Shown piece after piece: positions 1 to 64,000 of a DNA stretch of 64,000 nt (position 1 is its first letter; each line of letters starts with the position of its first letter). Source of the stretch: Saprospiraceae bacterium (GTDB lineage Bacteria; Bacteroidota; Bacteroidia; Chitinophagales; Saprospiraceae); NCBI GenBank assembly GCA_019187225.1, contig JABAQQ010000021.1, positions 67,600 to 131,599 on the forward strand, in the 5' to 3' direction. Position numbers and translations under genes: made by a program. Below the pieces are notes generated by a model. It was not told where the DNA came from. It ran no database searches and saw only the letters and a program-made list of their open reading frames with translations.

Positions 1-1
1 A

Positions 2-574
2 ACCATCCTCCTGAGCAGCAAGGCGTCGGGGGTGACGGATGCCGGCACGCTGAAAGCAAAAGCAGCCAATCTATCGCTGCTGCTGGTAAGCGAAGGCTCT
101 ACTTCGGGCAACCTGGTACCGCGTATGTACCTGAATTCACTCGGATTGAATGACCCGGAAAAACAATTCAAAAAAACGGCTTACGGCAAAACACACGCCC
201 AGACCTTCCAACAGGTTGCAAAAGACGAAGTGGATGTGGCAGCCTTCGGCAGCAGCGAATACGCGAAGGCGCTTGCGGCGGATTCCACGTTGCTGGAGCG
301 GGTGAACGTCCTTTGGGAGTCGGAAGAAATCGCCCTGGGGCCGGTATTACTGAAAAAAAGCCTTCCGGGCGGGCTCAAAAAAAAGATCACAAAAGAATTG
401 CTCGCCCTGCACAAGCGGCGCTCTCCGGCATTGGAATCCATCAAAAAAGGATGGTCGGAAGCAGCGCACAGCGAGCGGTTTATCCGGGCAGACGACCGGC
501 ATTACGACGCCTTCCGCAACCTGATGGGCGACCCGAAGGCGCTGCGGGTTTTGCTGGAGCGGTTTGTGAATTAA
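2..574 (+). CDS. Phosphate/phosphonate (PhnD-type) ABC transporter substrate-binding protein, 5'-truncated by the window
   Basis: The open frame runs from the window edge (base 2) to the stop at 572-574, so the N-terminus and any signal peptide lie outside. The visible 190 residues match the C-terminal lobe of PhnD/PtxB-like periplasmic binding proteins: the SEGSTSGNLVPRMYL stretch is the family's phosphate/oxyanion-contacting loop, followed by the GKTHAQTFQQVAKDEVDVAA segment typical of these proteins. They bind phosphonate, phosphite or phosphate for an ABC importer. A GTG at 32 could be called as a start, but homologous sequence continues upstream of it, so it is internal. No transporter partner is visible downstream, where the next gene is on the opposite strand. 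Ligand unknown. Confidence 0.8.
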   Translation, partial: TILLSSKASGVTDAGTLKAKAANLSLLLVSEGSTSGNLVPRMYLNSLGLNDPEKQFKKTAYGKTHAQTFQQVAKDEVDVAAFGSSEYAKALAADSTLLERVNVLWESEEIALGPVLLKKSLPGGLKKKITKELLALHKRRSPALESIKKGWSEAAHSERFIRADDRHYDAFRNLMGDPKALRVLLERFVN

Positions 575-627
575 GGCAGGTTCCGACCGGGCCTTCGCAG
601 GAACAATGGGGATAAGACATCCTCAAC

Positions 628-1017
628 TCATTTAGGCTCGATCAAATCCCACAAATTCCCGTACAGATCTTCAAAAACGGCCACCGTACCGTACGGCTCT
701 TCTGCCGGCGGACGTACAAAACGAATGCCCTGTTCGAGCATCCGGTGATAATCGCGCCGGAAATCGTCGGTATACAGAAAAAGGAACACCCGGCCGCCGG
801 TCTGGTTGCCCACGCGGGTTTGTTGTTCGGCATTGGCGGCTTTGGCCAGCAACAGACGGCATTCCGTCGAGCCCGGCGGCGCCACCAATACCCAACGTTT
901 GGTCTCGCTCAGAGGAGTGTCCTCGACGAGGATAAAGTTGAGTTTTTCGGTATAGAACCGGATGGCCTCGTCGTAGTCGCGAACGACGAGAGCAATGTGG
1001 GCAATGTATTGTTTCAT
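628..1017 (-). CDS. VOC (glyoxalase/bleomycin resistance) superfamily protein
   Basis: 129 residues forming a single VOC module: betaalphabetabetabeta start HIALVVRDYDEAIRFYTEKL, then EDTPLSETKRWVLVAPPG, and a C-terminal FEDLYGNLWDLIEP that supplies the usual metal-binding glutamate. This is a standard small VOC protein (lyase, dioxygenase or resistance-type); the substrate cannot be assigned. I chose the ATG at 1015-1017 because the longer frame upstream only translates the GAGTGTTT repeat at 1018-1089. It faces the end of the PhnD-type gene and is followed upstream by a LytTR gene on the same strand, about 70 bp away. Confidence 0.85.
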   Translation of the reverse strand: MKQYIAHIALVVRDYDEAIRFYTEKLNFILVEDTPLSETKRWVLVAPPGSTECRLLLAKAANAEQQTRVGNQTGGRVFLFLYTDDFRRDYHRMLEQGIRFVRPPAEEPYGTVAVFEDLYGNLWDLIEPK

Positions 1018-1089
1018 GAGTGTTTGAGTGTTTGAGTGTTTGAGTGTTTGAGTACTCAAACACTCAAACACTCAAACACTCAAACACTC
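1018..1089. repeat. Perfect 36-bp inverted repeat made of GAGTGTTT units
   Basis: Left arm 1018-1053 is four and a half copies of GAGTGTTT. Right arm 1054-1089 is its exact reverse complement, with no loop at all. It fills the whole gap between the LytTR stop (1092) and the VOC start (1017). It is the smallest example of the word-built inverted repeats found throughout the window. Confidence 0.95.
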
Positions 1090-1091
1090 CT

Positions 1092-1847
1092 TCACCTCCC
1101 CAGCCAATCTTTAAAATCCGTCATCCGGTCGCCGCTGACGAACACGTCTTGTTTGGCTTTGGGTGCGAGTTCGAGCTTGAGTTTGCCTTTGAAATGGGTC
1201 AGGGCTGCCTGTATTGCCGAAAACCCGACGAGGTACTGGCGGCTGATGCGGAAAAATTGCTGGGGATCGAGCAGCGAAGTCAGTTTGTCGAGACTGAAAT
1301 CAATGGGCAGGTGCTGGCCTTCTTTCGTGACCATAAAAGTGATCTTTTCATCGGAATAAAAGTAGGCGATGTCCGACGTTTCGATGCTGCGGATCTTATT
1401 GCCCACCGTGATCATAAAGCGCGATTTGTATTCCGGCGCGCGTTGGCCGATGTACTGGAGCAGGGTGTCGAAATCGGGTTTGGAAAACTGTTCCCGCAGG
1501 GCTTTGAACTTGTCCAGAGCCGCCATCAGCTCGACGAGGTTCACCGGCTTCAGCAAATAGTCAATGCTATTGACTTTAAATGCTTTGATCATGTATTCGT
1601 CGTAGGCGGTCGTAAATATGACCGGCGACGTAAGCGGGGCGAGTTCAAAAATTTTGAAACAAAGGTCATCCTCCAGGTGGATGTCCATGAACACGAGATC
1701 GGGCGCATCGTGTTTGCGCAGCCAGTCTACCGATTCCGCTACAGAGGGCAGGGTGGCCAATACATGGATGCTGGAATCGCATTTTTTTAACATTCCCTCC
1801 AGCCGCTGGGCGGTGAGGTTTTCATCTTCGATGATGATAACATTCAT
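1092..1847 (-). CDS. LytR/AlgR-family response regulator (REC-LytTR)
   Basis: 251 residues. The receiver domain (about 3-115) has the acidic pair EDE at 7-9, the phospho-acceptor Asp at about 55 in FMDIHLED and the conserved Lys at about 100 in LLKPVN. The LytTR DNA-binding domain spans about 145-250 (ITVGNKIRSIETSDIAYF, then FFRISRQYLVGF). Such proteins are activated by LytS-type kinases and bind direct-repeat promoters. It lies downstream of four LytS-type kinases on the same strand and is the only response regulator in the block, so it is the obvious shared partner (inference). The start ATG at 1845-1847 follows a 17-bp tandem repeat. Confidence 0.93.
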   Translation of the reverse strand: MNVIIIEDENLTAQRLEGMLKKCDSSIHVLATLPSVAESVDWLRKHDAPDLVFMDIHLEDDLCFKIFELAPLTSPVIFTTAYDEYMIKAFKVNSIDYLLKPVNLVELMAALDKFKALREQFSKPDFDTLLQYIGQRAPEYKSRFMITVGNKIRSIETSDIAYFYSDEKITFMVTKEGQHLPIDFSLDKLTSLLDPQQFFRISRQYLVGFSAIQAALTHFKGKLKLELAPKAKQDVFVSGDRMTDFKDWLGR

Positions 1848-1865
1848 TTTTTATTGTGCAATTTT

Positions 1866-1899
1866 GATAATGTGGTCAATGTGATAATGTGGTCAATGT
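1866..1899. repeat. 17-bp tandem direct repeat (two copies)
   Basis: GATAATGTGGTCAATGT occurs twice head to tail at 1866-1882 and 1883-1899, just upstream of the LytTR gene start. LytTR proteins bind direct repeats, so this could be an autoregulatory site, but the repeat may equally be another of the window's simple-word repeats. Confidence 0.6.
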
Positions 1900-1943
1900 G
1901 AATAGGGGCCAAAAATGACGTTGGTTGGAGTAAGGTGCCAGAT

Positions 1944-3833
1944 TCACACCAAAAGCAGTGGCAATTTCACTACGAACGCACCATCCTGCTCGCCCGCCCA
2001 AACCGGGCGGTCGGTGAGCAGGGCGTAGCGGTTGATGATGTTTTGCAAACCAAGTCCGGTGGATCCTGCCGGCGTAGGGCGCAGTTGCAAGCGATTTTTG
2101 ACGATCAAAGTTTGGTCGCTTCCCATAAATACTTCCACGACGAGCGGCTCCCTGAGCGACATCCGGTTGTGTTTCACAGCGTTTTCGACCAAAAGCTGAA
2201 GGGTCAGCGGAGCGATTTTGTATTGATCCAGAGTGTCGTCCGGCAAGTTGAAACGCAGGTCAAACTTTTTTTCAAACCTGATTTTCAGTAAAAAAGCGTA
2301 TGATTGGATGAACTCAAGTTCGGTGCGCAGGCTTACCAACGACTGCTCTTTTTGCTCCAAAATGTAGCGATAGGAGCGCGAGAGCTGGTCAATAAACTGC
2401 TCCGACAGGTCGGGATTCACGCGCACCAGCGACGAGAGTATACTCAGGCTGTTGAACAAAAAATGGGGGTTCACCTGGGTTTTTAAGAGAGCGATTTCAT
2501 TGAGCAACTGTTGTTTTTCAAGATTTTCGGCTTTGTGCTGGAACATTTCGGAGTATTTCCTGAAATACAACATCCGGCTCCAGAACCCTACTGCAAGGGC
2601 GAGCACGACCAAACCTGACACGAGCAGGAAGTTCGTTACCTTGTCTCTTTTACGCACTTCGCTCCGGTATGCCATTTCCATTTTCAGTTTTTCTTCTTCC
2701 TGGCCGAGACTGTCGGCCAGCACCTGTTTGGCAAACTCCATTTGTTCCAGTCTTTTTTCCGTTTCTGCTTTTTGGAGGCTGTCGTTGAGCAGCACAAATC
2801 GTTCGTGCCAAGCCAGCGCTTTTTCGCTTTGCCCCATGCCTTTGTAAGCGTGGTAAAGGCATTGGCAGGCGTCGAGCTCATCGTCCAAAGCGCCGATTTG
2901 TTCACTTACAATGAGACTTTTAGTGCACCAGGTGGTAGCTTTTGCAAAATCCTTTTTTGCTGCAAATGTTTCTCCCATCTGGAAATATGATTCGGCAAGA
3001 CCAGCCTTGTCGCTCAATTTTTCCCGGATTTCCATCGCTTTCTGGTTGTATTCGAGGGCTTTTCCAAAGTCTTTTTGTTCCTTGTACAACAGACCGATAT
3101 TGTTGAACACACTCGCCAGGCCGCGCTGATCGCCCATTCCCTGGCGGATTTCGATACTTTTCCCGTAATATTCAAGGGCTTGGGGGTATTTTTTCTGGAC
3201 ATAATATATGGAGCCGATATTGTTATAGCCAACGGCTATGCTCGCTTTGTTGTCCTTTTTTTCCGCAAATTGCAGCCCACGCTCGTAATATTCCAGGGCT
3301 TTGGCATAGTTTTTCAGGTCTCTGTAAAGGTTGCCAAGGTTGTTGTGGGCAGTGGCAAGGATGCTGGTGTTTTGCAACTTCCCCCCAATATCCAGATATT
3401 TTTCGTAGAATTCGAGTGCCCTGGCCGTGTTGCCTTGCGCCCTGTAAATCATACCCATGTTGTTATAGACGGCGGCCGCATCTTTCAGCTCATTTGCATC
3501 CATAAATGCGTTCAGTGCTTTTTTGTATTCGTTGAGCGCCGGCATGAAATCCCCTTTCATGTGATACGTCCCACCCAGCATATTCAGGGCAGTTCCCTGC
3601 CATTTTTTGTTGTTGACCTTATCGGCAAACTCGAATTCCATTTGCGCTAACAGCGCAGTTGAATCAGGATTTTTATAAAACAGACTCCACGCCAACTCTT
3701 GTATGGCTTCCAGGCGCACTGTGTCGGCTTGCCGGGGGTCGCTCCATATTGCCCACAGACTATCTGTCTTGCTTTGAGCGGTTGAAATATTGGCTAAGCC
3801 AAACCAGAAACACAGGACATAAAGTTGACGCAT
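1944..3833 (-). CDS. TPR-repeat LytS-type sensor histidine kinase
   Basis: 629 residues from the ATG at 3831-3833, which begins a signal peptide (MRQLYVLCFWFGLANISTAQ). The longer frame upstream would bury that signal. About eight tetratricopeptide repeats (roughly 60-370, units such as YNNIGSIYYVQKKYPQALEY) form a periplasmic sensor, followed by a coiled coil, one membrane helix (about 405-425) and a second coiled coil. The His_kinase domain (PF06580) has the phospho-acceptor His at about 457 in NPHFLFNSLS, the N box ENAVKHN near 550 and the G box STGLGLQN near 592. It is a close paralogue of the kinase at 5246-7132, with near-identical catalytic regions, which points to recent tandem duplication. 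The ligand is unknown. Confidence 0.92.
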   Translation of the reverse strand: MRQLYVLCFWFGLANISTAQSKTDSLWAIWSDPRQADTVRLEAIQELAWSLFYKNPDSTALLAQMEFEFADKVNNKKWQGTALNMLGGTYHMKGDFMPALNEYKKALNAFMDANELKDAAAVYNNMGMIYRAQGNTARALEFYEKYLDIGGKLQNTSILATAHNNLGNLYRDLKNYAKALEYYERGLQFAEKKDNKASIAVGYNNIGSIYYVQKKYPQALEYYGKSIEIRQGMGDQRGLASVFNNIGLLYKEQKDFGKALEYNQKAMEIREKLSDKAGLAESYFQMGETFAAKKDFAKATTWCTKSLIVSEQIGALDDELDACQCLYHAYKGMGQSEKALAWHERFVLLNDSLQKAETEKRLEQMEFAKQVLADSLGQEEEKLKMEMAYRSEVRKRDKVTNFLLVSGLVVLALAVGFWSRMLYFRKYSEMFQHKAENLEKQQLLNEIALLKTQVNPHFLFNSLSILSSLVRVNPDLSEQFIDQLSRSYRYILEQKEQSLVSLRTELEFIQSYAFLLKIRFEKKFDLRFNLPDDTLDQYKIAPLTLQLLVENAVKHNRMSLREPLVVEVFMGSDQTLIVKNRLQLRPTPAGSTGLGLQNIINRYALLTDRPVWAGEQDGAFVVKLPLLLV

Positions 3834-3934
3834 GAGTTGGTTGTTCGCTAAAGTTGGTTTGTTCCGGAATATCGGAGATTCAAGAGGCTGACTCATAAGT
3901 TTGTAAACTACCGACTAATGAGACGCCCCTTTGG

Positions 3935-5224
3935 CTACCGGGCAATCGTCATCAGTCGTGAGGCGACACCCGTTTCCGTCATCAGCCTGCAGACATAAAT
4001 GCCCGGCGGTAAATCGCCGGCATAAAATTCAATCTGATGTGCTCCGGCCGGTTTTTCGCCCCGCCAAATCGTGCGAATGTACGCACCTCCAGCGTCGAAA
4101 ACAGATAATTCCATCCAGGTTTGTTGGGTCAGCGTTACGGGAATCGTCGTGCTGCCTGAAAAGGGGTTCGGAAAATTCTGACCGGGTTCGGGCTTTTCGC
4201 CGGCAGGATCGTCAACACGGGTCGTCAGTGAGATGCGCCAGAGGCCATTGCTGCGCGCTGAATAGAGTTTGCCGTTGCACAGTGCGATATCGAAGCCATA
4301 AGAGCCGGTAATGGGCGGTTCGAAGTGCTGCCAGTTCTGTCCGTAATCGTCGGTATATTGTAGAAATGTCAATCCAACCGGTTTGGCCAGATTGGCGATG
4401 ACGCGGTCGCCGGCGACAACGAAATGTGCCGAGCCTAAAAAGCCCGTGCCCGGATTGTAAGGCGTCCAGTTGGCGCCATCATCGGCGCTTCTGTACAATC
4501 CTGAATTTCCGGCGGCCAGCAAAACGTCACCCTGCCGCACGACGCCGAGAAAGGAATTCATTTCGCCGCTGAATTGGGCGAAAAGCATTTCCGTCCAGGT
4601 GTGTCCGGGGGACTCCTGCACCGAGACGGTCGCATTTCCGCCCGACCCTGCGAACAAACGCCCGTCAATGTTGGTCAGGCTCTCGACATTCCCCCAGGGC
4701 ATACCGGTGTTGTAAGCGCTCCAGTTGCTGTTGGTGGAGATTTTTTTGACAAAAACCTTTGCCCCGTAAGTGCCCGCATACAGGCTGTCGCCGCGGATCG
4801 CAAGGCTCGAAATATTGGTGGCTCCAAGGCCGGCGAGTCCGTTGTTGTCGGTTTGCCAGCTCTGTCCGCCATTGGCGCTGGTGTACACGCCTTCAAACTC
4901 CGTTCCGACGTACAGGCGCCCCTGGCTGTAGCGCACTGCGGAGATAATGTCGAGCGTCGGGCTGATGACCGCCGAACTGTCCCAGGTGTCGCCACCGTCG
5001 TAGGTGAAATATAGCTTATTCAAACCGGCAACAAAAAGGGTATCGCCCTTTACAAAAAGAGCCGACATCTGTCCGGCAGGCAGTTCGTTGACCTGCTGCC
5101 ATTGCTGAGCGTCGAGCGGTGCGTTCATCATCAGGACCGTCATTAAAGCACAGGCAATGCCCAAGCTTTGAAAGCCTGGCAAGCAACGCCCGAGACCGGG
5201 CCAAACCGGGAGTATCTTCTTCAT
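3935..5224 (-). CDS. T9SS-exported beta-propeller (BNR/YCF48-like) protein
   Basis: 429 residues. The ATG at 5222-5224 (MKKILPVW) starts a signal peptide ending near MNAPLDAQQ; a TTG seven codons upstream is less likely. The body repeats the sialidase/BNR motif S-x-D-x-G-x-x-W (YTSANGGQSWQT, YRSADDGANWTPY, YTDDYGQNWQHF), giving a propeller fold. The C-terminal 80 residues (PEPGQNFPNPFSGSTTIPV ... GIYVCRLMTETG) are a type A T9SS sorting domain, so the mature protein should be secreted or attached to the surface. It sits between two TPR kinases on the same strand. Whether it feeds their sensing or was captured by the duplication is open. Confidence 0.88.
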   Translation of the reverse strand: MKKILPVWPGLGRCLPGFQSLGIACALMTVLMMNAPLDAQQWQQVNELPAGQMSALFVKGDTLFVAGLNKLYFTYDGGDTWDSSAVISPTLDIISAVRYSQGRLYVGTEFEGVYTSANGGQSWQTDNNGLAGLGATNISSLAIRGDSLYAGTYGAKVFVKKISTNSNWSAYNTGMPWGNVESLTNIDGRLFAGSGGNATVSVQESPGHTWTEMLFAQFSGEMNSFLGVVRQGDVLLAAGNSGLYRSADDGANWTPYNPGTGFLGSAHFVVAGDRVIANLAKPVGLTFLQYTDDYGQNWQHFEPPITGSYGFDIALCNGKLYSARSNGLWRISLTTRVDDPAGEKPEPGQNFPNPFSGSTTIPVTLTQQTWMELSVFDAGGAYIRTIWRGEKPAGAHQIEFYAGDLPPGIYVCRLMTETGVASRLMTIAR

Positions 5225-5245
5225 AAGCAATTTTTTATCAACCAA

Positions 5246-7132
5246 TTAAAGCAAAGGAATTTTTACCACGAACTCATTCTCCCTTTCGCCTGCCCACACA
5301 AGGCGGTTGGTGAGCAGGGCGTAGCGGTTGATGATGTTTTGCAGGCCAAGGCCCGTGGAAGCAGCATGCGTCGAACGCGGCTGGAGCTTGTTTTTAACCA
5401 CGAGGGTCTCATTCTCAAATGAACCCGTTACCACAAGCGGCTCTTTGAGCGACATCCGGTTGTGTTTCACGGCGTTCTCAACCAGGAGCTGAAGCGTTAA
5501 AGGGGCTATTTTATATCTATCCAGCAGCGGATCCGGAAGGTCAAACCGCATGTCAAATTTGCTTTCAAACCTGATTTTTAACAGAAAGCAATAGGATCGA
5601 ATGAATTCGAGTTCGGTGCGCAGCGTGACCAGCGATTGTTCCTTTTGTTCCAGAACATAGCGATACGAACGCGAAAGCTGGTCAATGAACTGTTCCGACA
5701 AGTCGGGATTCGTGCGCACCAGCGATGATAATATACTCAGGCTATTGAACAGAAAATGCGGATTGACCTGTGTCCGGAGCAAGGCAATTTCATTCAAAAG
5801 TTGTTGTTTCTCAAGGTTTTCGGCTTTGTGCTGGAACATTTCCGAGTATTTCCTGAAATACAACATCCGGCTCCAGGATCCCACCGCCAATGCCAGCAAG
5901 GCCAACCCCGACACGAGCAGAATGTTCGTGATCCTGTCCCGTTTGCGCACCTCACTTTGGTAGGCCATCTCCATTTTCAATTTTTCCTCCTCCTGGCCGA
6001 GACTGTCGGCCAGCACCTGTTTGGCGAACTCCATTTGTTCCAGCCGTTGGGTTGCCTCCTCCTTTTGCAGGCTGTCGTTCAGGGTTATATACCGTTCGTG
6101 CCACACCAATGCTTTGTCGCTTTGTCCCATGCCCTTGTACGCTTCGTAGAGACAATTGCAGACGTTGCGTGCGGGGCGCAACGCGTCAATTTGTTCACTG
6201 ATGGCCAACCCCCGGGCGCACCATTCCGCCGCTTTCGCAAATTCATTTTGCTCATTGAAGGTGCTGCCGAGGTTGAAATAAGATGAAGCAAGGCCGGGCT
6301 TGTCGCCTAATTTCTCCTGAATCTCCAACGCTTTCCGGAAATATTCGAGGGCTTTCGGGTAGTCTTTTTGATCTCTATGCACCAGGCCGATATTGCCGTA
6401 TACGAGGGCAATGCCGCGCTGGTCGTCCAATTCTTTGCGGATTACGAGGCTTTTTTGGTATTGTTCGATGGCCTGGGGGATTTTCTTCTCGATCATATAC
6501 ACGGAGCCGATGTTGTTGTGCCCAATGGCTATGCCCGATTTGTCGCTTGCTTTTTCCGCCAGTTGCAGGCCTTTTTCATAGTATTCCAGCGCTTTGGGAT
6601 AATTGCCCAGGTCGCTGTAAACGGTACCGAGGTTGTTGTTGGCCGAAGACAATATGCCGTTATCTTTCAGTCTTTCTCCGATCTCGAGGTGTTTTTGGTA
6701 GAATTCGATCGCTTTGGAGTTATTGCCCCGTTCGCGGTAGATCAGCCCGATGTTGTTGTACAATGCGCCCGCACTTTTCAACTCACCCGCTTCCAGCAGG
6801 GCGGTCAGGGCTTTTTTATATTCGTTGAGTGCCGCTACATACTCGCCTTTTACGTGGTGGCTTCCCCCCAGTACGTTCAGGGCTTTCCCCTGCCATTTTT
6901 TGCTGTTGATCTTCCAGGCAAGTTCCAACTCCATTTGTGCCAGCAACGCGGTCGAATCGGGGTTGCTGTAGATATAGCTCCAGGCCAGATCTTGAATGGC
7001 TTTCAGGCGAACGGTATCCTGATTGGACGTTTCGCTCCACAAATGCCAGAGGCTGTCCACGTTGGTTTGTGCCGCCAGGCGCACCGGTCCGCCAAAAAGG
7101 ATTAACAGGATGTATAGTTTATTCATGTTCAT
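5246..7132 (-). CDS. TPR-repeat LytS-type sensor histidine kinase (paralogue)
   Basis: 628 residues with the same order as the kinase at 1944-3833: signal peptide (MNMNKLYILLILFGGPVRLAAQ), about eight TPRs, coiled coil, one membrane helix, then the LytS-type domain with His at about 459 (NPHFLFNSL), N box ENAVKHN and G box STGLGLQN. Either of two in-frame ATGs (7132 or 7126) could start it. The stop lies 21 nt before the beta-propeller gene's start, so the two are probably co-transcribed. Long stretches around the transmembrane segment and catalytic core are almost identical in DNA to the other TPR kinase, so they are either recently duplicated or kept alike by gene conversion. Confidence 0.92.
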   Translation of the reverse strand: MNMNKLYILLILFGGPVRLAAQTNVDSLWHLWSETSNQDTVRLKAIQDLAWSYIYSNPDSTALLAQMELELAWKINSKKWQGKALNVLGGSHHVKGEYVAALNEYKKALTALLEAGELKSAGALYNNIGLIYRERGNNSKAIEFYQKHLEIGERLKDNGILSSANNNLGTVYSDLGNYPKALEYYEKGLQLAEKASDKSGIAIGHNNIGSVYMIEKKIPQAIEQYQKSLVIRKELDDQRGIALVYGNIGLVHRDQKDYPKALEYFRKALEIQEKLGDKPGLASSYFNLGSTFNEQNEFAKAAEWCARGLAISEQIDALRPARNVCNCLYEAYKGMGQSDKALVWHERYITLNDSLQKEEATQRLEQMEFAKQVLADSLGQEEEKLKMEMAYQSEVRKRDRITNILLVSGLALLALAVGSWSRMLYFRKYSEMFQHKAENLEKQQLLNEIALLRTQVNPHFLFNSLSILSSLVRTNPDLSEQFIDQLSRSYRYVLEQKEQSLVTLRTELEFIRSYCFLLKIRFESKFDMRFDLPDPLLDRYKIAPLTLQLLVENAVKHNRMSLKEPLVVTGSFENETLVVKNKLQPRSTHAASTGLGLQNIINRYALLTNRLVWAGERENEFVVKIPLL

Positions 7133-7138
7133 TCCGTA

Positions 7139-8212
7139 TCAGGTCAATAGCGGCACTTTCACCACGAACTCGTCCTCCCGTTCTCCGGCCCATACAGACC
7201 GGTCGGTAAGCAAGTTATAGCGATTGATGATGTTTTGAAGTCCCAGCCCGGTGGAACTCACTTCTTCTCCGCGCGGATGAAACTTATTGCGCACAGTGAG
7301 CAGGTCGCCATCGCGTTCGATATGGATGATCAGGGGTTCGCGTTCCGACATCCGGTTGTGTTTCACGGCATTTTCTACCAGTATCTGGAGGGTCAGCGGG
7401 GGTATTTTGCTGGTTTCGGCAGTTTTTTGAGCCAATTGGACCCGTACTTCAAACTTGTTTTTAAACCGCGTCTGCAGTAAAAATGTGTACGACTGGAGAA
7501 ACTCCAGTTCTGTTGTCAACGACACAACATCGGTTTCGTGCTGTTCCAGAATATAGCGATATGCCCTGGAGAGCCGGTCAATGAATTGCTCCGACAGCTC
7601 AGGGTCTTTTTTCACCAGCGACGACAGGATGCTCAGGCTGTTGAACAGAAAATGGGGATTCACCTGGCTTTTCAGTGCGCTGAATTGCGACAGCAGGTTT
7701 TCTTTTTCCAATTGCTCGGCTTTCACTTGTACTTCTTCCATATGATCCATAATATGCCGGTTGGCAATGAGTACATAAACGCATAGCGATAAGGTAGCAA
7801 ACTGACCGTATATGGCCCGGCTGGCATGCTCCAGGTCTTTTATGGGATATTTCATTTCCATGGCGCCATAAAACAGCGATTCCGTGGCTTCCAGCACCAT
7901 AACAATTCCAGCCATGCTGACGACAAAAAACAGCAGTCCGGCCAGTATATTCGACCACAAGAGACCCGCCCGGAGTATAAAATCGCCCAAGTAACGGCGC
8001 AGGCTTTTTTGTATCCACTCGGCAAAACTGATCCAGACATAGGTGATCGCCGTGCTCACTGCAAATTGTATCGTAAAATCGGGAAATATCCGTCCGGACA
8101 ACGCTGCCCAACCGTGATCATCGCTGCCGACATAAATGCCAAGCGGCATGAACACCAGCATCAGACCGGTTGCCATGAGCCATTTGCGTCGGGCAGCTAT
8201 TTTTTTGTTCAT
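7139..8212 (-). CDS. LytS-type histidine kinase with four transmembrane helices
   Basis: 357 residues. Four hydrophobic helices at about 11-28, 46-65, 84-107 and 136-152, a short coiled coil, then His at 187 (QVNPHFLFNSL), N box ENAVKHNRMS and G box STGLGLQN. No TPR or other sensor domain, so the membrane bundle itself is the input module. Its ATG overlaps the upstream kinase's stop by four bases (ATGA at 8209-8212), which suggests translational coupling, and its own stop is 7 nt from the next kinase. It is a full kinase by its motifs. It may act alone or as heterodimer partner of the defective kinase upstream. Confidence 0.92.
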   Translation of the reverse strand: MNKKIAARRKWLMATGLMLVFMPLGIYVGSDDHGWAALSGRIFPDFTIQFAVSTAITYVWISFAEWIQKSLRRYLGDFILRAGLLWSNILAGLLFFVVSMAGIVMVLEATESLFYGAMEMKYPIKDLEHASRAIYGQFATLSLCVYVLIANRHIMDHMEEVQVKAEQLEKENLLSQFSALKSQVNPHFLFNSLSILSSLVKKDPELSEQFIDRLSRAYRYILEQHETDVVSLTTELEFLQSYTFLLQTRFKNKFEVRVQLAQKTAETSKIPPLTLQILVENAVKHNRMSEREPLIIHIERDGDLLTVRNKFHPRGEEVSSTGLGLQNIINRYNLLTDRSVWAGEREDEFVVKVPLLT

Positions 8213-9387
8213 GATCCGGCTCCTTTTGGTGAATAAGGGTGGCGGGTGGATGCGGTTTGAGGAACAGATGAACTTTGCCCCTCATTTTCAATCAGCGGAA
8301 TATGAACTACCCAGCTTTTAGCGTCCGTCGTTTCACGCGTCCGTTGTCCGTTGGGGCTGAGCATAAGGTAGCAGCTTTCAAAAATACCCCAGTCGCAATC
8401 GCCGATGGTATGATCGGGTTCGAGGCGGGGCTGACGGTTGTTTTCCACCCGCAATCCGTCCTCCGTCGCCCTGATTTTTACCACCAGCGGCGATTTTGCC
8501 GACATCCGGTTCGTTTTCAGCGCCCTGTCCACCAACACTTGCAACGTGAGCGGCACGACCTGTGCGCGTTCGATCACCCCATCGGGCAATTCAGTTTCGA
8601 TGCGGAATTTGTCGCCGAAACGGGTTTCCAATAAAAAAGCATAAGATTGTAAAAAATCGAGTTCGGCCCGCAGCGGTACGGTCTGCCGGTCGCGATTTTC
8701 CAGCATATAGCGATAGGCTTTGGAGAGTCGGTCAATGAAACGCTCCGATTTGTCGCCGTCCACCTGCACCAGTGATGACAAGGTGCTCAGGCTGTTGAAC
8801 AGAAAATGGGGATTCACGCGACTGCGCAACAATGCGTATTGCGATTCGACGCGTTCTTTTTGCGCTTTTTCGGCCCGGAGTGTCGCCTCGCCCATGCGCT
8901 GCATGATGCGACGGTGTGTCAGCAGGTAATAGACGAACAGCGACATGATGACATAATTCACATAGTTGAACCGGATCGCCATCCGCGCGTATTCGGTTTC
9001 CTCCAGAATAGAAAAATCGGGTTTTTCCAGTATTTGCGTTTGTAACCAGTAGATGAAAAAGAGGCCCGAACGGTTGATGACCACATTGGCTGCGGCAAAC
9101 GTGACCACAGCAGCCACATTGGGTAAAATACCGCCCTCGCTGATGATCTCTTCCCCGAACCAGCGCTCGAACTGTTCGTGTATCCGTTCTGCCAGAAACA
9201 ACCAACCGAATATGATCAGCGCACCCACAACGTATTCTGAAAGCACGATCGGAAATATTTCCCCGAAAATGGCCGCCAGTTGCCGGTTCGCCCCGTCTAA
9301 GTTGACGTACAACACCACCGGATAAAAGAAGGCATTCAGGCCGAAGGCCAGCAACAGTTTGTTCCGTGTGGAGATGCGGTGAACCAT
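8209..9387 (-). CDS. LytS-type histidine kinase homologue with degenerate ATP-binding boxes (probable pseudokinase)
   Basis: 392 residues from the ATG at 9385-9387; a TTG four codons upstream is also open. Four hydrophobic segments (about 12-30, 48-68, 90-118, 142-160), then the conserved NPHFLFNSLS with His at about 194. The ATPase motifs are altered: the N box reads VDRALKTNRMS instead of VENAVKHNRMS, losing the Mg-binding Glu-Asn pair, and the G box STGLGLQNIINRY is replaced by GDCDWGIFESCYLM. The C-terminus carries an extra tail of about 25 residues. The family relationship is certain; loss of kinase activity is inferred from the residues. It is translationally coupled to the intact kinase at 7139-8212, so a regulatory heterodimer is plausible. 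Confidence 0.88.
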   Translation of the reverse strand: MVHRISTRNKLLLAFGLNAFFYPVVLYVNLDGANRQLAAIFGEIFPIVLSEYVVGALIIFGWLFLAERIHEQFERWFGEEIISEGGILPNVAAVVTFAAANVVINRSGLFFIYWLQTQILEKPDFSILEETEYARMAIRFNYVNYVIMSLFVYYLLTHRRIMQRMGEATLRAEKAQKERVESQYALLRSRVNPHFLFNSLSTLSSLVQVDGDKSERFIDRLSKAYRYMLENRDRQTVPLRAELDFLQSYAFLLETRFGDKFRIETELPDGVIERAQVVPLTLQVLVDRALKTNRMSAKSPLVVKIRATEDGLRVENNRQPRLEPDHTIGDCDWGIFESCYLMLSPNGQRTRETTDAKSWVVHIPLIENEGQSSSVPQTASTRHPYSPKGAGS

Positions 9388-9488
9388 CGAATGCTGCAAT
9401 CATTTGTCGCGCAAATATGTTTCACCATCAATCATTTGGCAAATTTTGGTTTGCTGAATGCCGAAAGTTGCCCGATGAATTACCGTTA

Positions 9489-9519
9489 ACGTTGGAAGGG
9501 TTCAGAACCCTTCCAACGT
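9489..9519. repeat. Perfect 14-bp stem, 3-nt loop hairpin
   Basis: ACGTTGGAAGGGTT at 9489-9502 pairs exactly with 9506-9519 around a CAG loop. It stands alone in the 230-bp gap between the kinase promoter side and the SDR remnant. There is no T-run, so it looks more like a palindromic intergenic repeat than an intrinsic terminator, although it could block read-through. Confidence 0.8.
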
Positions 9520-9621
9520 CAACATCATCTACCGCCAAAAACCCTTTCGCCCGCTCAATGACGGGATACCGCCCAAAAAGTTAGTGTGGGAAACGAGGGT
9601 AACGGATTGGCCTATAATCAA

Positions 9622-10010
9622 TTACAGCATCCGTACCGAAGCCATACCGCCGTCAACCGGCAGAATCACGCCGGTGATCCAGGCTGCTTGTTCGCCGAGC
9701 AAAAAATGAATTGCCTGCGCCACGTCATCGGGCTGACCGATGCGGCGGAGCGGGTGGCGTTTGTTGCTGGCGTCTAATTTTTCAGGCGAATTGATAAGCC
9801 TGTTGGCCAAGGGCGAATCAGTGAGTGAGGGCGCGACGGCGTTCACCCGGATAGAGGGTGCGAGTTCGGCGGCTAAGGCGCGCGTGAGACCTTCAACGGC
9901 GCCTTTGGCCATGCTGATGGAGCTGTGAAAATTCATGCCCTGCGATACGGCAACAGTGCTGATGAACACGACCGAACCCGATGCGACGGCGTTTTTCAAA
10001 GCGCAGAGCG
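9622..10010 (-). pseudogene. C-terminal half of an SDR-family oxidoreductase, N-terminus lost
   Basis: About 128 residues match the second half of a short-chain dehydrogenase: GSVVFISTVAVSQ (strand before the catalytic Ser), FHSSISMAKGAVEGLTRAL (the region of the YxxxK motif, here without the Tyr), the RVNAVAPSLTDSPLA loop, HPLRRIGQPDDVAQAIHFLL and the terminal ITGVILPVDGG. The whole Rossmann half with the GxxxGxG coenzyme motif is missing. Immediately upstream the DNA codes instead for a DUF2805 protein in another frame. The only local start is a TTG at 9999, so I regard this as a deletion remnant rather than a working enzyme. Confidence 0.75.
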
Positions 10011-10210
10011 AGGTGTTTGGTGGTGCGACCGTGTACGCGCTTGCGCCAGCGATCGAAACTACTGCGTTTGAGTTCGCGGCGCATGAGTTGGATGACTTCT
10101 TTTTCCGTCAGTCCAAATTGATGTTTAATCGCCTCGAAGGGAGTGCGGTCTTCCCAGGCCATTTGGACGATGCGGTCGGCATCGTCAGGCAAGAGTAGTG
10201 TTTGTTTCAT
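9893..10210 (-). CDS. DUF2805/TIGR03643 small protein with a frame-shifted tail
   Basis: The first 70 residues (ATG at 10208-10210) are a complete member of the small TIGR03643/DUF2805 family, with MAWEDRTPFEAIKHQFGLTE and the WRKRVHGRTTKH ending. It looks like a helix-turn-helix but has no established function. After about TKHLALR the frame continues for 35 residues as basic, low-meaning sequence (EKRRRIGFGRVHQHCC) because it is reading the SDR remnant out of frame. The native stop therefore seems to have been lost in the deletion that fused the two genes. The N-terminal domain may still be functional. Confidence 0.75.
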   Translation of the reverse strand: MKQTLLLPDDADRIVQMAWEDRTPFEAIKHQFGLTEKEVIQLMRRELKRSSFDRWRKRVHGRTTKHLALRFEKRRRIGFGRVHQHCCRIAGHEFSQLHQHGQRRR

Positions 10211-10311
10211 TTGGCGAGAAAAACAAAACGCCGGGGACAGGGTTCAGAAAAATAAAAAGAGGCGGCACCCGTCGGGATGTCACCTCCATTTTTCAATAAA
10301 TCTGATTGTAA

Positions 10312-10406
10312 GTACATGGACATTGGATTTTTGACATGGGACATTTGACCAAATGGCAGGTTGTCAGGGTAAAATGTCCCGTGTCAAAAATCCATTGTCC
10401 GCATAC
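10312..10406. repeat. Inverted repeat of ATGGACATTGGA / TTTTTGACAT words
   Basis: The left arm (about 10316-10350, with GGATTTTTGACAT and GGGACATTTGACC) is mirrored by the right arm (about 10368-10402, with GTCCCGTGTCAAAAATCC) with few mismatches. It fills the gap between the lipoprotein stop and the DUF2805 start. The same words recur at 20794-20882, 56452-56542 and 62600-62905. Confidence 0.85.
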
Positions 10407-10409
10407 ATA

Positions 10410-11183
10410 TCAGTTCCGTTTATCGGCTTTTATCACCACCGAAAGACCGTCCTGCACACCCTCTAACTCGGCCTTTTCACCGGCGATAGTGATCCGGAAA
10501 ATGTATGTTTCATCATTGGCCGTCATCTTCACCCTTTGGCCGTCCACAATCTCGTATTGGCCTTCGATGGCTTCTTCAGGGCTACCGTCGGCGTATTTCA
10601 ACTTTTGCAGGAAGTCGCCTTGTGCGCCGGTGAAAGCGTCGTAACGCAGCGAACCGGACTCTATCTGCGAATTCATGAATTCCGTACCGCCGACTTTGTA
10701 CGAGGTAAAATCCCAGGTGCCTGCGATTTTTGCTTTCAAATCGCTGATGGCGTTTTCATCCCGGCGTTTGGCTTTGATGACCAGCGGCGCGCCGTCCTGT
10801 TCGCCTTCGAGTTGGAGGTTGTCGCCGGTCACGGTGACCTTCAGCGTGTACGATTCGCCATCGGCAGTCATTTTGACCGAGGCGCCGTCGAGCACTTCGT
10901 ATTTGCCTGCGATGTTTTCTTCCGGGTCTTCATCCAGATATTTCACGGTTTGCGTGAAATCGCCCTGTGCGCCGGAATACGTTTTGTACTCGATGGAGCC
11001 CGATTCAATCACGGTGTTCATGTATTCCAGTCCGGCGACTTTGAACGAAGTAACATCCCAAATGCCCGCGATTTGTTCTTTCAGTTCCTCTGCGGGGTCG
11101 TCGTCTTTTTCACAGGAGGTAAACATAGCGGTGGCAAAAAGAGCCAGCAACAGAAGACCTGATTTCAAAATGCTCATTTTCAT
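10410..11183 (-). CDS. Lipoprotein with two tandem lipocalin-like domains
   Basis: 257 residues. Signal peptide with lipobox (ALFATAMFTSC, Cys at about 24), followed by the acidic stretch EKDDDPAEE typical of exported Bacteroidota lipoproteins. Two homologous units of about 105 residues follow (about 38-142 and 147-256). Each begins IAG-W-D-T-S-KV-G-E-MN and contains SGAQGDF or TGAQGDF and a closing beta-strand pair ending in IKA. Both resemble Bacteroidota lipocalin-like domains (DUF4923/DUF5004 type) that form beta-barrels. The duplication is internal and old enough to have diverged. Cargo or role unknown. It is a stand-alone minus-strand gene with repeats on one side. Confidence 0.8.
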   Translation of the reverse strand: MKMSILKSGLLLLALFATAMFTSCEKDDDPAEELKEQIAGIWDVTSFKVAGLEYMNTVIESGSIEYKTYSGAQGDFTQTVKYLDEDPEENIAGKYEVLDGASVKMTADGESYTLKVTVTGDNLQLEGEQDGAPLVIKAKRRDENAISDLKAKIAGTWDFTSYKVGGTEFMNSQIESGSLRYDAFTGAQGDFLQKLKYADGSPEEAIEGQYEIVDGQRVKMTANDETYIFRITIAGEKAELEGVQDGLSVVIKADKRN

Positions 11184-11322
11184 AGCTTAAGCGTTTGTTT
11201 TTGGTGAAAAAATGTGTTTGTTGTTTTTGTTAAGGCAAATGTGCTCCCGGTCCGCATGGCATTGAAAAAAAGCGTGGACGACTGCCGGAATCAGCGGGAA
11301 GAATGACGGGAAAAGCGGTGTG

Positions 11323-11387
11323 AATTGAGAAATGGTAGACAAAAGTTGATCAGTGTCTATCAGGTTGATCCTCCACTTTTCTCAATT
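11323..11387. terminator. Hairpin overlapping the end of the DinB gene
   Basis: AATTGAGAAA (11323-11332) pairs with TTTCTCAATT (11378-11387) around a loop of about 45 nt that holds a GTTGATC direct repeat. It straddles the DinB stop codon on the minus strand. It may terminate transcription, but the loop is long and there is no clean T-run. Confidence 0.35.
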
Positions 11388-12014
11388 TTCGTCAACCCGT
11401 ACCAACTTATTGCGTTGCTCTGCCACTCCCATCGCCCGCTCCGCCTGCAACACGTGCCGTTCGAGGTGCGCCACGAGGAAAAGAAAAGTATCGCCCAATT
11501 TCAGCCGGATCCACGGCGCGATGGAGATGGGTACACGAATTTGATTCAGGTTGACATCGCCGGCAGCAGCAAGCAGTTGCAGTAATTTCTCCTGTTGGTC
11601 AATAAACTCCGCAAGCATGGCGCGAGGGTCGGGGTTGGAAGAAGGCACAGCGTTCTTCGGCGCTTTCATTTTTGATTTTAACTGGCCGTCGGCTTTCGGG
11701 CGCATGAGTTTGGTGAAATAATCGCCGAGCCAGCCGGGGCGAAATTCTTGCGCACGAGTCAGAGACCCGTGCGAGCGGCGACTGTTTTTCCGCTTCGCTT
11801 CCTCAATAGCCTTTTCGATGGCCGGCAGGTAATAGCGCCCGTAGATGTTCAGGTGTTCGAGGCATTGGGCTGCGCTCCATGCGCCGCTCGGGCCCGAGTC
11901 GGAGACGCGCGCCAACGCATCCGGTGGCAGCATCTGCCATTCGGCGATGGCTTTTTGGAGGATTGTTTCGGTTTGCTGGTGCAGGGTTTCGAGCAATTGT
12001 GTTGTGTTGTACAT
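11382..12014 (-). CDS. DinB-superfamily protein
   Basis: 210 residues from the ATG at 12012-12014. A four-helix DinB/YfiT-like fold: WSAAQCLEHLNIYGRYY carries the first metal-ligand His, and FLVAHLERHVLQAERA near residue 190 carries the other two. These proteins are thiol- or metal-dependent transferases of mostly unknown substrate. Residues about 78-85 (GSLTRAQE) are encoded by a palindromic element at about 11751-11785 of the same family as the intergenic repeat at 25676-25752. It is therefore likely an in-frame insertion in the loop after helix 2. Confidence 0.82.
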   Translation of the reverse strand: MYNTTQLLETLHQQTETILQKAIAEWQMLPPDALARVSDSGPSGAWSAAQCLEHLNIYGRYYLPAIEKAIEEAKRKNSRRSHGSLTRAQEFRPGWLGDYFTKLMRPKADGQLKSKMKAPKNAVPSSNPDPRAMLAEFIDQQEKLLQLLAAAGDVNLNQIRVPISIAPWIRLKLGDTFLFLVAHLERHVLQAERAMGVAEQRNKLVRVDEN

Positions 12015-12030
12015 GATTGGTGTTTTTTTT

Positions 12031-12195
12031 CCCACCGATGAACCGGTGGGTTGAGAAGGAAAGTCCTCCGGACTTGGAACTCAGCCCACCGATTTATCGG
12101 TGGGATTACCAGTGGGATTATCGGTGGGATTACCAGTGGGATTATCGGTGGGATTACCGGTGGGATTATCGGTGGGATTACCGGTGGGATTATGG
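12031..12195. repeat. GGTGGGATTA tandem array with flanking CCCACCG palindromes
   Basis: Two 20-bp palindromes (12031-12050 and 12085-12104, CCCACCGAT...ATCGGTGGG) lead into about four alternating 24-bp units of GGTGGGATTACC and GGTGGGATTATC at 12099-12195. The array runs into the 3' end of the alpha/beta hydrolase gene and is translated there. Confidence 0.9.
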
Positions 12196-13055
12196 TCGTA
12201 AAAAAAGCGTTTCAATTCGGCAACCATCCTTTCCGGTTCCTCTTCCTGGGCAAAATGGCCTGCATTTTCGAGGCGGACGATGCGGGCATAGGGCAGGGCT
12301 TTTTCCCATTTTTCCAACTCGTACGGCGGCACGAAGGCGTCTTTCATGCCCCAAAACACCAGAAAAGGCTTGCCGTCAATGCGGTCGCGGCGTTGCCAGA
12401 GATCGGCCCAGAAGGTTTCGGCGTCGAGCAGTTCGTGGGCGAAAGCGTAGGCCGCCGTGCGGGAAGCGGGGTCGGGCAAAGCCATTTTGTAGTGGTGGTG
12501 TGCTTCTTTGCTCAGTTTCCGCTTGTCGCCGAAGGCGGCGGGCATGACGACGTTGACCGGGAAATTGAACTGCTTGTACAGCACACGCCCCAGCCAGCTG
12601 CGCATCACTTTTGCGGGGCTGGCATAGTGCGGGTCGTTGCTGAGCGGCCACATCCAGCCGTTAAAGATGCTGATCTTCCGCACCCGTTCGGGGTGATTAA
12701 TGGCATAAGCAAGCGAAATGGAGAGCCCGAAATCGTTGGCGACGATGTAAAAATCAGGCAGTTGGAGTTGTTCGATGAATTTTTCCAAACGCGCTGCGTG
12801 CGCCCGCACCGAATAATCGGCGCCGGTCGGTTTATCGGAAAGGCCGAAGCCTAAGTGGTCGGGAGCGATACAACGATACTGGTCGCGCAATCCTTTCACG
12901 AGGTCGCGCCAGCCGAACGACCATTCGGGCGTGCCGTGCGAGAACAGGATCGGGATGCCTTCGCCTTCCTCCAGGTAATGCATCCGGTGGCCGTCAATTT
13001 CTGCGAAATGAGATTTGAAAGGGTATAGGTCGCGATTGATCCAGGACGTATTCAT
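12081..13055 (-). CDS. Alpha/beta hydrolase, haloalkane-dehalogenase-like, with a repeat-encoded C-terminal tail
   Basis: 324 residues from the ATG at 13053-13055 (MNTSWINRDLYPF). Alpha/beta hydrolase fold: oxyanion-hole HGTPEWSFGWRDL, DHLGFGLSDKP, the nucleophile-elbow region VANDFGLSISLAYA with Asp in the nucleophile position (as in haloalkane dehalogenases and epoxide hydrolases), acid Asp in FWGMKDAFVP and base His in NAGHFAQEEEPE. Substrate unknown. The enzyme domain ends near AELKRFFYDHN. The last 35 or so residues are PTGN/PTDN repeats translated from the GGTGGGATTA array, so the array has replaced or extended the native C-terminus. It lies 75 nt downstream of a Crp/Fnr gene on the same strand. 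Confidence 0.85.
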   Translation of the reverse strand: MNTSWINRDLYPFKSHFAEIDGHRMHYLEEGEGIPILFSHGTPEWSFGWRDLVKGLRDQYRCIAPDHLGFGLSDKPTGADYSVRAHAARLEKFIEQLQLPDFYIVANDFGLSISLAYAINHPERVRKISIFNGWMWPLSNDPHYASPAKVMRSWLGRVLYKQFNFPVNVVMPAAFGDKRKLSKEAHHHYKMALPDPASRTAAYAFAHELLDAETFWADLWQRRDRIDGKPFLVFWGMKDAFVPPYELEKWEKALPYARIVRLENAGHFAQEEEPERMVAELKRFFYDHNPTGNPTDNPTGNPTDNPTGNPTDNPTGNPTDKSVG

Positions 13056-13129
13056 GTGCCGGGTTTTGTTTTTGATGGCACAAAAGTCCGGCCTCAGGTC
13101 GAGGTGGTTCTTGGTAAAAACCAAGATTT

Positions 13130-13714
13130 TCAAAGACGCACACTCCCTAAAAACTTGCTGAAATTCGTCGCGTCCATGCCGAGATAACTCGCCAGATACT
13201 TGTGCGGCACCAGTTGCAGGATATGTGGGCTACGTTTCATCAAAGCCCGGAAGCGTTGCTCGGCGGTGAAAGACTGCAATTCGATTTGCCGCACCAGCAC
13301 ACCTGCCAGCGTGTGGCTGATTGCCAGCCGCAACATTCGCTCGACAGCATGGTGTTTTAACATCACTTCGTCCAACTGCCGAAAAGAAGCCCGTAAAAAC
13401 ACGCTCGGCGTGAGCGTTTCAAAAAAATAACGCGACGGCTGCTGCAACAAAAACGAATCGGCCACGCCGGAAAACGAATAGGGATAGGTGAACACCAGCG
13501 TCGCCTCGCGCCCGTCGTCGCTCAACGCGTAGGCGCGTTGCACGCCTTCCAGCACGAAATAGACGTATTTCTCCGTGTCGCCTTCAGCGGTCAGGATGAC
13601 CTTTCGTTTTGCCTCGAACGGCGACCAGATGCCGGCAAAATCGTCCCATGCTTCGCCTTCGAGCGGGAGGATTTGGCGGACGGAGGTTTGGAGGTGAGAA
13701 AGGGCGGTTTGCAT
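13130..13714 (-). CDS. Crp/Fnr-family transcriptional regulator
   Basis: 194 residues. Cyclic-nucleotide-binding-type beta-roll at about 20-115 (LTAEGDTEKYVYFVLEGVQRAY, then PYSFSGVADSFLLQQPSRYFFE), long dimer helix at about 115-145 and a short C-terminal helix-turn-helix (PHKYLASYLGMDATNFSKFL). Proteins of about 190 residues that stop after the recognition helix are common in Bacteroidota. It is transcribed divergently from the GH63 glucosidase, and the shared GTTACC-GTAA operator lies in the gap between them, the usual place for an autoregulated Crp/Fnr gene. It is one of two candidate regulators for the five-promoter set. Confidence 0.9.
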   Translation of the reverse strand: MQTALSHLQTSVRQILPLEGEAWDDFAGIWSPFEAKRKVILTAEGDTEKYVYFVLEGVQRAYALSDDGREATLVFTYPYSFSGVADSFLLQQPSRYFFETLTPSVFLRASFRQLDEVMLKHHAVERMLRLAISHTLAGVLVRQIELQSFTAEQRFRALMKRSPHILQLVPHKYLASYLGMDATNFSKFLGSVRL

Positions 13715-13738
13715 TGGGCAAAAATGGAGTTTTTCCCC

Positions 13739-13786
13739 AAATGTTACCTCCGTAAACTTCCGCTCTCAACCGCACCGCCACCTTTG
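13739..13786 (+). promoter_or_regulatory. Promoter A: GTTACC-TCC-GTAA operator plus CTTTG -7 element (glucosidase)
   Basis: Operator TGTTACCTCCGTAAAC at 13742-13757, then a C-rich spacer and CACCTTTG ending at 13786. From the operator G (13743) to the C of CTTTG (13782) is 39 nt, identical to the four other copies in this window. The start codon of the glucosidase is 26 nt further on. The operator centre falls near -41 if transcription starts a few bases after TTTG. Confidence 0.75.
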
Positions 13787-13812
13787 CCTCGTCAAATTTA
13801 AAAAACGAGACA

Positions 13813-16578
13813 ATGAAAAATATCGTCGCCCAACCCAAATCCGAAATCCGCAATCCCAAATCCGCAATCATCAATCCCGAATCAACCCGTTTGAAAGAAC
13901 ACTATTCCGGCATAAAAAACTGGCTCCAATGGGGGCCCTATCTCTCTGAACGCCAGTGGGGCACTGTCCGCGAAGACTACTCGTCCGGCGGCACGGCCTG
14001 GGATTTTTTCCCCCACGACCACGCCCGTTCGCGCGTCTATCGCTGGGGTGAAGACGGTATCGCGGGCATCAGCGACGAATGGCAGCGCCTTTGCTTCGCC
14101 GTCGCCCTCTGGAATGGCAAAGATCCCATTCTCAAAGAGCGGCTCTTCGGTCTTACCGGCAGCGAAGGCAATCACGGCGAGGACGTGAAGGAACTCTATT
14201 TCTACCTCGACAACACGCCCACGCACACGTACATGAAACACCTGTACAAGTACCCGCAGGCGGAATTTCCTTATGCCGAATTGGTACGCGAAAACGCCTG
14301 GCGCGGACGCGAACAGCCAGAATACGAACTGCTCGACACGGGCATTTTTGATGAAAACAAATATTGGGACGTGTTCACCGAATACGCCAAAGGGGACGAA
14401 GACGACCTCTTGATCAAGATCACCGCCCACAACCGCGGCGCAGAAAGCGCCGAACTGTGGCTGCTGCCCACGCTATGGTTTCGCAACCTGTGGTCGTTCG
14501 GGCTGATGAAGGAGAAACCGTGCATTCGCCAGTCGTTCGACGGCTTAAAGCCGTCGGACGACTACGGCCTCGTTTCGCTTTACCACGAAAAACTCGGCGA
14601 CTACCACTTTTACTTCCACACCCCCGACCGCCTGCTTTTTACCGAAAACGAAACCAACCGCGAGCGGCTCTGGAACCAGCCGAACGATTCGCCTTTCGTG
14701 AAAGACGCTTTTCATACAGCCGTGATCAACAACAACTTCGGCTTCCTGGAAGGCAAAACCGAAGGAACCAAGTTCGCCCCGATGTACCGGGTAAAAGTGG
14801 ATGGCGGCAGCAATACATCCTTTCAATTCCGCCTTTCCAAACAGGCTTTGAAAACGCCATTCGGGAAAGATTTCGATAACATTTTCACGGAACGGAAAAA
14901 AGAAGCGGACTTCTTTTACGAAAAATTGCCAGAAACCAGAAACCAGAAACCAGAAACCAGAAACCAACAACTTGAAATCCAGCGCCAGGCTCTCGCCGGC
15001 ATGCTCTGGTCGAAGCAGTATTTTAACATTGACATGCCGCGATGGCTCGACGGCGACCCCGGCCAGATACCACCGCCCGAAAGCCGCAAAACGGGGCGCA
15101 ATGCCCACTGGCGCACGCTCAACAACGAGGACATCATCTCCATGCCCGACAAGTGGGAATACCCCTGGTATGCGGCCTGGGACCTGGCTTTCCACTGTGT
15201 CCCGCTCGCTATGGTGGATGCGGAATTCGCTAAGAATCAACTAATTCTGTTCCTGCGCGAATGGTACATGCACCCCAGCGGCCAGTTGCCCGCCTACGAA
15301 TGGGCTTTCGGCGACGTGAACCCGCCCGTGCACACCTGGTCGTGTTTGCAGGTCTATAAAATGGATAAAGCAATGCGAACTCCCCCCCTCATGGGGGGGC
15401 AGGGGGGGGCTGGAGACGTGGATTTTCTGAAAAAAGTCTTCCAAAAACTGCTCATCAACTTCACCTGGTGGGTCAACCGCAAAGACCACAAAGGCAACAA
15501 CGTGTTCGAGGGAGGCTTTCTCGGCCTGGACAATATCGGCGTATTCGACCGCTCGAATCAAATCCCCGGCGGCGGCTACCTCGAACAAGCCGACGGCACT
15601 GCGTGGATGGGCATGTACTGCCTGAACATGCTCGAAATGGCGCTCGAAATCGCCCAGCACGACCCGACTTTCGAGGATGTGGCGACCAAATTCTTCGAGC
15701 ATTTCATCTACATCGCCGAAAGCCTCAACCGCATCGGCCACGACTGGACGGGGGCCTGGGACGAAATGGAAGGTTTTTTCTATGACATACTCGGCTTGCC
15801 GAACGGCGAATATATTCCGTTGAAAGTGAGGTCGTTGGTGGGATTGAGCACTCTTTTCGCGGCTTATGTGCTACCAAAAGAAAAACTGGAAAAACTGCCT
15901 GACTTCACCCGCCGCCTGCGCTGGTTCCAGCAATACCGTACCGACAACGGCGACTACCTCGTGCTGGACGAAGACCCCGTGAACGGCGATATCCTACTCT
16001 CACTCATTCCGCAAGAGCGCCTGAGCCGCCTGCTCCACGCCATGCTGGATGAAAATGAATTTCTTTCCCCCGGCGGTATCCGTTCTATTTCAAAAGTGCA
16101 TGAAAACGGCTACTCGGTGCGCATCGCCGGGCAGGAGTTCGGTCTCCGCTACGAGCCGGGCGAAAGCAGTACCGGCCTTTTCGGCGGCAACTCCAACTGG
16201 CGCGGCCCCGTCTGGATGCCGATGAATTACCTGTTGATCAAGGCTTTACGCGAGTATGGAAAGTTCTACGACACTGAATACACCGTCGAATTTCCGACGG
16301 GCAGCGGCCGTCAAATGTGCCTGTCGGAAGTGGCCGACGCTTTGTCGCGGCGATTGATCTCGATTTTTGAAAAAGACGAAAACGGCCGGCGGCCTGTGAA
16401 CGGGCACTGGCACGAGACGGAGTCTCGCGCCAGCCGGATTTACGCGGAAAATCCGCATTTTCAAGACCTTGTTTTGTTCTACGAATATTTCCACGGCGAC
16501 ACGGCGCGGGGCGTGGGCGCGAGCCATCAGACGGGCTGGACGGGCGTGGTCGCGGCGTTGATCGGGGAGTTGGGGTGA
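13813..16578 (+). CDS. GH63-type glucosidase (glycogen-debranching-like), with several in-frame repeat insertions
   Basis: 921 residues; no signal peptide, so probably cytoplasmic. Matches large bacterial GH63 glucosidases: N-terminal beta-sandwich from WGPYLSERQWGTVREDYS, then an (alpha/alpha)6 barrel with WYAAWDLAFHCVPLAMVD (catalytic Asp region), NWRGPVWMPMNYLLIKAL and the closing [20 protein letters not shown]. It likely releases glucose from alpha-glucosides or branched glucans. Five segments look foreign: residues 8-24 (AATCCG words), about 237-247 (GGCTT palindrome), about 374-386 (CCAGAAA words), about 522-535 (C8/G7 palindrome at 15379-15416) and about 869-874. The last is an 18-nt insertion absent from the duplicated tail at 17800-17955. 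It is driven by promoter A. Confidence 0.88.
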   Translation: MKNIVAQPKSEIRNPKSAIINPESTRLKEHYSGIKNWLQWGPYLSERQWGTVREDYSSGGTAWDFFPHDHARSRVYRWGEDGIAGISDEWQRLCFAVALWNGKDPILKERLFGLTGSEGNHGEDVKELYFYLDNTPTHTYMKHLYKYPQAEFPYAELVRENAWRGREQPEYELLDTGIFDENKYWDVFTEYAKGDEDDLLIKITAHNRGAESAELWLLPTLWFRNLWSFGLMKEKPCIRQSFDGLKPSDDYGLVSLYHEKLGDYHFYFHTPDRLLFTENETNRERLWNQPNDSPFVKDAFHTAVINNNFGFLEGKTEGTKFAPMYRVKVDGGSNTSFQFRLSKQALKTPFGKDFDNIFTERKKEADFFYEKLPETRNQKPETRNQQLEIQRQALAGMLWSKQYFNIDMPRWLDGDPGQIPPPESRKTGRNAHWRTLNNEDIISMPDKWEYPWYAAWDLAFHCVPLAMVDAEFAKNQLILFLREWYMHPSGQLPAYEWAFGDVNPPVHTWSCLQVYKMDKAMRTPPLMGGQGGAGDVDFLKKVFQKLLINFTWWVNRKDHKGNNVFEGGFLGLDNIGVFDRSNQIPGGGYLEQADGTAWMGMYCLNMLEMALEIAQHDPTFEDVATKFFEHFIYIAESLNRIGHDWTGAWDEMEGFFYDILGLPNGEYIPLKVRSLVGLSTLFAAYVLPKEKLEKLPDFTRRLRWFQQYRTDNGDYLVLDEDPVNGDILLSLIPQERLSRLLHAMLDENEFLSPGGIRSISKVHENGYSVRIAGQEFGLRYEPGESSTGLFGGNSNWRGPVWMPMNYLLIKALREYGKFYDTEYTVEFPTGSGRQMCLSEVADALSRRLISIFEKDENGRRPVNGHWHETESRASRIYAENPHFQDLVLFYEYFHGDTARGVGASHQTGWTGVVAALIGELG
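16455..16578 (+). repeat. Direct repeat copy 1 (3' end of the glucosidase gene)
   Basis: 124 bp ending with the glucosidase stop codon. It is identical to 17832-17955 except for one T/C difference near the end. Weaker homology extends about 25 bp further upstream, where copy 1 has an 18-nt extra segment (16417-16434). Confidence 0.97.
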
Positions 16579-16599
16579 CCAGAAAAATTATTTTTCTGG
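16579..16599 (+). terminator. Short hairpin directly after the glucosidase stop
   Basis: CCAGAAAAA (16579-16587) pairs perfectly with TTTTTCTGG (16591-16599) around TTA, with the T-run inside the 3' arm. It begins at the base after the stop codon and probably ends the glucosidase transcript before the ATPase gene. Confidence 0.6.
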
Positions 16600-16648
16600 A
16601 TTGAATTCCTAAAATATTATGTATTTTTGGGAAACTTTTCTCGAAAAA

Positions 16649-17776
16649 ATGATAAATCGAATTTTGGAAGAACAAATCAAAAGCAAATTGGGCACGAAAA
16701 AAGCCATTTTGCTTTTTGGCGCGCGGCAACTCGGCAAGACTACATTGTTGAAAAAAATATTTGCCGCTGATGCGGATGCCTTGTGGCTCAACGGAGATGA
16801 ACCCGACGTGCAGGCGCTTTTCGACAATGTGACATCAAGCCGTTTGCGCCATTTGTTTGCGGGGCGGCGTTACGTCGTCCTTGATGAGGCGCAACGTATT
16901 CCAGACGTGGGTTTAAAGTTAAAATTAGCGGTTGACAACATCCCGAATGTGCAAATCATTGCTACCGGTTCGTCGTCATTTGAATTAGCCAACAGCACGA
17001 ATGAACCTCTAACAGGGCGAAAATGGGAATACCGGATTTTCCCGGTCTCTTTCGAGGAAATGGTGTTGCATCACGGCTTGCTGGAAGAGCGGCGGCAACT
17101 CCACACACGTCTGGTTTATGGATACTACCCGGAAATCGTTTCCAACCCAGGCCAAGAGAAAGAATTGCTCAAAACTCTGACCGACAGTTTTTTGTACAAA
17201 GACATCTTGTTGTGGGAGAATATTTTGAAACCCGACAAACTTATCAGGCTAATGCAGGCGCTCGCTTTTCAAACCGGCAATTTGATTTCGTACAACGAGT
17301 TGGGCAGCCTTGTAGGGCTTGACAACAAGACGGTGGAGCGATACATCAATCTGCTGGAACAGGTATTTATCATTTTCAGGTTGGGCACATACAGCCGCAA
17401 CCTGCGCAATGAGTTGAAGAGTAGCCGTAAAATTTATTTCTACGACAATGGCATCCGAAATGCACTCATCGCGGCTTTTCAACCCGTCGGTATCCGTCAA
17501 GACATCGGCGCTTTGTGGGAAAACTGGTTGGTCGGCGAGCGTATGAAGTATTTGAGGTATCACCAGGTTTGGGCAAACAGTTATTTCTGGCGCACGGCCC
17601 AACAACAAGAAATTGACTACATCGAAGAAAAGGACGGCGAGTTGTTTGCATGGGAGTTCAAGTGGAGTCCTTCAAAAAAGCCGGGGTTTCCCAAGACTTT
17701 CGGCGACAGTTATCACCCGGCTGTTCAGGAAGTTGTCAGCTCCGACAATTTTGAGTCGTTTTTAGGGATTCAATGA
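16649..17776 (+). CDS. AAA (AAA_14) ATPase with DUF4143 domain
   Basis: 375 residues from the ATG at 16649 ([10 protein letters not shown]). Walker A is present as the variant GARQLGKTT, Walker B as [12 protein letters not shown] with the ATGSSSFEL sensor and an arginine-rich region, followed by a DUF4143 nuclease-like C-terminal domain ([28 protein letters not shown], which has the PD-(D/E)xK-like D..E.K spacing). The family is widespread, patchily distributed and of unknown role. Here it is clearly an insertion: it lies between two copies of the glucosidase tail, has lower GC than its neighbours and no operator of the local type. No integrase or transposase accompanies it. Confidence 0.9.
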
Positions 17777-17799
17777 ATCTGTCGGGCGAGTCGAGCCAG

Positions 17800-17955
17800 A
17801 ACGGCCACGAACGGATTTACGCTGAGAGCCAGCATTTTCAAGACCTTGTTTTGTTCTACGAATATTTCCACGGCGACACGGCGCGGGGCGTGGGCGCGAG
17901 CCATCAGACGGGCTGGACGGGCGTGGTCGCGGCGTTGATCGGGGAGCTGGGGTGA
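17800..17955 (+). pseudogene. Duplicated C-terminal tail of the GH63 glucosidase
   Basis: The frame reads [19 protein letters not shown] and on to the same stop as the real glucosidase. It corresponds to the enzyme's last 52 residues without the six-residue insertion TESRAS. It overlaps no promoter and lacks the rest of the enzyme, so it is a remnant. It could be read as a 60-residue ORF from the ATG at 17773, but the first residues have no homology. This copy is contiguous with promoter B and probably marks the ancestral end of the gene. Confidence 0.9.
17832..17955 (+). repeat. Direct repeat copy 2 (flanking the ATPase cassette)
   Basis: Second copy of the 124-bp segment at 16455-16578. 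Recombination between the two copies would remove the ATPase gene and restore an uninterrupted glucosidase 3' end joined to promoter B. Confidence 0.97.
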
Positions 17956-17964
17956 AATTTTTCA

Positions 17965-18012
17965 AAATGTAACCCAGGTAAATTTTCACCCCGCCGCCCC
18001 ACCCGACCTTTG
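17965..18012 (+). promoter_or_regulatory. Promoter B: TGTAACC-CAG-GTAA operator plus CTTTG element (DinB)
   Basis: Operator AAATGTAACCCAGGTAAA, G at 17969; GACCTTTG ends at 18012, and the G-to-CTTTG distance is again 39 nt. The start codon of the DinB gene is 28 nt downstream. This is the only copy that reads GG instead of CG before TAA, which makes its TWACC/GGTAA half-sites the most symmetrical of the five. Confidence 0.75.
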
Positions 18013-18040
18013 CCTCATTCAATTCAAAAAATCGCTCCGC

Positions 18041-18643
18041 ATGATACATAATTCATTAACAGTCAACGAAAACGAAGACCAGGTTATGAACGCCAAACAA
18101 GGTACCATCCTCATCGCCGCCCAAATGGCCGGCCTGCTCGAACGCCTCGACGAAGTCACGTTCACCCGTCCTCTGCCACTCTTTCACGGCAGCACCATCG
18201 GGCAACACTTCCGGCACATCCTCGAGTTCTATACCTGCCTGTTCGAGGGCGTTTTGCCGGCACGGGTGGATTACAGCGGCCGGAAGCGCAACCACGCCAT
18301 CAGCGAAAAACCCGGCGTCGCATTGGCCGTGCTCGACTACATCGCCGACGCCGTGAAGCGGCAGGACGAACACCAATGGCTCAATGTGGAAAGCGAATTT
18401 TCCGACGAAGTTGTCGCCCACGTTCAGCGCCCGGTGTACATGTCGAGCATGGGCCGCGAATTGCAATACGCTTTCGATCACGCGGTACACCACCTGGCGA
18501 TCATTCGCATGGGGCTGGAGGTGTATTTCCCTGAAATTCAGGTGGATGAAGATTTGGGCGTGGCGCCTTCGACTTTAAAATACAAAAAAGAAGGAAGAAA
18601 AATCCGGCTCGGAGACGCGATTCCGAAGACGGTGTATGGATAA
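18041..18643 (+). CDS. DinB-superfamily protein
   Basis: 200 residues from the ATG at 18041; a second ATG 45 nt downstream (MNAKQGT) would also preserve the fold. Four-helix DinB-type protein: the first His in STIGQHFRHILEFY and a His pair in LQYAFDHAVHHLAIIRMGLE match the family's three-His metal site. Function unknown; relatives are mycothiol- or bacillithiol-type transferases. It is only distantly similar to the DinB protein at 11382-12014. It is the first gene after promoter B and is followed by the debranching enzyme on the same strand with a GTTGATAA inverted repeat between, so the operon may continue. Confidence 0.82.
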   Translation: MIHNSLTVNENEDQVMNAKQGTILIAAQMAGLLERLDEVTFTRPLPLFHGSTIGQHFRHILEFYTCLFEGVLPARVDYSGRKRNHAISEKPGVALAVLDYIADAVKRQDEHQWLNVESEFSDEVVAHVQRPVYMSSMGRELQYAFDHAVHHLAIIRMGLEVYFPEIQVDEDLGVAPSTLKYKKEGRKIRLGDAIPKTVYG

Positions 18644-18644
18644 T

Positions 18645-18735
18645 GTTGATAAAGGTTGATGAAGGACGATAACGTAGAGTACACCCCGCAGATTTATCAA
18701 CATTTATCAACATTTATCAACCCTTATCAACCAAT
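18645..18735. repeat. GTTGATAAA / TTTATCAAC inverted repeat
   Basis: GTTGATAAAGGTTGATGAAGG on the left and four TTATCAAC words on the right flank the core ACGTAGAGTACACC. The same core (ACGTAGAGTGCGCC) and arms recur at 26621-26732, so this is a repeat family, not chance. Confidence 0.85.
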
Positions 18736-18750
18736 AAATTTTCCCTAACC

Positions 18751-20793
18751 ATGATTTCATTTAAAAACACACATCCCGATTTTCAGGAACTCACCTCGAA
18801 GGAGTGGTTGCTGACCAACGGCATTGGCGGGTACGCTTCATCCTCCGTCATCGGCGCCAACACCCGGCGTTATCACGGCTTGCTGGTGGCTTCCCTCAAC
18901 CCGCCGACCGCCCGCACCGTCATGGTGTCGAAAGTGGAAGAGTGCATCGTGTTCAACCGCGATTGTGCCTTCGGCTTGTCGAGCAATCAATACCCTGGCG
19001 CATTGCATCCGCAGGGTTTTCAATACTTCAAATTTTTTGAACGGAAACCACTGCCACGTGTCAAATTCGAAGCGCACGGCCATCATTTGCTGAAGACGGT
19101 GTTTATGGTACATGGCTCCAACACCACCATTATAGAATACCAAAACACGGGCGATACCACTTTCAAACTACGCCTTACACCCTTGTTCGTTCACCGCGAC
19201 TATCATGCACTGAGTAGAGAAAACAATTTCGACGATTATTGGATGAGGCCGCAAAATGGTTGTTATGTGCTCTATGCGCATTATGGCGCGCCACCTTTGT
19301 ATTTCAATTTCAGTTCCGGAGAATTTTCGGAGAGCCGCCACTGGTTCAAAAACCTCGAGTACATCCGCGAACGGGAGCGCGGTCTTGATTACCGCGAAGA
19401 CGCTTTTTCCGTCGCCAATATTGACGTCGTGCTAAAACCCGGCGCGAAGGCGCATCTGATTTTTTCCACCGATGAAAAAATGGCGAAAGTCGACCCGGAA
19501 ATGCTGAAGATCAAAGAATTGGAGCGTTTGGAGCAAATTGCACCGAAAAACGAGGGAGATTCTTTTTTACGGGATTTGATGTTGGCGGGAGAGCAGTTCA
19601 TTGTGCGGCGCAACAGCACGGACGGCTACTCTCTCATTGCGGGCTTCCATTGGTTTGCCGATTGGGGGCGCGATACGATGATCGCCATGCGCGGCCTCAC
19701 GATCGCCACCGGCAAACGGGAGGTTTCAAAATCCATCCTCGAAACCTTTCTTCACTCGGTGAACAGAGGAATATTGCCCAACCGCTTCCCCGATAATCCC
19801 GGCGACGCAGTGGAATACAATACCATTGATGCGACACTGTGGTTATTCGTGGCGCTGTACGAATACCATCAGAAGTTTCAGGATTTGAGTTTTATCGCGG
19901 AGCATCTCGATACGCTGAAGGATATTCTGGAATATCACATCGCCGGCACGCGCTACAATATCCACGTCACCCCTGAAGGATTTCTTGCCGGCGGCGAAGG
20001 TCTGGCACAACTCACCTGGATGGACGCCCGCATAGGCGACTATGTGGTGACGCCACGCCACGGTTGTCCTGTAGAGATTCAGGCACTGTGGTTCAATGCG
20101 TTGCGTATTTACCAGTATTTTGCCGGAACACTCGGAAAACCTTATGAAAAATACCAGGCCATCGGCGATTCGCTGCGGGTTCATTTTAAGAAATACTTCG
20201 TTCGCCCGAACGGAAGCCTTAACGACGTCGTCAAATTCAGCGACCAACTGCCCGAAAGTTCGGACCCCGCCGCAGATACTTCTGTTCGCCCCAACCAAAT
20301 CTACGTCGTCAGCCTGCCATTTTCTTTGCTCGAAAAGGACGCGGAAATGCGCGTGGTGGAAATCGTGCGCCAACACCTTCTGACCGATTACGGTTTGCGT
20401 ACACTGTCGCCGGAGCATCCGGATTTCAAACCGCTATATGGTGGTAGCCCTTGGGAACGGGACACAGCTTATCACCAGGGCACTGTATGGCCTTTCCTGA
20501 TCGGCGAGTATATCACGGCATTTTTAAAAGTCAATGACTGGTCGGAAAAGGCTCAAAAAGAAGTGTTTGCATTGCTGGAACCTTTAAAAAAGCATTTTTA
20601 CCAAAACGACTGCATCCTCGGCATTTCCGAAATTTTCGATGGGAAAATGCCGCGCGCAGGCAAAGGCACAGTACATCAGGCCTGGTCGGTCGGAGCAGTC
20701 CTGAAAATTTTACTCGATCTGAAAAGCCGCCAGAAAAAAGGCCGCCGCCATTCGCTAATTCCTTTTTCAGAAATAAAGTCCATGATTTTTTGA
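18751..20793 (+). CDS. Amylo-alpha-1,6-glucosidase (GH133 glycogen debranching enzyme)
   Basis: 680 residues; cytoplasmic. N-terminal GDE_N beta-domain (about 10-230, starting EWLLTNGIGGYASSSVIGANTRRYHGLL in the usual order) and a C-terminal (alpha/alpha)6 barrel with the catalytic signature FADWGRDTMIAMRG, then VEIQALWFNAL and HQGTVWPFLIGEY. It hydrolyses alpha-1,6 branch points of glycogen or limit dextrin. Length is normal for the bacterial family, and the gene is intact with no repeat insertions visible. It follows the DinB gene 107 nt downstream and may share promoter B. Together with the GH63 enzyme it gives the island a glucan-degrading theme. Confidence 0.93.
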   Translation: MISFKNTHPDFQELTSKEWLLTNGIGGYASSSVIGANTRRYHGLLVASLNPPTARTVMVSKVEECIVFNRDCAFGLSSNQYPGALHPQGFQYFKFFERKPLPRVKFEAHGHHLLKTVFMVHGSNTTIIEYQNTGDTTFKLRLTPLFVHRDYHALSRENNFDDYWMRPQNGCYVLYAHYGAPPLYFNFSSGEFSESRHWFKNLEYIRERERGLDYREDAFSVANIDVVLKPGAKAHLIFSTDEKMAKVDPEMLKIKELERLEQIAPKNEGDSFLRDLMLAGEQFIVRRNSTDGYSLIAGFHWFADWGRDTMIAMRGLTIATGKREVSKSILETFLHSVNRGILPNRFPDNPGDAVEYNTIDATLWLFVALYEYHQKFQDLSFIAEHLDTLKDILEYHIAGTRYNIHVTPEGFLAGGEGLAQLTWMDARIGDYVVTPRHGCPVEIQALWFNALRIYQYFAGTLGKPYEKYQAIGDSLRVHFKKYFVRPNGSLNDVVKFSDQLPESSDPAADTSVRPNQIYVVSLPFSLLEKDAEMRVVEIVRQHLLTDYGLRTLSPEHPDFKPLYGGSPWERDTAYHQGTVWPFLIGEYITAFLKVNDWSEKAQKEVFALLEPLKKHFYQNDCILGISEIFDGKMPRAGKGTVHQAWSVGAVLKILLDLKSRQKKGRRHSLIPFSEIKSMIF

Positions 20794-20882
20794 TGTTGGA
20801 TTTTTTGACGTTGGACAATGGACAATAAACATGCGTCAAATGTCAATTGTCAAAAAATCCAACGTCAAAAAGTCCAACATCC
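20794..20882. repeat. TTGGACAATGG / TTTTTTGACGTTGGA inverted repeat
   Basis: GATGTTGGATTTTTTGACG just after the debranching-enzyme stop is mirrored by CGTCAAAAAGTCCAACATC before the next gene, with ACAATGGACAAT / ATTGTC inside. Same word family as 10312-10406. Confidence 0.85.
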
Positions 20883-20909
20883 ACTCATTCATTTTCAAAC
20901 ATCAGAACC

Positions 20910-21461
20910 ATGAAATTTACACTCATCGTCATCCTCGGCGTAGCCATCGCGGCTGCCCTGAATTCAACCGGCAAACCGAACGAATACACAGGCGACACGC
21001 TTTCCGGCAATCTGCAATCCGAAATCCGCCATCCGCAATCATCGGATAATCCGCGCACCAAACACTTCCGCCTCGATAAAAACCGCGTGGCCATAGACGG
21101 CTATGATCCGGTCTCATACTTTAAGGGTGGACCCAAAAAAGGCAGTACGGCCCAGGCTTTTGACTACAACGGCGTGGTCTATCACTTCGCCAATGCTGCC
21201 AACCTGGCCGAATTCAAAACCAATCCCGGCAAATACGAACCTGTTTGGGGCGGTTGGTGCGGCCATGCTATGGCCCTGCGCGGCGAAAAGGTGGAGATCA
21301 ATCCGGAGTGTTACAAAATCGTGAATGGCCGCAACGTCCTGTTTTTCAAATCTTTTTACGCCAACGCTTTGACCAACTGGGAAAAGGAGATCAAAAAGAC
21401 ACCTGAAAATACCCTGATGGCAAAGGGCGATGATTTTTGGGCGAAGACGCTTTTGAAATAA
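20910..21461 (+). CDS. Secreted YHS-domain protein
   Basis: 183 residues from the ATG at 20910 (MKFTLIVILGVAIAAAL), which opens a signal peptide. The mature part carries a YHS domain at about 60-120 (IDGYDPVSYFKGG, FANAANLAEFKTNPGKYEPVWGGWCG), a small metal-associated module; the single Cys and neighbouring residues may bind metal. Residues about 34-48 (LQSEIRHPQSSDNP) come from AATCCG words and look like an in-frame repeat insertion between signal and domain. It is paralogous to the YHS protein at 34815-35303, which belongs to another unit of the same operator set. Role unknown. Confidence 0.85.
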   Translation: MKFTLIVILGVAIAAALNSTGKPNEYTGDTLSGNLQSEIRHPQSSDNPRTKHFRLDKNRVAIDGYDPVSYFKGGPKKGSTAQAFDYNGVVYHFANAANLAEFKTNPGKYEPVWGGWCGHAMALRGEKVEINPECYKIVNGRNVLFFKSFYANALTNWEKEIKKTPENTLMAKGDDFWAKTLLK

Positions 21462-21464
21462 AAC

Positions 21465-21526
21465 ACATAGGCACATAGAGCACATAGAAATTTTATAGGG
21501 AAACCATGTGTTCTATGTGCCTATGT
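21465..21526. repeat. 21-bp-arm hairpin of CACATAG words
   Basis: Left arm 21465-21485 (ACATAGGCACATAGAGCACAT) and right arm 21506-21526 differ by one base when paired, with a 20-nt loop. It separates the YHS gene from the aquaporin gene and could act as terminator or mRNA stabiliser. Confidence 0.85.
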
Positions 21527-21539
21527 TAAACCTCATTCA

Positions 21540-22277
21540 ATGCTACATGTACTTAAAAACAACTGGCCCAACTACCTCATCGAGGCCTGGGCGCTGGGGA
21601 TGTTTATGCTCTCGGCTACTTTTTTTGCCGGCTTGCTGGGATTGCCGGGTTGGCCGGGACATGGCATCGAAGATCCGTTTGTACGGCGCCTGCTCATGGG
21701 CCTGGCAATGGGATTGACCGCCGTCGGACTGATCTACTCCGGCTGGGGCCGCCGCTCAGGGGCACACATGAATCCCGCTTTTACGCTCACTTTTTTGTTT
21801 CTGAAAAAAATTGACCGGCGCAACGCGATTTGGTACATCCTCTTTCAATGCCTTGGCGGAGCTGCGGCCATGTTGCTGTTCAAAAGTCTGTTTCCGGCCT
21901 TTGTTGCCGCGCCGGAAGTCAACTATGTGCAAACCCAACCGGGTATGTTGGGAGTGGCGGGTGCATTCGTCGCTGAGGCGCTTATCTCGTTCGGGCTTGT
22001 CCTAACCGTCTTGTATTCAAGTAATTTTGAAAAAACAGCACCCTACACGGGCGTTTTTGCCGGCTGCCTCGTGATGCTGTATATTACAATTGAAGACCCG
22101 TTTTCCGGGATGTCCATGAATCCCGCGCGGACGCTTGCTTCGGCGGTAGCGGCGGGCAATTTCATGCACTTTTGGATTTACCTGACAGCGCCTTTGATCG
22201 GAATGTTGGGCGCAGCGAAAGTGTGGAAGGTATGGATTTGCCGGAAGGCGGAGTTTCGGTGCGGGTATCACGGATAG
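21540..22277 (+). CDS. Aquaporin / MIP-family channel
   Basis: 245 residues with six membrane helices and both pore loops: GAHMNPAFTLTF after helix 2 and GMSMNPARTLASAV after helix 5, so both NPA motifs are intact. The Arg after the second NPA is present (NPAR), as needed for the selectivity filter. MIP channels conduct water, glycerol or other small neutral solutes; the substrate is not decidable here. It ends 145 nt before the SDR gene, and promoter C lies in that gap. It is probably in the unit that starts at promoter B. Confidence 0.92.
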   Translation: MLHVLKNNWPNYLIEAWALGMFMLSATFFAGLLGLPGWPGHGIEDPFVRRLLMGLAMGLTAVGLIYSGWGRRSGAHMNPAFTLTFLFLKKIDRRNAIWYILFQCLGGAAAMLLFKSLFPAFVAAPEVNYVQTQPGMLGVAGAFVAEALISFGLVLTVLYSSNFEKTAPYTGVFAGCLVMLYITIEDPFSGMSMNPARTLASAVAAGNFMHFWIYLTAPLIGMLGAAKVWKVWICRKAEFRCGYHG

Positions 22278-22298
22278 GAAGTGAACTGAAAAATCCAG

Positions 22299-22346
22299 AA
22301 ATGTAACCTGCGTAATTTTTCGCAAGACAAATCACCCTGACTTTTG
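22299..22346 (+). promoter_or_regulatory. Promoter C: TGTAACC-TG-CGTAA operator plus TTTTG element (SDR operon)
   Basis: Operator AAATGTAACCTGCGTAAT, G at 22303; GACTTTTG ends at 22346, again 39 nt from G to the first base of the YTTTG pentamer. The SDR start lies 75 nt further downstream. It begins 21 nt after the aquaporin stop, so this is an internal promoter in a run of plus-strand genes. Confidence 0.75.
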
Positions 22347-22421
22347 TGCAGTAATTTTGACCTGAACAAATAACCGAATCTACCAATAACCAAATCCACC
22401 GTTCAACAAATCCACAACAAG

Positions 22422-23120
22422 ATGAAATCCATCATCGTCACCGGCGCGTCCGGCAACATGGGACAGGCTGTCGTAAAACGTTTCGCACAAGACGGCCAAA
22501 AAGTGTACGCTGTGCTTGGTCTTGGCGAGAATTCCCGCCTGTTCAGCGAGAGCGCCATGGCCCAAAACATTGATACGCAATTCCTCAACCTGACCGACGA
22601 AACCGTATCGGAAGGGTACGTAAAAACCATCGTTGCCAAAGACCCCGCCGTGGAAGCGGCTGTATGCATCGTGGGCGGTTGGCAACCCGGAACGCTCTCT
22701 GAAACAACAGGTTACGAATTGGACAAGATGCTAAAACTCAATTTTTACACCGCTTTCAACATCGCCAAACCGCTCATGGAATACTTCGAGCGGCGAGGCG
22801 GCGGGCAGTTCATCTTTATCGGCGCGCGACCGGCCATTAACCCCGCGGAAGCGAGAAATCAGGTGGCCTACGCCCTATCGAAATCGTTGGTGTTCCGCCT
22901 GGCAGAGATCATTAACGACCAGGGAAAATTCAAAAACATCCGCGCCAGCGTGGTCATACCCTCCGTGCTCGACACACCCCAGAACCGTGCCGCCATGCCC
23001 GACGCCGATATGAGCGATTGGGTCACACCTGAATCCGCCGCCGATACCATTGCGTTCATCCTGAGCGAAACGGGCAGCGCCCTGCGGGAGACGGTGATCA
23101 AACTGTACAATCAAGCGTGA
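22422..23120 (+). CDS. Short-chain dehydrogenase/reductase
   Basis: 232 residues, classical SDR length. Coenzyme motif TGASGNMGQAV (TGxxGxxG) at about 7-17, the LNFYTAFNIAKP helix, the active-site Tyr/Lys in QVAYALSKS (YxxSK variant of YxxxK), and a short C-terminus. The catalytic Ser strand reads FIFIGARPAI, without the usual Ser. Close relatives are unassigned NAD(P)-dependent reductases. It is the first gene behind promoter C and heads a run of seven more plus-strand genes up to the Crp/Fnr regulator at 28379. Confidence 0.85.
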   Translation: MKSIIVTGASGNMGQAVVKRFAQDGQKVYAVLGLGENSRLFSESAMAQNIDTQFLNLTDETVSEGYVKTIVAKDPAVEAAVCIVGGWQPGTLSETTGYELDKMLKLNFYTAFNIAKPLMEYFERRGGGQFIFIGARPAINPAEARNQVAYALSKSLVFRLAEIINDQGKFKNIRASVVIPSVLDTPQNRAAMPDADMSDWVTPESAADTIAFILSETGSALRETVIKLYNQA

Positions 23121-23184
23121 GATGGTTGTTGGTTGTTGGTTCTTAGTTCGCAGAACCGACAACTAATAACCATGAACTAACAAC
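23121..23184. repeat. GGTTGTT / AACAACC imperfect inverted repeat
   Basis: ATGGTTGTTGGTTGTTGG right after the SDR stop is mirrored by AACCATGAACTAACAACCAT just before the next start, around TTCGCAGAACC. A lone GGTTGTT array without the second arm is present at 41728-41752. Confidence 0.8.
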
Positions 23185-23185
23185 C

Positions 23186-23530
23186 ATGGAAACCTACCGT
23201 CTCATCCTCCTGCAACGCCTTTCCAACGGCATCGAATTGCTGAGCGCCGTAGTGCTGTTGGTCGGATTTGCCAAAGGCATGTGGGGCTTTTTGCTCCACG
23301 AATGGCGCGCCATGCATTCCCATTCCGGAATGTCGCCCGAAAATGTGTCGGCCCTCCGCCCGATGGTGGGCAACTACATCCTGCTGGGTCTGGATTTTTA
23401 CATCGTATCAGACATTCTCGCCACCATGCTGCATCCCGAATGGAACGAACTCATCAGCCTGGCTGTCATCGGTTTACTCCGCACGACGATAGGGTATTTT
23501 TTGGGGAAAGAAATTGCTGTTGAAAAATAG
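23186..23530 (+). CDS. DUF1622 family membrane protein
   Basis: 114 residues with three predicted membrane helices (about 15-35, 62-84, 88-108). It matches the DUF1622 family: RLSNGIELLSAVVLLVGFAKG, then GNYILLGLDFYIVSDIL and LISLAVIGLLRTTIGYFLGKE. Function unknown. The ATG at 23186 sits at the outer edge of the preceding inverted repeat, so the repeat forms the leader. Probably co-transcribed with the SDR and the following small membrane gene. Confidence 0.85.
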   Translation: METYRLILLQRLSNGIELLSAVVLLVGFAKGMWGFLLHEWRAMHSHSGMSPENVSALRPMVGNYILLGLDFYIVSDILATMLHPEWNELISLAVIGLLRTTIGYFLGKEIAVEK

Positions 23531-23771
23531 GGCATTGGACGTTGGACAGTTGGACGTTGGACAGTTGGACGTTGGACTGTTGGACGTTGGACTGTTGGAC
23601 GTTGGACTGTTGGACGTTGGACATTGGATCGTTGAAAACCGGATTTTTGAAGATCAGCATGTCGCATAAAACACACGCGTCCAATTTCCAATGTCCAACA
23701 GTCAAATGTCCAATCGTCAAACGTCCAATGTCCAATCGTCAAACGTCAAACGTCCAATGTCCAATCGTCAA
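23531..23771. repeat. Long TTGGACGTTGGAC / GTCCAATGTC inverted repeat
   Basis: The left arm (23531-23632) is about ten 9- to 10-nt TTGGACRTT or TTGGACTG words. The right arm (about 23679-23771) carries the complementary GTCCAATCGTCAAAC words. Between them lie about 45 nt of unique sequence. It begins within the last bases of the DUF1622 gene's stop region and ends 12 nt before the next start codon. Confidence 0.92.
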
Positions 23772-23783
23772 ATGTCTTCTGAA

Positions 23784-23990
23784 ATGGAAACCATCCGCTT
23801 TCTCGTCAATGTCTTCTATCTCTACCTGCTGGCAGGCGCCGTTTTCGCGGCGCTGTTCGTTTGGCGCGGCGCTGCTGCACTCGATGAAGCCGCCAAAGGT
23901 ATCTCCTGGAAAACCCGCGCCCTGCTATTTCCCGGTAGTGCAGCGCTGTGGCCGGTGTTGTTGCGCAAGTGGCTAAAGGATGGTCATTAA
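23784..23990 (+). CDS. Small two-helix membrane protein
   Basis: 68 residues from the ATG at 23784 (METIRFLVNVFYLYLL). The longer frame upstream is only translated repeat. One clear membrane helix at about 6-27 and a weaker one at about 44-60 (TRALLFPGSAALWPVLL), ending in a basic KWLKDGH. Not recognised. The AALDEAAKGISWKTR loop is similar in style to small subunits or anchors next to heme-type membrane oxidoreductases. It lies upstream of the ferric-reductase/Rieske protein, with which it may associate (inference). Confidence 0.7.
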   Translation: METIRFLVNVFYLYLLAGAVFAALFVWRGAAALDEAAKGISWKTRALLFPGSAALWPVLLRKWLKDGH

Positions 23991-24045
23991 AAGTCATTAC
24001 GGTCATTTTGGTAATGATAATCCCCGAAGTCATCCCGACGAACTC

Positions 24046-24092
24046 CGGCGCAATCCGAAATCCGCAATCCGAAATCCGAAATCCGCAATCGA
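24046..24092. repeat. AATCCGAAATCCGC direct-repeat array
   Basis: Seven to eight tandem AATCCGMA words end at the base before the next ATG. The second part of the pair, AATCCGAAATCTGAAATC, lies at 24537-24572 behind that gene, so the small gene is bracketed by the same word. The word also appears inside the coding sequences at 13813 and 20910. Confidence 0.85.
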
Positions 24093-24536
24093 ATGACACT
24101 GCAATTAAGAAAAATCCATCGCTACGCCTGGTTTTCGCTGGCCGTCCTGCTCCCCGCTGGTTGGATGGCTGCAATATGGGCAATCCCAGGAGAACCTTGG
24201 CAAATACCCGTCCGACCGGAGCAACCATCCCCATTGCCTGTCATGTTGCAATCGAAAGAATCCGGGGATTTTATCATCAACCTGCGGCAAGACAGCACGG
24301 GTAAACACAGACAAGTCGAAATTTTCATCAAGAAACCGCTTTCAAATCCGAACACGACGGTTACGGCAGGCGATGGACGGCAGACGTTAGACGGCGCAAC
24401 TGTGCTCGGTTTGCTCGGCACACGCGGCGTTTGGCGCTTCGACCTGGATACCCTTATCACCCACAACAAGCCGTTGCAACTCCGGTTAGAAGATAAAATC
24501 CGGGGCCGGACAATCCGAACCATAACATTCGAATAA
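24093..24536 (+). CDS. Uncharacterised membrane-anchored protein
   Basis: 147 residues. N-terminal hydrophobic helix at about 12-30 (AWFSLAVLLPAGWMAAIWAI), then a predicted extracytoplasmic beta-rich domain of about 110 residues (FIINLRQDSTGKHRQVEIFI ... GVWRFDLDTL) without recognisable motifs or cysteines. I do not recognise the family. Its position between the small membrane gene and the Rieske protein, all on one strand behind promoter C, suggests an accessory part of the same membrane redox complex. Confidence 0.7.
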   Translation: MTLQLRKIHRYAWFSLAVLLPAGWMAAIWAIPGEPWQIPVRPEQPSPLPVMLQSKESGDFIINLRQDSTGKHRQVEIFIKKPLSNPNTTVTAGDGRQTLDGATVLGLLGTRGVWRFDLDTLITHNKPLQLRLEDKIRGRTIRTITFE

Positions 24537-24572
24537 TCCGAAATCCGAAATCTGAAATCTGAAATCCAAAAT
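24537..24572. repeat. AATCCGAAATCTGAAATC direct-repeat array
   Basis: Five tandem words immediately after the stop of the preceding gene and 3 nt before the next ATG. Confidence 0.8.
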
Positions 24573-24575
24573 CAT

Positions 24576-25667
24576 ATGTCTGTCATCTACGATCCGGTTC
24601 ACTGGACGCCGCATAAAAACGTGTACGACAAGATCCTGTTGGCTTTTGTCGGTCTTTATCTCGTCTTGTTTGGCGCATTGGAAGCGATACTGCATCCGCA
24701 GGTCACAGCAGAGACGCTCGTCATCCGCGCGACTGGCACTCTCGCTTTCCTGATGTTGCACATCATTCTCTGCATCGGACCCTTGTGCCGCCTCGACAAG
24801 CGTTTTTTGCCCTTGCTCTACAACCGGCGGCATTTAGGCGTGACGATGTTCCTGATCGGTCTGACGCATGGTGTGTTTAATATCGTGCAATTTCACACAC
24901 AGGGTAATGTGGACCCACTCGTGTCATTGTTCGTTTCCAACACCCACTACGGCTCGCTGGTGCGCTTTCCCTTTCAGTCGCTCGGCTTTTTTGCCTTGAT
25001 TATCTTGTTTTTAATGGCCGCGACAAGCCACGATTTTTGGCTGAAAAATCTCACGCCGCCCGCTTGGAAAGTCCTTCATATGGGTGTATATGCGGCCTAT
25101 GCAATGATCGTGATGCACGTCATGCTCGGAGTGATACAGTTGGAAAAATCGCCGGTTTTGATTGGCCTCACGGGTTTGGGAATGTTCAGCGTCATCGGCC
25201 TGCACGTGGTGGCGGCGTGGAAACAAATGAAAAAAGACCAGGCAGCACGACCGTCCGGCGTCCACTGTCCAATCTCCAATATCCCTCAAGGTTTCGTGTA
25301 CGCCTGCGAAGTCGCCGACATACCCGACAACCGCGCCAAAATGCTGATCATTCATAGCGAGAACATCGCCCTTTTCAAATACGGCAACAAACTCTCAGCC
25401 GTGCACAACCTCTGTAAACACCAGAACGGCCCGCTCAGCGAAGGCAAGATCATTGACGGTTGCATCACCTGTCCCTGGCACGGCTATCAATACCGCCCGG
25501 AAGACGGCCAATCGCCGCCGCCATTCAAAGAAATGGTTTGCACTTACGACGTCATGGTAGAGGGGACTAAAGTTTATGTGAACCCCCAACCATACCCGGA
25601 AGGCACGGCAAGGCCGCCGGCGACGATCCACTCGTCATGGAAGTCATTAGAAGTTATTTCGCAATAA
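24576..25667 (+). CDS. Ferric-reductase-like heme membrane domain fused to a Rieske [2Fe-2S] domain
   Basis: 363 residues. Residues about 20-215 hold six to seven membrane helices with histidines at HIILCIGPL, THGVFNIVQFHT, HMGVYAAYAMIVMHVML and LHVVAAW, as in the ferric-reductase/YedZ family, which binds heme in the membrane. A linker (about 226-238) leads to a Rieske domain at about 240-340 with both ligand pairs, CKHQNGPLSEG and CITCPWHGYQ (CxH...CxxH), so the cluster should be intact. It would pass electrons between a Rieske centre and membrane heme; partner unknown. The linker stretch PSGVHCPISNIP is encoded by TCCAAT-type repeat words, probably an insertion at the domain junction. Confidence 0.88.
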   Translation: MSVIYDPVHWTPHKNVYDKILLAFVGLYLVLFGALEAILHPQVTAETLVIRATGTLAFLMLHIILCIGPLCRLDKRFLPLLYNRRHLGVTMFLIGLTHGVFNIVQFHTQGNVDPLVSLFVSNTHYGSLVRFPFQSLGFFALIILFLMAATSHDFWLKNLTPPAWKVLHMGVYAAYAMIVMHVMLGVIQLEKSPVLIGLTGLGMFSVIGLHVVAAWKQMKKDQAARPSGVHCPISNIPQGFVYACEVADIPDNRAKMLIIHSENIALFKYGNKLSAVHNLCKHQNGPLSEGKIIDGCITCPWHGYQYRPEDGQSPPPFKEMVCTYDVMVEGTKVYVNPQPYPEGTARPPATIHSSWKSLEVISQ

Positions 25668-25675
25668 AAGAAAAA

Positions 25676-25752
25676 CGATCCGGCTGGCGCGAGTCCGGCT
25701 GGCGCGAGTCTCCGACTCGTGCAAACGATCTCCGCGTCTCCGACGCGACTAC
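25676..25752. repeat. CCGGCTGGCGCGAGTC palindromic repeat, intergenic copy
   Basis: Two CCGGCTGGCGCGAGTC units followed by TCCGACTCGTGC and then TCTCCGCGTCTCCGACGCGAC, so two nested palindromes. The reverse complement matches the segments inserted in the glucosidase (16409-16440) and in DinB (11751-11785). Confidence 0.85.
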
Positions 25753-25766
25753 AAAATACTGAAACC

Positions 25767-26618
25767 ATGCAAGAAGAATTTTATATCGGCTGGCAGACGG
25801 AAGCGCCGCCTTCGTTCGCCAGGGTTGTCCGACGATCCGTGACGGGTTTGTGTGTACTCGTTCCGCTGACAGCGATTTTGATCACTTATTTCCAGACCGG
25901 CTTTTCCAACGGCACATTCGAGTTCGGGAAAAAAACAGAGTTGGAAGGTATTTTTTCCGAAAACCCTTTTCCGTTTCTAACCATTGAAAGCGGAAAAGAT
26001 GCGACAGGGAACCCGGTTTTTCAGAAGATATTGCTGGTGGGGAAGGGCAAGTTTGGGTTTCAAAAGGCAGAGGGTGGAGGGTGGAGGGTAGAGGGGGAGC
26101 CCGCCTTCGCTGAAGCTATGGCGGGCAAGGGCGTCAAAGTCTCCGGCTTTCTGATCTACAACGACGGCAAAACGGCGATGGAGGTAGAATCCATTGAAAT
26201 TCAAGAAGAAGCGAAAGAGTTTGAGAAACCATCCACCGTCTACCGTCCACCGTCTACCGTCCATCGTCTACCGTCCGCCGTTCAATTGCGCGGCGAGATC
26301 ACCGACCCGAAATGCCTGCTCGGCGTGATGAACCCGGGCCAGGGGAAACCGCACCGCGACTGCGCAGTGCGTTGCCTCGCCGGCGGTATTGCGCCGATGC
26401 TGAAAGTGACCGGCGCCAGCGGCGAAACCGAATATTACCTTCTCGCCGGCGCCAACGGTGAAGCCCTCAACGACCGGCTCCTCGAATATGCCGGCGACGG
26501 CGTACAGATCTGCGGACGGCTGGAACAACAGGATGACTGGTGGGTGCTGTATGCCGATCCGGCAACGATCCGGCGGGTGAACAAAGGGACGCTGAATGTG
26601 GGGGTTATGTGCAATTGA
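25767..26618 (+). CDS. Uncharacterised membrane-anchored protein with two in-frame repeat insertions
   Basis: 283 residues from the ATG at 25767. One membrane helix at about 24-44 (RRSVTGLCVLVPLTAILIT), then an extracytoplasmic part with a beta-rich region at about 60-150 and a C-terminal domain (TDPKCLLGVMNPGQGKPHRDCAVRCLAGGIAPML) holding three cysteines and a His in a DPKC...GKPHRDC...C pattern that could bind metal or heme. Family not recognised. Two segments are translated repeats: about 101-122 (GGGWRVEGEPAFAEAMAG, an AGGGTGGAGG run plus a GCCCGCC palindrome) and about 154-172 (PSTVYRPPSTVHRLPS, the ACCGTCTACC word). It lies directly behind the Rieske gene and probably belongs to that system. 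Confidence 0.75.
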   Translation: MQEEFYIGWQTEAPPSFARVVRRSVTGLCVLVPLTAILITYFQTGFSNGTFEFGKKTELEGIFSENPFPFLTIESGKDATGNPVFQKILLVGKGKFGFQKAEGGGWRVEGEPAFAEAMAGKGVKVSGFLIYNDGKTAMEVESIEIQEEAKEFEKPSTVYRPPSTVHRLPSAVQLRGEITDPKCLLGVMNPGQGKPHRDCAVRCLAGGIAPMLKVTGASGETEYYLLAGANGEALNDRLLEYAGDGVQICGRLEQQDDWWVLYADPATIRRVNKGTLNVGVMCN

Positions 26619-26620
26619 TA

Positions 26621-26732
26621 AAATGGTTGATAAAAGTTGATAAGAATTGATGAGGTTGATAACGTAGAGTGCGCCGCGATTTATCAACTCTTATCAACCT
26701 TCATAAACCCTCCTCAACCTTTATAAACAATT
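26621..26732. repeat. GTTGATAAA / TTTATCAAC inverted repeat (second copy)
   Basis: Left arm GGTTGATAAAAGTTGATAAG, core ACGTAGAGTGCGCC, right arm TTATCAACTCTTATCAACC plus CTCAACC words. Same family as 18645-18735, ending 9 nt before the esterase start. Confidence 0.85.
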
Positions 26733-26740
26733 CTTTTATT

Positions 26741-28159
26741 ATGAAAACAATCACCGCTCATCTTCATTCTCTTCCACCCCAAACCCCACCCGGCGCGGCG
26801 CTTTTCCTCGCCGGCAATGTCAATGGCTGGCAGCCGGACGACGAACGTTTTCGCTTTCAGCCGAACGGCGACGGCTCCTATCGTCTTGATTTTCAGGCCG
26901 ATCTGGATACACTCGAATACAAGATCACACGCGGCCACTGGTCGGCTGCCGAAGGCGATGCCGAGGGCAGGGAATTGTCCAACCGCGTTGCCAAAATCAG
27001 CGCCGCAGAAAATGAGCTCTGGATGCGCATAGAATCCTGGACGGATCTGTATCAAAAAACGCAGGGATACGACCTGCCGGAAAACATTATGCTGCTCCAT
27101 CCCGATATTTATATGCCGCAACTGGAGCGCAGCCGCCGCATCTGGGTTTGTTTGCCGCCCGATTATTGGACCGATCCCAAACGACGCTATCCGGTCGTGT
27201 ATATGCAGGACGGCCAAAACCTCTTCGATAATCCCGAAGCCCTGTTCGGCTCCTGGGGGATTGACAAGGCGATGAACCGCCTGTTTATAAATGAACAGAT
27301 GCCTTTCAACAGCGATCATACAGTGACTGCCGTCTACCCTCAATCGTCCGCCGTCAACCGTCAACCGATTATCATCGGGATAGAAAACGGCGGGCAGCAT
27401 CGCATCGCTGAATATTCTCCCTGGCGAAATGCCCGGCATGGCGGCGGAGAGGGCGCTCAATATCTTGATTTTGTGTGCGATACGCTCAAACCCTTTGTGG
27501 ACGAACACCTGCGCACTTTACCGGGACGAGAACATACCGCCATCATGGGCAGCAGCATGGGCGGCCTGATCTCACTGTATGCAGCGGTCGAAAAACCGAA
27601 GGTATTCGGCATGGCGGGTGTGTTTTCACCCTCTTTGTGGTTCTCCAAAGAGGTTTATCAAATGGTCAAAAACCGCAAGCCGGACTTATCCGTAAGGATA
27701 TTACTCATGGCGGGTCAGCAGGAAAGCCGGAATATGGTGGCCGATCTGCTCGATCTGTACGAGACATTGCTCGAAGCAGGTCATATAGAAGAAAACCTGC
27801 ATTACGATCTGCACTCTGATGGCGTACACAGCGAATGGTTTTGGGCGCGCGAATTTGAACACGCCTTGCGCTGGTTGTTCGGCGACATGCCCGGACATGA
27901 ACGGGGCGGCATTACAGGTGATCTGATAAAATTTCAGGTAGACACGAAAGCGAAAGAACTGATCGTCCATGTCTCCCCCAAAATAGCGGAACCGCGTCTG
28001 GAGATTCGCGACTACTGCCACAACCGGCAGTTCCATCACCCGCTCGATCACCATGATAACCGAATCCCTTATGCAGAATGGGAAAACTGCATTTACTCCT
28101 TACGTTTGCACTCGAAGGGAGACCTGGTTTTTTCCCGGAGGGTGACGGTGGGGGAATGA
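26741..28159 (+). CDS. Putative esterase with N-terminal CBM48/E-set domain
   Basis: 472 residues; no signal peptide. Residues about 8-85 form a CBM48/20-like module (FLAGNVNGWQPDDERFRFQ, DGSYRLDF). This is followed by an esterase D-type alpha/beta hydrolase (about 130-385): RRIWVCLPPDYW, YPVVYMQDGQNLFD, the nucleophile elbow GSSMGGLIS and HSEWFWAREFEHAL carrying the catalytic His. A C-terminal beta-domain of about 75 residues is extra. Such enzymes hydrolyse acyl esters of sugars or siderophores; substrate unknown, but the glucan-binding module fits the GH63/GH133 neighbours. Residues about 197-212 (VYPQSSAVNRQP) are encoded by ACCGTCAACC-type repeat words. Confidence 0.85.
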   Translation: MKTITAHLHSLPPQTPPGAALFLAGNVNGWQPDDERFRFQPNGDGSYRLDFQADLDTLEYKITRGHWSAAEGDAEGRELSNRVAKISAAENELWMRIESWTDLYQKTQGYDLPENIMLLHPDIYMPQLERSRRIWVCLPPDYWTDPKRRYPVVYMQDGQNLFDNPEALFGSWGIDKAMNRLFINEQMPFNSDHTVTAVYPQSSAVNRQPIIIGIENGGQHRIAEYSPWRNARHGGGEGAQYLDFVCDTLKPFVDEHLRTLPGREHTAIMGSSMGGLISLYAAVEKPKVFGMAGVFSPSLWFSKEVYQMVKNRKPDLSVRILLMAGQQESRNMVADLLDLYETLLEAGHIEENLHYDLHSDGVHSEWFWAREFEHALRWLFGDMPGHERGGITGDLIKFQVDTKAKELIVHVSPKIAEPRLEIRDYCHNRQFHHPLDHHDNRIPYAEWENCIYSLRLHSKGDLVFSRRVTVGE

Positions 28160-28294
28160 TTTGATCAAGCCAATAACCAACAGATGTTTCGATTCGCAAG
28201 CAGGGTATTAGGATGATTCGATTTGAACAAGCCAAAACAATTTTTCCTCCAGCTCTACCAAATTCAAAGCCTTTATTCACCATCAAAACTTGTA

Positions 28295-28370
28295 AATGAA
28301 TTTGCGTTGGGGAGGGGTGAAAATTTTTACAAAAGAAAAAAATTTCACCCCTCCCCAATGCAAATTCATT
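28295..28370. repeat. 34-bp stem hairpin immediately upstream of a Crp/Fnr start codon
   Basis: Left arm 28295-28328 begins AATGAATTTGCGTTGGGGAG; the right arm 28337-28370 is its complement with one G/A mismatch and an 8-nt loop. It ends 8 nt before the ATG at 28379. It could act as terminator for the esterase or as a translation-controlling structure in the regulator's leader. Confidence 0.9.
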
Positions 28371-28378
28371 CCCCTAAC

Positions 28379-29053
28379 ATGAAGAGTGTCTGGTTCTTCG
28401 AAGAAGTGGATTTGTACGAGATACTTTGCCCGTACAAATACAGCGACCACATCAAAGCGCATCCGTTGAGTTGTTACAACAAAACGGATTTCCTGTTCAT
28501 GGAGGGCGATCCGGTTCGGGAGATATTTCTGGTGGCCGAAGGCAGGGTAAAAGTAGGTTTTTATGACAACGATGGCAACGAACAAGTCATCGCCTTCCTC
28601 GGTCGCGGCGAGATACTGGGCGAAATGGCTTTGTTCGGCCAACAACGCTACAAGGAATTTGCCCAAGCTGTTACCGATCGCACGATGATCTGCAAACTCC
28701 GGGTAGAAAAAGCGCAGGAACTCGTACGCGATTTTGTGCCTTTTTCGCTCACCATCACCAAGCGTATGGGCGAACGCATGCAAAAATTTGAACGCCGCCT
28801 CCAGATACTCCTGTTCAAAGATGCCCGCCAGCGACTTGTGGAATTTTTAAAGGATTTGTGCCGCGACATTGGTACGCCCTACCGCACCGGTGTAAAGATC
28901 ATGCTCGACATCACACAAAGCGATATTGCAGCGCTCATTGGCGCCTCGCGCAAGACGGTATCGCTGTTGTTCACCGACCTGGAAGAAGCAGGGCTGGTGA
29001 AATTTTACGGAAGGAAGGAGATCTACGTGGCGGATGTGGGGAAACTGGCCTGA
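28379..29053 (+). CDS. Crp/Fnr-family transcriptional regulator
   Basis: 224 residues from the ATG at 28379. The frame is open further upstream, but that part only translates the hairpin. N-terminal effector-binding beta-roll at about 22-120 (FLFMEGDPVREIFLVAEGRVKVGFY, FLGRGEILGEMALFG with the phosphate-binding-cassette position), a dimer helix at about 120-150 and a complete winged HTH (ITQSDIAALIGASRKTVSLL). No Fnr-type cysteine cluster is visible. It closes the gene run behind promoter C and is the better of the two candidates for the shared operator, because it has a full-length DNA-binding domain; this is inference. It converges 2 nt from the HipA-like gene. Confidence 0.92.
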   Translation: MKSVWFFEEVDLYEILCPYKYSDHIKAHPLSCYNKTDFLFMEGDPVREIFLVAEGRVKVGFYDNDGNEQVIAFLGRGEILGEMALFGQQRYKEFAQAVTDRTMICKLRVEKAQELVRDFVPFSLTITKRMGERMQKFERRLQILLFKDARQRLVEFLKDLCRDIGTPYRTGVKIMLDITQSDIAALIGASRKTVSLLFTDLEEAGLVKFYGRKEIYVADVGKLA

Positions 29054-29055
29054 AG

Positions 29056-29919
29056 TCATTCCAATATCTCTATCGGAATCAATCCATCTTCAAACCTCGC
29101 CCGGTTTGCCTCTCGTCTTTTTTTCTTATCCGCTTCATTTTCAGGTATTATTTTTCCGATATCGAGCAAAGTATTATCAAAACGATCACGTTGTTCCATT
29201 GCATCGGCCAATCCTTTTATCAGCGCCTTTTTCAAATTTGCTACATCCGGTCTAACTGCCGCAGCCCATTCAGCGGGCAATGAATCCACGATGCCCGCGA
29301 TATCCGCTTCTTGTAACCGGGAGAATAACGCTGTCGCGATTACCGCGTTCAAGTCCTGGTGAAAGAGCGGATTTTCCCGCAACGCCTGCAAAACAAAATC
29401 GCTCTGCGAAAAATCTTTGCCCTGCACGATGCCTATGAGCAGAAAAGAGGTCTCGTAGTCGAAAGAAAAGACGCGGCCATCCAGTTCCAGCAGGTTCGGG
29501 TTTTGGGCCGAGCGGTCGGTATTCTGCAAAAAAACGTCGTAGGCGAACAGCCTTTGCGCCGCATTGTCGTATTCGGCACGGGCTGTTTTGGCAGAACAGG
29601 GAATGGCGTTTTCAAAGAACGGAAAGGCGAGGTTTAGCCCGAAACTCTTGTGGATCAGGTCTTTGACTTCTTCGTGAATGCCTACGGTATCCAGCGTTTC
29701 ATCTATCCGGATCGTCTCCGGCACGCTTACCGGCAAACCCAGCGCTGTGCCGAGGCGGCCCGCGATCCACTCGTTCAGGTAGGAATAACTACCGCTTTGC
29801 CCGCCTTTGAGTTTAACCAGGTATTTCCGCCCGTCGGCACTTTGCACCACGATGGGGGTGGAAGAGCCGGCGGGTAAAAAGGAGAGGAATTGGAGAGGGT
29901 GTGGGATGCGGGAAATCAT
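29056..29919 (-). CDS. HipA-like kinase-fold protein
   Basis: 287 residues from the ATG at 29917-29919; an upstream start at 29952 is possible. It matches the stand-alone HipA-like family (HipA_2 type): DGRKYLVKLKGGQSGSY with the ATP-binding Lys, YLNEWIAGRLGTALGLPV, the catalytic-loop-like NTDRSAQNPNLL and the metal-binding Asp in FSFDYETSF. No HipB antitoxin gene is adjacent, so a classical toxin-antitoxin pair is not supported. It is divergent from the GMC gene, with promoter D in the gap, and converges on the Crp/Fnr gene. Confidence 0.82.
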   Translation of the reverse strand: MISRIPHPLQFLSFLPAGSSTPIVVQSADGRKYLVKLKGGQSGSYSYLNEWIAGRLGTALGLPVSVPETIRIDETLDTVGIHEEVKDLIHKSFGLNLAFPFFENAIPCSAKTARAEYDNAAQRLFAYDVFLQNTDRSAQNPNLLELDGRVFSFDYETSFLLIGIVQGKDFSQSDFVLQALRENPLFHQDLNAVIATALFSRLQEADIAGIVDSLPAEWAAAVRPDVANLKKALIKGLADAMEQRDRFDNTLLDIGKIIPENEADKKKRREANRARFEDGLIPIEILE

Positions 29920-30010
29920 CGGATAGATTTCTGCAAAGATACGGCGAGGCAAGGCAACTGGCTACCCCACTGGTAACGGCGATGGCAGACTTTGCAAATC
30001 AAATTTTCCC

Positions 30011-30058
30011 CATTGTTACCCCCGTAACATCCCACCCTCCGCGTCCCCCGCACCTTTG
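30011..30058 (+). promoter_or_regulatory. Promoter D: TGTTACC-CC-CGTAA operator plus CTTTG element (GMC oxidoreductase)
   Basis: Operator ATTGTTACCCCCGTAACA, G at 30015; CACCTTTG ends at 30058, with a G-to-CTTTG distance of 39 nt. The GMC start is 66 nt further on. GTTAC and GTAAC are perfect complements here. Confidence 0.75.
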
Positions 30059-30124
30059 TCCTATCAAACATAACAGTGATAAACGGCAGACCAAAACCGT
30101 CCACCGTCAACCGTTTTTGGAACC

Positions 30125-31657
30125 ATGAATTTCGACATCATCATCATCGGCACCGGCGCAGGCGGCGGTACCCTGGCTTACAAACTCGCCCCCACCGGCA
30201 AACGCATCCTCATCCTCGAACGCGGCGACTTCCTGCCCAAGGAAAAAGAAAACTGGGACCCGCTGGAAGTAGCCAAAGGCCGCTACAAAACCACTGAAAT
30301 GTGGCGCGACGCGGCAGGCAAAGAATTTTCCCCCTACCAGCACTACTGGGTCGGTGGCAACACCAAAATGTACGGCGGCGCTTTGCTCCGCTTGCGCGAA
30401 CGCGACTTCGAAGCCACTGAACACTTCGACGGACTTTCTCCCGAATGGCCGCTGAAATACCGGGATTTCGCGCCCTGGTACGACATGGCCGAGCAGCTAT
30501 ATGCCGTACACGGCACACGCGGCCTCGACCCTACCGAGCCGCCGGCGAAAAACGGCTACCCCTACCCTGCCCTGCCGTTCGAGCCGCGTATGGTTGAAGT
30601 CACCGGGCATATCCGCAGCCAGGGTTACCACCCCGCACCGATCCCACTCGCCATCCGCCTGCCGCAGGACCTGAACGGCCGCACCAACGACCGGCTTCAC
30701 GTCGAACTCTACGACGGCTACCCCGACCCCACCGGCGCCAAGGCCGACAGCCACGTCGTGGGTGTGCAGGGCGCCTTGCAATACCCCAATGTGACCTTGC
30801 TGCGCAACCGCAAGGCATTGAAAATCAATACCGACTCGAGCGGTCGCCGGGCATCGAGCGTTACCGTCGCCTGCGAGGGCATGGAAGAAACCTACCACGC
30901 CGAGACGATTGTGGTGGCTTGCGGCGCCATCAATTCCGCCGCCCTGCTGCTTCGATCGGCCAACGGCAAACACCCCAACGGGCTTGCCAACAGCAGCGGT
31001 CAGGTGGGTCGCAATCTCATGATACACAACAACGGCATCGTGCTGGCCTATTCGGCCAGGCCGAATCCTTCGACGTTTCAAAAGGCGATCCTGATACCCG
31101 ATTTCTACCACGGCGCCGACGGCGATCCGCGTCCTTTAGGTGCGATCCAGAATATGGGCAAAGCCGACCCGCTCCTGCTCGCCGACGCCTTAGGCGACGA
31201 CCTCGGCAAAGACGGTAAAGACGCGGCGCACTTTGCCAGCCATATCATTGATTACTTCATCACGGCGGAAGACTTGCCATTCGCAGAAAACCGGGTGACG
31301 GTAGACACGGATGGAAACATCCAACTTCACTACACACCCAACAACCTCGAAGCCTATCGCCGACTGCGCGAAAAACTCATCCAAATCATGGATCGAGTGG
31401 CTGAAAACGAAGGTGTCGGCGGCACTACCAGGTACTACGGCTTCAAACTCGGGATCGGTGGCGTGAGCCATCAAAACGGCACCTGCCGCTTCGGGCATGA
31501 TCCGCGCACTTCGGTGCTCGACCTGAACTGTAAAGCCCACGATCTCGACAATCTCTACGTCGTGGATACCTCGTTCTTCCCCTCGTCCGGCGCCGTGAAC
31601 CCGTCCCTGACAGCGATGGCAAATGCGCTGCGGGTAGGGGAAATTTTGAGTCATTGA
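30125..31657 (+). CDS. GMC-family FAD oxidoreductase
   Basis: 510 residues. FAD-binding motif GTGAGGGTLAYKL at about 9-21, ILERG as the ribose-binding strand, the VGGNTKMYGGALLRLRERDF loop, and the GMC C-terminal catalytic region with His in GGVSHQNGTCRFG and NPSLTAMANALR near the end (His/Asn pair). There is no Tat or Sec signal, so it is probably cytoplasmic unless exported with a partner. GMC enzymes oxidise alcohols and sugars such as glucose, gluconate or choline; no gluconate-dehydrogenase small subunit is next to it. First gene behind promoter D, followed after 32 nt by a VOC gene. Confidence 0.9.
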   Translation: MNFDIIIIGTGAGGGTLAYKLAPTGKRILILERGDFLPKEKENWDPLEVAKGRYKTTEMWRDAAGKEFSPYQHYWVGGNTKMYGGALLRLRERDFEATEHFDGLSPEWPLKYRDFAPWYDMAEQLYAVHGTRGLDPTEPPAKNGYPYPALPFEPRMVEVTGHIRSQGYHPAPIPLAIRLPQDLNGRTNDRLHVELYDGYPDPTGAKADSHVVGVQGALQYPNVTLLRNRKALKINTDSSGRRASSVTVACEGMEETYHAETIVVACGAINSAALLLRSANGKHPNGLANSSGQVGRNLMIHNNGIVLAYSARPNPSTFQKAILIPDFYHGADGDPRPLGAIQNMGKADPLLLADALGDDLGKDGKDAAHFASHIIDYFITAEDLPFAENRVTVDTDGNIQLHYTPNNLEAYRRLREKLIQIMDRVAENEGVGGTTRYYGFKLGIGGVSHQNGTCRFGHDPRTSVLDLNCKAHDLDNLYVVDTSFFPSSGAVNPSLTAMANALRVGEILSH

Positions 31658-31689
31658 AGGTCATTGAGGTCATTAAAAAACATCCAGCC

Positions 31690-32799
31690 ATGCAATACTT
31701 TTTTCAACAGATAGCCGCCGCTTCAGGCGCTTTTTTCCAATCGCGCTTTTTTTGCCCTGCAGTAAGCACCCGTCCGATCTACGGGTGGGTAGTGCTGCTG
31801 ACCTTTTGCCTGCCTTTATTCGTTTTCTCCCAAAAAGCCACCGCTGTCACGAGCGTGAGCATCACCGTCGAAGACCTCGATCGAGAGGTGGCATTTTTTA
31901 CAAAAGTTCTTGATTTTCAGAAAGTAAAAGAGGAAAAATGGGTGGGGGAAGAAGTGGCAAAATTGTTCGGCCTGCCGGAAAAAAAGGCCGGCGTCGAGGT
32001 CGTCACGCTTCAACTTGGCAAGGAGCATATCCGGCTGATGGACTTCGACGGCCCGGCTTCCCGGCCCATAACTTCCGATACCCGCAGCAATGACCTGTGG
32101 TTCCAACACCTTGCCATCGTCGTCAGCGATATGGACGCGGCCTATCAGAGATTGCTGAAAAACAAAGTAGCGCATGTCAGCACCGCTCCTCAGACCTTGC
32201 CCGATTACCTGCCCAATGCCGCCGGTATCAAGGCTTTTTATTTCCGCGACCCGGAGGGGCACAACCTCGAACTCATCTGGTTTCCACCGGAAAAAGGCAA
32301 TCCGCGCTGGCAACCGTCAACCGTCAACCGTCAATCGTCAACCGTTTTCCTCGGCATTGACCACACCGCCATCGGCATCTCCGACACGGATTCGAGCATG
32401 ACATTTTACCGCGACTTGCTCGGTCTCGTTCACGGCGGTCACTCGGAAAACTACGGCCCGGAGCAGGAGCATCTGAACCAGGTGTTCGGCGCGCGGCTCG
32501 ACATCAACGGACTTCATGCGGACAAAGGCTTTGGTGTGGAATTCCTGCGCTATATCGCCCCGCCCGGAGGTCGTCCCTTCCCTGCGGACAGCCGGCCCAC
32601 CGACTTATGGCATTATCAGACGGAAATGGAAGTGGACGACTTGTCGAAGGTGATGGAAAAACTTGAAAAACAAGGTTTTACAACAATTTCAAGCGCCGCC
32701 GCTACAATTGGAAATACCAAAATGTTCCTTGTTCGCGACCCAGACGGTCATGCGGTATTGTTGAAATCGCAGGCGAAAAACGATAGCGGAAAATTATAA
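31690..32799 (+). CDS. Exported protein with two VOC (glyoxalase-type) domains
   Basis: 369 residues from the ATG at 31690; a TTG start that overlaps the GMC stop is also open. N-terminal hydrophobic segment at about 32-50 (GWVVLLTFCLPLFVFSQ), likely signal or anchor. First VOC domain at about 52-200 (VTSVSITVEDLDREVAFFTK ... FYFRDPEGHNLELIWF), second at about 222-360 (GIDHTAIGISDTDSSMTFY ... LVRDPDGHAVLLK). Each domain keeps the terminal Glu- or Leu-type metal position. The linker PSTVNRQSSTVF is encoded by ACCGTCAACC words, so the two domains are joined by a translated repeat. Probably co-transcribed with the GMC gene. Confidence 0.85.
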   Translation: MQYFFQQIAAASGAFFQSRFFCPAVSTRPIYGWVVLLTFCLPLFVFSQKATAVTSVSITVEDLDREVAFFTKVLDFQKVKEEKWVGEEVAKLFGLPEKKAGVEVVTLQLGKEHIRLMDFDGPASRPITSDTRSNDLWFQHLAIVVSDMDAAYQRLLKNKVAHVSTAPQTLPDYLPNAAGIKAFYFRDPEGHNLELIWFPPEKGNPRWQPSTVNRQSSTVFLGIDHTAIGISDTDSSMTFYRDLLGLVHGGHSENYGPEQEHLNQVFGARLDINGLHADKGFGVEFLRYIAPPGGRPFPADSRPTDLWHYQTEMEVDDLSKVMEKLEKQGFTTISSAAATIGNTKMFLVRDPDGHAVLLKSQAKNDSGKL

Positions 32800-32906
32800 C
32801 GCTCTAAAAAAACCGCCTTCGCTTTTATCCGCCAAAGCTTGAACGACGGCGGAAAAACCACGGCGGATAAACACGAAATCGTTTTCATACAGGGCTTTTA
32901 ATTGGA

Positions 32907-32941
32907 GCCGCCTCACGCCGCAAGGCGAAGGCGGCTTTTTT
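32907..32941 (+). terminator. Rho-independent terminator
   Basis: GCCGCCT (32907-32913) pairs with AGGCGGC (32929-32935), with an inner CGCC/GGCG stem, followed by six T. It closes the GMC-VOC unit. A second palindrome (TTTATCCGCC ... GGCGGATAAA, about 32826-32875) precedes it. Confidence 0.85.
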
Positions 32942-33033
32942 ATATTCGTAAAATGCGCGAATCAAAATACTTTTGCTTTTCCATTCGAGGTTTCAAATCA
33001 ACAAATCCACATTTCCCCAATTCACCCGAAAAC

Positions 33034-33570
33034 ATGAAATACCTGCTCCCTATCCGTGAAGAATTGACCTCCGAAGCCCTCGACATCATGGCCGCCTGCG
33101 AAGCAAAAGTCGGTTTTGTGCCCAGTATCGTCCAAATGCTCGCTTATTCGCCGCCCGCCCTCCGATCCTATCTCACCTTGTACGAAAACCAGGCACTTGG
33201 CGTGTTCAACGACCAGGAACGCGAAGCGATCTACCTCCCCGTCTCCCAGATGAACGGCAGCCAATACTGCCTCGCCGCCCACACCAACTGGGCCAAACTC
33301 GCCGGTCTTTCCGAAGAAGAAACCCTCGCGCTCCGAAAAGGCGTCCACCACGAGGATCCGAAACTCGACTTTCTCGCGCGTTTCGGTCGCGCCGTCGCCG
33401 AAACACGCGGTCAGGTCCCACCCGAACTCATGGACGAATTCGGGGAGCGTGGCTACGACGCCCGCGCTTTGCTCGACGTGATCGCCATCATCGTGGAGTC
33501 GGTTTTTTCCAACCTGATCGGCGTAATGATGCGGCCGCCGGTGGATTTTCCGGCGGTGAAGGAGGTTTAG
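33034..33570 (+). CDS. AhpD-like / carboxymuconolactone decarboxylase family protein
   Basis: 178 residues from the ATG at 33034. All-helical peroxidase-related AhpD-like family: LTLYENQALGVFNDQEREAI, then the motif NGSQYCLAAHTNWAKLAGL. The usual CxxC pair is reduced to a single Cys with Ser at the first position, while the following His is kept. This may abolish disulfide-based peroxidase cycling and leave another role. C-terminal IAIIVESVFSNLIG is typical. It is separated from the VOC gene by a terminator, so it has its own promoter (AT-rich stretch near 32950-33010). Confidence 0.83.
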   Translation: MKYLLPIREELTSEALDIMAACEAKVGFVPSIVQMLAYSPPALRSYLTLYENQALGVFNDQEREAIYLPVSQMNGSQYCLAAHTNWAKLAGLSEEETLALRKGVHHEDPKLDFLARFGRAVAETRGQVPPELMDEFGERGYDARALLDVIAIIVESVFSNLIGVMMRPPVDFPAVKEV

Positions 33571-33669
33571 GTGGTCATTGTGGGCATTGTGGTCATTTCG
33601 TTATTATCGCCACTCGTTGTTGTGGCTAATTTCTAAAAATGACGACGATAATAACTCAAATGACACAAC

Positions 33670-34569
33670 TTACCAATCCTCCATCCGTTTGCCCGCCCTG
33701 AATTCCGCTCCCCCTACCGTGCGGCCTTCGCTGCTGTCGTAATCCACCGCGATCTTCCAGCAGCCGTTCTCTTTCCGGGAAAAGACATGGAATTGGCCGT
33801 AGCCCGTCCAGGGTTCGCCTGCCGGTGGCATGTAGGTATATTTATAAACACCCCGTTCTGAAGCGGTTTTGCCGTTGGAGAAACGCTCGAAAAAGCGGAA
33901 CTCGATGGACGTTTTGCCGCCCTGTTCTTTGCCGCGCTGGAATCCCGCACGGGTTCTTTCGCTGTAGCCGGCCAGGTCGTTTGTGTTTTGCGCATCGCCT
34001 TGTGCGCGGATAAAATCTGCCGTGTGCAGGGCGAGGTATTTATCGGCATCGCTGGCAGCGTAGGCTTCCATAAAAGGAATCCAGATATCGCGGTTGAGTT
34101 CTTTCAGGAACGGTAACGATTCGGCGGGCGGTAATTTTACCTGCCGGTCGGCATCGGCCGAAAAAATCGTTTTGCAACTTTTGAAAAAAGCATTTTCGCG
34201 AAAATCAGTGGGTTTCAGATGGTTCGCCAACTTCGGTCCGCCGGGTCGCAAGGTTTTCAGTATTGGCTGGAAATGTTCTTCGCTTTGGGCGTAAGCCGCG
34301 CTGTCCGGATAAGCCGTCATCAGCAGGAGGTCGAAATCGCCGAGCGAATCGGATGTGGTCTCCAGCAGGCGATAGCCGCTGATATAACCCTTTTCCAGCG
34401 CGGTGTCGCGATAAAGTTTCCAGTTGTTTTCATAAAAGAACAGCGTCTCGGCACGATGGCCCGATTTGACTTTGACAAAATCAACAACCCAAACCGTTGT
34501 GTTTTTTTGGGCAAAAAGACCGGTGCAGAGCAGGCTGCCAAACAGCAGCAGAAAAACGTTTTTGTTCAT
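33670..34569 (-). CDS. Secreted protein with a C-terminal NTF2/SnoaL-like domain
   Basis: 299 residues from the ATG at 34567-34569 (MNKNVFLLLFGSLLCTGLFA, a signal peptide). The first half (about 22-125) looks like a ferredoxin-fold or antibiotic-monooxygenase-like barrel (TVWVVDFVKVKSGHRAETLFFY ... FDLLLMTAYPD). The second half (about 165-295) has the shape of DUF4440/SnoaL domains (FMEAYAASDADKYLALHTADFI ... WKIAVDYDSSEG). The family is not assigned precisely and no catalytic motif is obvious. Divergent from the YHS operon, with promoter E about 80 nt upstream of its start, so both directions may respond to the same operator. Confidence 0.7.
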   Translation of the reverse strand: MNKNVFLLLFGSLLCTGLFAQKNTTVWVVDFVKVKSGHRAETLFFYENNWKLYRDTALEKGYISGYRLLETTSDSLGDFDLLLMTAYPDSAAYAQSEEHFQPILKTLRPGGPKLANHLKPTDFRENAFFKSCKTIFSADADRQVKLPPAESLPFLKELNRDIWIPFMEAYAASDADKYLALHTADFIRAQGDAQNTNDLAGYSERTRAGFQRGKEQGGKTSIEFRFFERFSNGKTASERGVYKYTYMPPAGEPWTGYGQFHVFSRKENGCWKIAVDYDSSEGRTVGGAEFRAGKRMEDW

Positions 34570-34649
34570 AAGACTCAATTTAAGATGTGGTTGATACAAC
34601 TGATGTGCAAAATCCGGCAACATCCCGTCCCGTCCCCACCTATTTTCCC

Positions 34650-34697
34650 AACTGTTACCTGCGTAACCTTGCGCTGACCTCGCCGCCCCGACTTTTG
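34650..34697 (+). promoter_or_regulatory. Promoter E: TGTTACC-TG-CGTAA operator plus TTTTG element (YHS operon)
   Basis: Operator AACTGTTACCTGCGTAACC, G at 34654, a perfect GTTAC/GTAAC pair; GACTTTTG ends at 34697, 39 nt spacing. The leader to the YHS start is 117 nt and contains CACCCAATC repeat words (34730-34790). Confidence 0.75.
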
Positions 34698-34814
34698 TGC
34701 CGTGAATTGTTGATTTGTGGAAACGGTGATTGGGCGATTTGAATGTGACACCTCACCCAATCCACATATCACCCAATCACCATTTTTCACCAAATACACA
34801 AAAGTATCAGAACC

Positions 34815-35303
34815 ATGAAAAAATTGATTTTTCTCCTCGTGCCCGCGCTGTCGCTCTTCGCTGCCTGCGCCGGCGCTCAACAACCCAATCTCGGCAAAGT
34901 CGTGGATGGCTACCTCGTGAATGTGGACGAGCAAGGCGTCATCCTGCAAGGCTACGACGCAGTAAGCCTCCGCGAAGGCCATGCGGCCCAAGGCATTCAA
35001 CAGTTCCAAACCAGGTACAAAGGTGCGATCTATTACTTCGTCTCTGCAGAAAACAAAGCCAAATTCGACGCCAATCCCACCACCTACGAACCCGAATACG
35101 GCGGTTACTGCGCCTACGGCGTATCGGTCGGCCACCTCGCGCCCATCGAATTGTGGACCTACGACACCACCTACCAAAACCGCAACATCTACCAGCACAA
35201 CCAGAAAGCAGTCAGCGGCTGGAAAAAAGACATTCCCGGCAACGATGCCCTCGCGAAAAAAGAATGGGCGAAGTTTCAGGAGAAGTATATAAAAAAGGGA
35301 TGA
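34815..35303 (+). CDS. YHS-domain lipoprotein
   Basis: 162 residues. Signal peptide with possible lipobox (LSLFAACAG, Cys near 18). YHS domain at about 45-105 (LQGYDAVSLREGHA, FVSAENKAKFDANPTTYEPEYGGYCAYG). It is a paralogue of the protein at 20910-21461 with the same architecture, but shorter at the N-terminus because it lacks the translated repeat. YHS modules are linked to metal binding or redox enzymes; the exact role is unknown. First gene behind promoter E, followed by a HbpS-like gene after 63 nt. Confidence 0.88.
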   Translation: MKKLIFLLVPALSLFAACAGAQQPNLGKVVDGYLVNVDEQGVILQGYDAVSLREGHAAQGIQQFQTRYKGAIYYFVSAENKAKFDANPTTYEPEYGGYCAYGVSVGHLAPIELWTYDTTYQNRNIYQHNQKAVSGWKKDIPGNDALAKKEWAKFQEKYIKKG

Positions 35304-35350
35304 GTGTGGGAGGCACTCACACACTCCCAAACTCCCACACTCAAACACTT
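35303..35350. repeat. GAGTGTGGGAG / CTCCCACACTC hairpin
   Basis: GAGTGTGGGAG at the YHS stop pairs with CTCCCACACTC downstream, and additional ACACTCCCAAACTCCC words lie between. It overlaps the space between the YHS and HbpS-like genes. Confidence 0.75.
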
Positions 35351-35366
35351 CATTAAAAAACAAGCC

Positions 35367-35834
35367 ATGAAAATAAAATTCCTCGTCGCTGCCCTCTTGC
35401 TGGCAGCCAGCTCAGCCAGGGCACAAGTCGCCCAAACCGCCACCCTTACCCTCGAAAGCGCTCAAAAAGTCATGGACGCAGCCGTCGGCTACGCTAAAGC
35501 CAACCAGTCACCCGGCGGAAGTATCGCCGTCGTGGATGCGGGCGGTCACCTGTTGCTGTTCGAGCGCCTCGACGGGTCTTTCCCGGCTTCGGCTACCGTC
35601 GCCATCGAGAAAGCCCGCACCGCCGCGCTGTTCAGATTTGAAAGCAAAAAACTCGAAGACGCCATCAACAATGGACGCGACGCACTCATCACCGTGGGTT
35701 ATACTTTCCTGCAAGGCGGTGTCCCTGTCCTCTACAACGGCCAGGTTGTGGGCGCCATCGGCGTCAGCGGCGCAAAATCGGCTGACCAGGACAGGGAAAT
35801 TGCAACAGCAGGAGCTGGAGTGCAGTTGAATTGA
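35367..35834 (+). CDS. Secreted GlcG/HbpS-family protein
   Basis: 155 residues from the ATG at 35367. Signal peptide MKIKFLVAALLLAASSARA, then a complete HbpS/GlcG (DUF336) domain: LESAQKVMDAAVGYAKANQSP, SIAVVDAGGHLLLFERLDG, SATVAIEKARTAALF and VVGAIGVSGAKSADQDREIA. HbpS of Streptomyces is an extracellular heme-degrading sensor, and relatives act with cobalamin- or glycolate-linked enzymes. Heme-binding here is inferred from the family only. It sits between the YHS and lactonase genes and is probably in the same transcript. Confidence 0.9.
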   Translation: MKIKFLVAALLLAASSARAQVAQTATLTLESAQKVMDAAVGYAKANQSPGGSIAVVDAGGHLLLFERLDGSFPASATVAIEKARTAALFRFESKKLEDAINNGRDALITVGYTFLQGGVPVLYNGQVVGAIGVSGAKSADQDREIATAGAGVQLN

Positions 35835-35854
35835 ACACTCAACATTTTTAAACA

Positions 35855-37519
35855 ATGAAAAACATACGATTGCTGGCGGCAATGCTCGTCGGCCTGACTT
35901 TCCTCTTTTCCTCCAAAACGAACGCCCAGGAACACCGCGAACTCGCTATCGGCCAGGCCGATGTGATCGTGGACTTGCGCACCCGCGAAGGCGCCAGCGC
36001 CGTAAATGCCGTCTGGAAGTTCCACGAGGCGAACATCGTCGAAACAGATTTTAAAGCACCCGGCGCGAGCGGGGCCGACCCCTTGCCACTTTACCCCACC
36101 GGCAAAAAGATCAAATCCCATCGCCTCGAGCCCAAAGCAGGCGCCGCCGGTTTCGACGACTCCGGCTGGGCAACCCTCGATCCGACCAGGATGGAGACCC
36201 GCTTCGGCAGCGGCCTGCTGTCGTTCGTTTGGTTCCGGCTGAACGTGACAATCCCCGAAAAAATCGGCGATTATTCAAGCGCCGGCTCGACGGCTGTGTT
36301 GGAGATCGTGGCCGACGATTACTCCGAAATTTTTGTCAACGGCATATTGGCAAAAACATTTGGCCAATCCGGCAGCGGCGCGGTGAGCGGCTGGAATGCC
36401 AGAAACCGGGTTTTCCTGACGGATAATGCCCAAGCGGGGCAACAGTTCCAGATCGCCATTCTGGTCGCCAACGCGCCCTTTGCCGATTTGCCGGAGAACT
36501 ACGTTTGGTTTCGCTCCGCGACAATTGATTTTTACAAAAAATATCCGCAAAGCGCTGACTGGCAAGATGTTGGCAAACTCGTTCAAATCGAAAAATCGTT
36601 CGGGGACGTCATCGCACCCGACGCGAAAGTGGAAAAACTGGCCGACGGATTCCAATTCACCGAAGGCCCCGTTTGGCATCCCGACGGTTTTCTACTGTTC
36701 AGCGACCCGAATGCGAATGTGATCTACCGCTATGAACCGCAGTCGCGCAACGTTTCGATCTATATGAGCAAATCGGGCTATACGGGCTTCGACATCGGCG
36801 CATACCACCAGCCCGGCTCCAATGGTTTGGCGATTGACACGGAAGGTCGTTTGATCGTCTGTCAGCACGGCAACCGCCGCGTGGTGCGACACGAGAAAAA
36901 AGGGCCGGTAACAGTACTGGCTGACAACTGGGAGGGCCGCAAACTCAACAGTCCCAATGACCTGGTGCTGAAATCCGGCGGCGCGGTCTATTTCACCGAT
37001 CCGCCCTATGGCCTGCCGAAAAACTACGCCGATGCGCACAAAGAGATGCCACATCAAGGTGTGTATCGCATCAAAAACGGCAAGACAGAACTGCTCACAA
37101 CCGACCTTGGCGGCCCCAACGGTATCGCCTTCAGCCCCGACGAAAAGTACCTCTACGTCGCCAACTGGGATATCCGCGACATCCACCACACCAAAACGTT
37201 GTGGCGTTACGAGGTGACGGCCGACGGCCTGCTCGCCAACGGCAAAATCTTTTTCGACTTCAGTTTCACCGACGGCGACGAAGCCCTCGACGGCGTGAAA
37301 GTGGACAACGCAGGCAACCTCTTCGTCTCCGCACCCGGCGGCGTGTGGATCCTCTCGCCCGAAGGCAAATATCTCGGGAAGATCACCGGCCCCGAACGCC
37401 CGGCCAACATGGCCTGGGGTGATGCCGATGGCAAAACGTTGTACCTGACGGCGCACACGGGCTTGTATAAAATCCGGACGTTGAACGGCGGAAAAACGGC
37501 AGGACAGAATTTGCGTTGA
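35855..37519 (+). CDS. Secreted SMP-30/gluconolactonase-type protein with N-terminal jelly-roll domain
   Basis: 554 residues. Signal peptide (MKNIRLLAAMLVGLTFLFSSKTNAQ). Residues about 30-225 resemble a galactose-binding-like sandwich (WFRLNVTIPEKIGDY, DDYSEIFVNGILAKTF). From about 250 there is an SMP-30 six-bladed propeller: EGPVWHPDGFLLFSD with the first metal-ligand Glu, GSNGLAIDTEGRLIV, NSPNDLVLKSGGAVYFTDPPYG with the Asn/Asp ligands, and GPNGIAFSPDEKYLYVAN. Such enzymes hydrolyse sugar lactones with a divalent metal. In this context it could open lactones formed by the GMC or SDR oxidases, outside the cytoplasm. Confidence 0.9.
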   Translation: MKNIRLLAAMLVGLTFLFSSKTNAQEHRELAIGQADVIVDLRTREGASAVNAVWKFHEANIVETDFKAPGASGADPLPLYPTGKKIKSHRLEPKAGAAGFDDSGWATLDPTRMETRFGSGLLSFVWFRLNVTIPEKIGDYSSAGSTAVLEIVADDYSEIFVNGILAKTFGQSGSGAVSGWNARNRVFLTDNAQAGQQFQIAILVANAPFADLPENYVWFRSATIDFYKKYPQSADWQDVGKLVQIEKSFGDVIAPDAKVEKLADGFQFTEGPVWHPDGFLLFSDPNANVIYRYEPQSRNVSIYMSKSGYTGFDIGAYHQPGSNGLAIDTEGRLIVCQHGNRRVVRHEKKGPVTVLADNWEGRKLNSPNDLVLKSGGAVYFTDPPYGLPKNYADAHKEMPHQGVYRIKNGKTELLTTDLGGPNGIAFSPDEKYLYVANWDIRDIHHTKTLWRYEVTADGLLANGKIFFDFSFTDGDEALDGVKVDNAGNLFVSAPGGVWILSPEGKYLGKITGPERPANMAWGDADGKTLYLTAHTGLYKIRTLNGGKTAGQNLR

Positions 37520-37610
37520 TCGTCATTTCTACTTGCCGGAGCTATGTGCGAAGGGGGGCGTTTGGCCATAAAAAGTTCGTTATTAATTTCTTTTCACGTT
37601 TAAAACCCAC

Positions 37611-37704
37611 AACCTGCGATTGAGTGGAATGAACTTGCGGTGTACAGCCCATTCCGTTCCGGCAGTATCATACGCCGCAAGTTCATTCCACTCAATCGCA
37701 GGTT
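37611..37704. repeat. Perfect 30-bp inverted repeat upstream of an SDR gene
   Basis: Left arm 37611-37640 starts AACCTGCGATTGAGTGG, and the right arm 37675-37704 is its exact reverse complement; the loop is 34 nt. It ends 12 nt before the ATG at 37717. Unlike most others it is not built of short tandem words, so it may be a different, mobile palindrome class. Confidence 0.95.
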
Positions 37705-37716
37705 TCCAAAACAATT

Positions 37717-38532
37717 ATGTACCAGCAACCCAACAATCGCCTCAAAAACCAAACCTGTATCGTCACCGGCGCCAATAGCGGCATCGGCCGCGCTGTGGCT
37801 ATGTCCATGGCGCGCGACGGCGCCAACGTGGTGATCAATTACGTCTTTGGCGACGAAGCCGCACAGCAGGTCGTGGACGAGATCGCTCAAATGGGCGGCA
37901 CGGCCATCGCCGTCAAAGCCGACGTCAGCAAGGAAGACCAGGTGATGGCCATGTTTCAGGAAACCATTTCGACTTTCGGCACCGTGGATATCTTAGTGAA
38001 CAACGCCGGCCTCCAGCGCGACTCGGCATTCCACAACATGACTTTGAAGGACTGGCAGTTCGTGCTCGACGTAAACCTTACCGGCCAGTTCCTCTGCGCC
38101 CGCGAAGCCATCCGCGAATTCCTGCGCCGCGGCCCGCGACCCGATGTGTCAGTGGCTTTAGGCAAAATAATCTGTATGAGTTCCGTTCACGAGGTCATCC
38201 CGTGGGGCGGCCACGTCAACTATGCGGCTTCCAAAGGCGGCGTGATGCTGATGATGAAATCGCTCGCCCAGGAGTACGGCCCGATGAAAATAAGGATTAA
38301 TTCGGTTGGTCCCGGCGCCATCAAAACGCCCATCAACCGCCCGGCATGGGAAACGCCCGAAGCCGAACACAAACTACTCGAACTCATTCCTTATCAGCGC
38401 GTTGGAGAAACTTCCGACATTGGCGCCGTTGCTGTCTGGCTGGCTTCCGACGAGTCGGACTATATCCACGGCACCACGATCTTTGTAGACGGCGGGATGA
38501 CCTTGTATCCGGGATTTACGGAGAATGGGTAA
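37717..38532 (+). CDS. Glucose 1-dehydrogenase-like SDR
   Basis: 271 residues, classical SDR. Coenzyme motif TGANSGIGRAVA at about 19-30, NNAG at about 94, catalytic Ser in CMSSVHEV, Tyr/Lys in YAASKGG, and GPGAIKTPIN. ARDGANVVINY after strand 2 lacks an Asp, which fits NADP or mixed coenzyme use. Closest to the glucose 1-dehydrogenase subgroup (GETSDIGAVAVWLASDES, TTIFVDGGMTLYP). The ending MTLYPGF is typical for that group. Fits with the SMP-30 lactonase upstream as a sugar-oxidising pair, but the long hairpin between them may separate the transcripts. Confidence 0.9.
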   Translation: MYQQPNNRLKNQTCIVTGANSGIGRAVAMSMARDGANVVINYVFGDEAAQQVVDEIAQMGGTAIAVKADVSKEDQVMAMFQETISTFGTVDILVNNAGLQRDSAFHNMTLKDWQFVLDVNLTGQFLCAREAIREFLRRGPRPDVSVALGKIICMSSVHEVIPWGGHVNYAASKGGVMLMMKSLAQEYGPMKIRINSVGPGAIKTPINRPAWETPEAEHKLLELIPYQRVGETSDIGAVAVWLASDESDYIHGTTIFVDGGMTLYPGFTENG

Positions 38533-38875
38533 GTGAGGTTGAAAAATCCGGGATGACTCATGCGAATCAAAGGCAAAACGCATCATTGAGTTTGAGGCAT
38601 GTGAGAATCGTATCAAAATACAGTGACTTGCAATAGAAATATGTTCAGAATTGGCCTCAGCATGACACGGTAGATAAGGAAAGTCTGTACACGTTTAGGG
38701 AAGTGGAGAGGTGTCATCCGTGAGGAACGAGCGGGTGACATCTCGAAACGGCGGTAGTTGTCAAATTTTTGTACGGGGGCAATATACCCATTTGACTAAT
38801 ACTGGCCATTTCAAAAGCCAAATTTCCAACTTCTCACCGCCGGGTCTGCGTCTCTTCTCAAAAAACGATCTTCCA
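38533..38875. other. 343-bp intergenic region with one REP-like palindrome
   Basis: No gene is visible. The only structure I see is an imperfect palindrome at about 38709-38746 (AGGTGTCATCC ... GGGTGACATCTC). A frame runs through the second half into the following T9SS gene but lacks a signal-compatible start before 38876. Confidence 0.6.
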
Positions 38876-40186
38876 ATGATGAAACATCTTCTGCTTCCGG
38901 CGTTGCTCGCGCACACCCTTACCCCCTTTGCCCAGGGCCAATGGCAACTGAGCCAGCAACACACCACTACTTTCAACGGCGTTTACGGCCTCGACGCCCA
39001 ACACCTGTGGCTCAGCGGCTACAACGGCGAATTTTTCCGCAGCACCGACGGCGGTGTTCAACTGGATTCTTTCAAAATACCCGACAGTTACTCTATTATG
39101 AACGACATCGCTGTCCGGAACGACAGCCTCGTGCTCATTGGCGGAGGCTGTTATTTTACTTTCGACCAGTGCCCCGGTGATATTGTGCTGCGCACCGACA
39201 CCAGCGGCACCGGTTGGCAGATCAGCATGCTCGACACCTCCCCGTTCAGCATCGGTGTCGTGCATCAGTTCGACCTGCACCCCGACGGGCAGATATTTGC
39301 CCTCAGCGATTACAGCGGCATTTTTCATTCGCCCGACCTGGGCGCCACCTGGACACCCGTGCCTGCGATGCCGGCAGCATCCCTGAATACTTATTCCGCT
39401 CTTCAATTTTTGGATAATCAAACAGGATATGTGCTGGGCACCAAATATCACCAGGCCAACGACTATAGTTTCAGGCTTTTTAAAACGGTCAACGGCGGTC
39501 AGGATTGGACCATGGTGCTGGAAATTCCGTCAACCGATATCGTCAACCAGCGCGTTTTCCATTTTTTAAACACAGAAACGGGTTTCGTACCCGGCGATGC
39601 AGGTATTCTCTACCGCACCACCGACGGCGGCCAGACCTGGACTGAGCAACAGGTAGGAAGTGCGGACGAATACCTCCAGCGCATTCAGTTTGCCGGCAAC
39701 CAGACAGGTTATCTTTCAACTCTTAATGCTACGCTTTGGCAATCCAGAATTTACCGCAGCACCGACGGCGGGCAAAACTGGTCGGTTGACCTGCAAGTGG
39801 ACACGGCCTATTTTTCAGACCTGCACTTTTATGAACCTAACGGGGGGTATGCCGTTACCCCCTATGGGCATATTTATGAGCGAACCGTTGCCAATTCAAC
39901 GAAAGAAAGGGCTCGAAATCAAACCGTCAAAGTTTATCCCAATCCGGCGTATGAATTCACCACACTGCAGTATATATTGAAACAAACGGAAATTGTTTCG
40001 ATCCGGCTGCTCGATCTTCAAGGCAAAGTGGTGCATACCATTCTGGAAAATGAACTCAGAACTTCCGGAGTACATCAACATACAATAGCCTTACCCGCAA
40101 ATCTGCCAGCGGGTTTATACAGCATTTCGATCACTACAGGAAATGGAACAACGGCAGTCAGATTGGTGAAACAGGGCACGCATTGA
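38876..40186 (+). CDS. T9SS-exported BNR/YCF48-like beta-propeller protein
   Basis: 436 residues from the ATG at 38876 (MMKHLLLPALLAHTLTPFAQG, a signal peptide). Repeated propeller motifs: FRSTDGGVQLDSF, HSPDLGATWTPV, FKTVNGGQDWTMV, YRTTDGGQTWTEQ and YRSTDGGQNWSV. C-terminal type A sorting domain (VKVYPNPAYEFTTLQYIL ... PAGLYSISITTGNG) predicts export by T9SS. Same architecture as 3935-5224 but not a close copy. Possibly an adhesin or surface protein; ligand unknown. It starts a run of three exported proteins on the plus strand. Confidence 0.88.
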   Translation: MMKHLLLPALLAHTLTPFAQGQWQLSQQHTTTFNGVYGLDAQHLWLSGYNGEFFRSTDGGVQLDSFKIPDSYSIMNDIAVRNDSLVLIGGGCYFTFDQCPGDIVLRTDTSGTGWQISMLDTSPFSIGVVHQFDLHPDGQIFALSDYSGIFHSPDLGATWTPVPAMPAASLNTYSALQFLDNQTGYVLGTKYHQANDYSFRLFKTVNGGQDWTMVLEIPSTDIVNQRVFHFLNTETGFVPGDAGILYRTTDGGQTWTEQQVGSADEYLQRIQFAGNQTGYLSTLNATLWQSRIYRSTDGGQNWSVDLQVDTAYFSDLHFYEPNGGYAVTPYGHIYERTVANSTKERARNQTVKVYPNPAYEFTTLQYILKQTEIVSIRLLDLQGKVVHTILENELRTSGVHQHTIALPANLPAGLYSISITTGNGTTAVRLVKQGTH

Positions 40187-40263
40187 AATAAAAATTTTTC
40201 CGTGCAACGTATTTGCCCGCGAATGGTCTTTGAACCCAGTTTTTCACCAAATAATTTTAAGCT

Positions 40264-41727
40264 ATGAAACGTCTTCCTGTACAAACATTGGGATTAACTG
40301 CCATGATCCTGCTTTTCTGCTGTGCGACACTGCCGGCGCAAGAACAAACCGACGCTTTCTTCCGGGACTGGAGCCCGGAAAAATATAGTTTTTCCGAACA
40401 CCGGGACCCGTGCAAGGTCTTTATCGGCGTAGGTACTACCAGCGTTCCGGGGGGGCTGAAAGTGGATTACACCGTTGACAATACACCAGCCCGCGCCTCC
40501 GGCGTTCAGGAAGGTGACCTGATCCTGGCCTTGGACGGCATAGCAGTCGGAACTCATTCCGAATTGGTACGCGAACGCGACAAACACCGGCAAGGCGATG
40601 CTTTCACCCTGACCATTCTGCGCGATGGCAGCGAGATAAAAATCAACGCCCGGTTTAAAGAATGCAGCCAGGAAGAACAGGAACAATTCCGCCAACAGGA
40701 AGAAGATATCCGGATGCGTATAGTAGAGCAAATGGAACACCTGAAAGCATTGCGACATCCGGGCGATTGGCAAATGAAAACACCCGGTTCGGAAGGCTTG
40801 ATGAAGATCGAAAAAATGGAACGGCCGATCCTGGGAGTGTATGAAAACGAAGAAATCAGCGTGCCGGGACTTGTCATCGGGAGCGTGATTGCCGGAAAAG
40901 GAGCCGAAGCGGCCGGTCTGAAAACCGGCGATGTGGTGACCAGCGTGGATGGAAAAACGGTCACCGGCGGCGGTACCCTGCGGGCTGCATTGAATGACCA
41001 TCGGCCGGGCGACCATGTCACGGTCGTTTATCAGCGCGACGGTCAGACTTACGAGACAGAGCTCACCCTCAGCGCGGATCGCGGTTTTTCGTCGTTTAAA
41101 ATGGAGCGCGACCCCTGCGCCGTATTCATCGGTGTTTATACCGGCGAAAATGGGAGCGACGGACGCGGCGTGCGGGTGACGGGCATTGTGGACAATACCC
41201 CCGCCAAACAAAGCGGCGTACAACCCGACGACATCATTCTGGCACTCGACGATCAGCGGGTCAATACCAATGCCGAACTGCTCATCGAGCGCAACAAACA
41301 CCGCTCCGGCGATCCGTTCCAACTGACGATTGACCGCGACGGAGCCATTCTGACCATTGACGCCATTTTCAAATCCTGCCCAACGCCCGAAGTGGCGGAA
41401 ATGCAGGAAGCAAAAACACCGGCCGAGCCGCGGAAAAATGACCCGGTGAACGTGGAAGCATCCCCATTCTTAGAAAGGCTGGAATTGTTCCCCAATCCGA
41501 CGACAGGCCCCGTCAATGTCCGCTTCGAAGCAGAAGCCGTACCCACCACAGTCCGCATCCTGGACGCTTCGGGCAGAACGGTTTACAGCAAATCGCTTCC
41601 GCAGTTCAACGGCTATTTCAACGAACAGATCAACCTCTTCGGCAATACGCCGGGTACTTATCTGCTCACCATCCAGCAGGGCGAACGGGTCAGCAACCGG
41701 AAGGTGGTGCTGGTGCCGGGGGCATAA
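40264..41727 (+). CDS. T9SS-exported protein with three PDZ domains
   Basis: 487 residues. Signal peptide (MKRLPVQTLGLTAMILLFCCATLPAQ), PDZ1 at about 45-120, a charged helix at about 125-165, PDZ2 at about 185-270 and PDZ3 at about 277-370. PDZ1 and PDZ3 are near-duplicates: VDNTPARASGVQEGDLILALDG against VDNTPAKQSGVQPDDIILAL, each closed by FK-C. PDZ2 is of the degP/C-terminal-processing type (AEAAGLKTGDVVTSVDG). No protease domain is present. A type A sorting domain (LELFPNPTTGPVNVRF ... GTYLLTIQQG) follows. A secreted PDZ-only scaffold is unusual; it may bind C-termini of other surface proteins. Confidence 0.88.
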   Translation: MKRLPVQTLGLTAMILLFCCATLPAQEQTDAFFRDWSPEKYSFSEHRDPCKVFIGVGTTSVPGGLKVDYTVDNTPARASGVQEGDLILALDGIAVGTHSELVRERDKHRQGDAFTLTILRDGSEIKINARFKECSQEEQEQFRQQEEDIRMRIVEQMEHLKALRHPGDWQMKTPGSEGLMKIEKMERPILGVYENEEISVPGLVIGSVIAGKGAEAAGLKTGDVVTSVDGKTVTGGGTLRAALNDHRPGDHVTVVYQRDGQTYETELTLSADRGFSSFKMERDPCAVFIGVYTGENGSDGRGVRVTGIVDNTPAKQSGVQPDDIILALDDQRVNTNAELLIERNKHRSGDPFQLTIDRDGAILTIDAIFKSCPTPEVAEMQEAKTPAEPRKNDPVNVEASPFLERLELFPNPTTGPVNVRFEAEAVPTTVRILDASGRTVYSKSLPQFNGYFNEQINLFGNTPGTYLLTIQQGERVSNRKVVLVPGA

Positions 41728-41752
41728 TTGGTTGTTGGTTGTTGGTTGTTGA
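41728..41752. repeat. GGTTGTT tandem words, single arm
   Basis: TTGGTTGTTGGTTGTTGG directly after the PDZ protein stop, with no complementary arm nearby. Same word as 23121-23184. Confidence 0.7.
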
Positions 41753-41825
41753 AAATTTCAATTTTTTCCCCTTCCACCCAACCCCTTTTAAAAAAAGTGC
41801 GTGTGTTTCGTAAAATTCACTTTTT

Positions 41826-44800
41826 ATGAAAAACACAACCTGCTACATTCTGACAACTGTAATGGCATTGCTGTGCATTCGCTCGAATGCACAGCAATTT
41901 TTTTTCTCCTCCGTACGACCCAGTACGTGTAATGCCGCAGACGGCATCGTCACTGTCGTTCCTACGCAAGGAGTACCACCCTTTACCTATTTGTGGAGCA
42001 CGGGTGCGACCGAATTGAGTATCAAAAACGTCCCGAAAGGCGTGTACACCGCCACACTCACTGACGCGACCGGAGCAACCGTTGTCCATTCGCACATTCT
42101 GAACAGCGAAGAACTGGACCTGTACCTCGACGATGTGAAGCCGGTCACATTTTGCACATCCAATTCCGGCGCGCTGACCGTCAGTCCCGTCGGCGGGCTC
42201 GCGCCTTACACTTACACCTGGAGCAACGGCCAAAGCACGGCAACAGCCTCAGGTTTGACAGCCGGCACTTACGCCGTCACGGTCACGGATGCCAACGGCT
42301 GCGTCGCCCTGGGCGAATACAAAGTGGGGTACCACCAGAACTATTACCCTTCCGCCTCCATCGCTACTGTGAATGAGCCGGACTGTATCAACACGACCAA
42401 CGGTGAACTACGGGCATACATGAATTGGAGCGGTTACGGACCTTATACCTACGCCTGGAGCAATGGCGCTTCGGCAGAAACGGTTTCCAACCTCGCTCCC
42501 GGCGTTTATTCTGTCACGGTCACGGATGCGCTCGGTTGCCCGCGTACTGCGACAGCGACATTGCACAATGCACTGACGATGACGGGCAGTGTCATTTGCG
42601 CAGGGAACGGTTCGGGCACGGTGAGTGCGACGCTGGTGAACGCCACTGCGCCGGTCAACTACTCGTGGAGCAACGGCCAAACGGGACAAAATCTGAGCAG
42701 CCTGAACAGTGGAACTTACACCGTCACAGCTTCCGATGCGAATGGTTGCAGTTCCATCAATCAGGTGCAAGTCTCTGTGCCACAATTAAACGTTTACGAC
42801 AACTCGCCGAAATGTTATGCCGGTAACAACGGCGTAGCCTACTGCTTTGTCAATGGCGACAACCCGGTGAGTTATTTGTGGGACAACGGCGGTACGGAGG
42901 CATACAACAATTCGCTCAGCCCGGGCATACACAGCGTGACGGTCACGACAGCTTTGGGCTGCACTTTGACAAAGAATGTCACGATTGCCGCGCCGGTAGC
43001 TCCTCCCATCGAAATTGCCTACACCGCCGACCCTGCCGATTGCGCCAACGGAACGAACGGCGCATTGAACATCACCATTTCGGGCGGCATTCCGCCGTAT
43101 AATTTCTACGCTTATGGAGCTAACGGTTTCACTGCCAACAACACAGCCGACATGCAAAATCTGGCAGGAGGAAAATACTACCTGTCGGTCTATACATCTT
43201 TCCCCAACTATTGCACTGCAAACACGGAGGCTGTACTCCCCGATGCGGGAGGTTTCGATCCTGAACTGGTAGTAGAGCAGGTGGATTGCCTGACGGGCTT
43301 CGGCGCGGCGGCTATCACAGGTGTGACCATGCCCGGCGTGGAGTACGACTGGAATATAGGAGCGAATACGCCTGACGTGTACAACCTCACCTTTGGCGAT
43401 TATGCCGTCACCGTGACGGGGGCGGGGTCTTGTGTCAGATATTTCAATTTCAGCCTGTATAACAACGACACTTTGCAAGCCAACCTCGACTGCGCCGCGC
43501 TGGCGACGGGTACTTTGCTTAATGACCTCGGCGTAACGGGCTGCAACGGAACTGCAGGTATTCCGTTCCAACTCATCCGCACACAGCCTTCGGGCGCGCT
43601 CAACTTTACCGATGAAAACGGTGTGTTTGAGGTATGGCTGCCCGAAGGAACTTTCAACATCGAACCGGCCAATTATAACCCTGCTGACATAGCTTGCCCA
43701 CCGAATGCTGCTCATACCGTCAATACTGTTCCTGGCAACACTTACTCCGGCCTCGATTTCCATTTTTACAACCCCAACCCGACCGACCACCGGGTGAAAC
43801 ACAGGGCTTTGCGTACAGCACAGCCGGGGTTCCCTTACTCATTGCGCTTCGAAGTGTGCAACGACGGCAGCAATTCCAGCAACGGTTCGGTAACGGTGGA
43901 ATACGGCAATTTCTTCGGCAACATGGCAGCTGCGGCCTTCACACAACACGCAGGCACTTTTACTTTTGATTCCGAATCGGCAGGCATCCCGAACAATGAG
44001 GCGATTTTCACTTTTCCCGGCATCACGCCCGGCGGCTGCGAGCTGTTCCAGGTTGATTTCGAAACGCCCACTACCACACCTGCCAACACAGAATTTATCA
44101 CCCGCGCCACCGTGACACCTCCCAATGGCGACCCGACGCCCGACAACAATATTTCTACCTTGTTCAATACGGTTGTCGGCTCTTTCGACCCCAACAGCGT
44201 GTTCGCCTACCCCGCCCGCAATGGCAATCCGCGCGACGGCGGCAATATCCTGCGCAACCTCGACACTAAGATCACCTATCAGATATTTTTCCAAAATACC
44301 GGCACCGCGCCCGCCGACCTGGTCGTAATACGCGATACGCTGGCGCCGCAGCTCAACATCGCTACCGTCCGGAACATCACGGCATCACACGACGTAAAAG
44401 TATCGGTAGAGGGCGACAACGACGTACTGGTGTTCAAGTTCCCGAACATCCACCTACCCGATTCTGCAAGCGACTATGCCAACAGCATCGGTTCGATCCA
44501 GTATGAAGTCGATCTTTTTCAAGGGCTCCCGGCAGGCACTGCAATCGCCAAACAGGCAGCGATCTATTTCGATTTCAACAGCCCTGTCGTCACCAACAAC
44601 AATTTACTGAAAGTCGTGGATACCAATTCGACAGGAGGGCCGGAAAGAGATGACAAAACTGTTGTTGTTTTCCCGAATCCCGCCCTTGACTATTTCGGAT
44701 TCTACAACGAAACTGCTTGTGAAATGAGCATTTTCAACGCAATGGGAGCGCCCGTTTCCCGGCAAAATATTCCGCAGGGATTACAACAAATACCTGTGGC

Positions 44801-44882
44801 AGACTTGCCCGATGGCATTTACTTCATACGATTAGACTCGGGTAAAACCGTACGGAACGGAAAAGTGGTGGTGAGTCGTTGA
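41826..44882 (+). CDS. Large T9SS-exported protein with SprB-type repeats
   Basis: 1018 residues. Signal peptide (MKNTTCYILTTVMALLCIRSNAQ). At least five SprB-like modules with the core P-[YF]-x-Y-x-W-S/D-N/T-G (PPFTYLWSTGATE, APYTYTWSNGQST, GPYTYAWSNGASA, APVNYSWSNGQTG, NPVSYLWDNGGTE), each followed by GVY/GTY-x-V-T-x-T-D-A-x-G-C. Then a carboxypeptidase-regulatory-like insert, a DUF11/DUF7619-type region (SFDPNSVFAYPARNGNP ... DFNSPVVTNNN) and a type A sorting domain (VVVFPNPALDYFGFY). SprB repeats are known from gliding adhesins. This is probably a surface adhesin or gliding-related protein; it is short for that class. Confidence 0.88.
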   Translation: MKNTTCYILTTVMALLCIRSNAQQFFFSSVRPSTCNAADGIVTVVPTQGVPPFTYLWSTGATELSIKNVPKGVYTATLTDATGATVVHSHILNSEELDLYLDDVKPVTFCTSNSGALTVSPVGGLAPYTYTWSNGQSTATASGLTAGTYAVTVTDANGCVALGEYKVGYHQNYYPSASIATVNEPDCINTTNGELRAYMNWSGYGPYTYAWSNGASAETVSNLAPGVYSVTVTDALGCPRTATATLHNALTMTGSVICAGNGSGTVSATLVNATAPVNYSWSNGQTGQNLSSLNSGTYTVTASDANGCSSINQVQVSVPQLNVYDNSPKCYAGNNGVAYCFVNGDNPVSYLWDNGGTEAYNNSLSPGIHSVTVTTALGCTLTKNVTIAAPVAPPIEIAYTADPADCANGTNGALNITISGGIPPYNFYAYGANGFTANNTADMQNLAGGKYYLSVYTSFPNYCTANTEAVLPDAGGFDPELVVEQVDCLTGFGAAAITGVTMPGVEYDWNIGANTPDVYNLTFGDYAVTVTGAGSCVRYFNFSLYNNDTLQANLDCAALATGTLLNDLGVTGCNGTAGIPFQLIRTQPSGALNFTDENGVFEVWLPEGTFNIEPANYNPADIACPPNAAHTVNTVPGNTYSGLDFHFYNPNPTDHRVKHRALRTAQPGFPYSLRFEVCNDGSNSSNGSVTVEYGNFFGNMAAAAFTQHAGTFTFDSESAGIPNNEAIFTFPGITPGGCELFQVDFETPTTTPANTEFITRATVTPPNGDPTPDNNISTLFNTVVGSFDPNSVFAYPARNGNPRDGGNILRNLDTKITYQIFFQNTGTAPADLVVIRDTLAPQLNIATVRNITASHDVKVSVEGDNDVLVFKFPNIHLPDSASDYANSIGSIQYEVDLFQGLPAGTAIAKQAAIYFDFNSPVVTNNNLLKVVDTNSTGGPERDDKTVVVFPNPALDYFGFYNETACEMSIFNAMGAPVSRQNIPQGLQQIPVADLPDGIYFIRLDSGKTVRNGKVVVSR

Positions 44883-44883
44883 G

Positions 44884-45367
44884 GACGGTAGACGGTGGAC
44901 GGTAGACGGTAGACGGTGGACGGTGGACGGTGGAGGGTAGACGGTGGACGGTGGACGGTAGACGGTGGACGGTGGACGGTAGACGGTGGACGGTGGACGG
45001 TGGACGGTGGACGGTGGACGGTAGACGGTGGACGTTTTAAAAATGACAAGGGACTGTTCAAAAATATGTGTAAAATTTGCAAAATTAAAATATTCAAGCA
45101 GTTTATAATCATTGCTTTAAACAAATAAACAACGAACAAAAACACAATATTTTGAACAGTCCCAATGACTATTATTTTAAAATGTCTACCGTCTACCGTC
45201 TACCGTCTACCGTCTACCGTCCACCGTCCACCGTCTACCGTCTACCGTCTACCGTCCACCGTCCACCGTCTACCGTCCACCGTCCACCGTCTACCGTCCA
45301 CCGTCCACCGTCCACCGTCCACCGTCTACCGTCTACCGTCCACCGTCTACCGTCTACCGTCCAATGT
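44884..45367. repeat. Giant inverted repeat of GACGGTRGACGGTGG words with a MITE-like core
   Basis: The left arm (44884 to about 45035) is about sixteen copies of the 9-nt word GGTAGACGG or GGTGGACGG. The right arm (about 45183-45363) carries the complementary ACCGTCTACC/ACCGTCCACC words. The gap of 485 bp between two genes contains nothing else except the element at 45050-45163. Short frames such as STVYRPPSTVYRLP are translations of the repeat and not genes. The same word occurs in frame inside the gene at 25767-26618. Confidence 0.93.
45050..45163. mobile_element. 114-bp MITE-like element with terminal inverted repeats and near-perfect 8-bp target duplication
   Basis: Ends GGGACTGTTCAAAAATATGT (45050-45069) and ACAATATTTTGAACAGTCCC (45144-45163) are inverted repeats with a one-base indel-type difference. 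The interior is AT-rich and noncoding. Flanks AATGACAA (45042-45049) and AATGACTA (45164-45171) agree at 7 of 8 bases, as expected for a target-site duplication. TIR sequence and 8-bp TSD resemble IS256-type elements (inference). No transposase inside, so non-autonomous. Confidence 0.7.
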
Positions 45368-45994
45368 TCAATTGAATGAATTGGGAACAACGCCTTCCTT
45401 TCTTCCCCCAAACCACCCGAAACGAAGGGTAAGATTGTACACCGGTGCATTCAGGTCCTTCTTGCCGTAGGCGCCCCAACCGCTGATACCATCCACAAAG
45501 CGATAGCCGACCGAACCGCTCAGCCGCATCCAGCGCGCCACATTGAGTTCGACGCCCGCTTCGGGTACTGCCACAAAAACCACGTCATCCCAATTATAAT
45601 CGTCGTCCCAGTCCCAATCGTCCTCAAAATCGGTGACACCCACGCTGCCGCCGGCAATTTTTGCGGAGGCGTAAAAGTGAACCAGTTTGTGTGAGGGAAT
45701 GGTGAATCCCATCCAAAGCCCCCCGTAGCCCATCGCCAGTTGATTCCGGCCGATGACGGGATTGTCGAAGGTTTCACCCATTCCAAACAGACCGACAAAA
45801 AAACGGTCGAATACCACGCCGCCACCGCCGCCGGCACCATAGCCGGTTTCACCGTTGGTGTGGCTCCAGGAAAATATGGGGCCGCCGAAACCGCCGCGCA
45901 CACGGGCATTCCGGAAGAGAATTTCCTGTTCCTCCTGCCCGAAAACAGGAATGGTAAAAAGCAAAAGGGCGAAAAGCGAAATGTTCTTGATCAT
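45368..45994 (-). CDS. Secreted glycine-rich protein, Bacteroidota-specific (paralogue of 59683-60279)
   Basis: 208 residues from the ATG at 45992-45994 (MIKNISLFALLLFTIPVFG, signal peptide). Mature part starts with VRGGFGGPIFSW and has a GGGGGVVFDRFFVGLFG segment, then GYGGLWMGFTIPSHKLVHF, KIAGGSVGV and a C-terminal PEAGVELNVARWMRLSG ending. Alternating strands suggest an outer-membrane beta-barrel or an antiparallel sheet protein. The paralogue shares all these landmarks. An acidic stretch DDWDWDDDYNWDD could bind calcium. Function unknown. Confidence 0.8.
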   Translation of the reverse strand: MIKNISLFALLLFTIPVFGQEEQEILFRNARVRGGFGGPIFSWSHTNGETGYGAGGGGGVVFDRFFVGLFGMGETFDNPVIGRNQLAMGYGGLWMGFTIPSHKLVHFYASAKIAGGSVGVTDFEDDWDWDDDYNWDDVVFVAVPEAGVELNVARWMRLSGSVGYRFVDGISGWGAYGKKDLNAPVYNLTLRFGWFGGRKEGVVPNSFN

Positions 45995-46128
45995 AGCGAA
46001 TGTGTGTTGGGTTGTTGTTTGAATTTTTACCTGAGACACACATGATCCGCTTTACCCTGATGACAGGTGTAAAAAAATTTGAGCAGGGGGCATATCTGCT
46101 ACACGATGTAGTTCGCCGCCCGTGTTGG

Positions 46129-48843
46129 TCATTGTTTGATCAAAATCTGGGATACAGCTGCACCGTTTCCGGTCTTCAAGGTCAGGATATACCATCCTGC
46201 AGGCAGTTCCTTCACCGGTATTTCAATTTGTTGCTTGCCGGCCGGTTGGAATTCCTGTTCCAGTATGGAAGTTATGATCCGTCCATTGGGATCACTTATG
46301 AACAAACTGACTTTTCCCGCTTCGATCAATTCATACCGGACAATGGATTGTTCTACTGCGGGACTTTGCACCCGCAACGCCAAAGTCCGTTGCGCGGTTT
46401 CTTTTGCACTGCTGATCGCTCCCGGCCAATAACGCGCAAGCGCAATATCGATATCCTGTCCATTCGTCGTGAAACCTCCGGCCAGTATTTTGCCTTCAGG
46501 CAGCCATATCATGGTTGTTGCGGCATTGGGACGATACCCTATCTCTGTTATGATCTGGCCATTCCCGCCCCATGTCGAGTCCGGTTTGCCGTTTGCCGCG
46601 AATCGCCAGACAGTCCATACTGCCGATACATCCGGTCCGGACAATGCTTCCTGGGCGCCTGCAGCAAGGATTTTGCCATCCGGCTGCAGGTCAACGCTGT
46701 AGACAAACTGGTTATAACTGGTATTACTCCCCCGGGCTATTCCATTATCTCCAAAGGTTGTATCCGGTTCTCCGGCTGTATTGTATTGGACCAGCAAATA
46801 TCCGTCGTAATACGCTGTATCGTTGTACCAGCCTATTTCACCCGCTATCAGGATTCTGCCATCGGGTCGTATTTTCATATCGAAAAGGGACGTGTTAAAA
46901 GGTTCAAAATTGGTAGTAACGATTCCCTGATCCCCAAATGAGTCATCTATGGCCCCGCCGGGTTGAAACCGCGCTATAAAGAGCACATCGTTATAATCGG
47001 CATCCTGAGTATTGCCGGCTACCAGGATTCGCCCGTCCGGCAATAAGCCGGAGTCGAAAGGATAAGCGCTGTAATCGCCAACGGGCATGACTACTCTCCC
47101 ATTTACTCCGAATGAGTTGTCGGGCGCGCCATCGTCAGAGATACGCAGGAGCAATACCCGGACCGGCACACTAAAACCGGGCGACCAATAACCGGTGACC
47201 AGGATTTTTCCATCCGCCTGGACGGCGATATTGACAGGAACCGCATTGCCGCCGTCATCCTCCACAAAAAGGCCATTGGTCCCAAATGAATTGTCTATCT
47301 GGCCATTCGATAAAAAACGGGCAACAAACAGCGCTTCTCCCGTCAATTGCGATACAATCCCCGTTACCAGGATTTTTCCGTCTGCCTGCAGCGCCATATT
47401 AACACCATAAATTTCCGACGCGCCGGGGGGCAGCAGGTCAGCCCAGCCATTTACTCCGAAGGACGCATCCAGCAAACCATCCGGTAAAAAGCGAACCAGT
47501 ATTTCCTTTCCGCCGAAAAACCGCTTTCCCACTATTTTTCCGTCAGGCTGAACCAAAAACTGATCAAACAGATCATCCCCGTTGGGATACTCCGGAATAA
47601 AATCTATACCGCAACTTGAAAAAGTGGTGTCGAACGTTCCCTCCGGCGTAAACCTGCGAAGGACGAAATCAGAATAAGATGCGTTTAACACCAGCAGATT
47701 TGAACTATCCTGCAGCGCTATGTCTTCCGTGATATAGATCTCGTATGGCTCCGATTGATAAATTCCATTGTCCGCAAATGTTTCGTCAGGCGCCCCCTGC
47801 GCATCTAATTTGGCAACTGACCATCCTTGCCCCTGACGGCTAAAAACGAAAATACTTCCATCCGCCCGGGAGATCACTTTCGTGATGGTCTTATCTTCTC
47901 CCGGAAATACAGGCGTCCAACCATTCACTCCAAATGTAGAATCCAGCGAACCGTTTGCCTCGAAACGCGCCAGAAATGCAGTTGGCACACTGTTCCCGCC
48001 CACCAGGTACCTGCCATCCGGTTGAGGCAACAGGCAATAAGCGGCGTTATCTTCTATATTGAATGAGTCCAGTATGATACCGTTTACATGGAACGTTGTG
48101 TCCGGAGAACCGTCGGGCAAATAACGCAAAAGGGCAATTTTCGAGGTTCCCCCCGGCGTATGCGATTCACCTACTCCGACAATACGCCCATCATCCTGCA
48201 CCGCGAGCGCATGGATTACTTCGAATGGATAAACATCCGCTACAATGCGCCCGTTTGTGCCGAAAGAAGGATCCAAACTTCCATCCGCCAGAAGCCGTAC
48301 AAAAAGAAAATCAAAGTTGTCAAAATTGGTCTCCACATATCCCCCCAATACTATTTTACCGTCCGTTTGTATCGCCATGTCGGCAATATGCGTAAATTTT
48401 CCATCGTTGTGTTCAATTCTCCCATTGTCTCCGAATGCAACATCCGCCGTCCCATCAGCGAGAAAGCGTCTCAAATTAACGCCATACGCATATTCCCCTG
48501 TCACCAATACCTTCCCGTCTGGCAGTATTTCCATATCGCCGAACCCATTCTGATCTAAAAAGACAGCGCATCCTTTTTCACCCCATGTCAGTTCAAGCGA
48601 ACCATCCGGTTGGAAGCGGGTAAAACCTATTCCCACGCTCAACCCTCCATAAGCGGCGCCGCCCACCAAAATATCGCCATCAGGCAGTATTTTTAATGTC
48701 TTCCCGGATGACACGCCTGTATAGTGGCCATCAGCCAGCGTTTTTCCGTTTGTTCCGAAGGTTAGATCGGGATCGCCTGTATTTTGAGCATAAAGCGCGG
48801 CAGAAGATACCAGCGCTGCAAATAATAGTAGATGTTTTTTCAT
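46129..48843 (-). CDS. T9SS-exported delta-60 repeat protein
   Basis: 904 residues. Signal peptide (MKKHLLLFAALVSSAALYAQ). About fourteen delta-60 (DUF5122-type) repeats of 50 to 60 residues, each with L-PDG-x-ILV-x-G ... R-F-x-x-DG-x-x-D-x-T/S-F-G-x-NG. Examples are DPSFGTNGRIVAD, DSTFGVNGWTPVF, DNSFGVNGRVVMP and DTTFGDNGIARGS. They form large beta-propellers. A C-terminal sorting domain starts after the last repeat (EAGKVSLFISDPNGRIITS ... PAGWYILTLKTGNG). A surface or secreted protein, possibly an adhesin. Gene is intact and free of the low-complexity words. Confidence 0.9.
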   Translation of the reverse strand: MKKHLLLFAALVSSAALYAQNTGDPDLTFGTNGKTLADGHYTGVSSGKTLKILPDGDILVGGAAYGGLSVGIGFTRFQPDGSLELTWGEKGCAVFLDQNGFGDMEILPDGKVLVTGEYAYGVNLRRFLADGTADVAFGDNGRIEHNDGKFTHIADMAIQTDGKIVLGGYVETNFDNFDFLFVRLLADGSLDPSFGTNGRIVADVYPFEVIHALAVQDDGRIVGVGESHTPGGTSKIALLRYLPDGSPDTTFHVNGIILDSFNIEDNAAYCLLPQPDGRYLVGGNSVPTAFLARFEANGSLDSTFGVNGWTPVFPGEDKTITKVISRADGSIFVFSRQGQGWSVAKLDAQGAPDETFADNGIYQSEPYEIYITEDIALQDSSNLLVLNASYSDFVLRRFTPEGTFDTTFSSCGIDFIPEYPNGDDLFDQFLVQPDGKIVGKRFFGGKEILVRFLPDGLLDASFGVNGWADLLPPGASEIYGVNMALQADGKILVTGIVSQLTGEALFVARFLSNGQIDNSFGTNGLFVEDDGGNAVPVNIAVQADGKILVTGYWSPGFSVPVRVLLLRISDDGAPDNSFGVNGRVVMPVGDYSAYPFDSGLLPDGRILVAGNTQDADYNDVLFIARFQPGGAIDDSFGDQGIVTTNFEPFNTSLFDMKIRPDGRILIAGEIGWYNDTAYYDGYLLVQYNTAGEPDTTFGDNGIARGSNTSYNQFVYSVDLQPDGKILAAGAQEALSGPDVSAVWTVWRFAANGKPDSTWGGNGQIITEIGYRPNAATTMIWLPEGKILAGGFTTNGQDIDIALARYWPGAISSAKETAQRTLALRVQSPAVEQSIVRYELIEAGKVSLFISDPNGRIITSILEQEFQPAGKQQIEIPVKELPAGWYILTLKTGNGAAVSQILIKQ

Positions 48844-48887
48844 GTGAATGATTGAAATTAGTGAGCTGTTCTTTCGGGAATTTGGCG

Positions 48888-50624
48888 TCAGGCATCAAGG
48901 TTGTTGATGGTTTTTACTGCCACCGGCCGCTGCAAATGCAGGTAAAAATCTTTACCGTTCACGATCGCCGTATCGGCAAGGTCCACCCGGCCATTTTCGG
49001 GCAAATGGATACGCGCCGGACACGCCTTCAGAATATCCCGCTCCACATCAATACCCGGCATCACCACGCGGAGTTCGAGACCTTTTGCCGTGAGCGCAAA
49101 CACGCCGACATTGGTCACGTAAAACACTTTTTTGCCCATCCGAAGCGCCTCATCGCCGCTAAAGGTAATGTAACTGACTTGTTCCACAAATTTGCAAGGC
49201 CCGGTTTTTTCGATGACAAGATGGTTGTCGTGCAGGGCAAAACGCCCCCCGGCCATCCAGGTGCCGACAAATATGATCGTTCGCGCTCCATGAGCAATAT
49301 CCGGGAAACCGCCAGGGCCGACCATATCGGTCATGCGCGGACCCCGGTGCGAGGCGTTCACGTTACCGGCGCTGTCTACCTGCAAAAAGCCCAGCAGCGC
49401 TACATCCAGTTCCGACTGGTAACGGCGGAACATGACCGAAGAGGGTTCGAGGTGTTGCGGGCCGATGGCGGCACTGAAAAAAATGCCCGGCGCAGGCAGA
49501 CCGCCGTAAGCGCCGGCCTCGGTGGTGAACAGCAATTGGCCGGCCACACCGTGTTCCACCAACTGGCGCGCCACCTCTTCCGGATAGCCCACGCCGATGT
49601 TGACCATGGCGCCTTCCTGTACCGATTCGGCAAATATGCGGGCGCCCAACCGGGCCAGGGCAAACTCCACTGCGCCGCGCACCGGCGTGATCTTCAGCAC
49701 ATTGTTGATAAAGCGCAATCGGCGGCTTGCAGCCGGCACATCTACTGCAACGCCGGCAGTGAACATAGGCCAATAACGCCGCTGGCGGATGCTGGCCGTT
49801 TGTTCGTTGTAGGGATGCACTACAATAAAATCCACCGCTTCGGCGGGCAAGCTGATGCGGTTTTTATCCTTGGGGATAATGGCGCTGACCGTCACCAATA
49901 CTTTTCCCCCATTTGCACGGGCAGCAGCAGCCGATTGTACGTTCTCCGTCCATGTGGCAGCATTGGTAAAATAGATATTGCCTTCCGCATCCGCATAGGG
50001 CGCATTGAACAATGCAAATCTGATCGCCGGCAAATGATATGACAATATATCACTTTCCGAAGCGACGTACTGCTCCGTTGCGCCGGATGTCAGGGCAGAG
50101 CCGTTACCCACGCGGGGGTCGAGAAAAGTGCCGATACCCACCGGGCTCTGTAAATGCGTTTTACCCGCAGCCTGAGTTTCGAGCAGCAGCGACATGACGC
50201 CCTGCGGAAGCGCATGGAGTTCAAGTTGTTGTTCTTCAGCCAGGTGCAATTGTGCCTTACAGGTTTCCAGGTGCCCGGCGATATACCTCCTTATCAATCC
50301 GGGAAGACCAATCTCTTCGATGGTACCGGGTACCTTACCGCGCCCTCCCTGAGCACCGACGTTAATCCAGGTGAGTTCGCGCGGATGGCCCGTCCGTTGA
50401 AACAAATCGCGCAACGCCCAAAAGAATACCGAACAGCGGGCGTTCCCGGCAAGTCCGTTTGAAAAAACGGCAGACCCGTCCTGTATCTGTTGCACGGCCT
50501 TGCGGGCAGTGACAAACTTGTCCGGCAGCAGCCCTTGGGGCAGGTAATCCAGGTCTTTTTTCGACCATGTGAGCCGCCAGCGGATGATGTGCAGCAACAA
50601 TCGGAAACGTTCGAGCAGTCCCAT
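48888..50624 (-). CDS. Family I CoA-transferase (fused alpha and beta subunits)
   Basis: 578 residues, length of propionate CoA-transferase/YdiF-type enzymes in which the AtoD-like half (about 35-300) and AtoA-like half (about 310-570) are fused. The second half carries the catalytic-Glu motif TTEAGAYGGLPAPGI; GAMVNIGVGYPEEVARQLVE and GPGGFPDIAHGA are typical. It moves CoA between short carboxylic acids through a glutamyl-CoA thioester. The N-terminal extension of about 25 residues is extra. It lies 133 nt behind a 2-hydroxyacyl-CoA lyase-like gene on the same strand, so it may supply or recycle its acyl-CoA substrate (inference). Confidence 0.87.
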   Translation of the reverse strand: MGLLERFRLLLHIIRWRLTWSKKDLDYLPQGLLPDKFVTARKAVQQIQDGSAVFSNGLAGNARCSVFFWALRDLFQRTGHPRELTWINVGAQGGRGKVPGTIEEIGLPGLIRRYIAGHLETCKAQLHLAEEQQLELHALPQGVMSLLLETQAAGKTHLQSPVGIGTFLDPRVGNGSALTSGATEQYVASESDILSYHLPAIRFALFNAPYADAEGNIYFTNAATWTENVQSAAAARANGGKVLVTVSAIIPKDKNRISLPAEAVDFIVVHPYNEQTASIRQRRYWPMFTAGVAVDVPAASRRLRFINNVLKITPVRGAVEFALARLGARIFAESVQEGAMVNIGVGYPEEVARQLVEHGVAGQLLFTTEAGAYGGLPAPGIFFSAAIGPQHLEPSSVMFRRYQSELDVALLGFLQVDSAGNVNASHRGPRMTDMVGPGGFPDIAHGARTIIFVGTWMAGGRFALHDNHLVIEKTGPCKFVEQVSYITFSGDEALRMGKKVFYVTNVGVFALTAKGLELRVVMPGIDVERDILKACPARIHLPENGRVDLADTAIVNGKDFYLHLQRPVAVKTINNLDA

Positions 50625-50757
50625 AAGGCAATTGATTTAAAGTAAATGGTTTAAGCATTGAGGTCTAAATAAATTGCCCCCCGAGATGGGACTTTTAGAC
50701 CCTGACAACCCATCATTTAGTCTATTGTCTAATGTCAAAAATCCAACACCCCGTCAT

Positions 50758-52491
50758 TTACATTGAAATGCTGCCCTTCCGGAAAGGCGTCGAGCCGATC
50801 ATCGCATTGATCAGATACGGCACGCCACGATCCATACTCTCAATGGCATGCTGTACCACTTGCGTAAATGCTTCCATTGTCTCCACCCGCTCACCGGCAG
50901 CGCCATAACCTTCGGCTACGCGGTGGTAATCGGAACGCGGCAGGGTGACAGCGGTATCCGACCCGAGCATCTGCACCTGGTCGCGGGCGATCTGCTCCCA
51001 GGAGCCGTTGTTGCCCACGATACCACATACCTTCAGACCGTTTTTGGCGAAAGTTTCAAACTCAGCGAGGCTGTATGCCACACTTCCGTCGCCGTAGATG
51101 ATCCAGATGTAATCTCCCGGATAACACGCCGCCGCGCCCAGTGCGAAGCCGCCGCCCACACCGAGTGTGCCGAATACGCCGGGATCCAGCCAACTGAGGG
51201 GTTTGCGCGGTCGCAGCGTATAGGCCGCGGTAGCCGCGAAGTCGCCGCCGTCGGCCACCAGCACCGAATTATCCGGAAGCATTTTTTCCAATTGCCGGAA
51301 CAAAGCCAGCGGATTGATGCCGTTGACCACCTCGTCGGCCATTTGTGCGATCTCCGTTTCGCGCGCTGCTTCACGTTTATTCAACGTTTGTTTCCACTCC
51401 GTCCAATCGGGTAAATTCAGGGCCTCCCGTGCCAGATCCACCACAAACTGACCCGGATCGGTGCAGATGGCACGGTCGGGGCGCAGATTTTTGCGCAATT
51501 CGCGCCGGTTCCGGTTGATGGCGATCTTCCGGGCCTTACGGTTGAGTTGCCTTCCGTAGTCGAGGCGAAAATCGCAGGCGACACCGGCCAGTAGAATGAG
51601 GTCGGCTTCGCGCAATGTTTCCCTGCGGTGGTGGTGTAGTTGTACCGGGCTGTATTGCCCCGTCAATCCCCGCGCCATACCGCTGAGATAGACCGGAATG
51701 CCAAGATGATTAACTGCGACAGCCATTTCCGCTGCAAGGCCGGGCGACATCATGGCCCCGCTGCCCAACAACAGTACCGGGCGGTTGGCTCGATGGAGGG
51801 CTTTCGCTACCGCTTGCAGATCGCCGGCAGCAGAGCGGTCGAAAGTATTTAATATGACCGGACTACCGGATCTCATGTCGCCGATGGCGCCGGCAAAAAG
51901 CCGCTCCACATGGCGGTTGATATACCATTGGGTGATTTTTTCTACGAGTCCTTTCGCGTCTTTATTCTTTTGCCCGTACCACTCCCGTACCGTCTCTTCC
52001 GGATAGAGCAGATCCACCGGACATTCCAAAAAGGCTGGCCCCGGCACACCTTCACTGGCGCTGCGCAATGCCCCCCGGAGTTGAGGCGCCAGTTTGCGCA
52101 AAGTGTTGACCTGACTGATGTGTTTGACCGTCGAATGCATCAGCGACAACTGATCTATGTCCTGCAACGCGCCGCGTTTGCGCAGCAAGGTGGCTGTGGC
52201 GCCACCCAGCAGCAGCACGGGTGACTGGGCCAATTGTGCGTTCTTCATGGCTGTGACGGAGTTGGTCACACCCGGACCTGCCGTCACCACAGCCACACCG
52301 GGTGTACCTGTCAGACGGGCAAAGGCATCGGCGGCGAACACTGCCGTCGCCTCGTGCCGAACATCCCAAACCCGGATACCCGCTTTTGCCGCTTCCACGT
52401 AAATGGGACCGATATGACCGCCACACAAGGTGAATAAATGCCCGATGCCGTGTTTTTGAAGTATTTGAGCGATGATTTCTCCGCCGTTCAT
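50758..52491 (-). CDS. ThDP-dependent enzyme of the 2-hydroxyacyl-CoA lyase / acetolactate synthase family
   Basis: 577 residues from the ATG at 52489-52491 ([15 protein letters not shown]); the frame is open upstream but without homology. Three ThDP-family domains: N-terminal Pyr domain with the catalytic Glu in [35 protein letters not shown] and [21 protein letters not shown]; central domain; and PP domain with [15 protein letters not shown] ... NNGSW (the GDG-x26-NN ThDP/Mg motif). The N-terminal signature is closer to human ILVBL (HACL2) than to ilvB. HACL2 cleaves 2-hydroxyacyl-CoA to formyl-CoA and an aldehyde. An acetolactate-type reaction cannot be excluded; no ilvN small subunit is nearby. 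Confidence 0.82.
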
Positions 52492-52607
52492 AAGTTGAAA
52501 TTGTTGGAAGAAAGGTAAGCCGGATTGTATTGGCGGGAAACGATTGTTATCAATGAAAGGGGTAATCCTGATCATGGAAAGCATCCCTCAGATATGTAAA
52601 ATCTGTG

Positions 52608-52615
52608 TAACTTTG
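52608..52615 (+). promoter_or_regulatory. Bacteroidota -7 element TAACTTTG
   Basis: TAACTTTG matches the TAnnTTTG consensus exactly, 16 nt before the nuclease ATG at 52632. No convincing -33 element is visible. The distance gives a very short leader. Confidence 0.55.
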
Positions 52616-52631
52616 CTGTAAACACAATCCG

Positions 52632-53594
52632 ATGAATAACGCAAAAGGGTATAAACCTACCTTTCTGGGACGACGGTTGAAAGTTGCCTTTCCCCAACCC
52701 GGAGAGGCTCATAAAAAAGACCTTGCTCCGGTAAAAGGCAGTCGCAACTCCGTGCTTCACTACCCGCATCACAGCGTGGTGTTGAGCCGGAAACGGAAGT
52801 TTCCTTTTTTTACTGCGGTCAACATCGACAGCGCGGCGTTCCGGGGACTCAAACGGAATTCCCTTTTTAACGGCGGAAGCGACCGTTGGGCAATTGACGA
52901 GCGGGCGCGTGAATACCAGTGGGGAGACGAACTCTATTCTGAAGAAGGCAGCCACTTCGACAAGGGGCATTTGGTCAAGCGGGAAGACCCGCAATGGGGA
53001 GATGACGATGCCGTAGCCTCAGAAGCTGCCCGTTCCACCTTTTATTATTCCAATTGTGCGCCGCAGGTACCTGAACTGAACCGGCAGGAATGGCGCAGTC
53101 TTGAAGATTACATCCTGAAAAAAGAATCGGCGCCCAACAAGCTCCGGGTATGTGTTTTTACCGGCCCGGTATTGTCCGACAACGACCCGGTATTCGTCCG
53201 CCCCGTAAAAGGGAAGGAAGTGCAGATACCCGTGCTGTTCTGGAAAGTCATTTATTTCACGGCTGATGGAAAAAACCTCTACCGGGTGGCCTTCCTGATG
53301 GGCCAGGAGAAGCTATTGCTGAAGCGGCGCATTGTGCGGCCAAAAGAAGGAGAGTTGGAAGCCGTGGTGCGCAAGCCCGCCCTTTTCAACGATTTTGAGG
53401 ATTCCTCCACTTATCAGGTCAATATCGAAACGGTGGAAAAGTTGACTGGATTGTCTTTTTCGCCCGCTGCAGACCCCTACCGCGACAAGCGCCCGGTGAA
53501 GATCATCTTGAAAAAAGTGGAAGTTGGCGACCTGGAGCGTTTTCCCGGCAACAATGCTTTGGATTTTGAATTGGACGGGCTTGTGTTGAAATGA
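52632..53594 (+). CDS. DNA/RNA non-specific endonuclease (NUC1/EndoG family)
   Basis: 320 residues with no signal peptide. NUC1 fold: FPFFTAVNIDSAAF, the catalytic motif HFDKGHLVKREDPQWG, where Lys replaces the usual Arg in DRGH, and STFYYSNCAPQVPELNRQEW with the metal-binding Asn. The remaining family landmarks (VCVFTGPVLSDNDP, PVLFWKVIYF) are present. The general-base His is kept, so activity is likely. These enzymes cut double- and single-stranded DNA and RNA. Without a signal and without an adjacent immunity gene, its target and restraint are unclear. Divergent from the ThDP enzyme. Confidence 0.87.
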   Translation: MNNAKGYKPTFLGRRLKVAFPQPGEAHKKDLAPVKGSRNSVLHYPHHSVVLSRKRKFPFFTAVNIDSAAFRGLKRNSLFNGGSDRWAIDERAREYQWGDELYSEEGSHFDKGHLVKREDPQWGDDDAVASEAARSTFYYSNCAPQVPELNRQEWRSLEDYILKKESAPNKLRVCVFTGPVLSDNDPVFVRPVKGKEVQIPVLFWKVIYFTADGKNLYRVAFLMGQEKLLLKRRIVRPKEGELEAVVRKPALFNDFEDSSTYQVNIETVEKLTGLSFSPAADPYRDKRPVKIILKKVEVGDLERFPGNNALDFELDGLVLK

Positions 53595-53600
53595 CCGGAT

Positions 53601-54560
53601 TTACCGCACCAACAAAACGGAATTGACGTAGCCGTCCCACGTAGTTTCGGTGCGCGGGTTAGCAGGATCGGTCATCCAGTTGCCGTCTACAATAAATTTG
53701 TACAGGTGTTTACCTCCTACCAGCGGTATTTCGGTGGTCCAGCCACTTTCTGTCCGGCGCATTTTCAGGGCTTTTTCATTCCAGTCGTTAAAACTGCCCG
53801 ACAGTATCACGGTGCGTGCATCATCGAAGCCCATTAAGTCGAACCGCACCTGTTTGGTGACGCGCAGCACGGAGTTGAAGGTATAGTATTGGTTGCGCCT
53901 TTTTTCCCGGTTGGCCGGGTCTTCCATCCATTTGCCGTCGGCGATGAATTTGTATTCGTACACCCCCGGCGCCAGCGACAGGCGCAATTCCCAACCATCG
54001 GCCACACGACGCATTTTCAGCGCTGTTTCGTCCCAATTGTTGAAGGTGCCGGTCAGAATGACCTGTTTGTTTTGGGTATAACCTTTCAGCCGGAACAATA
54101 CATTGCCTGTATCGGCGGAAGAAGGCGCGGGCGCATTCGGATTTTTAAGGTTGTACCAGCCCAGCACCCCTTGTTTTTTCAACATGGAATCGGTGGCGGT
54201 CCAGTAGGCTCCATTGATGACGAACTTGAATTGCCAGTTGGGCGCGTCCTTCAAATCCTTGAGATGTTTGCGCAACTGGTAGCGGTAGGGATCTATCTGA
54301 TGCATCGTCCACCCTTCTTCCGACCAGTTGTTGAAAGTGCCGGAAACAGCAACTTGCAGAATACCGAGGTCGGCAAAATCAACGGCCGTACTGTCGGACG
54401 CGCGCAGGGTCGCTTCATAAGCACGCACGTCGAACTCGAACACGACCTCGTCGCCTTCAAAATAGTATGTACCGTACTTGCTCCTGGCAGTATCAATCTG
54501 TGCCGTCGCCCAAACGGACAAGGCCAGAAAAAAGATACTTGCTGTATATTTGAGTCCCAT
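53601..54560 (-). CDS. Secreted protein with three CBM48/AMPK-type glycogen-binding domains
   Basis: 319 residues from the ATG at 54558-54560 (MGLKYTASIFFLALSVWATAQ, signal peptide). After a beta-rich lead of about 45 residues come three E-set/CBM48 modules: VSGTFNNWSEEGWTMHQID, LTGTFNNWDETALKMRRVAD and LSGSFNDWNEKALKMRRTES. The second and third end with YKFIADGKWMEDPAN or YKFIVDGNWMTDPAN, the classic AMPK-type ending. No catalytic domain is attached. A secreted alpha-glucan-binding protein is a reasonable inference and would connect to the island's glucan enzymes. It ends 7 nt from the nuclease's stop (convergent). Confidence 0.88.
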   Translation of the reverse strand: MGLKYTASIFFLALSVWATAQIDTARSKYGTYYFEGDEVVFEFDVRAYEATLRASDSTAVDFADLGILQVAVSGTFNNWSEEGWTMHQIDPYRYQLRKHLKDLKDAPNWQFKFVINGAYWTATDSMLKKQGVLGWYNLKNPNAPAPSSADTGNVLFRLKGYTQNKQVILTGTFNNWDETALKMRRVADGWELRLSLAPGVYEYKFIADGKWMEDPANREKRRNQYYTFNSVLRVTKQVRFDLMGFDDARTVILSGSFNDWNEKALKMRRTESGWTTEIPLVGGKHLYKFIVDGNWMTDPANPRTETTWDGYVNSVLLVR

Positions 54561-54955
54561 TGTATTGATCGTTTTGATGTCAGAGTCAGCGCGAAGTGGT
54601 TTTGAACGACATTCACTTTTAAAAGACTGGTTACCAACAATTTTAAACAACTCAAACCATTCAAACCACTTTCAAACGACTATATAACGCAAGTTGTGAC
54701 CTATCTTTTCCATTCCCGGAAACTGTCATTCCGTAACGCAGTGAAGGAAACTACACAACTCAAGTAACCCGAAATGTTGTAAAAAGCGTAGGATTTCGGG
54801 ATAAAGTATGTCGTGTAGATGTCTTCACTGCGTTCCGACACGACAACCCTCGGGGTGAAACAATAGGTCACAACTTGAGTTATATAGTTTCCGGTTATTG
54901 CCCAATTCTCCCCATTGATTTCATTGACTCCATTTGCCACATTGGCCCCATTCCA
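54561..54955. other. 395-bp intergenic region holding a foldback element
   Basis: Contains the element at 54681-54886 and, upstream of it, TCAAACCA-type simple words (54640-54680). No coding potential is seen. Confidence 0.7.
54681..54886. mobile_element. 206-bp foldback (MITE-like) element
   Basis: Terminal arms TATATAACGCAAGTTGTGAC (54681-54700) and GTCACAACTTGAGTTATATA (54867-54886) pair with one mismatch over 24 bp. Inside, a second pair (GTAACGCAGTGAAGG near 54734 and CTTCACTGCGTTCCG near 54824) and a third (CCGAAAT ... ATTTCGGG) nest toward the centre, giving a long cruciform. No ORF inside and no clear target duplication outside. Probably a palindromic intergenic element. Confidence 0.65.
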
Positions 54956-55930
54956 TCAAGGTCTTTCTTTGACGTAAAAAGTTATCCGTCGTTTCCGGTG
55001 GTTGATACTGACCGGTCGTTGCGACAGGAATTCATATCCCAACACGCCGTCGAGGTCGGTCTCGCAGGCAGCGTTGATCTCGTTGAGATTGGTCAGGATC
55101 GTTGCCATCGGCTTGAAATGGAATGTGTCGAGGCTGGCGTTTTGCAACACACCGCTGAATACTTCGAGACTTTGATTGCCCGTTCCGTGGAGTTTGACGC
55201 GTTTGCGAATTTCAAAATTTTCTTTCAAAAAGCGGTTGCCGGCAGTGTTGCTCAGCAAATTTTGCTCGGCGCCGGAATCGAGACCGAATTTTTTTTCCTT
55301 TTTGGCGCCGAAACGGAGCCATACTACCGCTATATGCCCGGCCGTTTCGATGGTAGCGCTGCCCAGCGGTTTGTATTCCCAGCGGGGCAAGGGCTCCATC
55401 TGTTGGCCGTTCCGGTCGGTGCGGATCAACACCAGCAGCGAAGCGTCATAGTCGAACAGTATTTCGTAATCTTTGAAGACCGAATGGCCGATCAAGCCGA
55501 CCAGGTCGGTTTTTTTCGCGTTTTCGATGTGCGTGAAGTCAATTACTTCGGCTCCGATGTTGGTAGCCAACAGATTGTCGAGCCGGAAAGTATCCACTTT
55601 GGCGGCGCCCAACACCTGCACCCTGCCTGTCACACCACCGCCCTCTGCTACTGCCGCACTTCCTCTCCTGCCAAAATACCGGTAATTGAGCAGTAAACCG
55701 CTGGCGCCCGTATCGAAGAAAAAATTGCCCTCGATGCTGTCTATCTGCGCCCGCACCGTGATGACCGTACCCGTGAGTGTAAATGGTATCCGGATGATGT
55801 TGGGACCCAGCCATTCGGATTCCGTCAGGACCAAGTCCCACCCACCAATGGCATGTGCGGGAATTCCGGCAGCAATCAGAAACAATACTTGAATAACCCG
55901 GAATAAACGGGAGCAAAGATTCGCTTTCAT
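54956..55930 (-). CDS. Exported retropepsin-like aspartic protease
   Basis: 324 residues from the ATG at 55928-55930 (MKANLCSRLFRVIQVLFLIA), a signal or anchor peptide. The longer upstream frame is antisense to the CBS gene and is rejected. Two aspartic protease-like lobes: FFFDTGASGLLLNYRYF at about 70 with the DTG triad, and KFGLDSGAEQNLL at about 220 with DSG. Such duplicated DTGA/DSGA proteins are single-chain, bilobed proteases of clan AA. Both motifs are intact. Target unknown. Divergent from the CBS gene with 94 nt between starts. Confidence 0.85.
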   Translation of the reverse strand: MKANLCSRLFRVIQVLFLIAAGIPAHAIGGWDLVLTESEWLGPNIIRIPFTLTGTVITVRAQIDSIEGNFFFDTGASGLLLNYRYFGRRGSAAVAEGGGVTGRVQVLGAAKVDTFRLDNLLATNIGAEVIDFTHIENAKKTDLVGLIGHSVFKDYEILFDYDASLLVLIRTDRNGQQMEPLPRWEYKPLGSATIETAGHIAVVWLRFGAKKEKKFGLDSGAEQNLLSNTAGNRFLKENFEIRKRVKLHGTGNQSLEVFSGVLQNASLDTFHFKPMATILTNLNEINAACETDLDGVLGYEFLSQRPVSINHRKRRITFYVKERP

Positions 55931-56024
55931 AGATGGCTCAAAGAACGCAAAATTACCCTGGCAGTTGATTCTTATCATTCCTGAAATGATCCCGGTATGC
56001 GCAGATTTGCGCAAAACAAGAACA

Positions 56025-56444
56025 ATGATAAACGAACCCATTGCAGCGATTATGACCCCCGATGTGGTCACCATCGAAATCCGCGAACCCCTCGAAAAAG
56101 CGCAAACCCTGATGCAACAACACCACATCCGGCATCTACCGGTGGTAAAAATGGGCAAATTGGTCGGCATGCTCAGCCTGACCGACCTGATGCGCCTGAG
56201 TTTTTCCGACAATTTCGGCGAAACGGAGTCCGAAGCCGACCTCGCTGTTTTCAGAATGCTCGGCATCCGACACGTAATGAAAGCGCACCCGGAAACCATC
56301 ACGCCCGCACACACCATCCGCGAAGCTGCGGAAATTCTCGCCAACCGGGAATTTCACGCGCTCCCGGTGGTGGAAGACGACAGAGTGGTGGGGATGGTCA
56401 CCACAACCGATCTGATACGGTATTTTTTAAAAACAGGGGTATAA
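56025..56444 (+). CDS. Two-CBS-domain protein
   Basis: 139 residues from the ATG at 56025 (MINEPIAAIMTPDVVTI). Tandem CBS motifs: MTPDVVTIEIREPLEKAQTL ... VGMLSLTDLMRL and VMKAHPETITPAHTIREAAEI ... VGMVTTTDLIRYFLK. Stand-alone CBS pairs bind adenosyl compounds such as AMP or ATP and regulate partner enzymes or channels. No partner is obvious nearby. Confidence 0.9.
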   Translation: MINEPIAAIMTPDVVTIEIREPLEKAQTLMQQHHIRHLPVVKMGKLVGMLSLTDLMRLSFSDNFGETESEADLAVFRMLGIRHVMKAHPETITPAHTIREAAEILANREFHALPVVEDDRVVGMVTTTDLIRYFLKTGV

Positions 56445-56451
56445 GTACATA

Positions 56452-56542
56452 GATAATGGATTTTTGACATTGGACATTTGACCAAATGATTGGTTGTTAA
56501 GGTCAAACGTCCAACGTCCAATGTCAAAAATCCAATGTCCGC
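56452..56542. repeat. GGATTTTTGACATTGGACATTT inverted repeat
   Basis: The left arm (about 56459-56485) is mirrored by the right arm (about 56500-56535) ending TGTCAAAAATCC. Core TGATTGGTTGTTAAGG. Near-copy of the element at 10312-10406. Confidence 0.88.
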
Positions 56543-56569
56543 ATGCTTAATACCTGAAAATCAACAATC

Positions 56570-57019
56570 ATGGAACCTGTTTCTTTGTCAGTCACCAGTA
56601 CCGCCTTCGCGGAAGGGGAATACATACCGGCTAAATATACCTGCGACGGCATCAACATCAATCCGCCGTTGGACGTGGAGGGTATACCTTCGGAAACGCA
56701 ATCGCTGGCCTTGATCGTGGACGACCCCGACGCGCCCATGGGGACATGGGTTCATTGGGTGGTTTGGAACATTCCGGTATCGAAGCATATCGCCGAAAAC
56801 CATATTCCGGGGGAGGAAGGGATGAATGACTTTCACCAACTGCATTATGGCGGCCCCTGTCCGCCGGGCGGTACCCACCGCTATTTTTTCAAAATATATG
56901 CGCTGGATACAACGCTGAAGTTGCCGTCCGGCACCAACAAAACGCAATTGGAAAATGCGATGCACGGACATATTGTGGGCTACGGCGCTTTGATGGGTCT
57001 ATATTCGCGGATGCGTTGA
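56570..57019 (+). CDS. YbhB/YbcL-type PEBP (Raf kinase inhibitor-like) protein
   Basis: 149 residues, intact. PEBP signatures: YTCDGININPPLDVEGIP, DDPDAPMGTWVHWVVWNIP (the DPDxP motif and the HW) and GGPCPPGGTHRYFFKIYALD (GxHR). These proteins have a conserved ligand pocket; the bacterial function is not known. Stand-alone gene between the repeat and the convergent RtcB gene. Confidence 0.92.
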   Translation: MEPVSLSVTSTAFAEGEYIPAKYTCDGININPPLDVEGIPSETQSLALIVDDPDAPMGTWVHWVVWNIPVSKHIAENHIPGEEGMNDFHQLHYGGPCPPGGTHRYFFKIYALDTTLKLPSGTNKTQLENAMHGHIVGYGALMGLYSRMR

Positions 57020-57041
57020 ACCAATTGATTTTTCTTATGTA

Positions 57042-58484
57042 TCAGCCTTTTATAACCGCAAGCGGACGCAATTTAGCCACTTTGAGCGCAATACCGGCGC
57101 GATGCATCGTTTCCACCACAAGGTTGACGTCCTTGTAGGCGATGGGTGCTTCTTCGGCAATGCCGCTGAACGAACCGGCCTCGACATAGATACCTGCCTT
57201 CAAAAGTTCCGCTTTAAGTTGGGGTGCATTCACCTGCCTTTTGGCGGCGCGGCGGGAAAGACTGCGCCCCGCGCCGTGGCAGGAGGTGCCAAAAGAAGCC
57301 TCCATGCCCGCCTGTGTTCCCAATAAAATATACGAGGCTGTGCCCATACTTCCGGGAATGAGCACCGGCTGGCCGATGTCGCGCAAACCGGCGGGCAATT
57401 CCGTAAAGCCTGCCCCGAATGCCCGTGTGGCGCCTTTCCGGTGGACGATGAGTTTCATTTTCCGGCCGTCTATTTTGTGTTCTTCGATCTTGGCGATGTT
57501 GTGCGCTACATCGTACAGCAGGTGCAATGTGCCGCCTTTTTTCCCCAATACATTCGTCCAGGCGGTGCGCACTTCGTGGGTGATCACTTCGCGGTTGCAC
57601 CAGGCGAAATTGGCGGCAGCGCACATGGCTTTGAAGTAATCCTGCCCCTCCGGAGAATGGAGCGGGACGCAGGCGAGTTCGCGGTCGGGCATTTTGATGC
57701 CGTATTTATCCATCGCGCCCACCATGACGCGCAGGTAATCGGTAGCAACCTGGTGCCCCAGGCCCCGCGAGCCGGTGTGGATAAGCACGACGACCTGACC
57801 GGGATGGATGCCGAAAGCGCGGGCTGCCGTTTCGTGATAGATTTCTTCCACCCGATCCACCTCGACAAAGTGATTGCCCGAACCGATGGTGCCCAATTGG
57901 TCGTGCCCGCGCATTTTGGCGGCTTCGGAAACACATCCGGGGTCGGCCTCCGCGAGCCGGCCGTGACTTTCGATGTGCAACAGGTCCTCCGGTCGCCCCA
58001 TTCCCTGTCGCACGGCCCATTCGGCGCCCTGGGACAGCACCGCATCCATTCCCTTTTCTGACAATTTGACTGCGCCGCCCTTGCCCACGCCGGAAGGTAT
58101 CTGTGCATACAGTTCTTTTGAAAGCGCCTCCAGTTTGTTTTGCACGTCTTCAAAATACAACTCCGACACCAACAGCCGCACCCCGCAGTTGATGTCGTAG
58201 CCGATCCCGCCCGGCGAAATAACACCGTCAGGGTAGCAGGTAGCCGCCACGCCGCCGATGGGAAATCCGTATCCTTCGTGCGCATCGGGCATTACCATAG
58301 CGGCGCCGACGATACCGGGCAGGGTCGCCACATTGACCAATTGCTCCAGCGAACGGTCGGCGAGCATGGGTTCCAGCAAGGATTCGAGGGCATAAATACG
58401 CGCCGGGACACGCATGTCGGCGCGGTAGCCCTGCGGGATTTCCCACAGATATTCGGCAAGGCGCAGCAGTTGTGCTTTTTCCAT
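57042..58484 (-). CDS. rtcB: tRNA-splicing ligase RtcB
   Basis: 480 residues from the ATG at 58482-58484 (MEKAQLLRLAEY). Conserved RtcB motifs: PDAHEGYGFPIGGVAA, GGIGYDINCGVRLL with the metal-binding Asp/Cys, GSGNHFVEVD (His/Asn), HTGSRGLGHQV and HGAGRSLSRRAAKR with the GMP-accepting His in CHGAGR. It joins RNA 2',3'-cyclic phosphate and 5'-OH ends with GTP and Mn. Its activator archease lies 17 nt upstream on the same strand. In bacteria the pair serves RNA repair after stress. No RtcR or tRNA/Y RNA is visible here. Confidence 0.95.
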   Translation of the reverse strand: MEKAQLLRLAEYLWEIPQGYRADMRVPARIYALESLLEPMLADRSLEQLVNVATLPGIVGAAMVMPDAHEGYGFPIGGVAATCYPDGVISPGGIGYDINCGVRLLVSELYFEDVQNKLEALSKELYAQIPSGVGKGGAVKLSEKGMDAVLSQGAEWAVRQGMGRPEDLLHIESHGRLAEADPGCVSEAAKMRGHDQLGTIGSGNHFVEVDRVEEIYHETAARAFGIHPGQVVVLIHTGSRGLGHQVATDYLRVMVGAMDKYGIKMPDRELACVPLHSPEGQDYFKAMCAAANFAWCNREVITHEVRTAWTNVLGKKGGTLHLLYDVAHNIAKIEEHKIDGRKMKLIVHRKGATRAFGAGFTELPAGLRDIGQPVLIPGSMGTASYILLGTQAGMEASFGTSCHGAGRSLSRRAAKRQVNAPQLKAELLKAGIYVEAGSFSGIAEEAPIAYKDVNLVVETMHRAGIALKVAKLRPLAVIKG

Positions 58485-58501
58485 GGTTTCCGTATTGATG
58501 A

Positions 58502-58933
58502 TCAGATATCGAAGATGATGCACGTGCTCCAGCGACCCGTTTTTTCATTGCGAACCACCTCGGCCTCGTGGTAGGTGACGGCTTTGATGTCGTCGTCGAA
58601 GTTTCTTATTGTATAGCCCGATACAGTAGCCTGAAGATATTGAAGTGACATTTCAAAGAAGTCAACCCGGCAAAAAAGGGCTTTCCCGGTATGGGTGGCG
58701 GTCAGTATTTCGGAAAGGAAATCCACGAGCAGGATGGTGGCGTCCGGCGCCCGGATGTCTATTTTGCGCGTAATGTCCAACACACCGGGTTTTCCGCAGC
58801 CGTTCTTTTTCAACACGCGGTTCATGGCTTCCAATCCGCCCCGAAACAAAGCTTCCTGCGAATCCGCCTCGATTTGAACGCGAACATCGGCGGTGTGGGG
58901 CAAAAAGCGGATCTTATATTCTTTATTCGGCAT
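58502..58933 (-). CDS. Archease (RtcB activator)
   Basis: 143 residues from the ATG at 58931-58933 (MPNKEYKIRFLPHTADVRVQ); a TTG ten codons upstream is also open. Archease fold: LPHTADVRVQIEADSQEALF carrying the metal-binding Asp, DFLSEILTATHT and IKAVTYHEAEVVR with the third ligand, then the IIFDI end. It speeds RtcB guanylylation and turnover. Immediately upstream of rtcB, 17 nt gap, so co-transcribed. Confidence 0.92.
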   Translation of the reverse strand: MPNKEYKIRFLPHTADVRVQIEADSQEALFRGGLEAMNRVLKKNGCGKPGVLDITRKIDIRAPDATILLVDFLSEILTATHTGKALFCRVDFFEMSLQYLQATVSGYTIRNFDDDIKAVTYHEAEVVRNEKTGRWSTCIIFDI

Positions 58934-59069
58934 GAATTGTATGTTCAAAGGTTCATCATTCAAATACCGGGGTTTATGACAAAGATCAAGGCAGAGGTTG
59001 AGATTAGTTGTAGGTAAAATTCCTGAAACCGGCTCAACTTTGTGCCGTTCAATTCAAAAACTTCAATGT

Positions 59070-59519
59070 ATGAAACAAGTTAAAACCGGTATTTGGCTCG
59101 ATTTCAAAGATGCCTATGTGATTTCTTTCGATGAAAATGAAAATGCGAGCGTTCAGCATGTTCATTCGGAAGTGACCCACCCCGCCACTAAGGGCGGTTC
59201 GCGTTCCAAAACGCCGTGGGGGCCGCAGTTTGCGCCGCCCGACAGCACCAATGAAGAGCGGGCCAAACACGAAGAACACCATTATTTCCAACAGGTGATG
59301 GAACTCATTTCCCCGGAAACGGATCAGCTCGTGATATTTGGCCCTGCGGAAGCCAAAATAGGTTTGAAAAAAGAGATCGAGCGCATCAAACACTACCACC
59401 CGCGCCTGCGCGCCGTGTTGCCTTCGGATTATATCTCCCAAAAAGAAATGGTCGTATTGGTCCGGAATTTCTTTGAAAATCCGGGGAACTACATCAAACC
59501 GGAAGAAGAGGAGCTATAG
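59070..59519 (+). CDS. Uncharacterised cytoplasmic protein
   Basis: 149 residues from the ATG at 59070. No signal or membrane helix. It begins MKQVKTGIWLDFKDAYVISF, with a middle acidic/His-rich stretch (NEERAKHEEHHYFQQVMELI), then QLVIFGPAEAKIGLKKEIERI and VLPSDYISQKEMVVLVRNFF. The VIFGPAEAK ... L strand-helix order recalls the middle domain of eRF1/Pelota-like bacterial proteins, but this is only a weak resemblance. Preceded by CAACTTTG at 59035-59042 as a likely -7 element. Function unknown. Confidence 0.72.
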   Translation: MKQVKTGIWLDFKDAYVISFDENENASVQHVHSEVTHPATKGGSRSKTPWGPQFAPPDSTNEERAKHEEHHYFQQVMELISPETDQLVIFGPAEAKIGLKKEIERIKHYHPRLRAVLPSDYISQKEMVVLVRNFFENPGNYIKPEEEEL

Positions 59520-59545
59520 AAATTTAAAAGTGCCCGATGTTTGCA

Positions 59546-59625
59546 GATTTTCGCAGAAAAACCAGGCAGAGGGTGTCGGAAACATTTCATTTTCGGCACT
59601 TTCTCTGTTATTTTCTGCGAAAATC
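59546..59625. repeat. 15-bp-arm hairpin with nested inner palindrome
   Basis: GATTTTCGCAGAAAA (59546-59560) pairs perfectly with 59611-59625; inside the loop GTGTCGGAAA pairs with TTTTCGGCAC. It lies in the 163-bp gap before the paralogue gene. Confidence 0.8.
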
Positions 59626-59682
59626 CGGGGCAAGGCCGTTAGTCATGCGAAAGTACCATTTATCAACAAAGACATCAGTGCT

Positions 59683-60279
59683 ATGAGACATTTACTTTTC
59701 GCTTTTCTTATCCTGTTTTTTTCTCCGCTCCGTGCTCAGGAGGAAGAGGTTGTGTTTGACAAAGCCGTTGTACACGGCGGTTTTGGCGGCCCCCTGATTG
59801 AACTGTCCGGCATGGCCGATCAGTCGGGCGTAATGGTCGGCGGCGGTGGCGGTGTCATCGTGAACGATTTTTTCTTCGGCGGCTTCGGCCAGGGCGGGAG
59901 CTTTGCCGAGCATGCCATTGTGGGGCAATTGTATCCCATTAATTTCGGTTACGGCGGATTATGGGTGGGTTACGTAAAACCAACGCACAAAGCACTTCAT
60001 TTTTTCAGCGGCGTCAAAATTGCAGGCGGCAGCATCTCGATTGCCGAAAGCCGCGATGATTTTGAGGACTCCCTGTTTGATGAAACCGTTTTTGTATTGC
60101 AACCCGAAGTGGGTGTCGAAGTGAATTTATGGAAATGGTTCCGCATTGCGCTCACGGGCAACTTGCGCGTGGTCAGCGGTATTCAGCCCCACAATCTTGC
60201 AGGGTTGAAAAACAGCGATTTTAATTCGGGGGGTATGGCGCTCACCCTGCGGTTCGGGAAGTTTTACCGGAATGAGTGA
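59683..60279 (+). CDS. Secreted glycine-rich protein (paralogue of 45368-45994)
   Basis: 198 residues from the ATG at 59683 (MRHLLFAFLILFFSPLRAQ, signal peptide). Shares with the other copy VHGGFGGPLIELS, GGGGGVIVNDFFFGGFGQG, GYGGLWVGYVKPTHKALHFF, KIAGGSISIA and QPEVGVEVNLWKWFRI, but lacks the acidic WDD stretch. Likely an outer-membrane or secreted beta protein of unknown role. It converges on the ferritin-like/VIT1 gene with 23 nt between stops. Confidence 0.8.
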   Translation: MRHLLFAFLILFFSPLRAQEEEVVFDKAVVHGGFGGPLIELSGMADQSGVMVGGGGGVIVNDFFFGGFGQGGSFAEHAIVGQLYPINFGYGGLWVGYVKPTHKALHFFSGVKIAGGSISIAESRDDFEDSLFDETVFVLQPEVGVEVNLWKWFRIALTGNLRVVSGIQPHNLAGLKNSDFNSGGMALTLRFGKFYRNE

Positions 60280-60302
60280 TTGGGGATCAACATCGCCGCC
60301 CC

Positions 60303-61400
60303 TCACCCCGCAATAGACACTCCGATCAGTTTTCCGATAAAAAACGTGACGCCTGCCGCCGCCAGCCCGAACAGTACCTGACGGAAACCGGAATACCACA
60401 CACTTTTACCGGTAAACAGCGTGATGGCCGCCCCTATCAGGAAAAGTCCCAATGCGCTCAGGGCCAGGCTCCAGATCACAGCCGGAGTTCCGCTGCCGAA
60501 AAAGAATGGCAATACTGGCAAAACGGCCCCTACTGCAAACAGGAAAAACGATGCTAAAGCAGCCTCCCAGGCAGAGCCCTGCAATTCTTCGGCATTGATG
60601 CCCAGTTCTTCCTTGACAAGCACTTCATGGGCGTGCGCTTTGTCAGCCATAGTAGTTTCGGCCATTTTCCAGGCTTCCGCTTCCGAAATGCCTTTTGCCA
60701 TGTAAATGAGGGCCAGTTCTTTTTTCTCCGCTTCCGGGTGGAGTTCAATCTCCTCCTGCTCCAGTGCCATCTGGCGTTCGTAGAGTTCCTGCGAACTTTT
60801 CACCGAAATCCACTCGCCCAGTGCCATGGATAACGCACCGGCCAGCAGACCTGCCACGCCCGCCAGCAATACGCCGGAGCCGCCGGTAGCCCCCGCTACA
60901 CCCATGACAAGGCTCATGTTGGATACGAGGCCATCGTTGCCGCCCAACACCGCCGCCCGCAACGCGTTGCCACCCACCGTTTTGTGTTTGCCTTCGAGTT
61001 GGGACAGTTTTTCGCCGGAGACGCGGCTTTTGGTTTGCAACAATGATTGCAGGATCTTAACGTGATTGGTCTCTGTGCCCGAAACGGGTGCCTGCTTTTT
61101 GTTTTTAGCGGTTACCACCGCATTGGCGATGCTTTTTTCGGTTTCCAGCAATGCACCCAGCAAATAATCGTAGCCGAAAACTTTGCCGACCTGATTGAGC
61201 GTGCGGGCACGCCAGGAGGGGCCGGGCAATGCGATGCCCCCATTCTGTTGGGAAAAATGAAGGGCGTGACTGCGTTCGATTTCCGCGAGCCCCCTGAAAA
61301 TGGCGGCTACATCCGGATTATCTTCCTGCGCTGCGATCTTGTCGTATAGCCAGGCAGTATCAATCTCGGTCTGGAGGTTGGCAAGCGATTTATTTTTCAT
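60303..61400 (-). CDS. VIT1/CCC1-type transporter with N-terminal ferritin-like domain
   Basis: 365 residues from the ATG at 61398-61400 (MKNKSLANLQTEIDTAWLYD). Residues about 5-130 resemble an erythrin/rubrerythrin-like di-iron helix bundle (AEIERSHALHF with ExxH, LLGALLETEKSIANAV). From about 145 a VIT1/CCC1 membrane domain: RAAVLGGNDGLVSNMSLVMG, ALSMALGEWISVKSSQELYE, then three C-terminal membrane helices. Comparable fused proteins (MbfA type) export iron and protect from peroxide. Ligands of the first Fe position are not all identifiable, so iron oxidation at the N-terminal domain is an inference. Confidence 0.87.
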   Translation of the reverse strand: MKNKSLANLQTEIDTAWLYDKIAAQEDNPDVAAIFRGLAEIERSHALHFSQQNGGIALPGPSWRARTLNQVGKVFGYDYLLGALLETEKSIANAVVTAKNKKQAPVSGTETNHVKILQSLLQTKSRVSGEKLSQLEGKHKTVGGNALRAAVLGGNDGLVSNMSLVMGVAGATGGSGVLLAGVAGLLAGALSMALGEWISVKSSQELYERQMALEQEEIELHPEAEKKELALIYMAKGISEAEAWKMAETTMADKAHAHEVLVKEELGINAEELQGSAWEAALASFFLFAVGAVLPVLPFFFGSGTPAVIWSLALSALGLFLIGAAITLFTGKSVWYSGFRQVLFGLAAAGVTFFIGKLIGVSIAG

Positions 61401-61472
61401 AGGCACTAAGATAGGTTGTTTGAAATGGTTTGAGATGTTTGAGGGGTTTGATATTGACAATTTCAAACAATA

Positions 61473-62579
61473 TTACCGCTTATGAGCATCCCGCTCCGCC
61501 AGCCGTTTGATGTTTTTCAATTCGGCGATTTGCATGATGGCATGTACGGGTGGATAAATGACAGCGCCCATCAACCATTCGGCCCATTTGGGTGCAATGG
61601 CGCCGCGTGCCCGGGTGATAAGGCGCGTCGCATCGGCGCCGATGGGCTCCAGTACGAAAGACCAGCTCATTTTAAAAGGACCACTGGTGAGCATAGTATG
61701 ATCAGATTCGCCGCCGATCACAAAAAACCGCTCTTTTTCAACGGCATAGACTTCGAAAAAACCGTCCTGTGCGGGCGTGGCAGACAGCCTGTCCCCCACC
61801 GCCCGGCTTTCCCAGCCTTCCACCAAATGGTCAATGCTCGGCACGCCGCCGTTGTCCAGCGCATCAATACTGTACCATCCACCCCGGTCGCAGCCCAGTT
61901 GCATCAGGTAGCGCCACACGATAGAAGGCGGCGCTTCGATGTCGCGGTGGTGGGTCATTTGATATTTAGCACCGGGGATGCGTTCGTCGCCCGGCATAGC
62001 AATCTCGTCCACATCAGGCCGTTTCATTTTGCCCATTTCCGCTTCGAGGTGGGCCATACCCGAATGCCGGATCAGGCGGGAACCGATGCCGATGACGCTG
62101 TAATAGCGTTGAAGTTTTTCCCAACTTTCATCGTCGGTGGCCGTCGTGCGCAGTTCGAGGCTGACGGTGCTGCCTTCGCCGCAGGGCTCCACCGCGATCG
62201 CCCAGGCGAGCTTGCCCCAACCCGGCTCGTTGAAATCGCGAAAATCAGCCGGCGCCACCGGGGCGAAGGGTATGTTCAGGTGCCAGAACTGTCCCACCGA
62301 CCCCACCACGACTTCGCGGCCAGGAACTTCTTCGAGGATCATGAATCCGGTACCCTGCCGGGCCACCTGGTCCACACCGATGCTTCGGTCTTCCTCTTTT
62401 CTTTTCCCGGTCAGCAGATCGGGCAAAGCGCGGATATCGAACAACAACCGCACCCAGGGAATGTCGGAAGCGTCGAAATGGCGGGCGGTTTCCCACGCCG
62501 CATCGGGTTTTGCTTTTACAAAAATCCGGTTGATCTCAGTGTGGCGGGGGTTGGGAAGGTGACGTTGGATGGCTCTCAT
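61473..62579 (-). CDS. Two-domain SRPBCC/START-like protein
   Basis: 368 residues. First half (about 10-185) and second half (about 205-365) both read as SRPBCC-type helix-grip domains: SVGQFWHLNIPFAPVAP and VAIEPC-type strands in the first, HHRDIEAPPSIVWRYLMQLG ... KMSWSFVLEPIGADATRLI in the second. Related to DUF2867 and uncharacterised polyketide-cyclase-like proteins. No catalytic motif is evident. Starts 70 nt upstream of the ferritin-like/VIT1 gene on the same strand, so co-transcription is possible. Confidence 0.78.
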   Translation of the reverse strand: MRAIQRHLPNPRHTEINRIFVKAKPDAAWETARHFDASDIPWVRLLFDIRALPDLLTGKRKEEDRSIGVDQVARQGTGFMILEEVPGREVVVGSVGQFWHLNIPFAPVAPADFRDFNEPGWGKLAWAIAVEPCGEGSTVSLELRTTATDDESWEKLQRYYSVIGIGSRLIRHSGMAHLEAEMGKMKRPDVDEIAMPGDERIPGAKYQMTHHRDIEAPPSIVWRYLMQLGCDRGGWYSIDALDNGGVPSIDHLVEGWESRAVGDRLSATPAQDGFFEVYAVEKERFFVIGGESDHTMLTSGPFKMSWSFVLEPIGADATRLITRARGAIAPKWAEWLMGAVIYPPVHAIMQIAELKNIKRLAERDAHKR

Positions 62580-62599
62580 AATTGAAGGGGAATTCAGGT

Positions 62600-62905
62600 G
62601 TTAAGGTTGGACGCTGGGCTTTTTGACGCTGGACGTTGGACGCTGGACTTTTTGACATTGGACGCTGGACGCTGGACGCTGGATGTTGGACTTTTTGACG
62701 TTGGACGCTGGACGCTGGATGTTGGACGCTGGATGTTGGACTTTTTGACATTGGACGCTGGATGTTGGACGCTGATCATTCGTCCCTGATGATCAATCAT
62801 TTAGTCAAACATCCAATGTCAAAAAGTCCAGCGTCCAACGTCAAAAAGTCCAGCGTCCAACATCAAAAAGTCCAATATCCAACGTCAAAAAGTCCAATAT
62901 CCACC
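62600..62905. repeat. Long TTGGACGCTGGACTTTTTGAC / GTCAAAAAGTCCAGCGTCC inverted repeat
   Basis: The left arm (about 62605-62774) alternates GACGCTGGAC and TTTTTGACG words; the right arm (about 62795-62905) is complementary. It fills the 329-bp gap between two minus-strand genes and has no other content. Two overlapping short frames on each strand (for example SPASNVKKSSVQ) are translations of the repeat. Confidence 0.93.
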
Positions 62906-62908
62906 TGT

Positions 62909-63982
62909 TTAAATCAATCGGAAGCTCGTCACGCCCAGCAGCCCTTTTTCCGAATAAACTGCTGCGACATAGGTACCGCCCTTCAGGCGGTCGTCCAATT
63001 TGTAATTCAATTCGATGCGTTGGTTCCGAATGACGTTTTGCAATTGTGTCTGCTGCGCGATGATCTCTACGTTGCCTTTGGGCGTTCTGATGGTGGCGCG
63101 GATGGGATTTTTCGAAGGAACGGGAATTCCTTTATCGTCCGTGATAGCCAGGTAGATTTGTTGGTTGCCCTGGTAGGAAGGCGGCACGTCGTTGAGTTCG
63201 AAACTCACTTTGATCTCGCGGGTCTTGCGGGCACGCACGGTCAGTTTGTCGTTGCGGCGCTCCATTTCCACCCGGAAGGAAGAGGCTTTAAACTGCGCCG
63301 ATTGCGTTTGCCGTATCTGAGCTTCCAGTTTTCGGGCAAGATCGCTCACCTGCCACGTGAGAGAATCGGCCGTTCCCCTGAGCCGGGCGTTTTCAGCGCG
63401 GAGTTCGGCGTTCTGGTTGTTCAGAATAGCGATGACGGTTTCGTAGCGGTCTTTGAGCGTTTGCAGCCGTTGTACCTGGGCGCGCAGGGCTTTTTCTTCG
63501 CGTGCGTTCTCCGCCTGTATCTCCCGGATGACTTCTTCCTTTTCCGCAAGGAGGTTGGTCGCTTCGTTCAGGCTTTGCGCTAAAGAATCGTTGGTGACGC
63601 TCAGTTCGGCAAAAGTCGTTCCCAGGCTGCTCAGGTTGCTTTCGAGGTCGTTTTTTACCGTTACCAGCGAATCGAGCACGGCTTCGTGCGCTTCATTTTC
63701 TGCCTGGCGGATGTTCTGCAGATTCTTCAGTCGCGTCCACGACCAGATGCCCAAGCCGGCGGAAAGCAACAACAACGCAGTCACCAACAAAGCATAAGTC
63801 CGGGCGCTCAGCAGGTAAGGCCGTTTAAAAGGTTGAACCCCGATGGATTCGTCCCTTTCATTTTTCTTCCGGAGGTGCGCTATTTCCGTATGCTGATCGG
63901 GATCAACTTCCGGCAGATCCAGTTTGCGCTGATGTTCGGGGCTGGATTCCTGTGAAAACTTTCGAAAAAGAGAACTGAACAT
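62909..63982 (-). CDS. Membrane-anchored coiled-coil protein
   Basis: 357 residues. Charged cytoplasmic head (1-55, KKNERDESIGVQP), one membrane helix at about 62-82 (ARTYALLVTALLLLSAGLGIW), then a long coiled coil at about 90-225 (LAEKEEVIREIQAENAREEK, LNNQNAELRAENARLRG) and a C-terminal beta domain at about 235-357 (ISYK-type strands: IKVSFELNDVPPSYQGNQQI, TYVAAVYSEKGLLGVTSF). No enzyme motif. Such topology recalls periplasmic scaffolds or envelope proteins. Intact, and it starts 18 nt before the window edge region. Confidence 0.78.
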   Translation of the reverse strand: MFSSLFRKFSQESSPEHQRKLDLPEVDPDQHTEIAHLRKKNERDESIGVQPFKRPYLLSARTYALLVTALLLLSAGLGIWSWTRLKNLQNIRQAENEAHEAVLDSLVTVKNDLESNLSSLGTTFAELSVTNDSLAQSLNEATNLLAEKEEVIREIQAENAREEKALRAQVQRLQTLKDRYETVIAILNNQNAELRAENARLRGTADSLTWQVSDLARKLEAQIRQTQSAQFKASSFRVEMERRNDKLTVRARKTREIKVSFELNDVPPSYQGNQQIYLAITDDKGIPVPSKNPIRATIRTPKGNVEIIAQQTQLQNVIRNQRIELNYKLDDRLKGGTYVAAVYSEKGLLGVTSFRLI

Positions 63983-64000
63983 AGTCGGATATTTTTGTAA

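Follow-up and report, generated by a model that had tools for sequence, protein, structure and literature searches.

Five operator and -7 element modules in a Saprospiraceae bacterium as candidate class II promoters of a Crp-type regulon

The window analyzed here, a 64,000-nt stretch of DNA from a Saprospiraceae bacterium, contains five modules in which a Crp-type operator precedes a -7 element at a constant distance. These modules are very probably class II promoters of one regulon that is activated by a Crp/Fnr protein, here called CrpA, encoded within the same cluster. The evidence, all of it read from sequence, consists of the operator, its spacing, the profile of its sites, their occurrence at orthologous loci and the co-occurrence of CrpA with the modules. 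The original prediction of a Crp/Fnr-type operator, a single regulon and activator-dependent promoters is supported on each of these points.

Layout and profile of the modules

The five operators were recovered at the predicted positions (Table 1), and in each module the YTTTG pentamer began at offset 40 from the first T of TGT (39 nt from the G), was directly preceded by CAC or GAC and was followed by a gene in the same direction. Although YTTTG describes the five copies in the window, it fails as a general rule and is better written NTTTG, because conserved sites with ATTTG exist. The protein encoded downstream of operator 2 (18041-18643), originally labelled "DinB", had no Pfam match at 1e-3.

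Table 1. Positions of the modules, the candidate regulator and the genes around them in the window.
Feature	Position	Strand	Remark
Operator 1, 22-bp Crp-type palindrome	13739..13760	+	upstream of GH63/MGH1-like hydrolase
-7 element 1, CACCTTTG	13779..13786	+	predicted start 13791, inferred from conserved purine
Operator 2	17965..17986	+	upstream of 18041-18643
-7 element 2, GACCTTTG	18005..18012	+	predicted start 18017
Operator 3	22299..22320	+	upstream of SDR ... CrpA unit
-7 element 3, GACTTTTG	22339..22346	+	predicted start 22351
Operator 4	30011..30032	+	upstream of GMC oxidoreductase
-7 element 4, CACCTTTG	30051..30058	+	predicted start 30063
Operator 5	34650..34671	+	upstream of YHS-HbpS-SGL-SDR unit
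-7 element 5, GACTTTTG	34690..34697	+	predicted start 34702
CrpA, proposed regulator	28379..29053	+	Crp/Fnr protein; last gene of operator-3 unit
Second Crp/Fnr-type gene	13130..13714	-	divergent from operator 1; judged not to be the regulator
GH63/MGH1-like glycoside hydrolase, predicted target	13813..16578	+	
200-aa protein, predicted target	18041..18643	+	
Glycogen debranching enzyme GDE_N/GDE_C, probable target	18751..20793	+	same direction and unit as 18041-18643
YHS-domain protein 1, probable target	20910..21461	+	below Pfam cut-off
MIP aquaporin family, probable target	21540..22277	+	
SDR oxidoreductase 1, predicted target	22422..23120	+	
DUF1622 protein	23186..23530	+	SDR oxidoreductase 1 unit
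Ferric-reductase-like/Rieske protein	24576..25667	+	SDR oxidoreductase 1 unit
Putative esterase	26669..28159	+	SDR oxidoreductase 1 unit
GMC oxidoreductase, predicted target	30125..31657	+	
VOC protein	31744-32799		after GMC oxidoreductase
CMD-family protein	33040-33570		after VOC protein
YHS protein 2, predicted target	34815..35303	+	
HbpS-like	35304-35834		after YHS protein 2
SGL	35855-37519		after HbpS-like
Glucose-1-dehydrogenase-like SDR	37717-38532		after SGL

A profile was built from 42 sites in 11 ortholog groups, the sites within it not being independent of one another. They were selected by TTTG at offset 41 and a core with zero mismatches (one was allowed in loci L097 and L098), and the set is unfit for a test of spacing. 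In this profile the operator appears as a palindrome of ~22 bp, AAA-TGTWAC-CNNS-GTWACA-TTT, with AAA and TTT flanks that were not used for site selection; the half-sites are mostly TGTTAC on the left (32 of the 42 sites) and GTAA on the right. Three further features likewise fall in columns unused for selection, namely an A at offset 38 (42/42), a purine at offset 49 (41/42) and an A/T tract ahead of the operator (offsets -12 to -7; 230 of 252 bases). A conserved CCC (offsets 33-35) lies 5′ of the -7 element, which reads SACNTTTG, with the A at -11 kept and the T at -12 missing in 38 of the 42 sites. The comparison of offset 37 in genomes lacking CrpA covers 11 of 13 module sites, and the remaining two have G at this offset. 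The view that only C-richness is conserved outside the operator and pentamer was thus not borne out, given the flanks, the A/T tract, the CCC, the invariant A and the purine, and the spacers of the five modules also have a mean identity of 49%, against 36% for shuffles.

If transcription starts at the conserved purine at offset 49, the operator would be centred at -41.5, in agreement with the predicted class II position near -41. The predicted lack of a -33 element is right as far as TTG goes; TT, however, is frequently retained at -33/-32, where it can be read as the mirror-image arm of the 22-bp palindrome.

An operator at this position could also serve a repressor, with CrpA covering -52 to -31, blocking RNA polymerase and permitting expression upon its release. 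The operator does overlap the region where polymerase is expected to sit, and repression from -41.5 could produce much the same sequence pattern; BT4338, a Crp-type regulator of Bacteroides thetaiotaomicron, is reported to act both ways (PMC6989115). Repression is nevertheless improbable, since a promoter with no T at -12 and no TTG at -33 looks too weak on its own to need it, and since a repressor requires neither an invariant spacing nor an upstream A/T tract.

The candidate regulator and its targets

CrpA possesses an N-terminal cNMP-binding domain (PF00027, 68.3 bits; cut-off 27.5) and a C-terminal winged helix-turn-helix (PF13545, 53.2 bits against 27; PF00325, 25.5 against 21). Its scores fall below the cut-offs of the equivalogs for E. 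coli CRP (NF008732, 86 bits; cut-off 266), NtcA (TIGR03697, 80.8 bits; cut-off 244.95) and FNR (NF008365, 63 bits; cut-off 228), NtcA_cyano being the second-best NCBIfam match. FNR is marked by a four-cysteine Fe-S motif of characteristic spacing, and such an N-terminal cluster is absent from CrpA, whose cysteines lie at 17, 32, 105 and 161, only two of them being kept in a 51% ortholog. All eight CrpA proteins have the recognition helix SRKTVSLL, which is missing from each of 23 relatives used for comparison, and Lys occupied position 181 (numbered by motif) in 8/8.

Among 60 genomes searched, including its own, CrpA was found at 79-94% identity in five others, and the six genomes with CrpA are exactly those with at least three modules. 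The remaining 54 comprise 45 without any module and nine with one or two. Three modules also accompany a CrpA of 84% identity on contig JAKLJF010000048. In a genome of another family (G143), a CrpA of 51% identity is encoded next to a single module, which lies between crpA and a GH63-SDR unit. Here crpA is upstream of the module, and autoregulation is therefore not universal. Genome G055 has GDE-SDR-GH63 and no CrpA at E 1e-20, and these 8 kb contain no core even with one mismatch; two module matches were observed elsewhere in that genome. GMC at E 1e-100 was confined to the six genomes with CrpA. Because CrpA and most of its putative targets are inherited together, the co-occurrence of sites within the cluster amounts to about one event, a link that is broken by G143 and by an uncharacterised protein, P366, encoded outside the cluster. 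Orthologs of P366 (at least 55% identity) have a module in four of six genomes with CrpA and in none of 11 without it (Fisher p = 0.006). The two CrpA genomes in which P366 has no module are G008 and G023.

These observations point to CrpA, rather than the product of 13130-13714, as the regulator that would bind the operator. The original prediction had placed both Crp/Fnr genes in the regulon. In G000 the second gene is indeed divergent from operator 1, and in G031 it adjoins the same site. Only the cNMP-binding domain of its product reaches Pfam. Orthologs at 57-78% identity occur in six genomes without any module (G005, G006, G014, G016, G030 and G034) and in one with a single match (G027), whereas G008 and G023 carry modules with a best homolog of only 41%; the ortholog is also unlinked to the cluster in G007 (other contig) and G009 (~370 kb away). 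Its membership in the regulon is thus not supported, and it is very unlikely that this protein, alone or with CrpA, reads the operators.

Two flavobacterial homologs of CrpA (44-45%) were rejected as carriers of the regulon, with no module in the ~20 kb inspected around each and SRPTLN in the helix. At the level of single loci, that of G004 had one core with one mismatch and no TTTG at the right distance, the GMC gene of G009 starts 1,659 nt past its module, and one site in G031 lies 5′ of a GATase gene. SDR oxidoreductase 1 was placed in orthologous loci by tblastn, and antisense ORFs cover it in two of them.

Constancy of the spacing

The 14-base core, TGTWACCNNSGTAA, matched six times in the 7.18-Mb genome, always on the forward strand, and its reversed control matched seven times; by itself the core is not commoner than chance. 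Five of the six cores lie in the window and are clustered within 21 kb, and it is this clustering and the coupling to the -7 element that are non-random. The module TGTWAC-N4-GTWA-N26-YTTTG had six matches in the genome and its reversed control none, and a stricter form had seven matches in this genome against a total of five, one each, in 394 other genomes of the phylum (reversed control, four over the phylum set). An equal density of the pattern across the genome or away from promoters, named in the original prediction as evidence against a regulon, was not what these counts gave.

When the gap was left free over 31 lengths in the six CrpA genomes, 32 of 49 operator-pentamer pairs fell at offset 40, the maximum elsewhere being three, some sites being represented by their nearest pentamer only, so that one offset-40 site of G023 was counted at offset 25. 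Two of the 32 sites (G031, C37 and C315) read TGTAAC-N4-GTTACC and are perhaps recognised by a different Crp protein. In 375 kb of loci from seven genomes and one further contig, chosen for holding or adjoining modules, we found 48 exact cores. Of these, 38 are distinct and without exception have NTTTG at offset 40; ten are the same palindromic operators read on the reverse strand.

Such constancy might have been inherited from one duplicated DNA block, as the elevated identity among the five spacers could suggest. In our reading, that likeness is accounted for by TT at offsets 16-17 and CCC at 33-35, which recur throughout the set. Within ortholog groups, spacer identity falls to 40-66% with length unchanged, in a comparison where the operator and TTTG identities are partly by construction, and all 38 exact cores share the same spacing. 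Drift of sequence at constant length implies that spacer length is under selection even if the copies arose by duplication; block duplication as a sufficient cause is largely refuted and has little probability left. A chance pairing of C-rich intergenic DNA with a common -7 word, with which the ordinary frequency of the core would agree, is refuted by the module, spacing and phylum counts and by the orthologous sites, and its probability is negligible.

Proposed mechanism and relation to known systems

Binding, the start site, activation rather than repression and autoregulation are what we infer from these patterns. A CrpA dimer activated by its signal would bind the 22-bp palindrome centred at -41.5, cover the site of the missing -33 element and contact RNA polymerase, whose alpha C-terminal domain would probably rest on the A/T tract between -61 and -56. 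Opening would then be driven at the weak -7 element SACNTTTG, which has A at -11 and no T at -12. The units activated in this way would be GH63/GDE, SDR/Rieske, GMC and YHS/HbpS/SGL, probably crpA itself and, elsewhere in the genome, a CotH-like protein and P366. As to physiology, we guess that the gene set serves the oxidative metabolism of glucose liberated from alpha-glucans or compatible solutes, possibly during carbon or osmotic stress. It is conceivable, albeit doubtful, that CrpA founds a Crp/Fnr subfamily of its own that responds to a new effector. Its promoters would then make up a separate class for the primary sigma factor of Bacteroidota, one that depends strictly on the activator and governs a small oxidative glucose/osmolyte module; the traits of that class would be loss of the T at -12, retention of the A at -11, a constant gap of 22 nt and an A/T tract that serves the alpha subunit.

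To our knowledge, few activator-dependent promoters have been mapped in Bacteroidota. With a named candidate regulator and some forty natural versions of a single promoter, both orthologous and paralogous, the rules of class II activation can be tested directly for a polymerase of the TAnnTTTG type, as can the part played by the -12 base. NCBIfam has no equivalog for this Crp/Fnr group, to which the analysis assigns a recognition helix and a proposed operator; the gene set might in turn lead to the signal of CrpA.

Class II sites of E. coli CRP are 22-bp palindromes of the form AAA-TGT...ACA-TTT centred at -41.5, with the alpha C-terminal domain upstream and TGTGAT as half-site. The modules share this geometry, with TGTGAT becoming TGTWAC, and cAMP is not implied. 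The class II site of cyanobacterial NtcA, as given in the excerpts of PMC3898017, is also centred at -41.5, with 22 nt to the -10 box, the same distance as from operator core to -7 octamer here, and its operator family is GTA-N8-TAC; it differs in phylum and in its -7/-10 element, and 2-oxoglutarate is not implied for CrpA.

Among the matches listed in the open-licence literature, this operator was not found with a Bacteroidota regulator. The accessible text of a study of Saprospiraceae MAGs, which predicted CRP/FNR homologs that sense carbon, without known ligand, and scanned with the Bacteroides MalR matrix, held no operator of the CrpA type (PMC8510549); occurrences of TGTTAC in the portion available of PMC545781 were mainly NikR sites, and that of PMC12040651 gave no usable motif. 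The geometry is textbook, and the regulator and operator seem not to have been described before.

MalR/BT4338 of Bacteroides resembles CrpA as a Bacteroidota Crp-type regulator of carbohydrate genes that is argued, in the part available, not to sense cAMP, but it has another half-site (wwwTATGTTnTAnAACATAwww) and a broad regulon (PMC6989115). The claim that no such regulon is described agrees with the matches listed but overlooks a close published relative, HcpR2, whose operator, GTAACnnnnGTTAC, was predicted in Bacteroides among others (excerpts of PMC1274295). HcpR2 and CrpA are both Crp/Fnr proteins with 5-4-5 half-site geometry and a replaced glutamate 181. HcpR2 has Pro at that position and regulates hcp, a family with no member among the target proteins scanned, whereas CrpA has Lys, and its sites, with mostly TGTTAC on the left and GTAA on the right, stand before sugar and redox genes.

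Operators and their spacing

The five Crp/Fnr-like operators of the original prediction were found at the positions it had assigned, each facing the claimed downstream gene in the same direction. With offsets numbered from the first T of the TGT (offset 0), YTTTG begins at offset 40 in all five sites and is preceded by CAC or GAC. The target of operator 2, which had been labelled DinB, has no Pfam match. The operator core TGTWACCNNSGTAA occurs exactly six times in the 7,183,558 bases of the genome, five of these in one 21-kb part of the window, and its reversed control occurs seven times, so the core alone is not enriched. With its spacing included (module TGTWAC-N4-GTWA-N26-YTTTG), six matches were found versus none for the reversed control. 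The sixth core match is on contig C25, where the module is also complete and the gene that follows 517 nt downstream is CotH-like; genome G031 has a similar site before a homolog (62%) of this gene.

Coordinates of operator targets in the window and of other Crp/Fnr genes in fetched loci (L)
Feature	Gene position	Site position	Product
Target of operator 1	start 13813		GH63/MGH1-like hydrolase
Target of operator 2	start 18041		200-aa protein
Target of operator 3	start 22422		SDR
Target of operator 4	start 30125		GMC oxidoreductase
Target of operator 5	start 34815		YHS protein
Other Crp/Fnr gene	L083:4981-5586	6950	
Other Crp/Fnr gene	L079:6870-7493	8950	
Other Crp/Fnr gene	L100:4359	6052	

The gap was then left free over 31 lengths in 60 genomes, including this one (G000). 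In the six genomes carrying CrpA, the Crp/Fnr gene at 28379-29053 (+), 32 of 49 operator/YTTTG pairs fell at offset 40 and at most three at any other offset, versus 13 of 191 at offset 40, 12 at 41 and 13 at 42 in the other 54 genomes. Were pairs distributed evenly across the 31 gaps, 32/49 would have p ~7e-36; since that assumption is approximate and sites shared by orthologs are non-independent, we put weight on the contrast between genomes with and without CrpA. Two of the 32 sites (G031, contigs C37 and C315) have the form TGTAAC-N4-GTTACC and may belong to another Crp. Fetched loci (375 kb from seven genomes and one contig), picked for holding or adjoining modules and not by the spacing of every core, contained 48 exact TGTWAC-N4-GTWA cores, 38 with NTTTG at offset 40; the remaining 10 were reverse-strand readings of palindromic operators among the 38. 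The predicted YTTTG pentamer describes the five window sites but must be widened to NTTTG in general, since ATTTG occurs before P366, an uncharacterised protein encoded outside the cluster (G000, G007, G009, G031), and before SDR1 (G009).

In G009 the GMC start lies 1,659 nt downstream of its module; the ~1.6 kb between them (L068:7980 onward) is a possible insertion. Where the cluster is split, extra modules precede SDR2 (G007) and VOC2 (G008), and G031 has one before a GATase gene. In G007 and G009 a P153 site contains a mismatch in the core. Within the window, a 24-bp tandem repeat (12094-12193) in the C-terminus of an alpha/beta hydrolase gene codes for an NPTGNPTD repeat, 7-bp and 22-50-bp repeats form long arrays at 44883-45361 and 62606-62903, and similar short GGAC/GTCC repeats lie at 23535-23776.

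Association of the module with CrpA

Both Crp/Fnr genes had been placed in the regulated set. CrpA co-occurs with the modules, whereas this pattern does not hold for the second Crp (13130-13714), whose orthologs are out of step with the module-bearing genomes. CrpA orthologs were found at 79-94% identity in G007, G008, G009, G023 and G031, and all other matches were at most 38% identical (60 genomes, E up to 1e-20). Genomes with at least three modules were exactly this one and those five; of the other 54, 45 had none and nine had one or two. Among 295 genomes sampled over the class, CrpA matches at E ≤1e-55 occurred only in this genome and in G143, a member of another family. There, crpA (51%) is followed by one module, TGTTACCTACGTAACA and then TACTTTTG at the right distance, with GH63 (62%) and SDR2 (69%) downstream. 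Protein searches also recovered a CrpA (84%) on a 14.7-kb contig (L084) from a MAG labelled Thermoanaerobaculia, with three modules, before SDR1, GMC and YHS2. This contig carries the cluster at 51-88% protein identity, and either its label may reflect a binning error or the cluster may have been transferred between phyla.

GMC at E 1e-100 was confined to the same six genomes. Because CrpA and its targets travel together, co-occurrence inside the cluster counts for little on its own; three tests bypass this linkage. Outside the cluster, P366 orthologs (at least 55% identity) bore the module in four of six genomes with CrpA (G000, G007, G009 and G031, the last entered from a search separate from that of 38 genomes; absent in G008 and G023) versus 0/11 without CrpA (Fisher p = 0.006). 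No exact core was found at 14 more distant P366 matches (31-40%). G055 has the glycogen-debranching enzyme-SDR-GH63 genes (GH63 58%) and no CrpA; this 8-kb region contained no core, even with one mismatch allowed, and two module matches occur elsewhere in that genome. A stricter module with ACNTTTG, searched in 395 genomes over the phylum of which this one is the sole CrpA carrier, gave seven matches here, five single matches in the other 394, and four for the reversed control.

Another Crp/Fnr protein is encoded near TGTAAC-N4-GTWACC sites at offset 40 or 41 from a -7 TTTG (see table), which probably mark a further class II regulon in this genus. It carries the helix SPREAISR in L079 and L083, and its L083 neighbours are fatty-acid-hydroxylase, DUF983 and metallo-beta-lactamase/rhodanese genes. 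Offset-40 TGTAAC-N4-GTWAC sites were also seen in other families of the order (L004-L008, L018-L022).

Gene content and recognition helix

The units behind the modules encode GH63/MGH1-like and glycogen-debranching enzymes and a channel of the aquaporin family, together with a Rieske/ferric-reductase-like protein, GMC and two SDRs, one of which exceeds the NCBIfam cut-off for a glucose 1-dehydrogenase subfamily. Esterase, VOC, CMD-family, YHS, HbpS-like and SGL proteins are also encoded. Our guess is that the regulon serves oxidation of glucose freed from alpha-glucans or compatible solutes. An antisense HipA-like kinase gene (PF20613; 29056-29952) separates CrpA from the GMC promoter, and G031 has a gene of similar length at that place (L077:13133-14017).

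The CrpA proteins formed a clade (support 100/99 with G143, for which the tool warned of a long branch), and all eight carry the helix SRKTVSLL; 21 compared paralogs have SRQTV(T/A)T and two flavobacterial homologs SRPTLN. PMC1274295 ties residues 180 and 181 to bases G3 and A6 of the operator and judges the HcpR2 site GTAACnnnnGTTAC consistent with Pro-181. By our residue count, R180 is retained in CrpA, with K at 181 and L at 185; judged from sequence, loss of E181/R185 would be compatible with W replacing the G of TGTGA.

Site profile and proposed class II geometry

In a profile of 42 aligned sites from 11 ortholog groups, the core and TTTG columns were uninformative because they had been used to pick the sites. 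A at offsets -3, -2 and -1 (26/42, 35/42 and 27/42) is mirrored by T at 18, 17 and 16 (20/42, 30/42 and 32/42), and the operator is therefore a 22-bp palindrome. The tract at offsets -12 to -7 is A/T-rich (230 of 252 bases), and C predominates at 33, 34 and 35 (27/42, 32/42 and 32/42). Every site has A at offset 38. At offset 37, 37/42 sites have G or C, unlike the Bacteroidota -7 consensus TAnnTTTG (PMC7366714), which has T at that position; T was found there in nine of 13 offset-40 sites from genomes without CrpA. Offset 48 is a pyrimidine in 37 sites and offset 49 a purine in 41. The A/T tract, invariant A and purine at 49 contradict the claim that only C-richness is conserved beyond operator and pentamer; spacer identity within ortholog groups falls to 40-66%. 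A transcription start at offset 49 would put the operator centre (7.5) at -41.5 and the invariant A at -11, with the A/T tract spanning -61 to -56. Given that start, the arrangement would be of class II geometry, as for CRP. The NtcA class II site described in PMC3898017 has the same 22-nt gap as these sites and would share that geometry with them.
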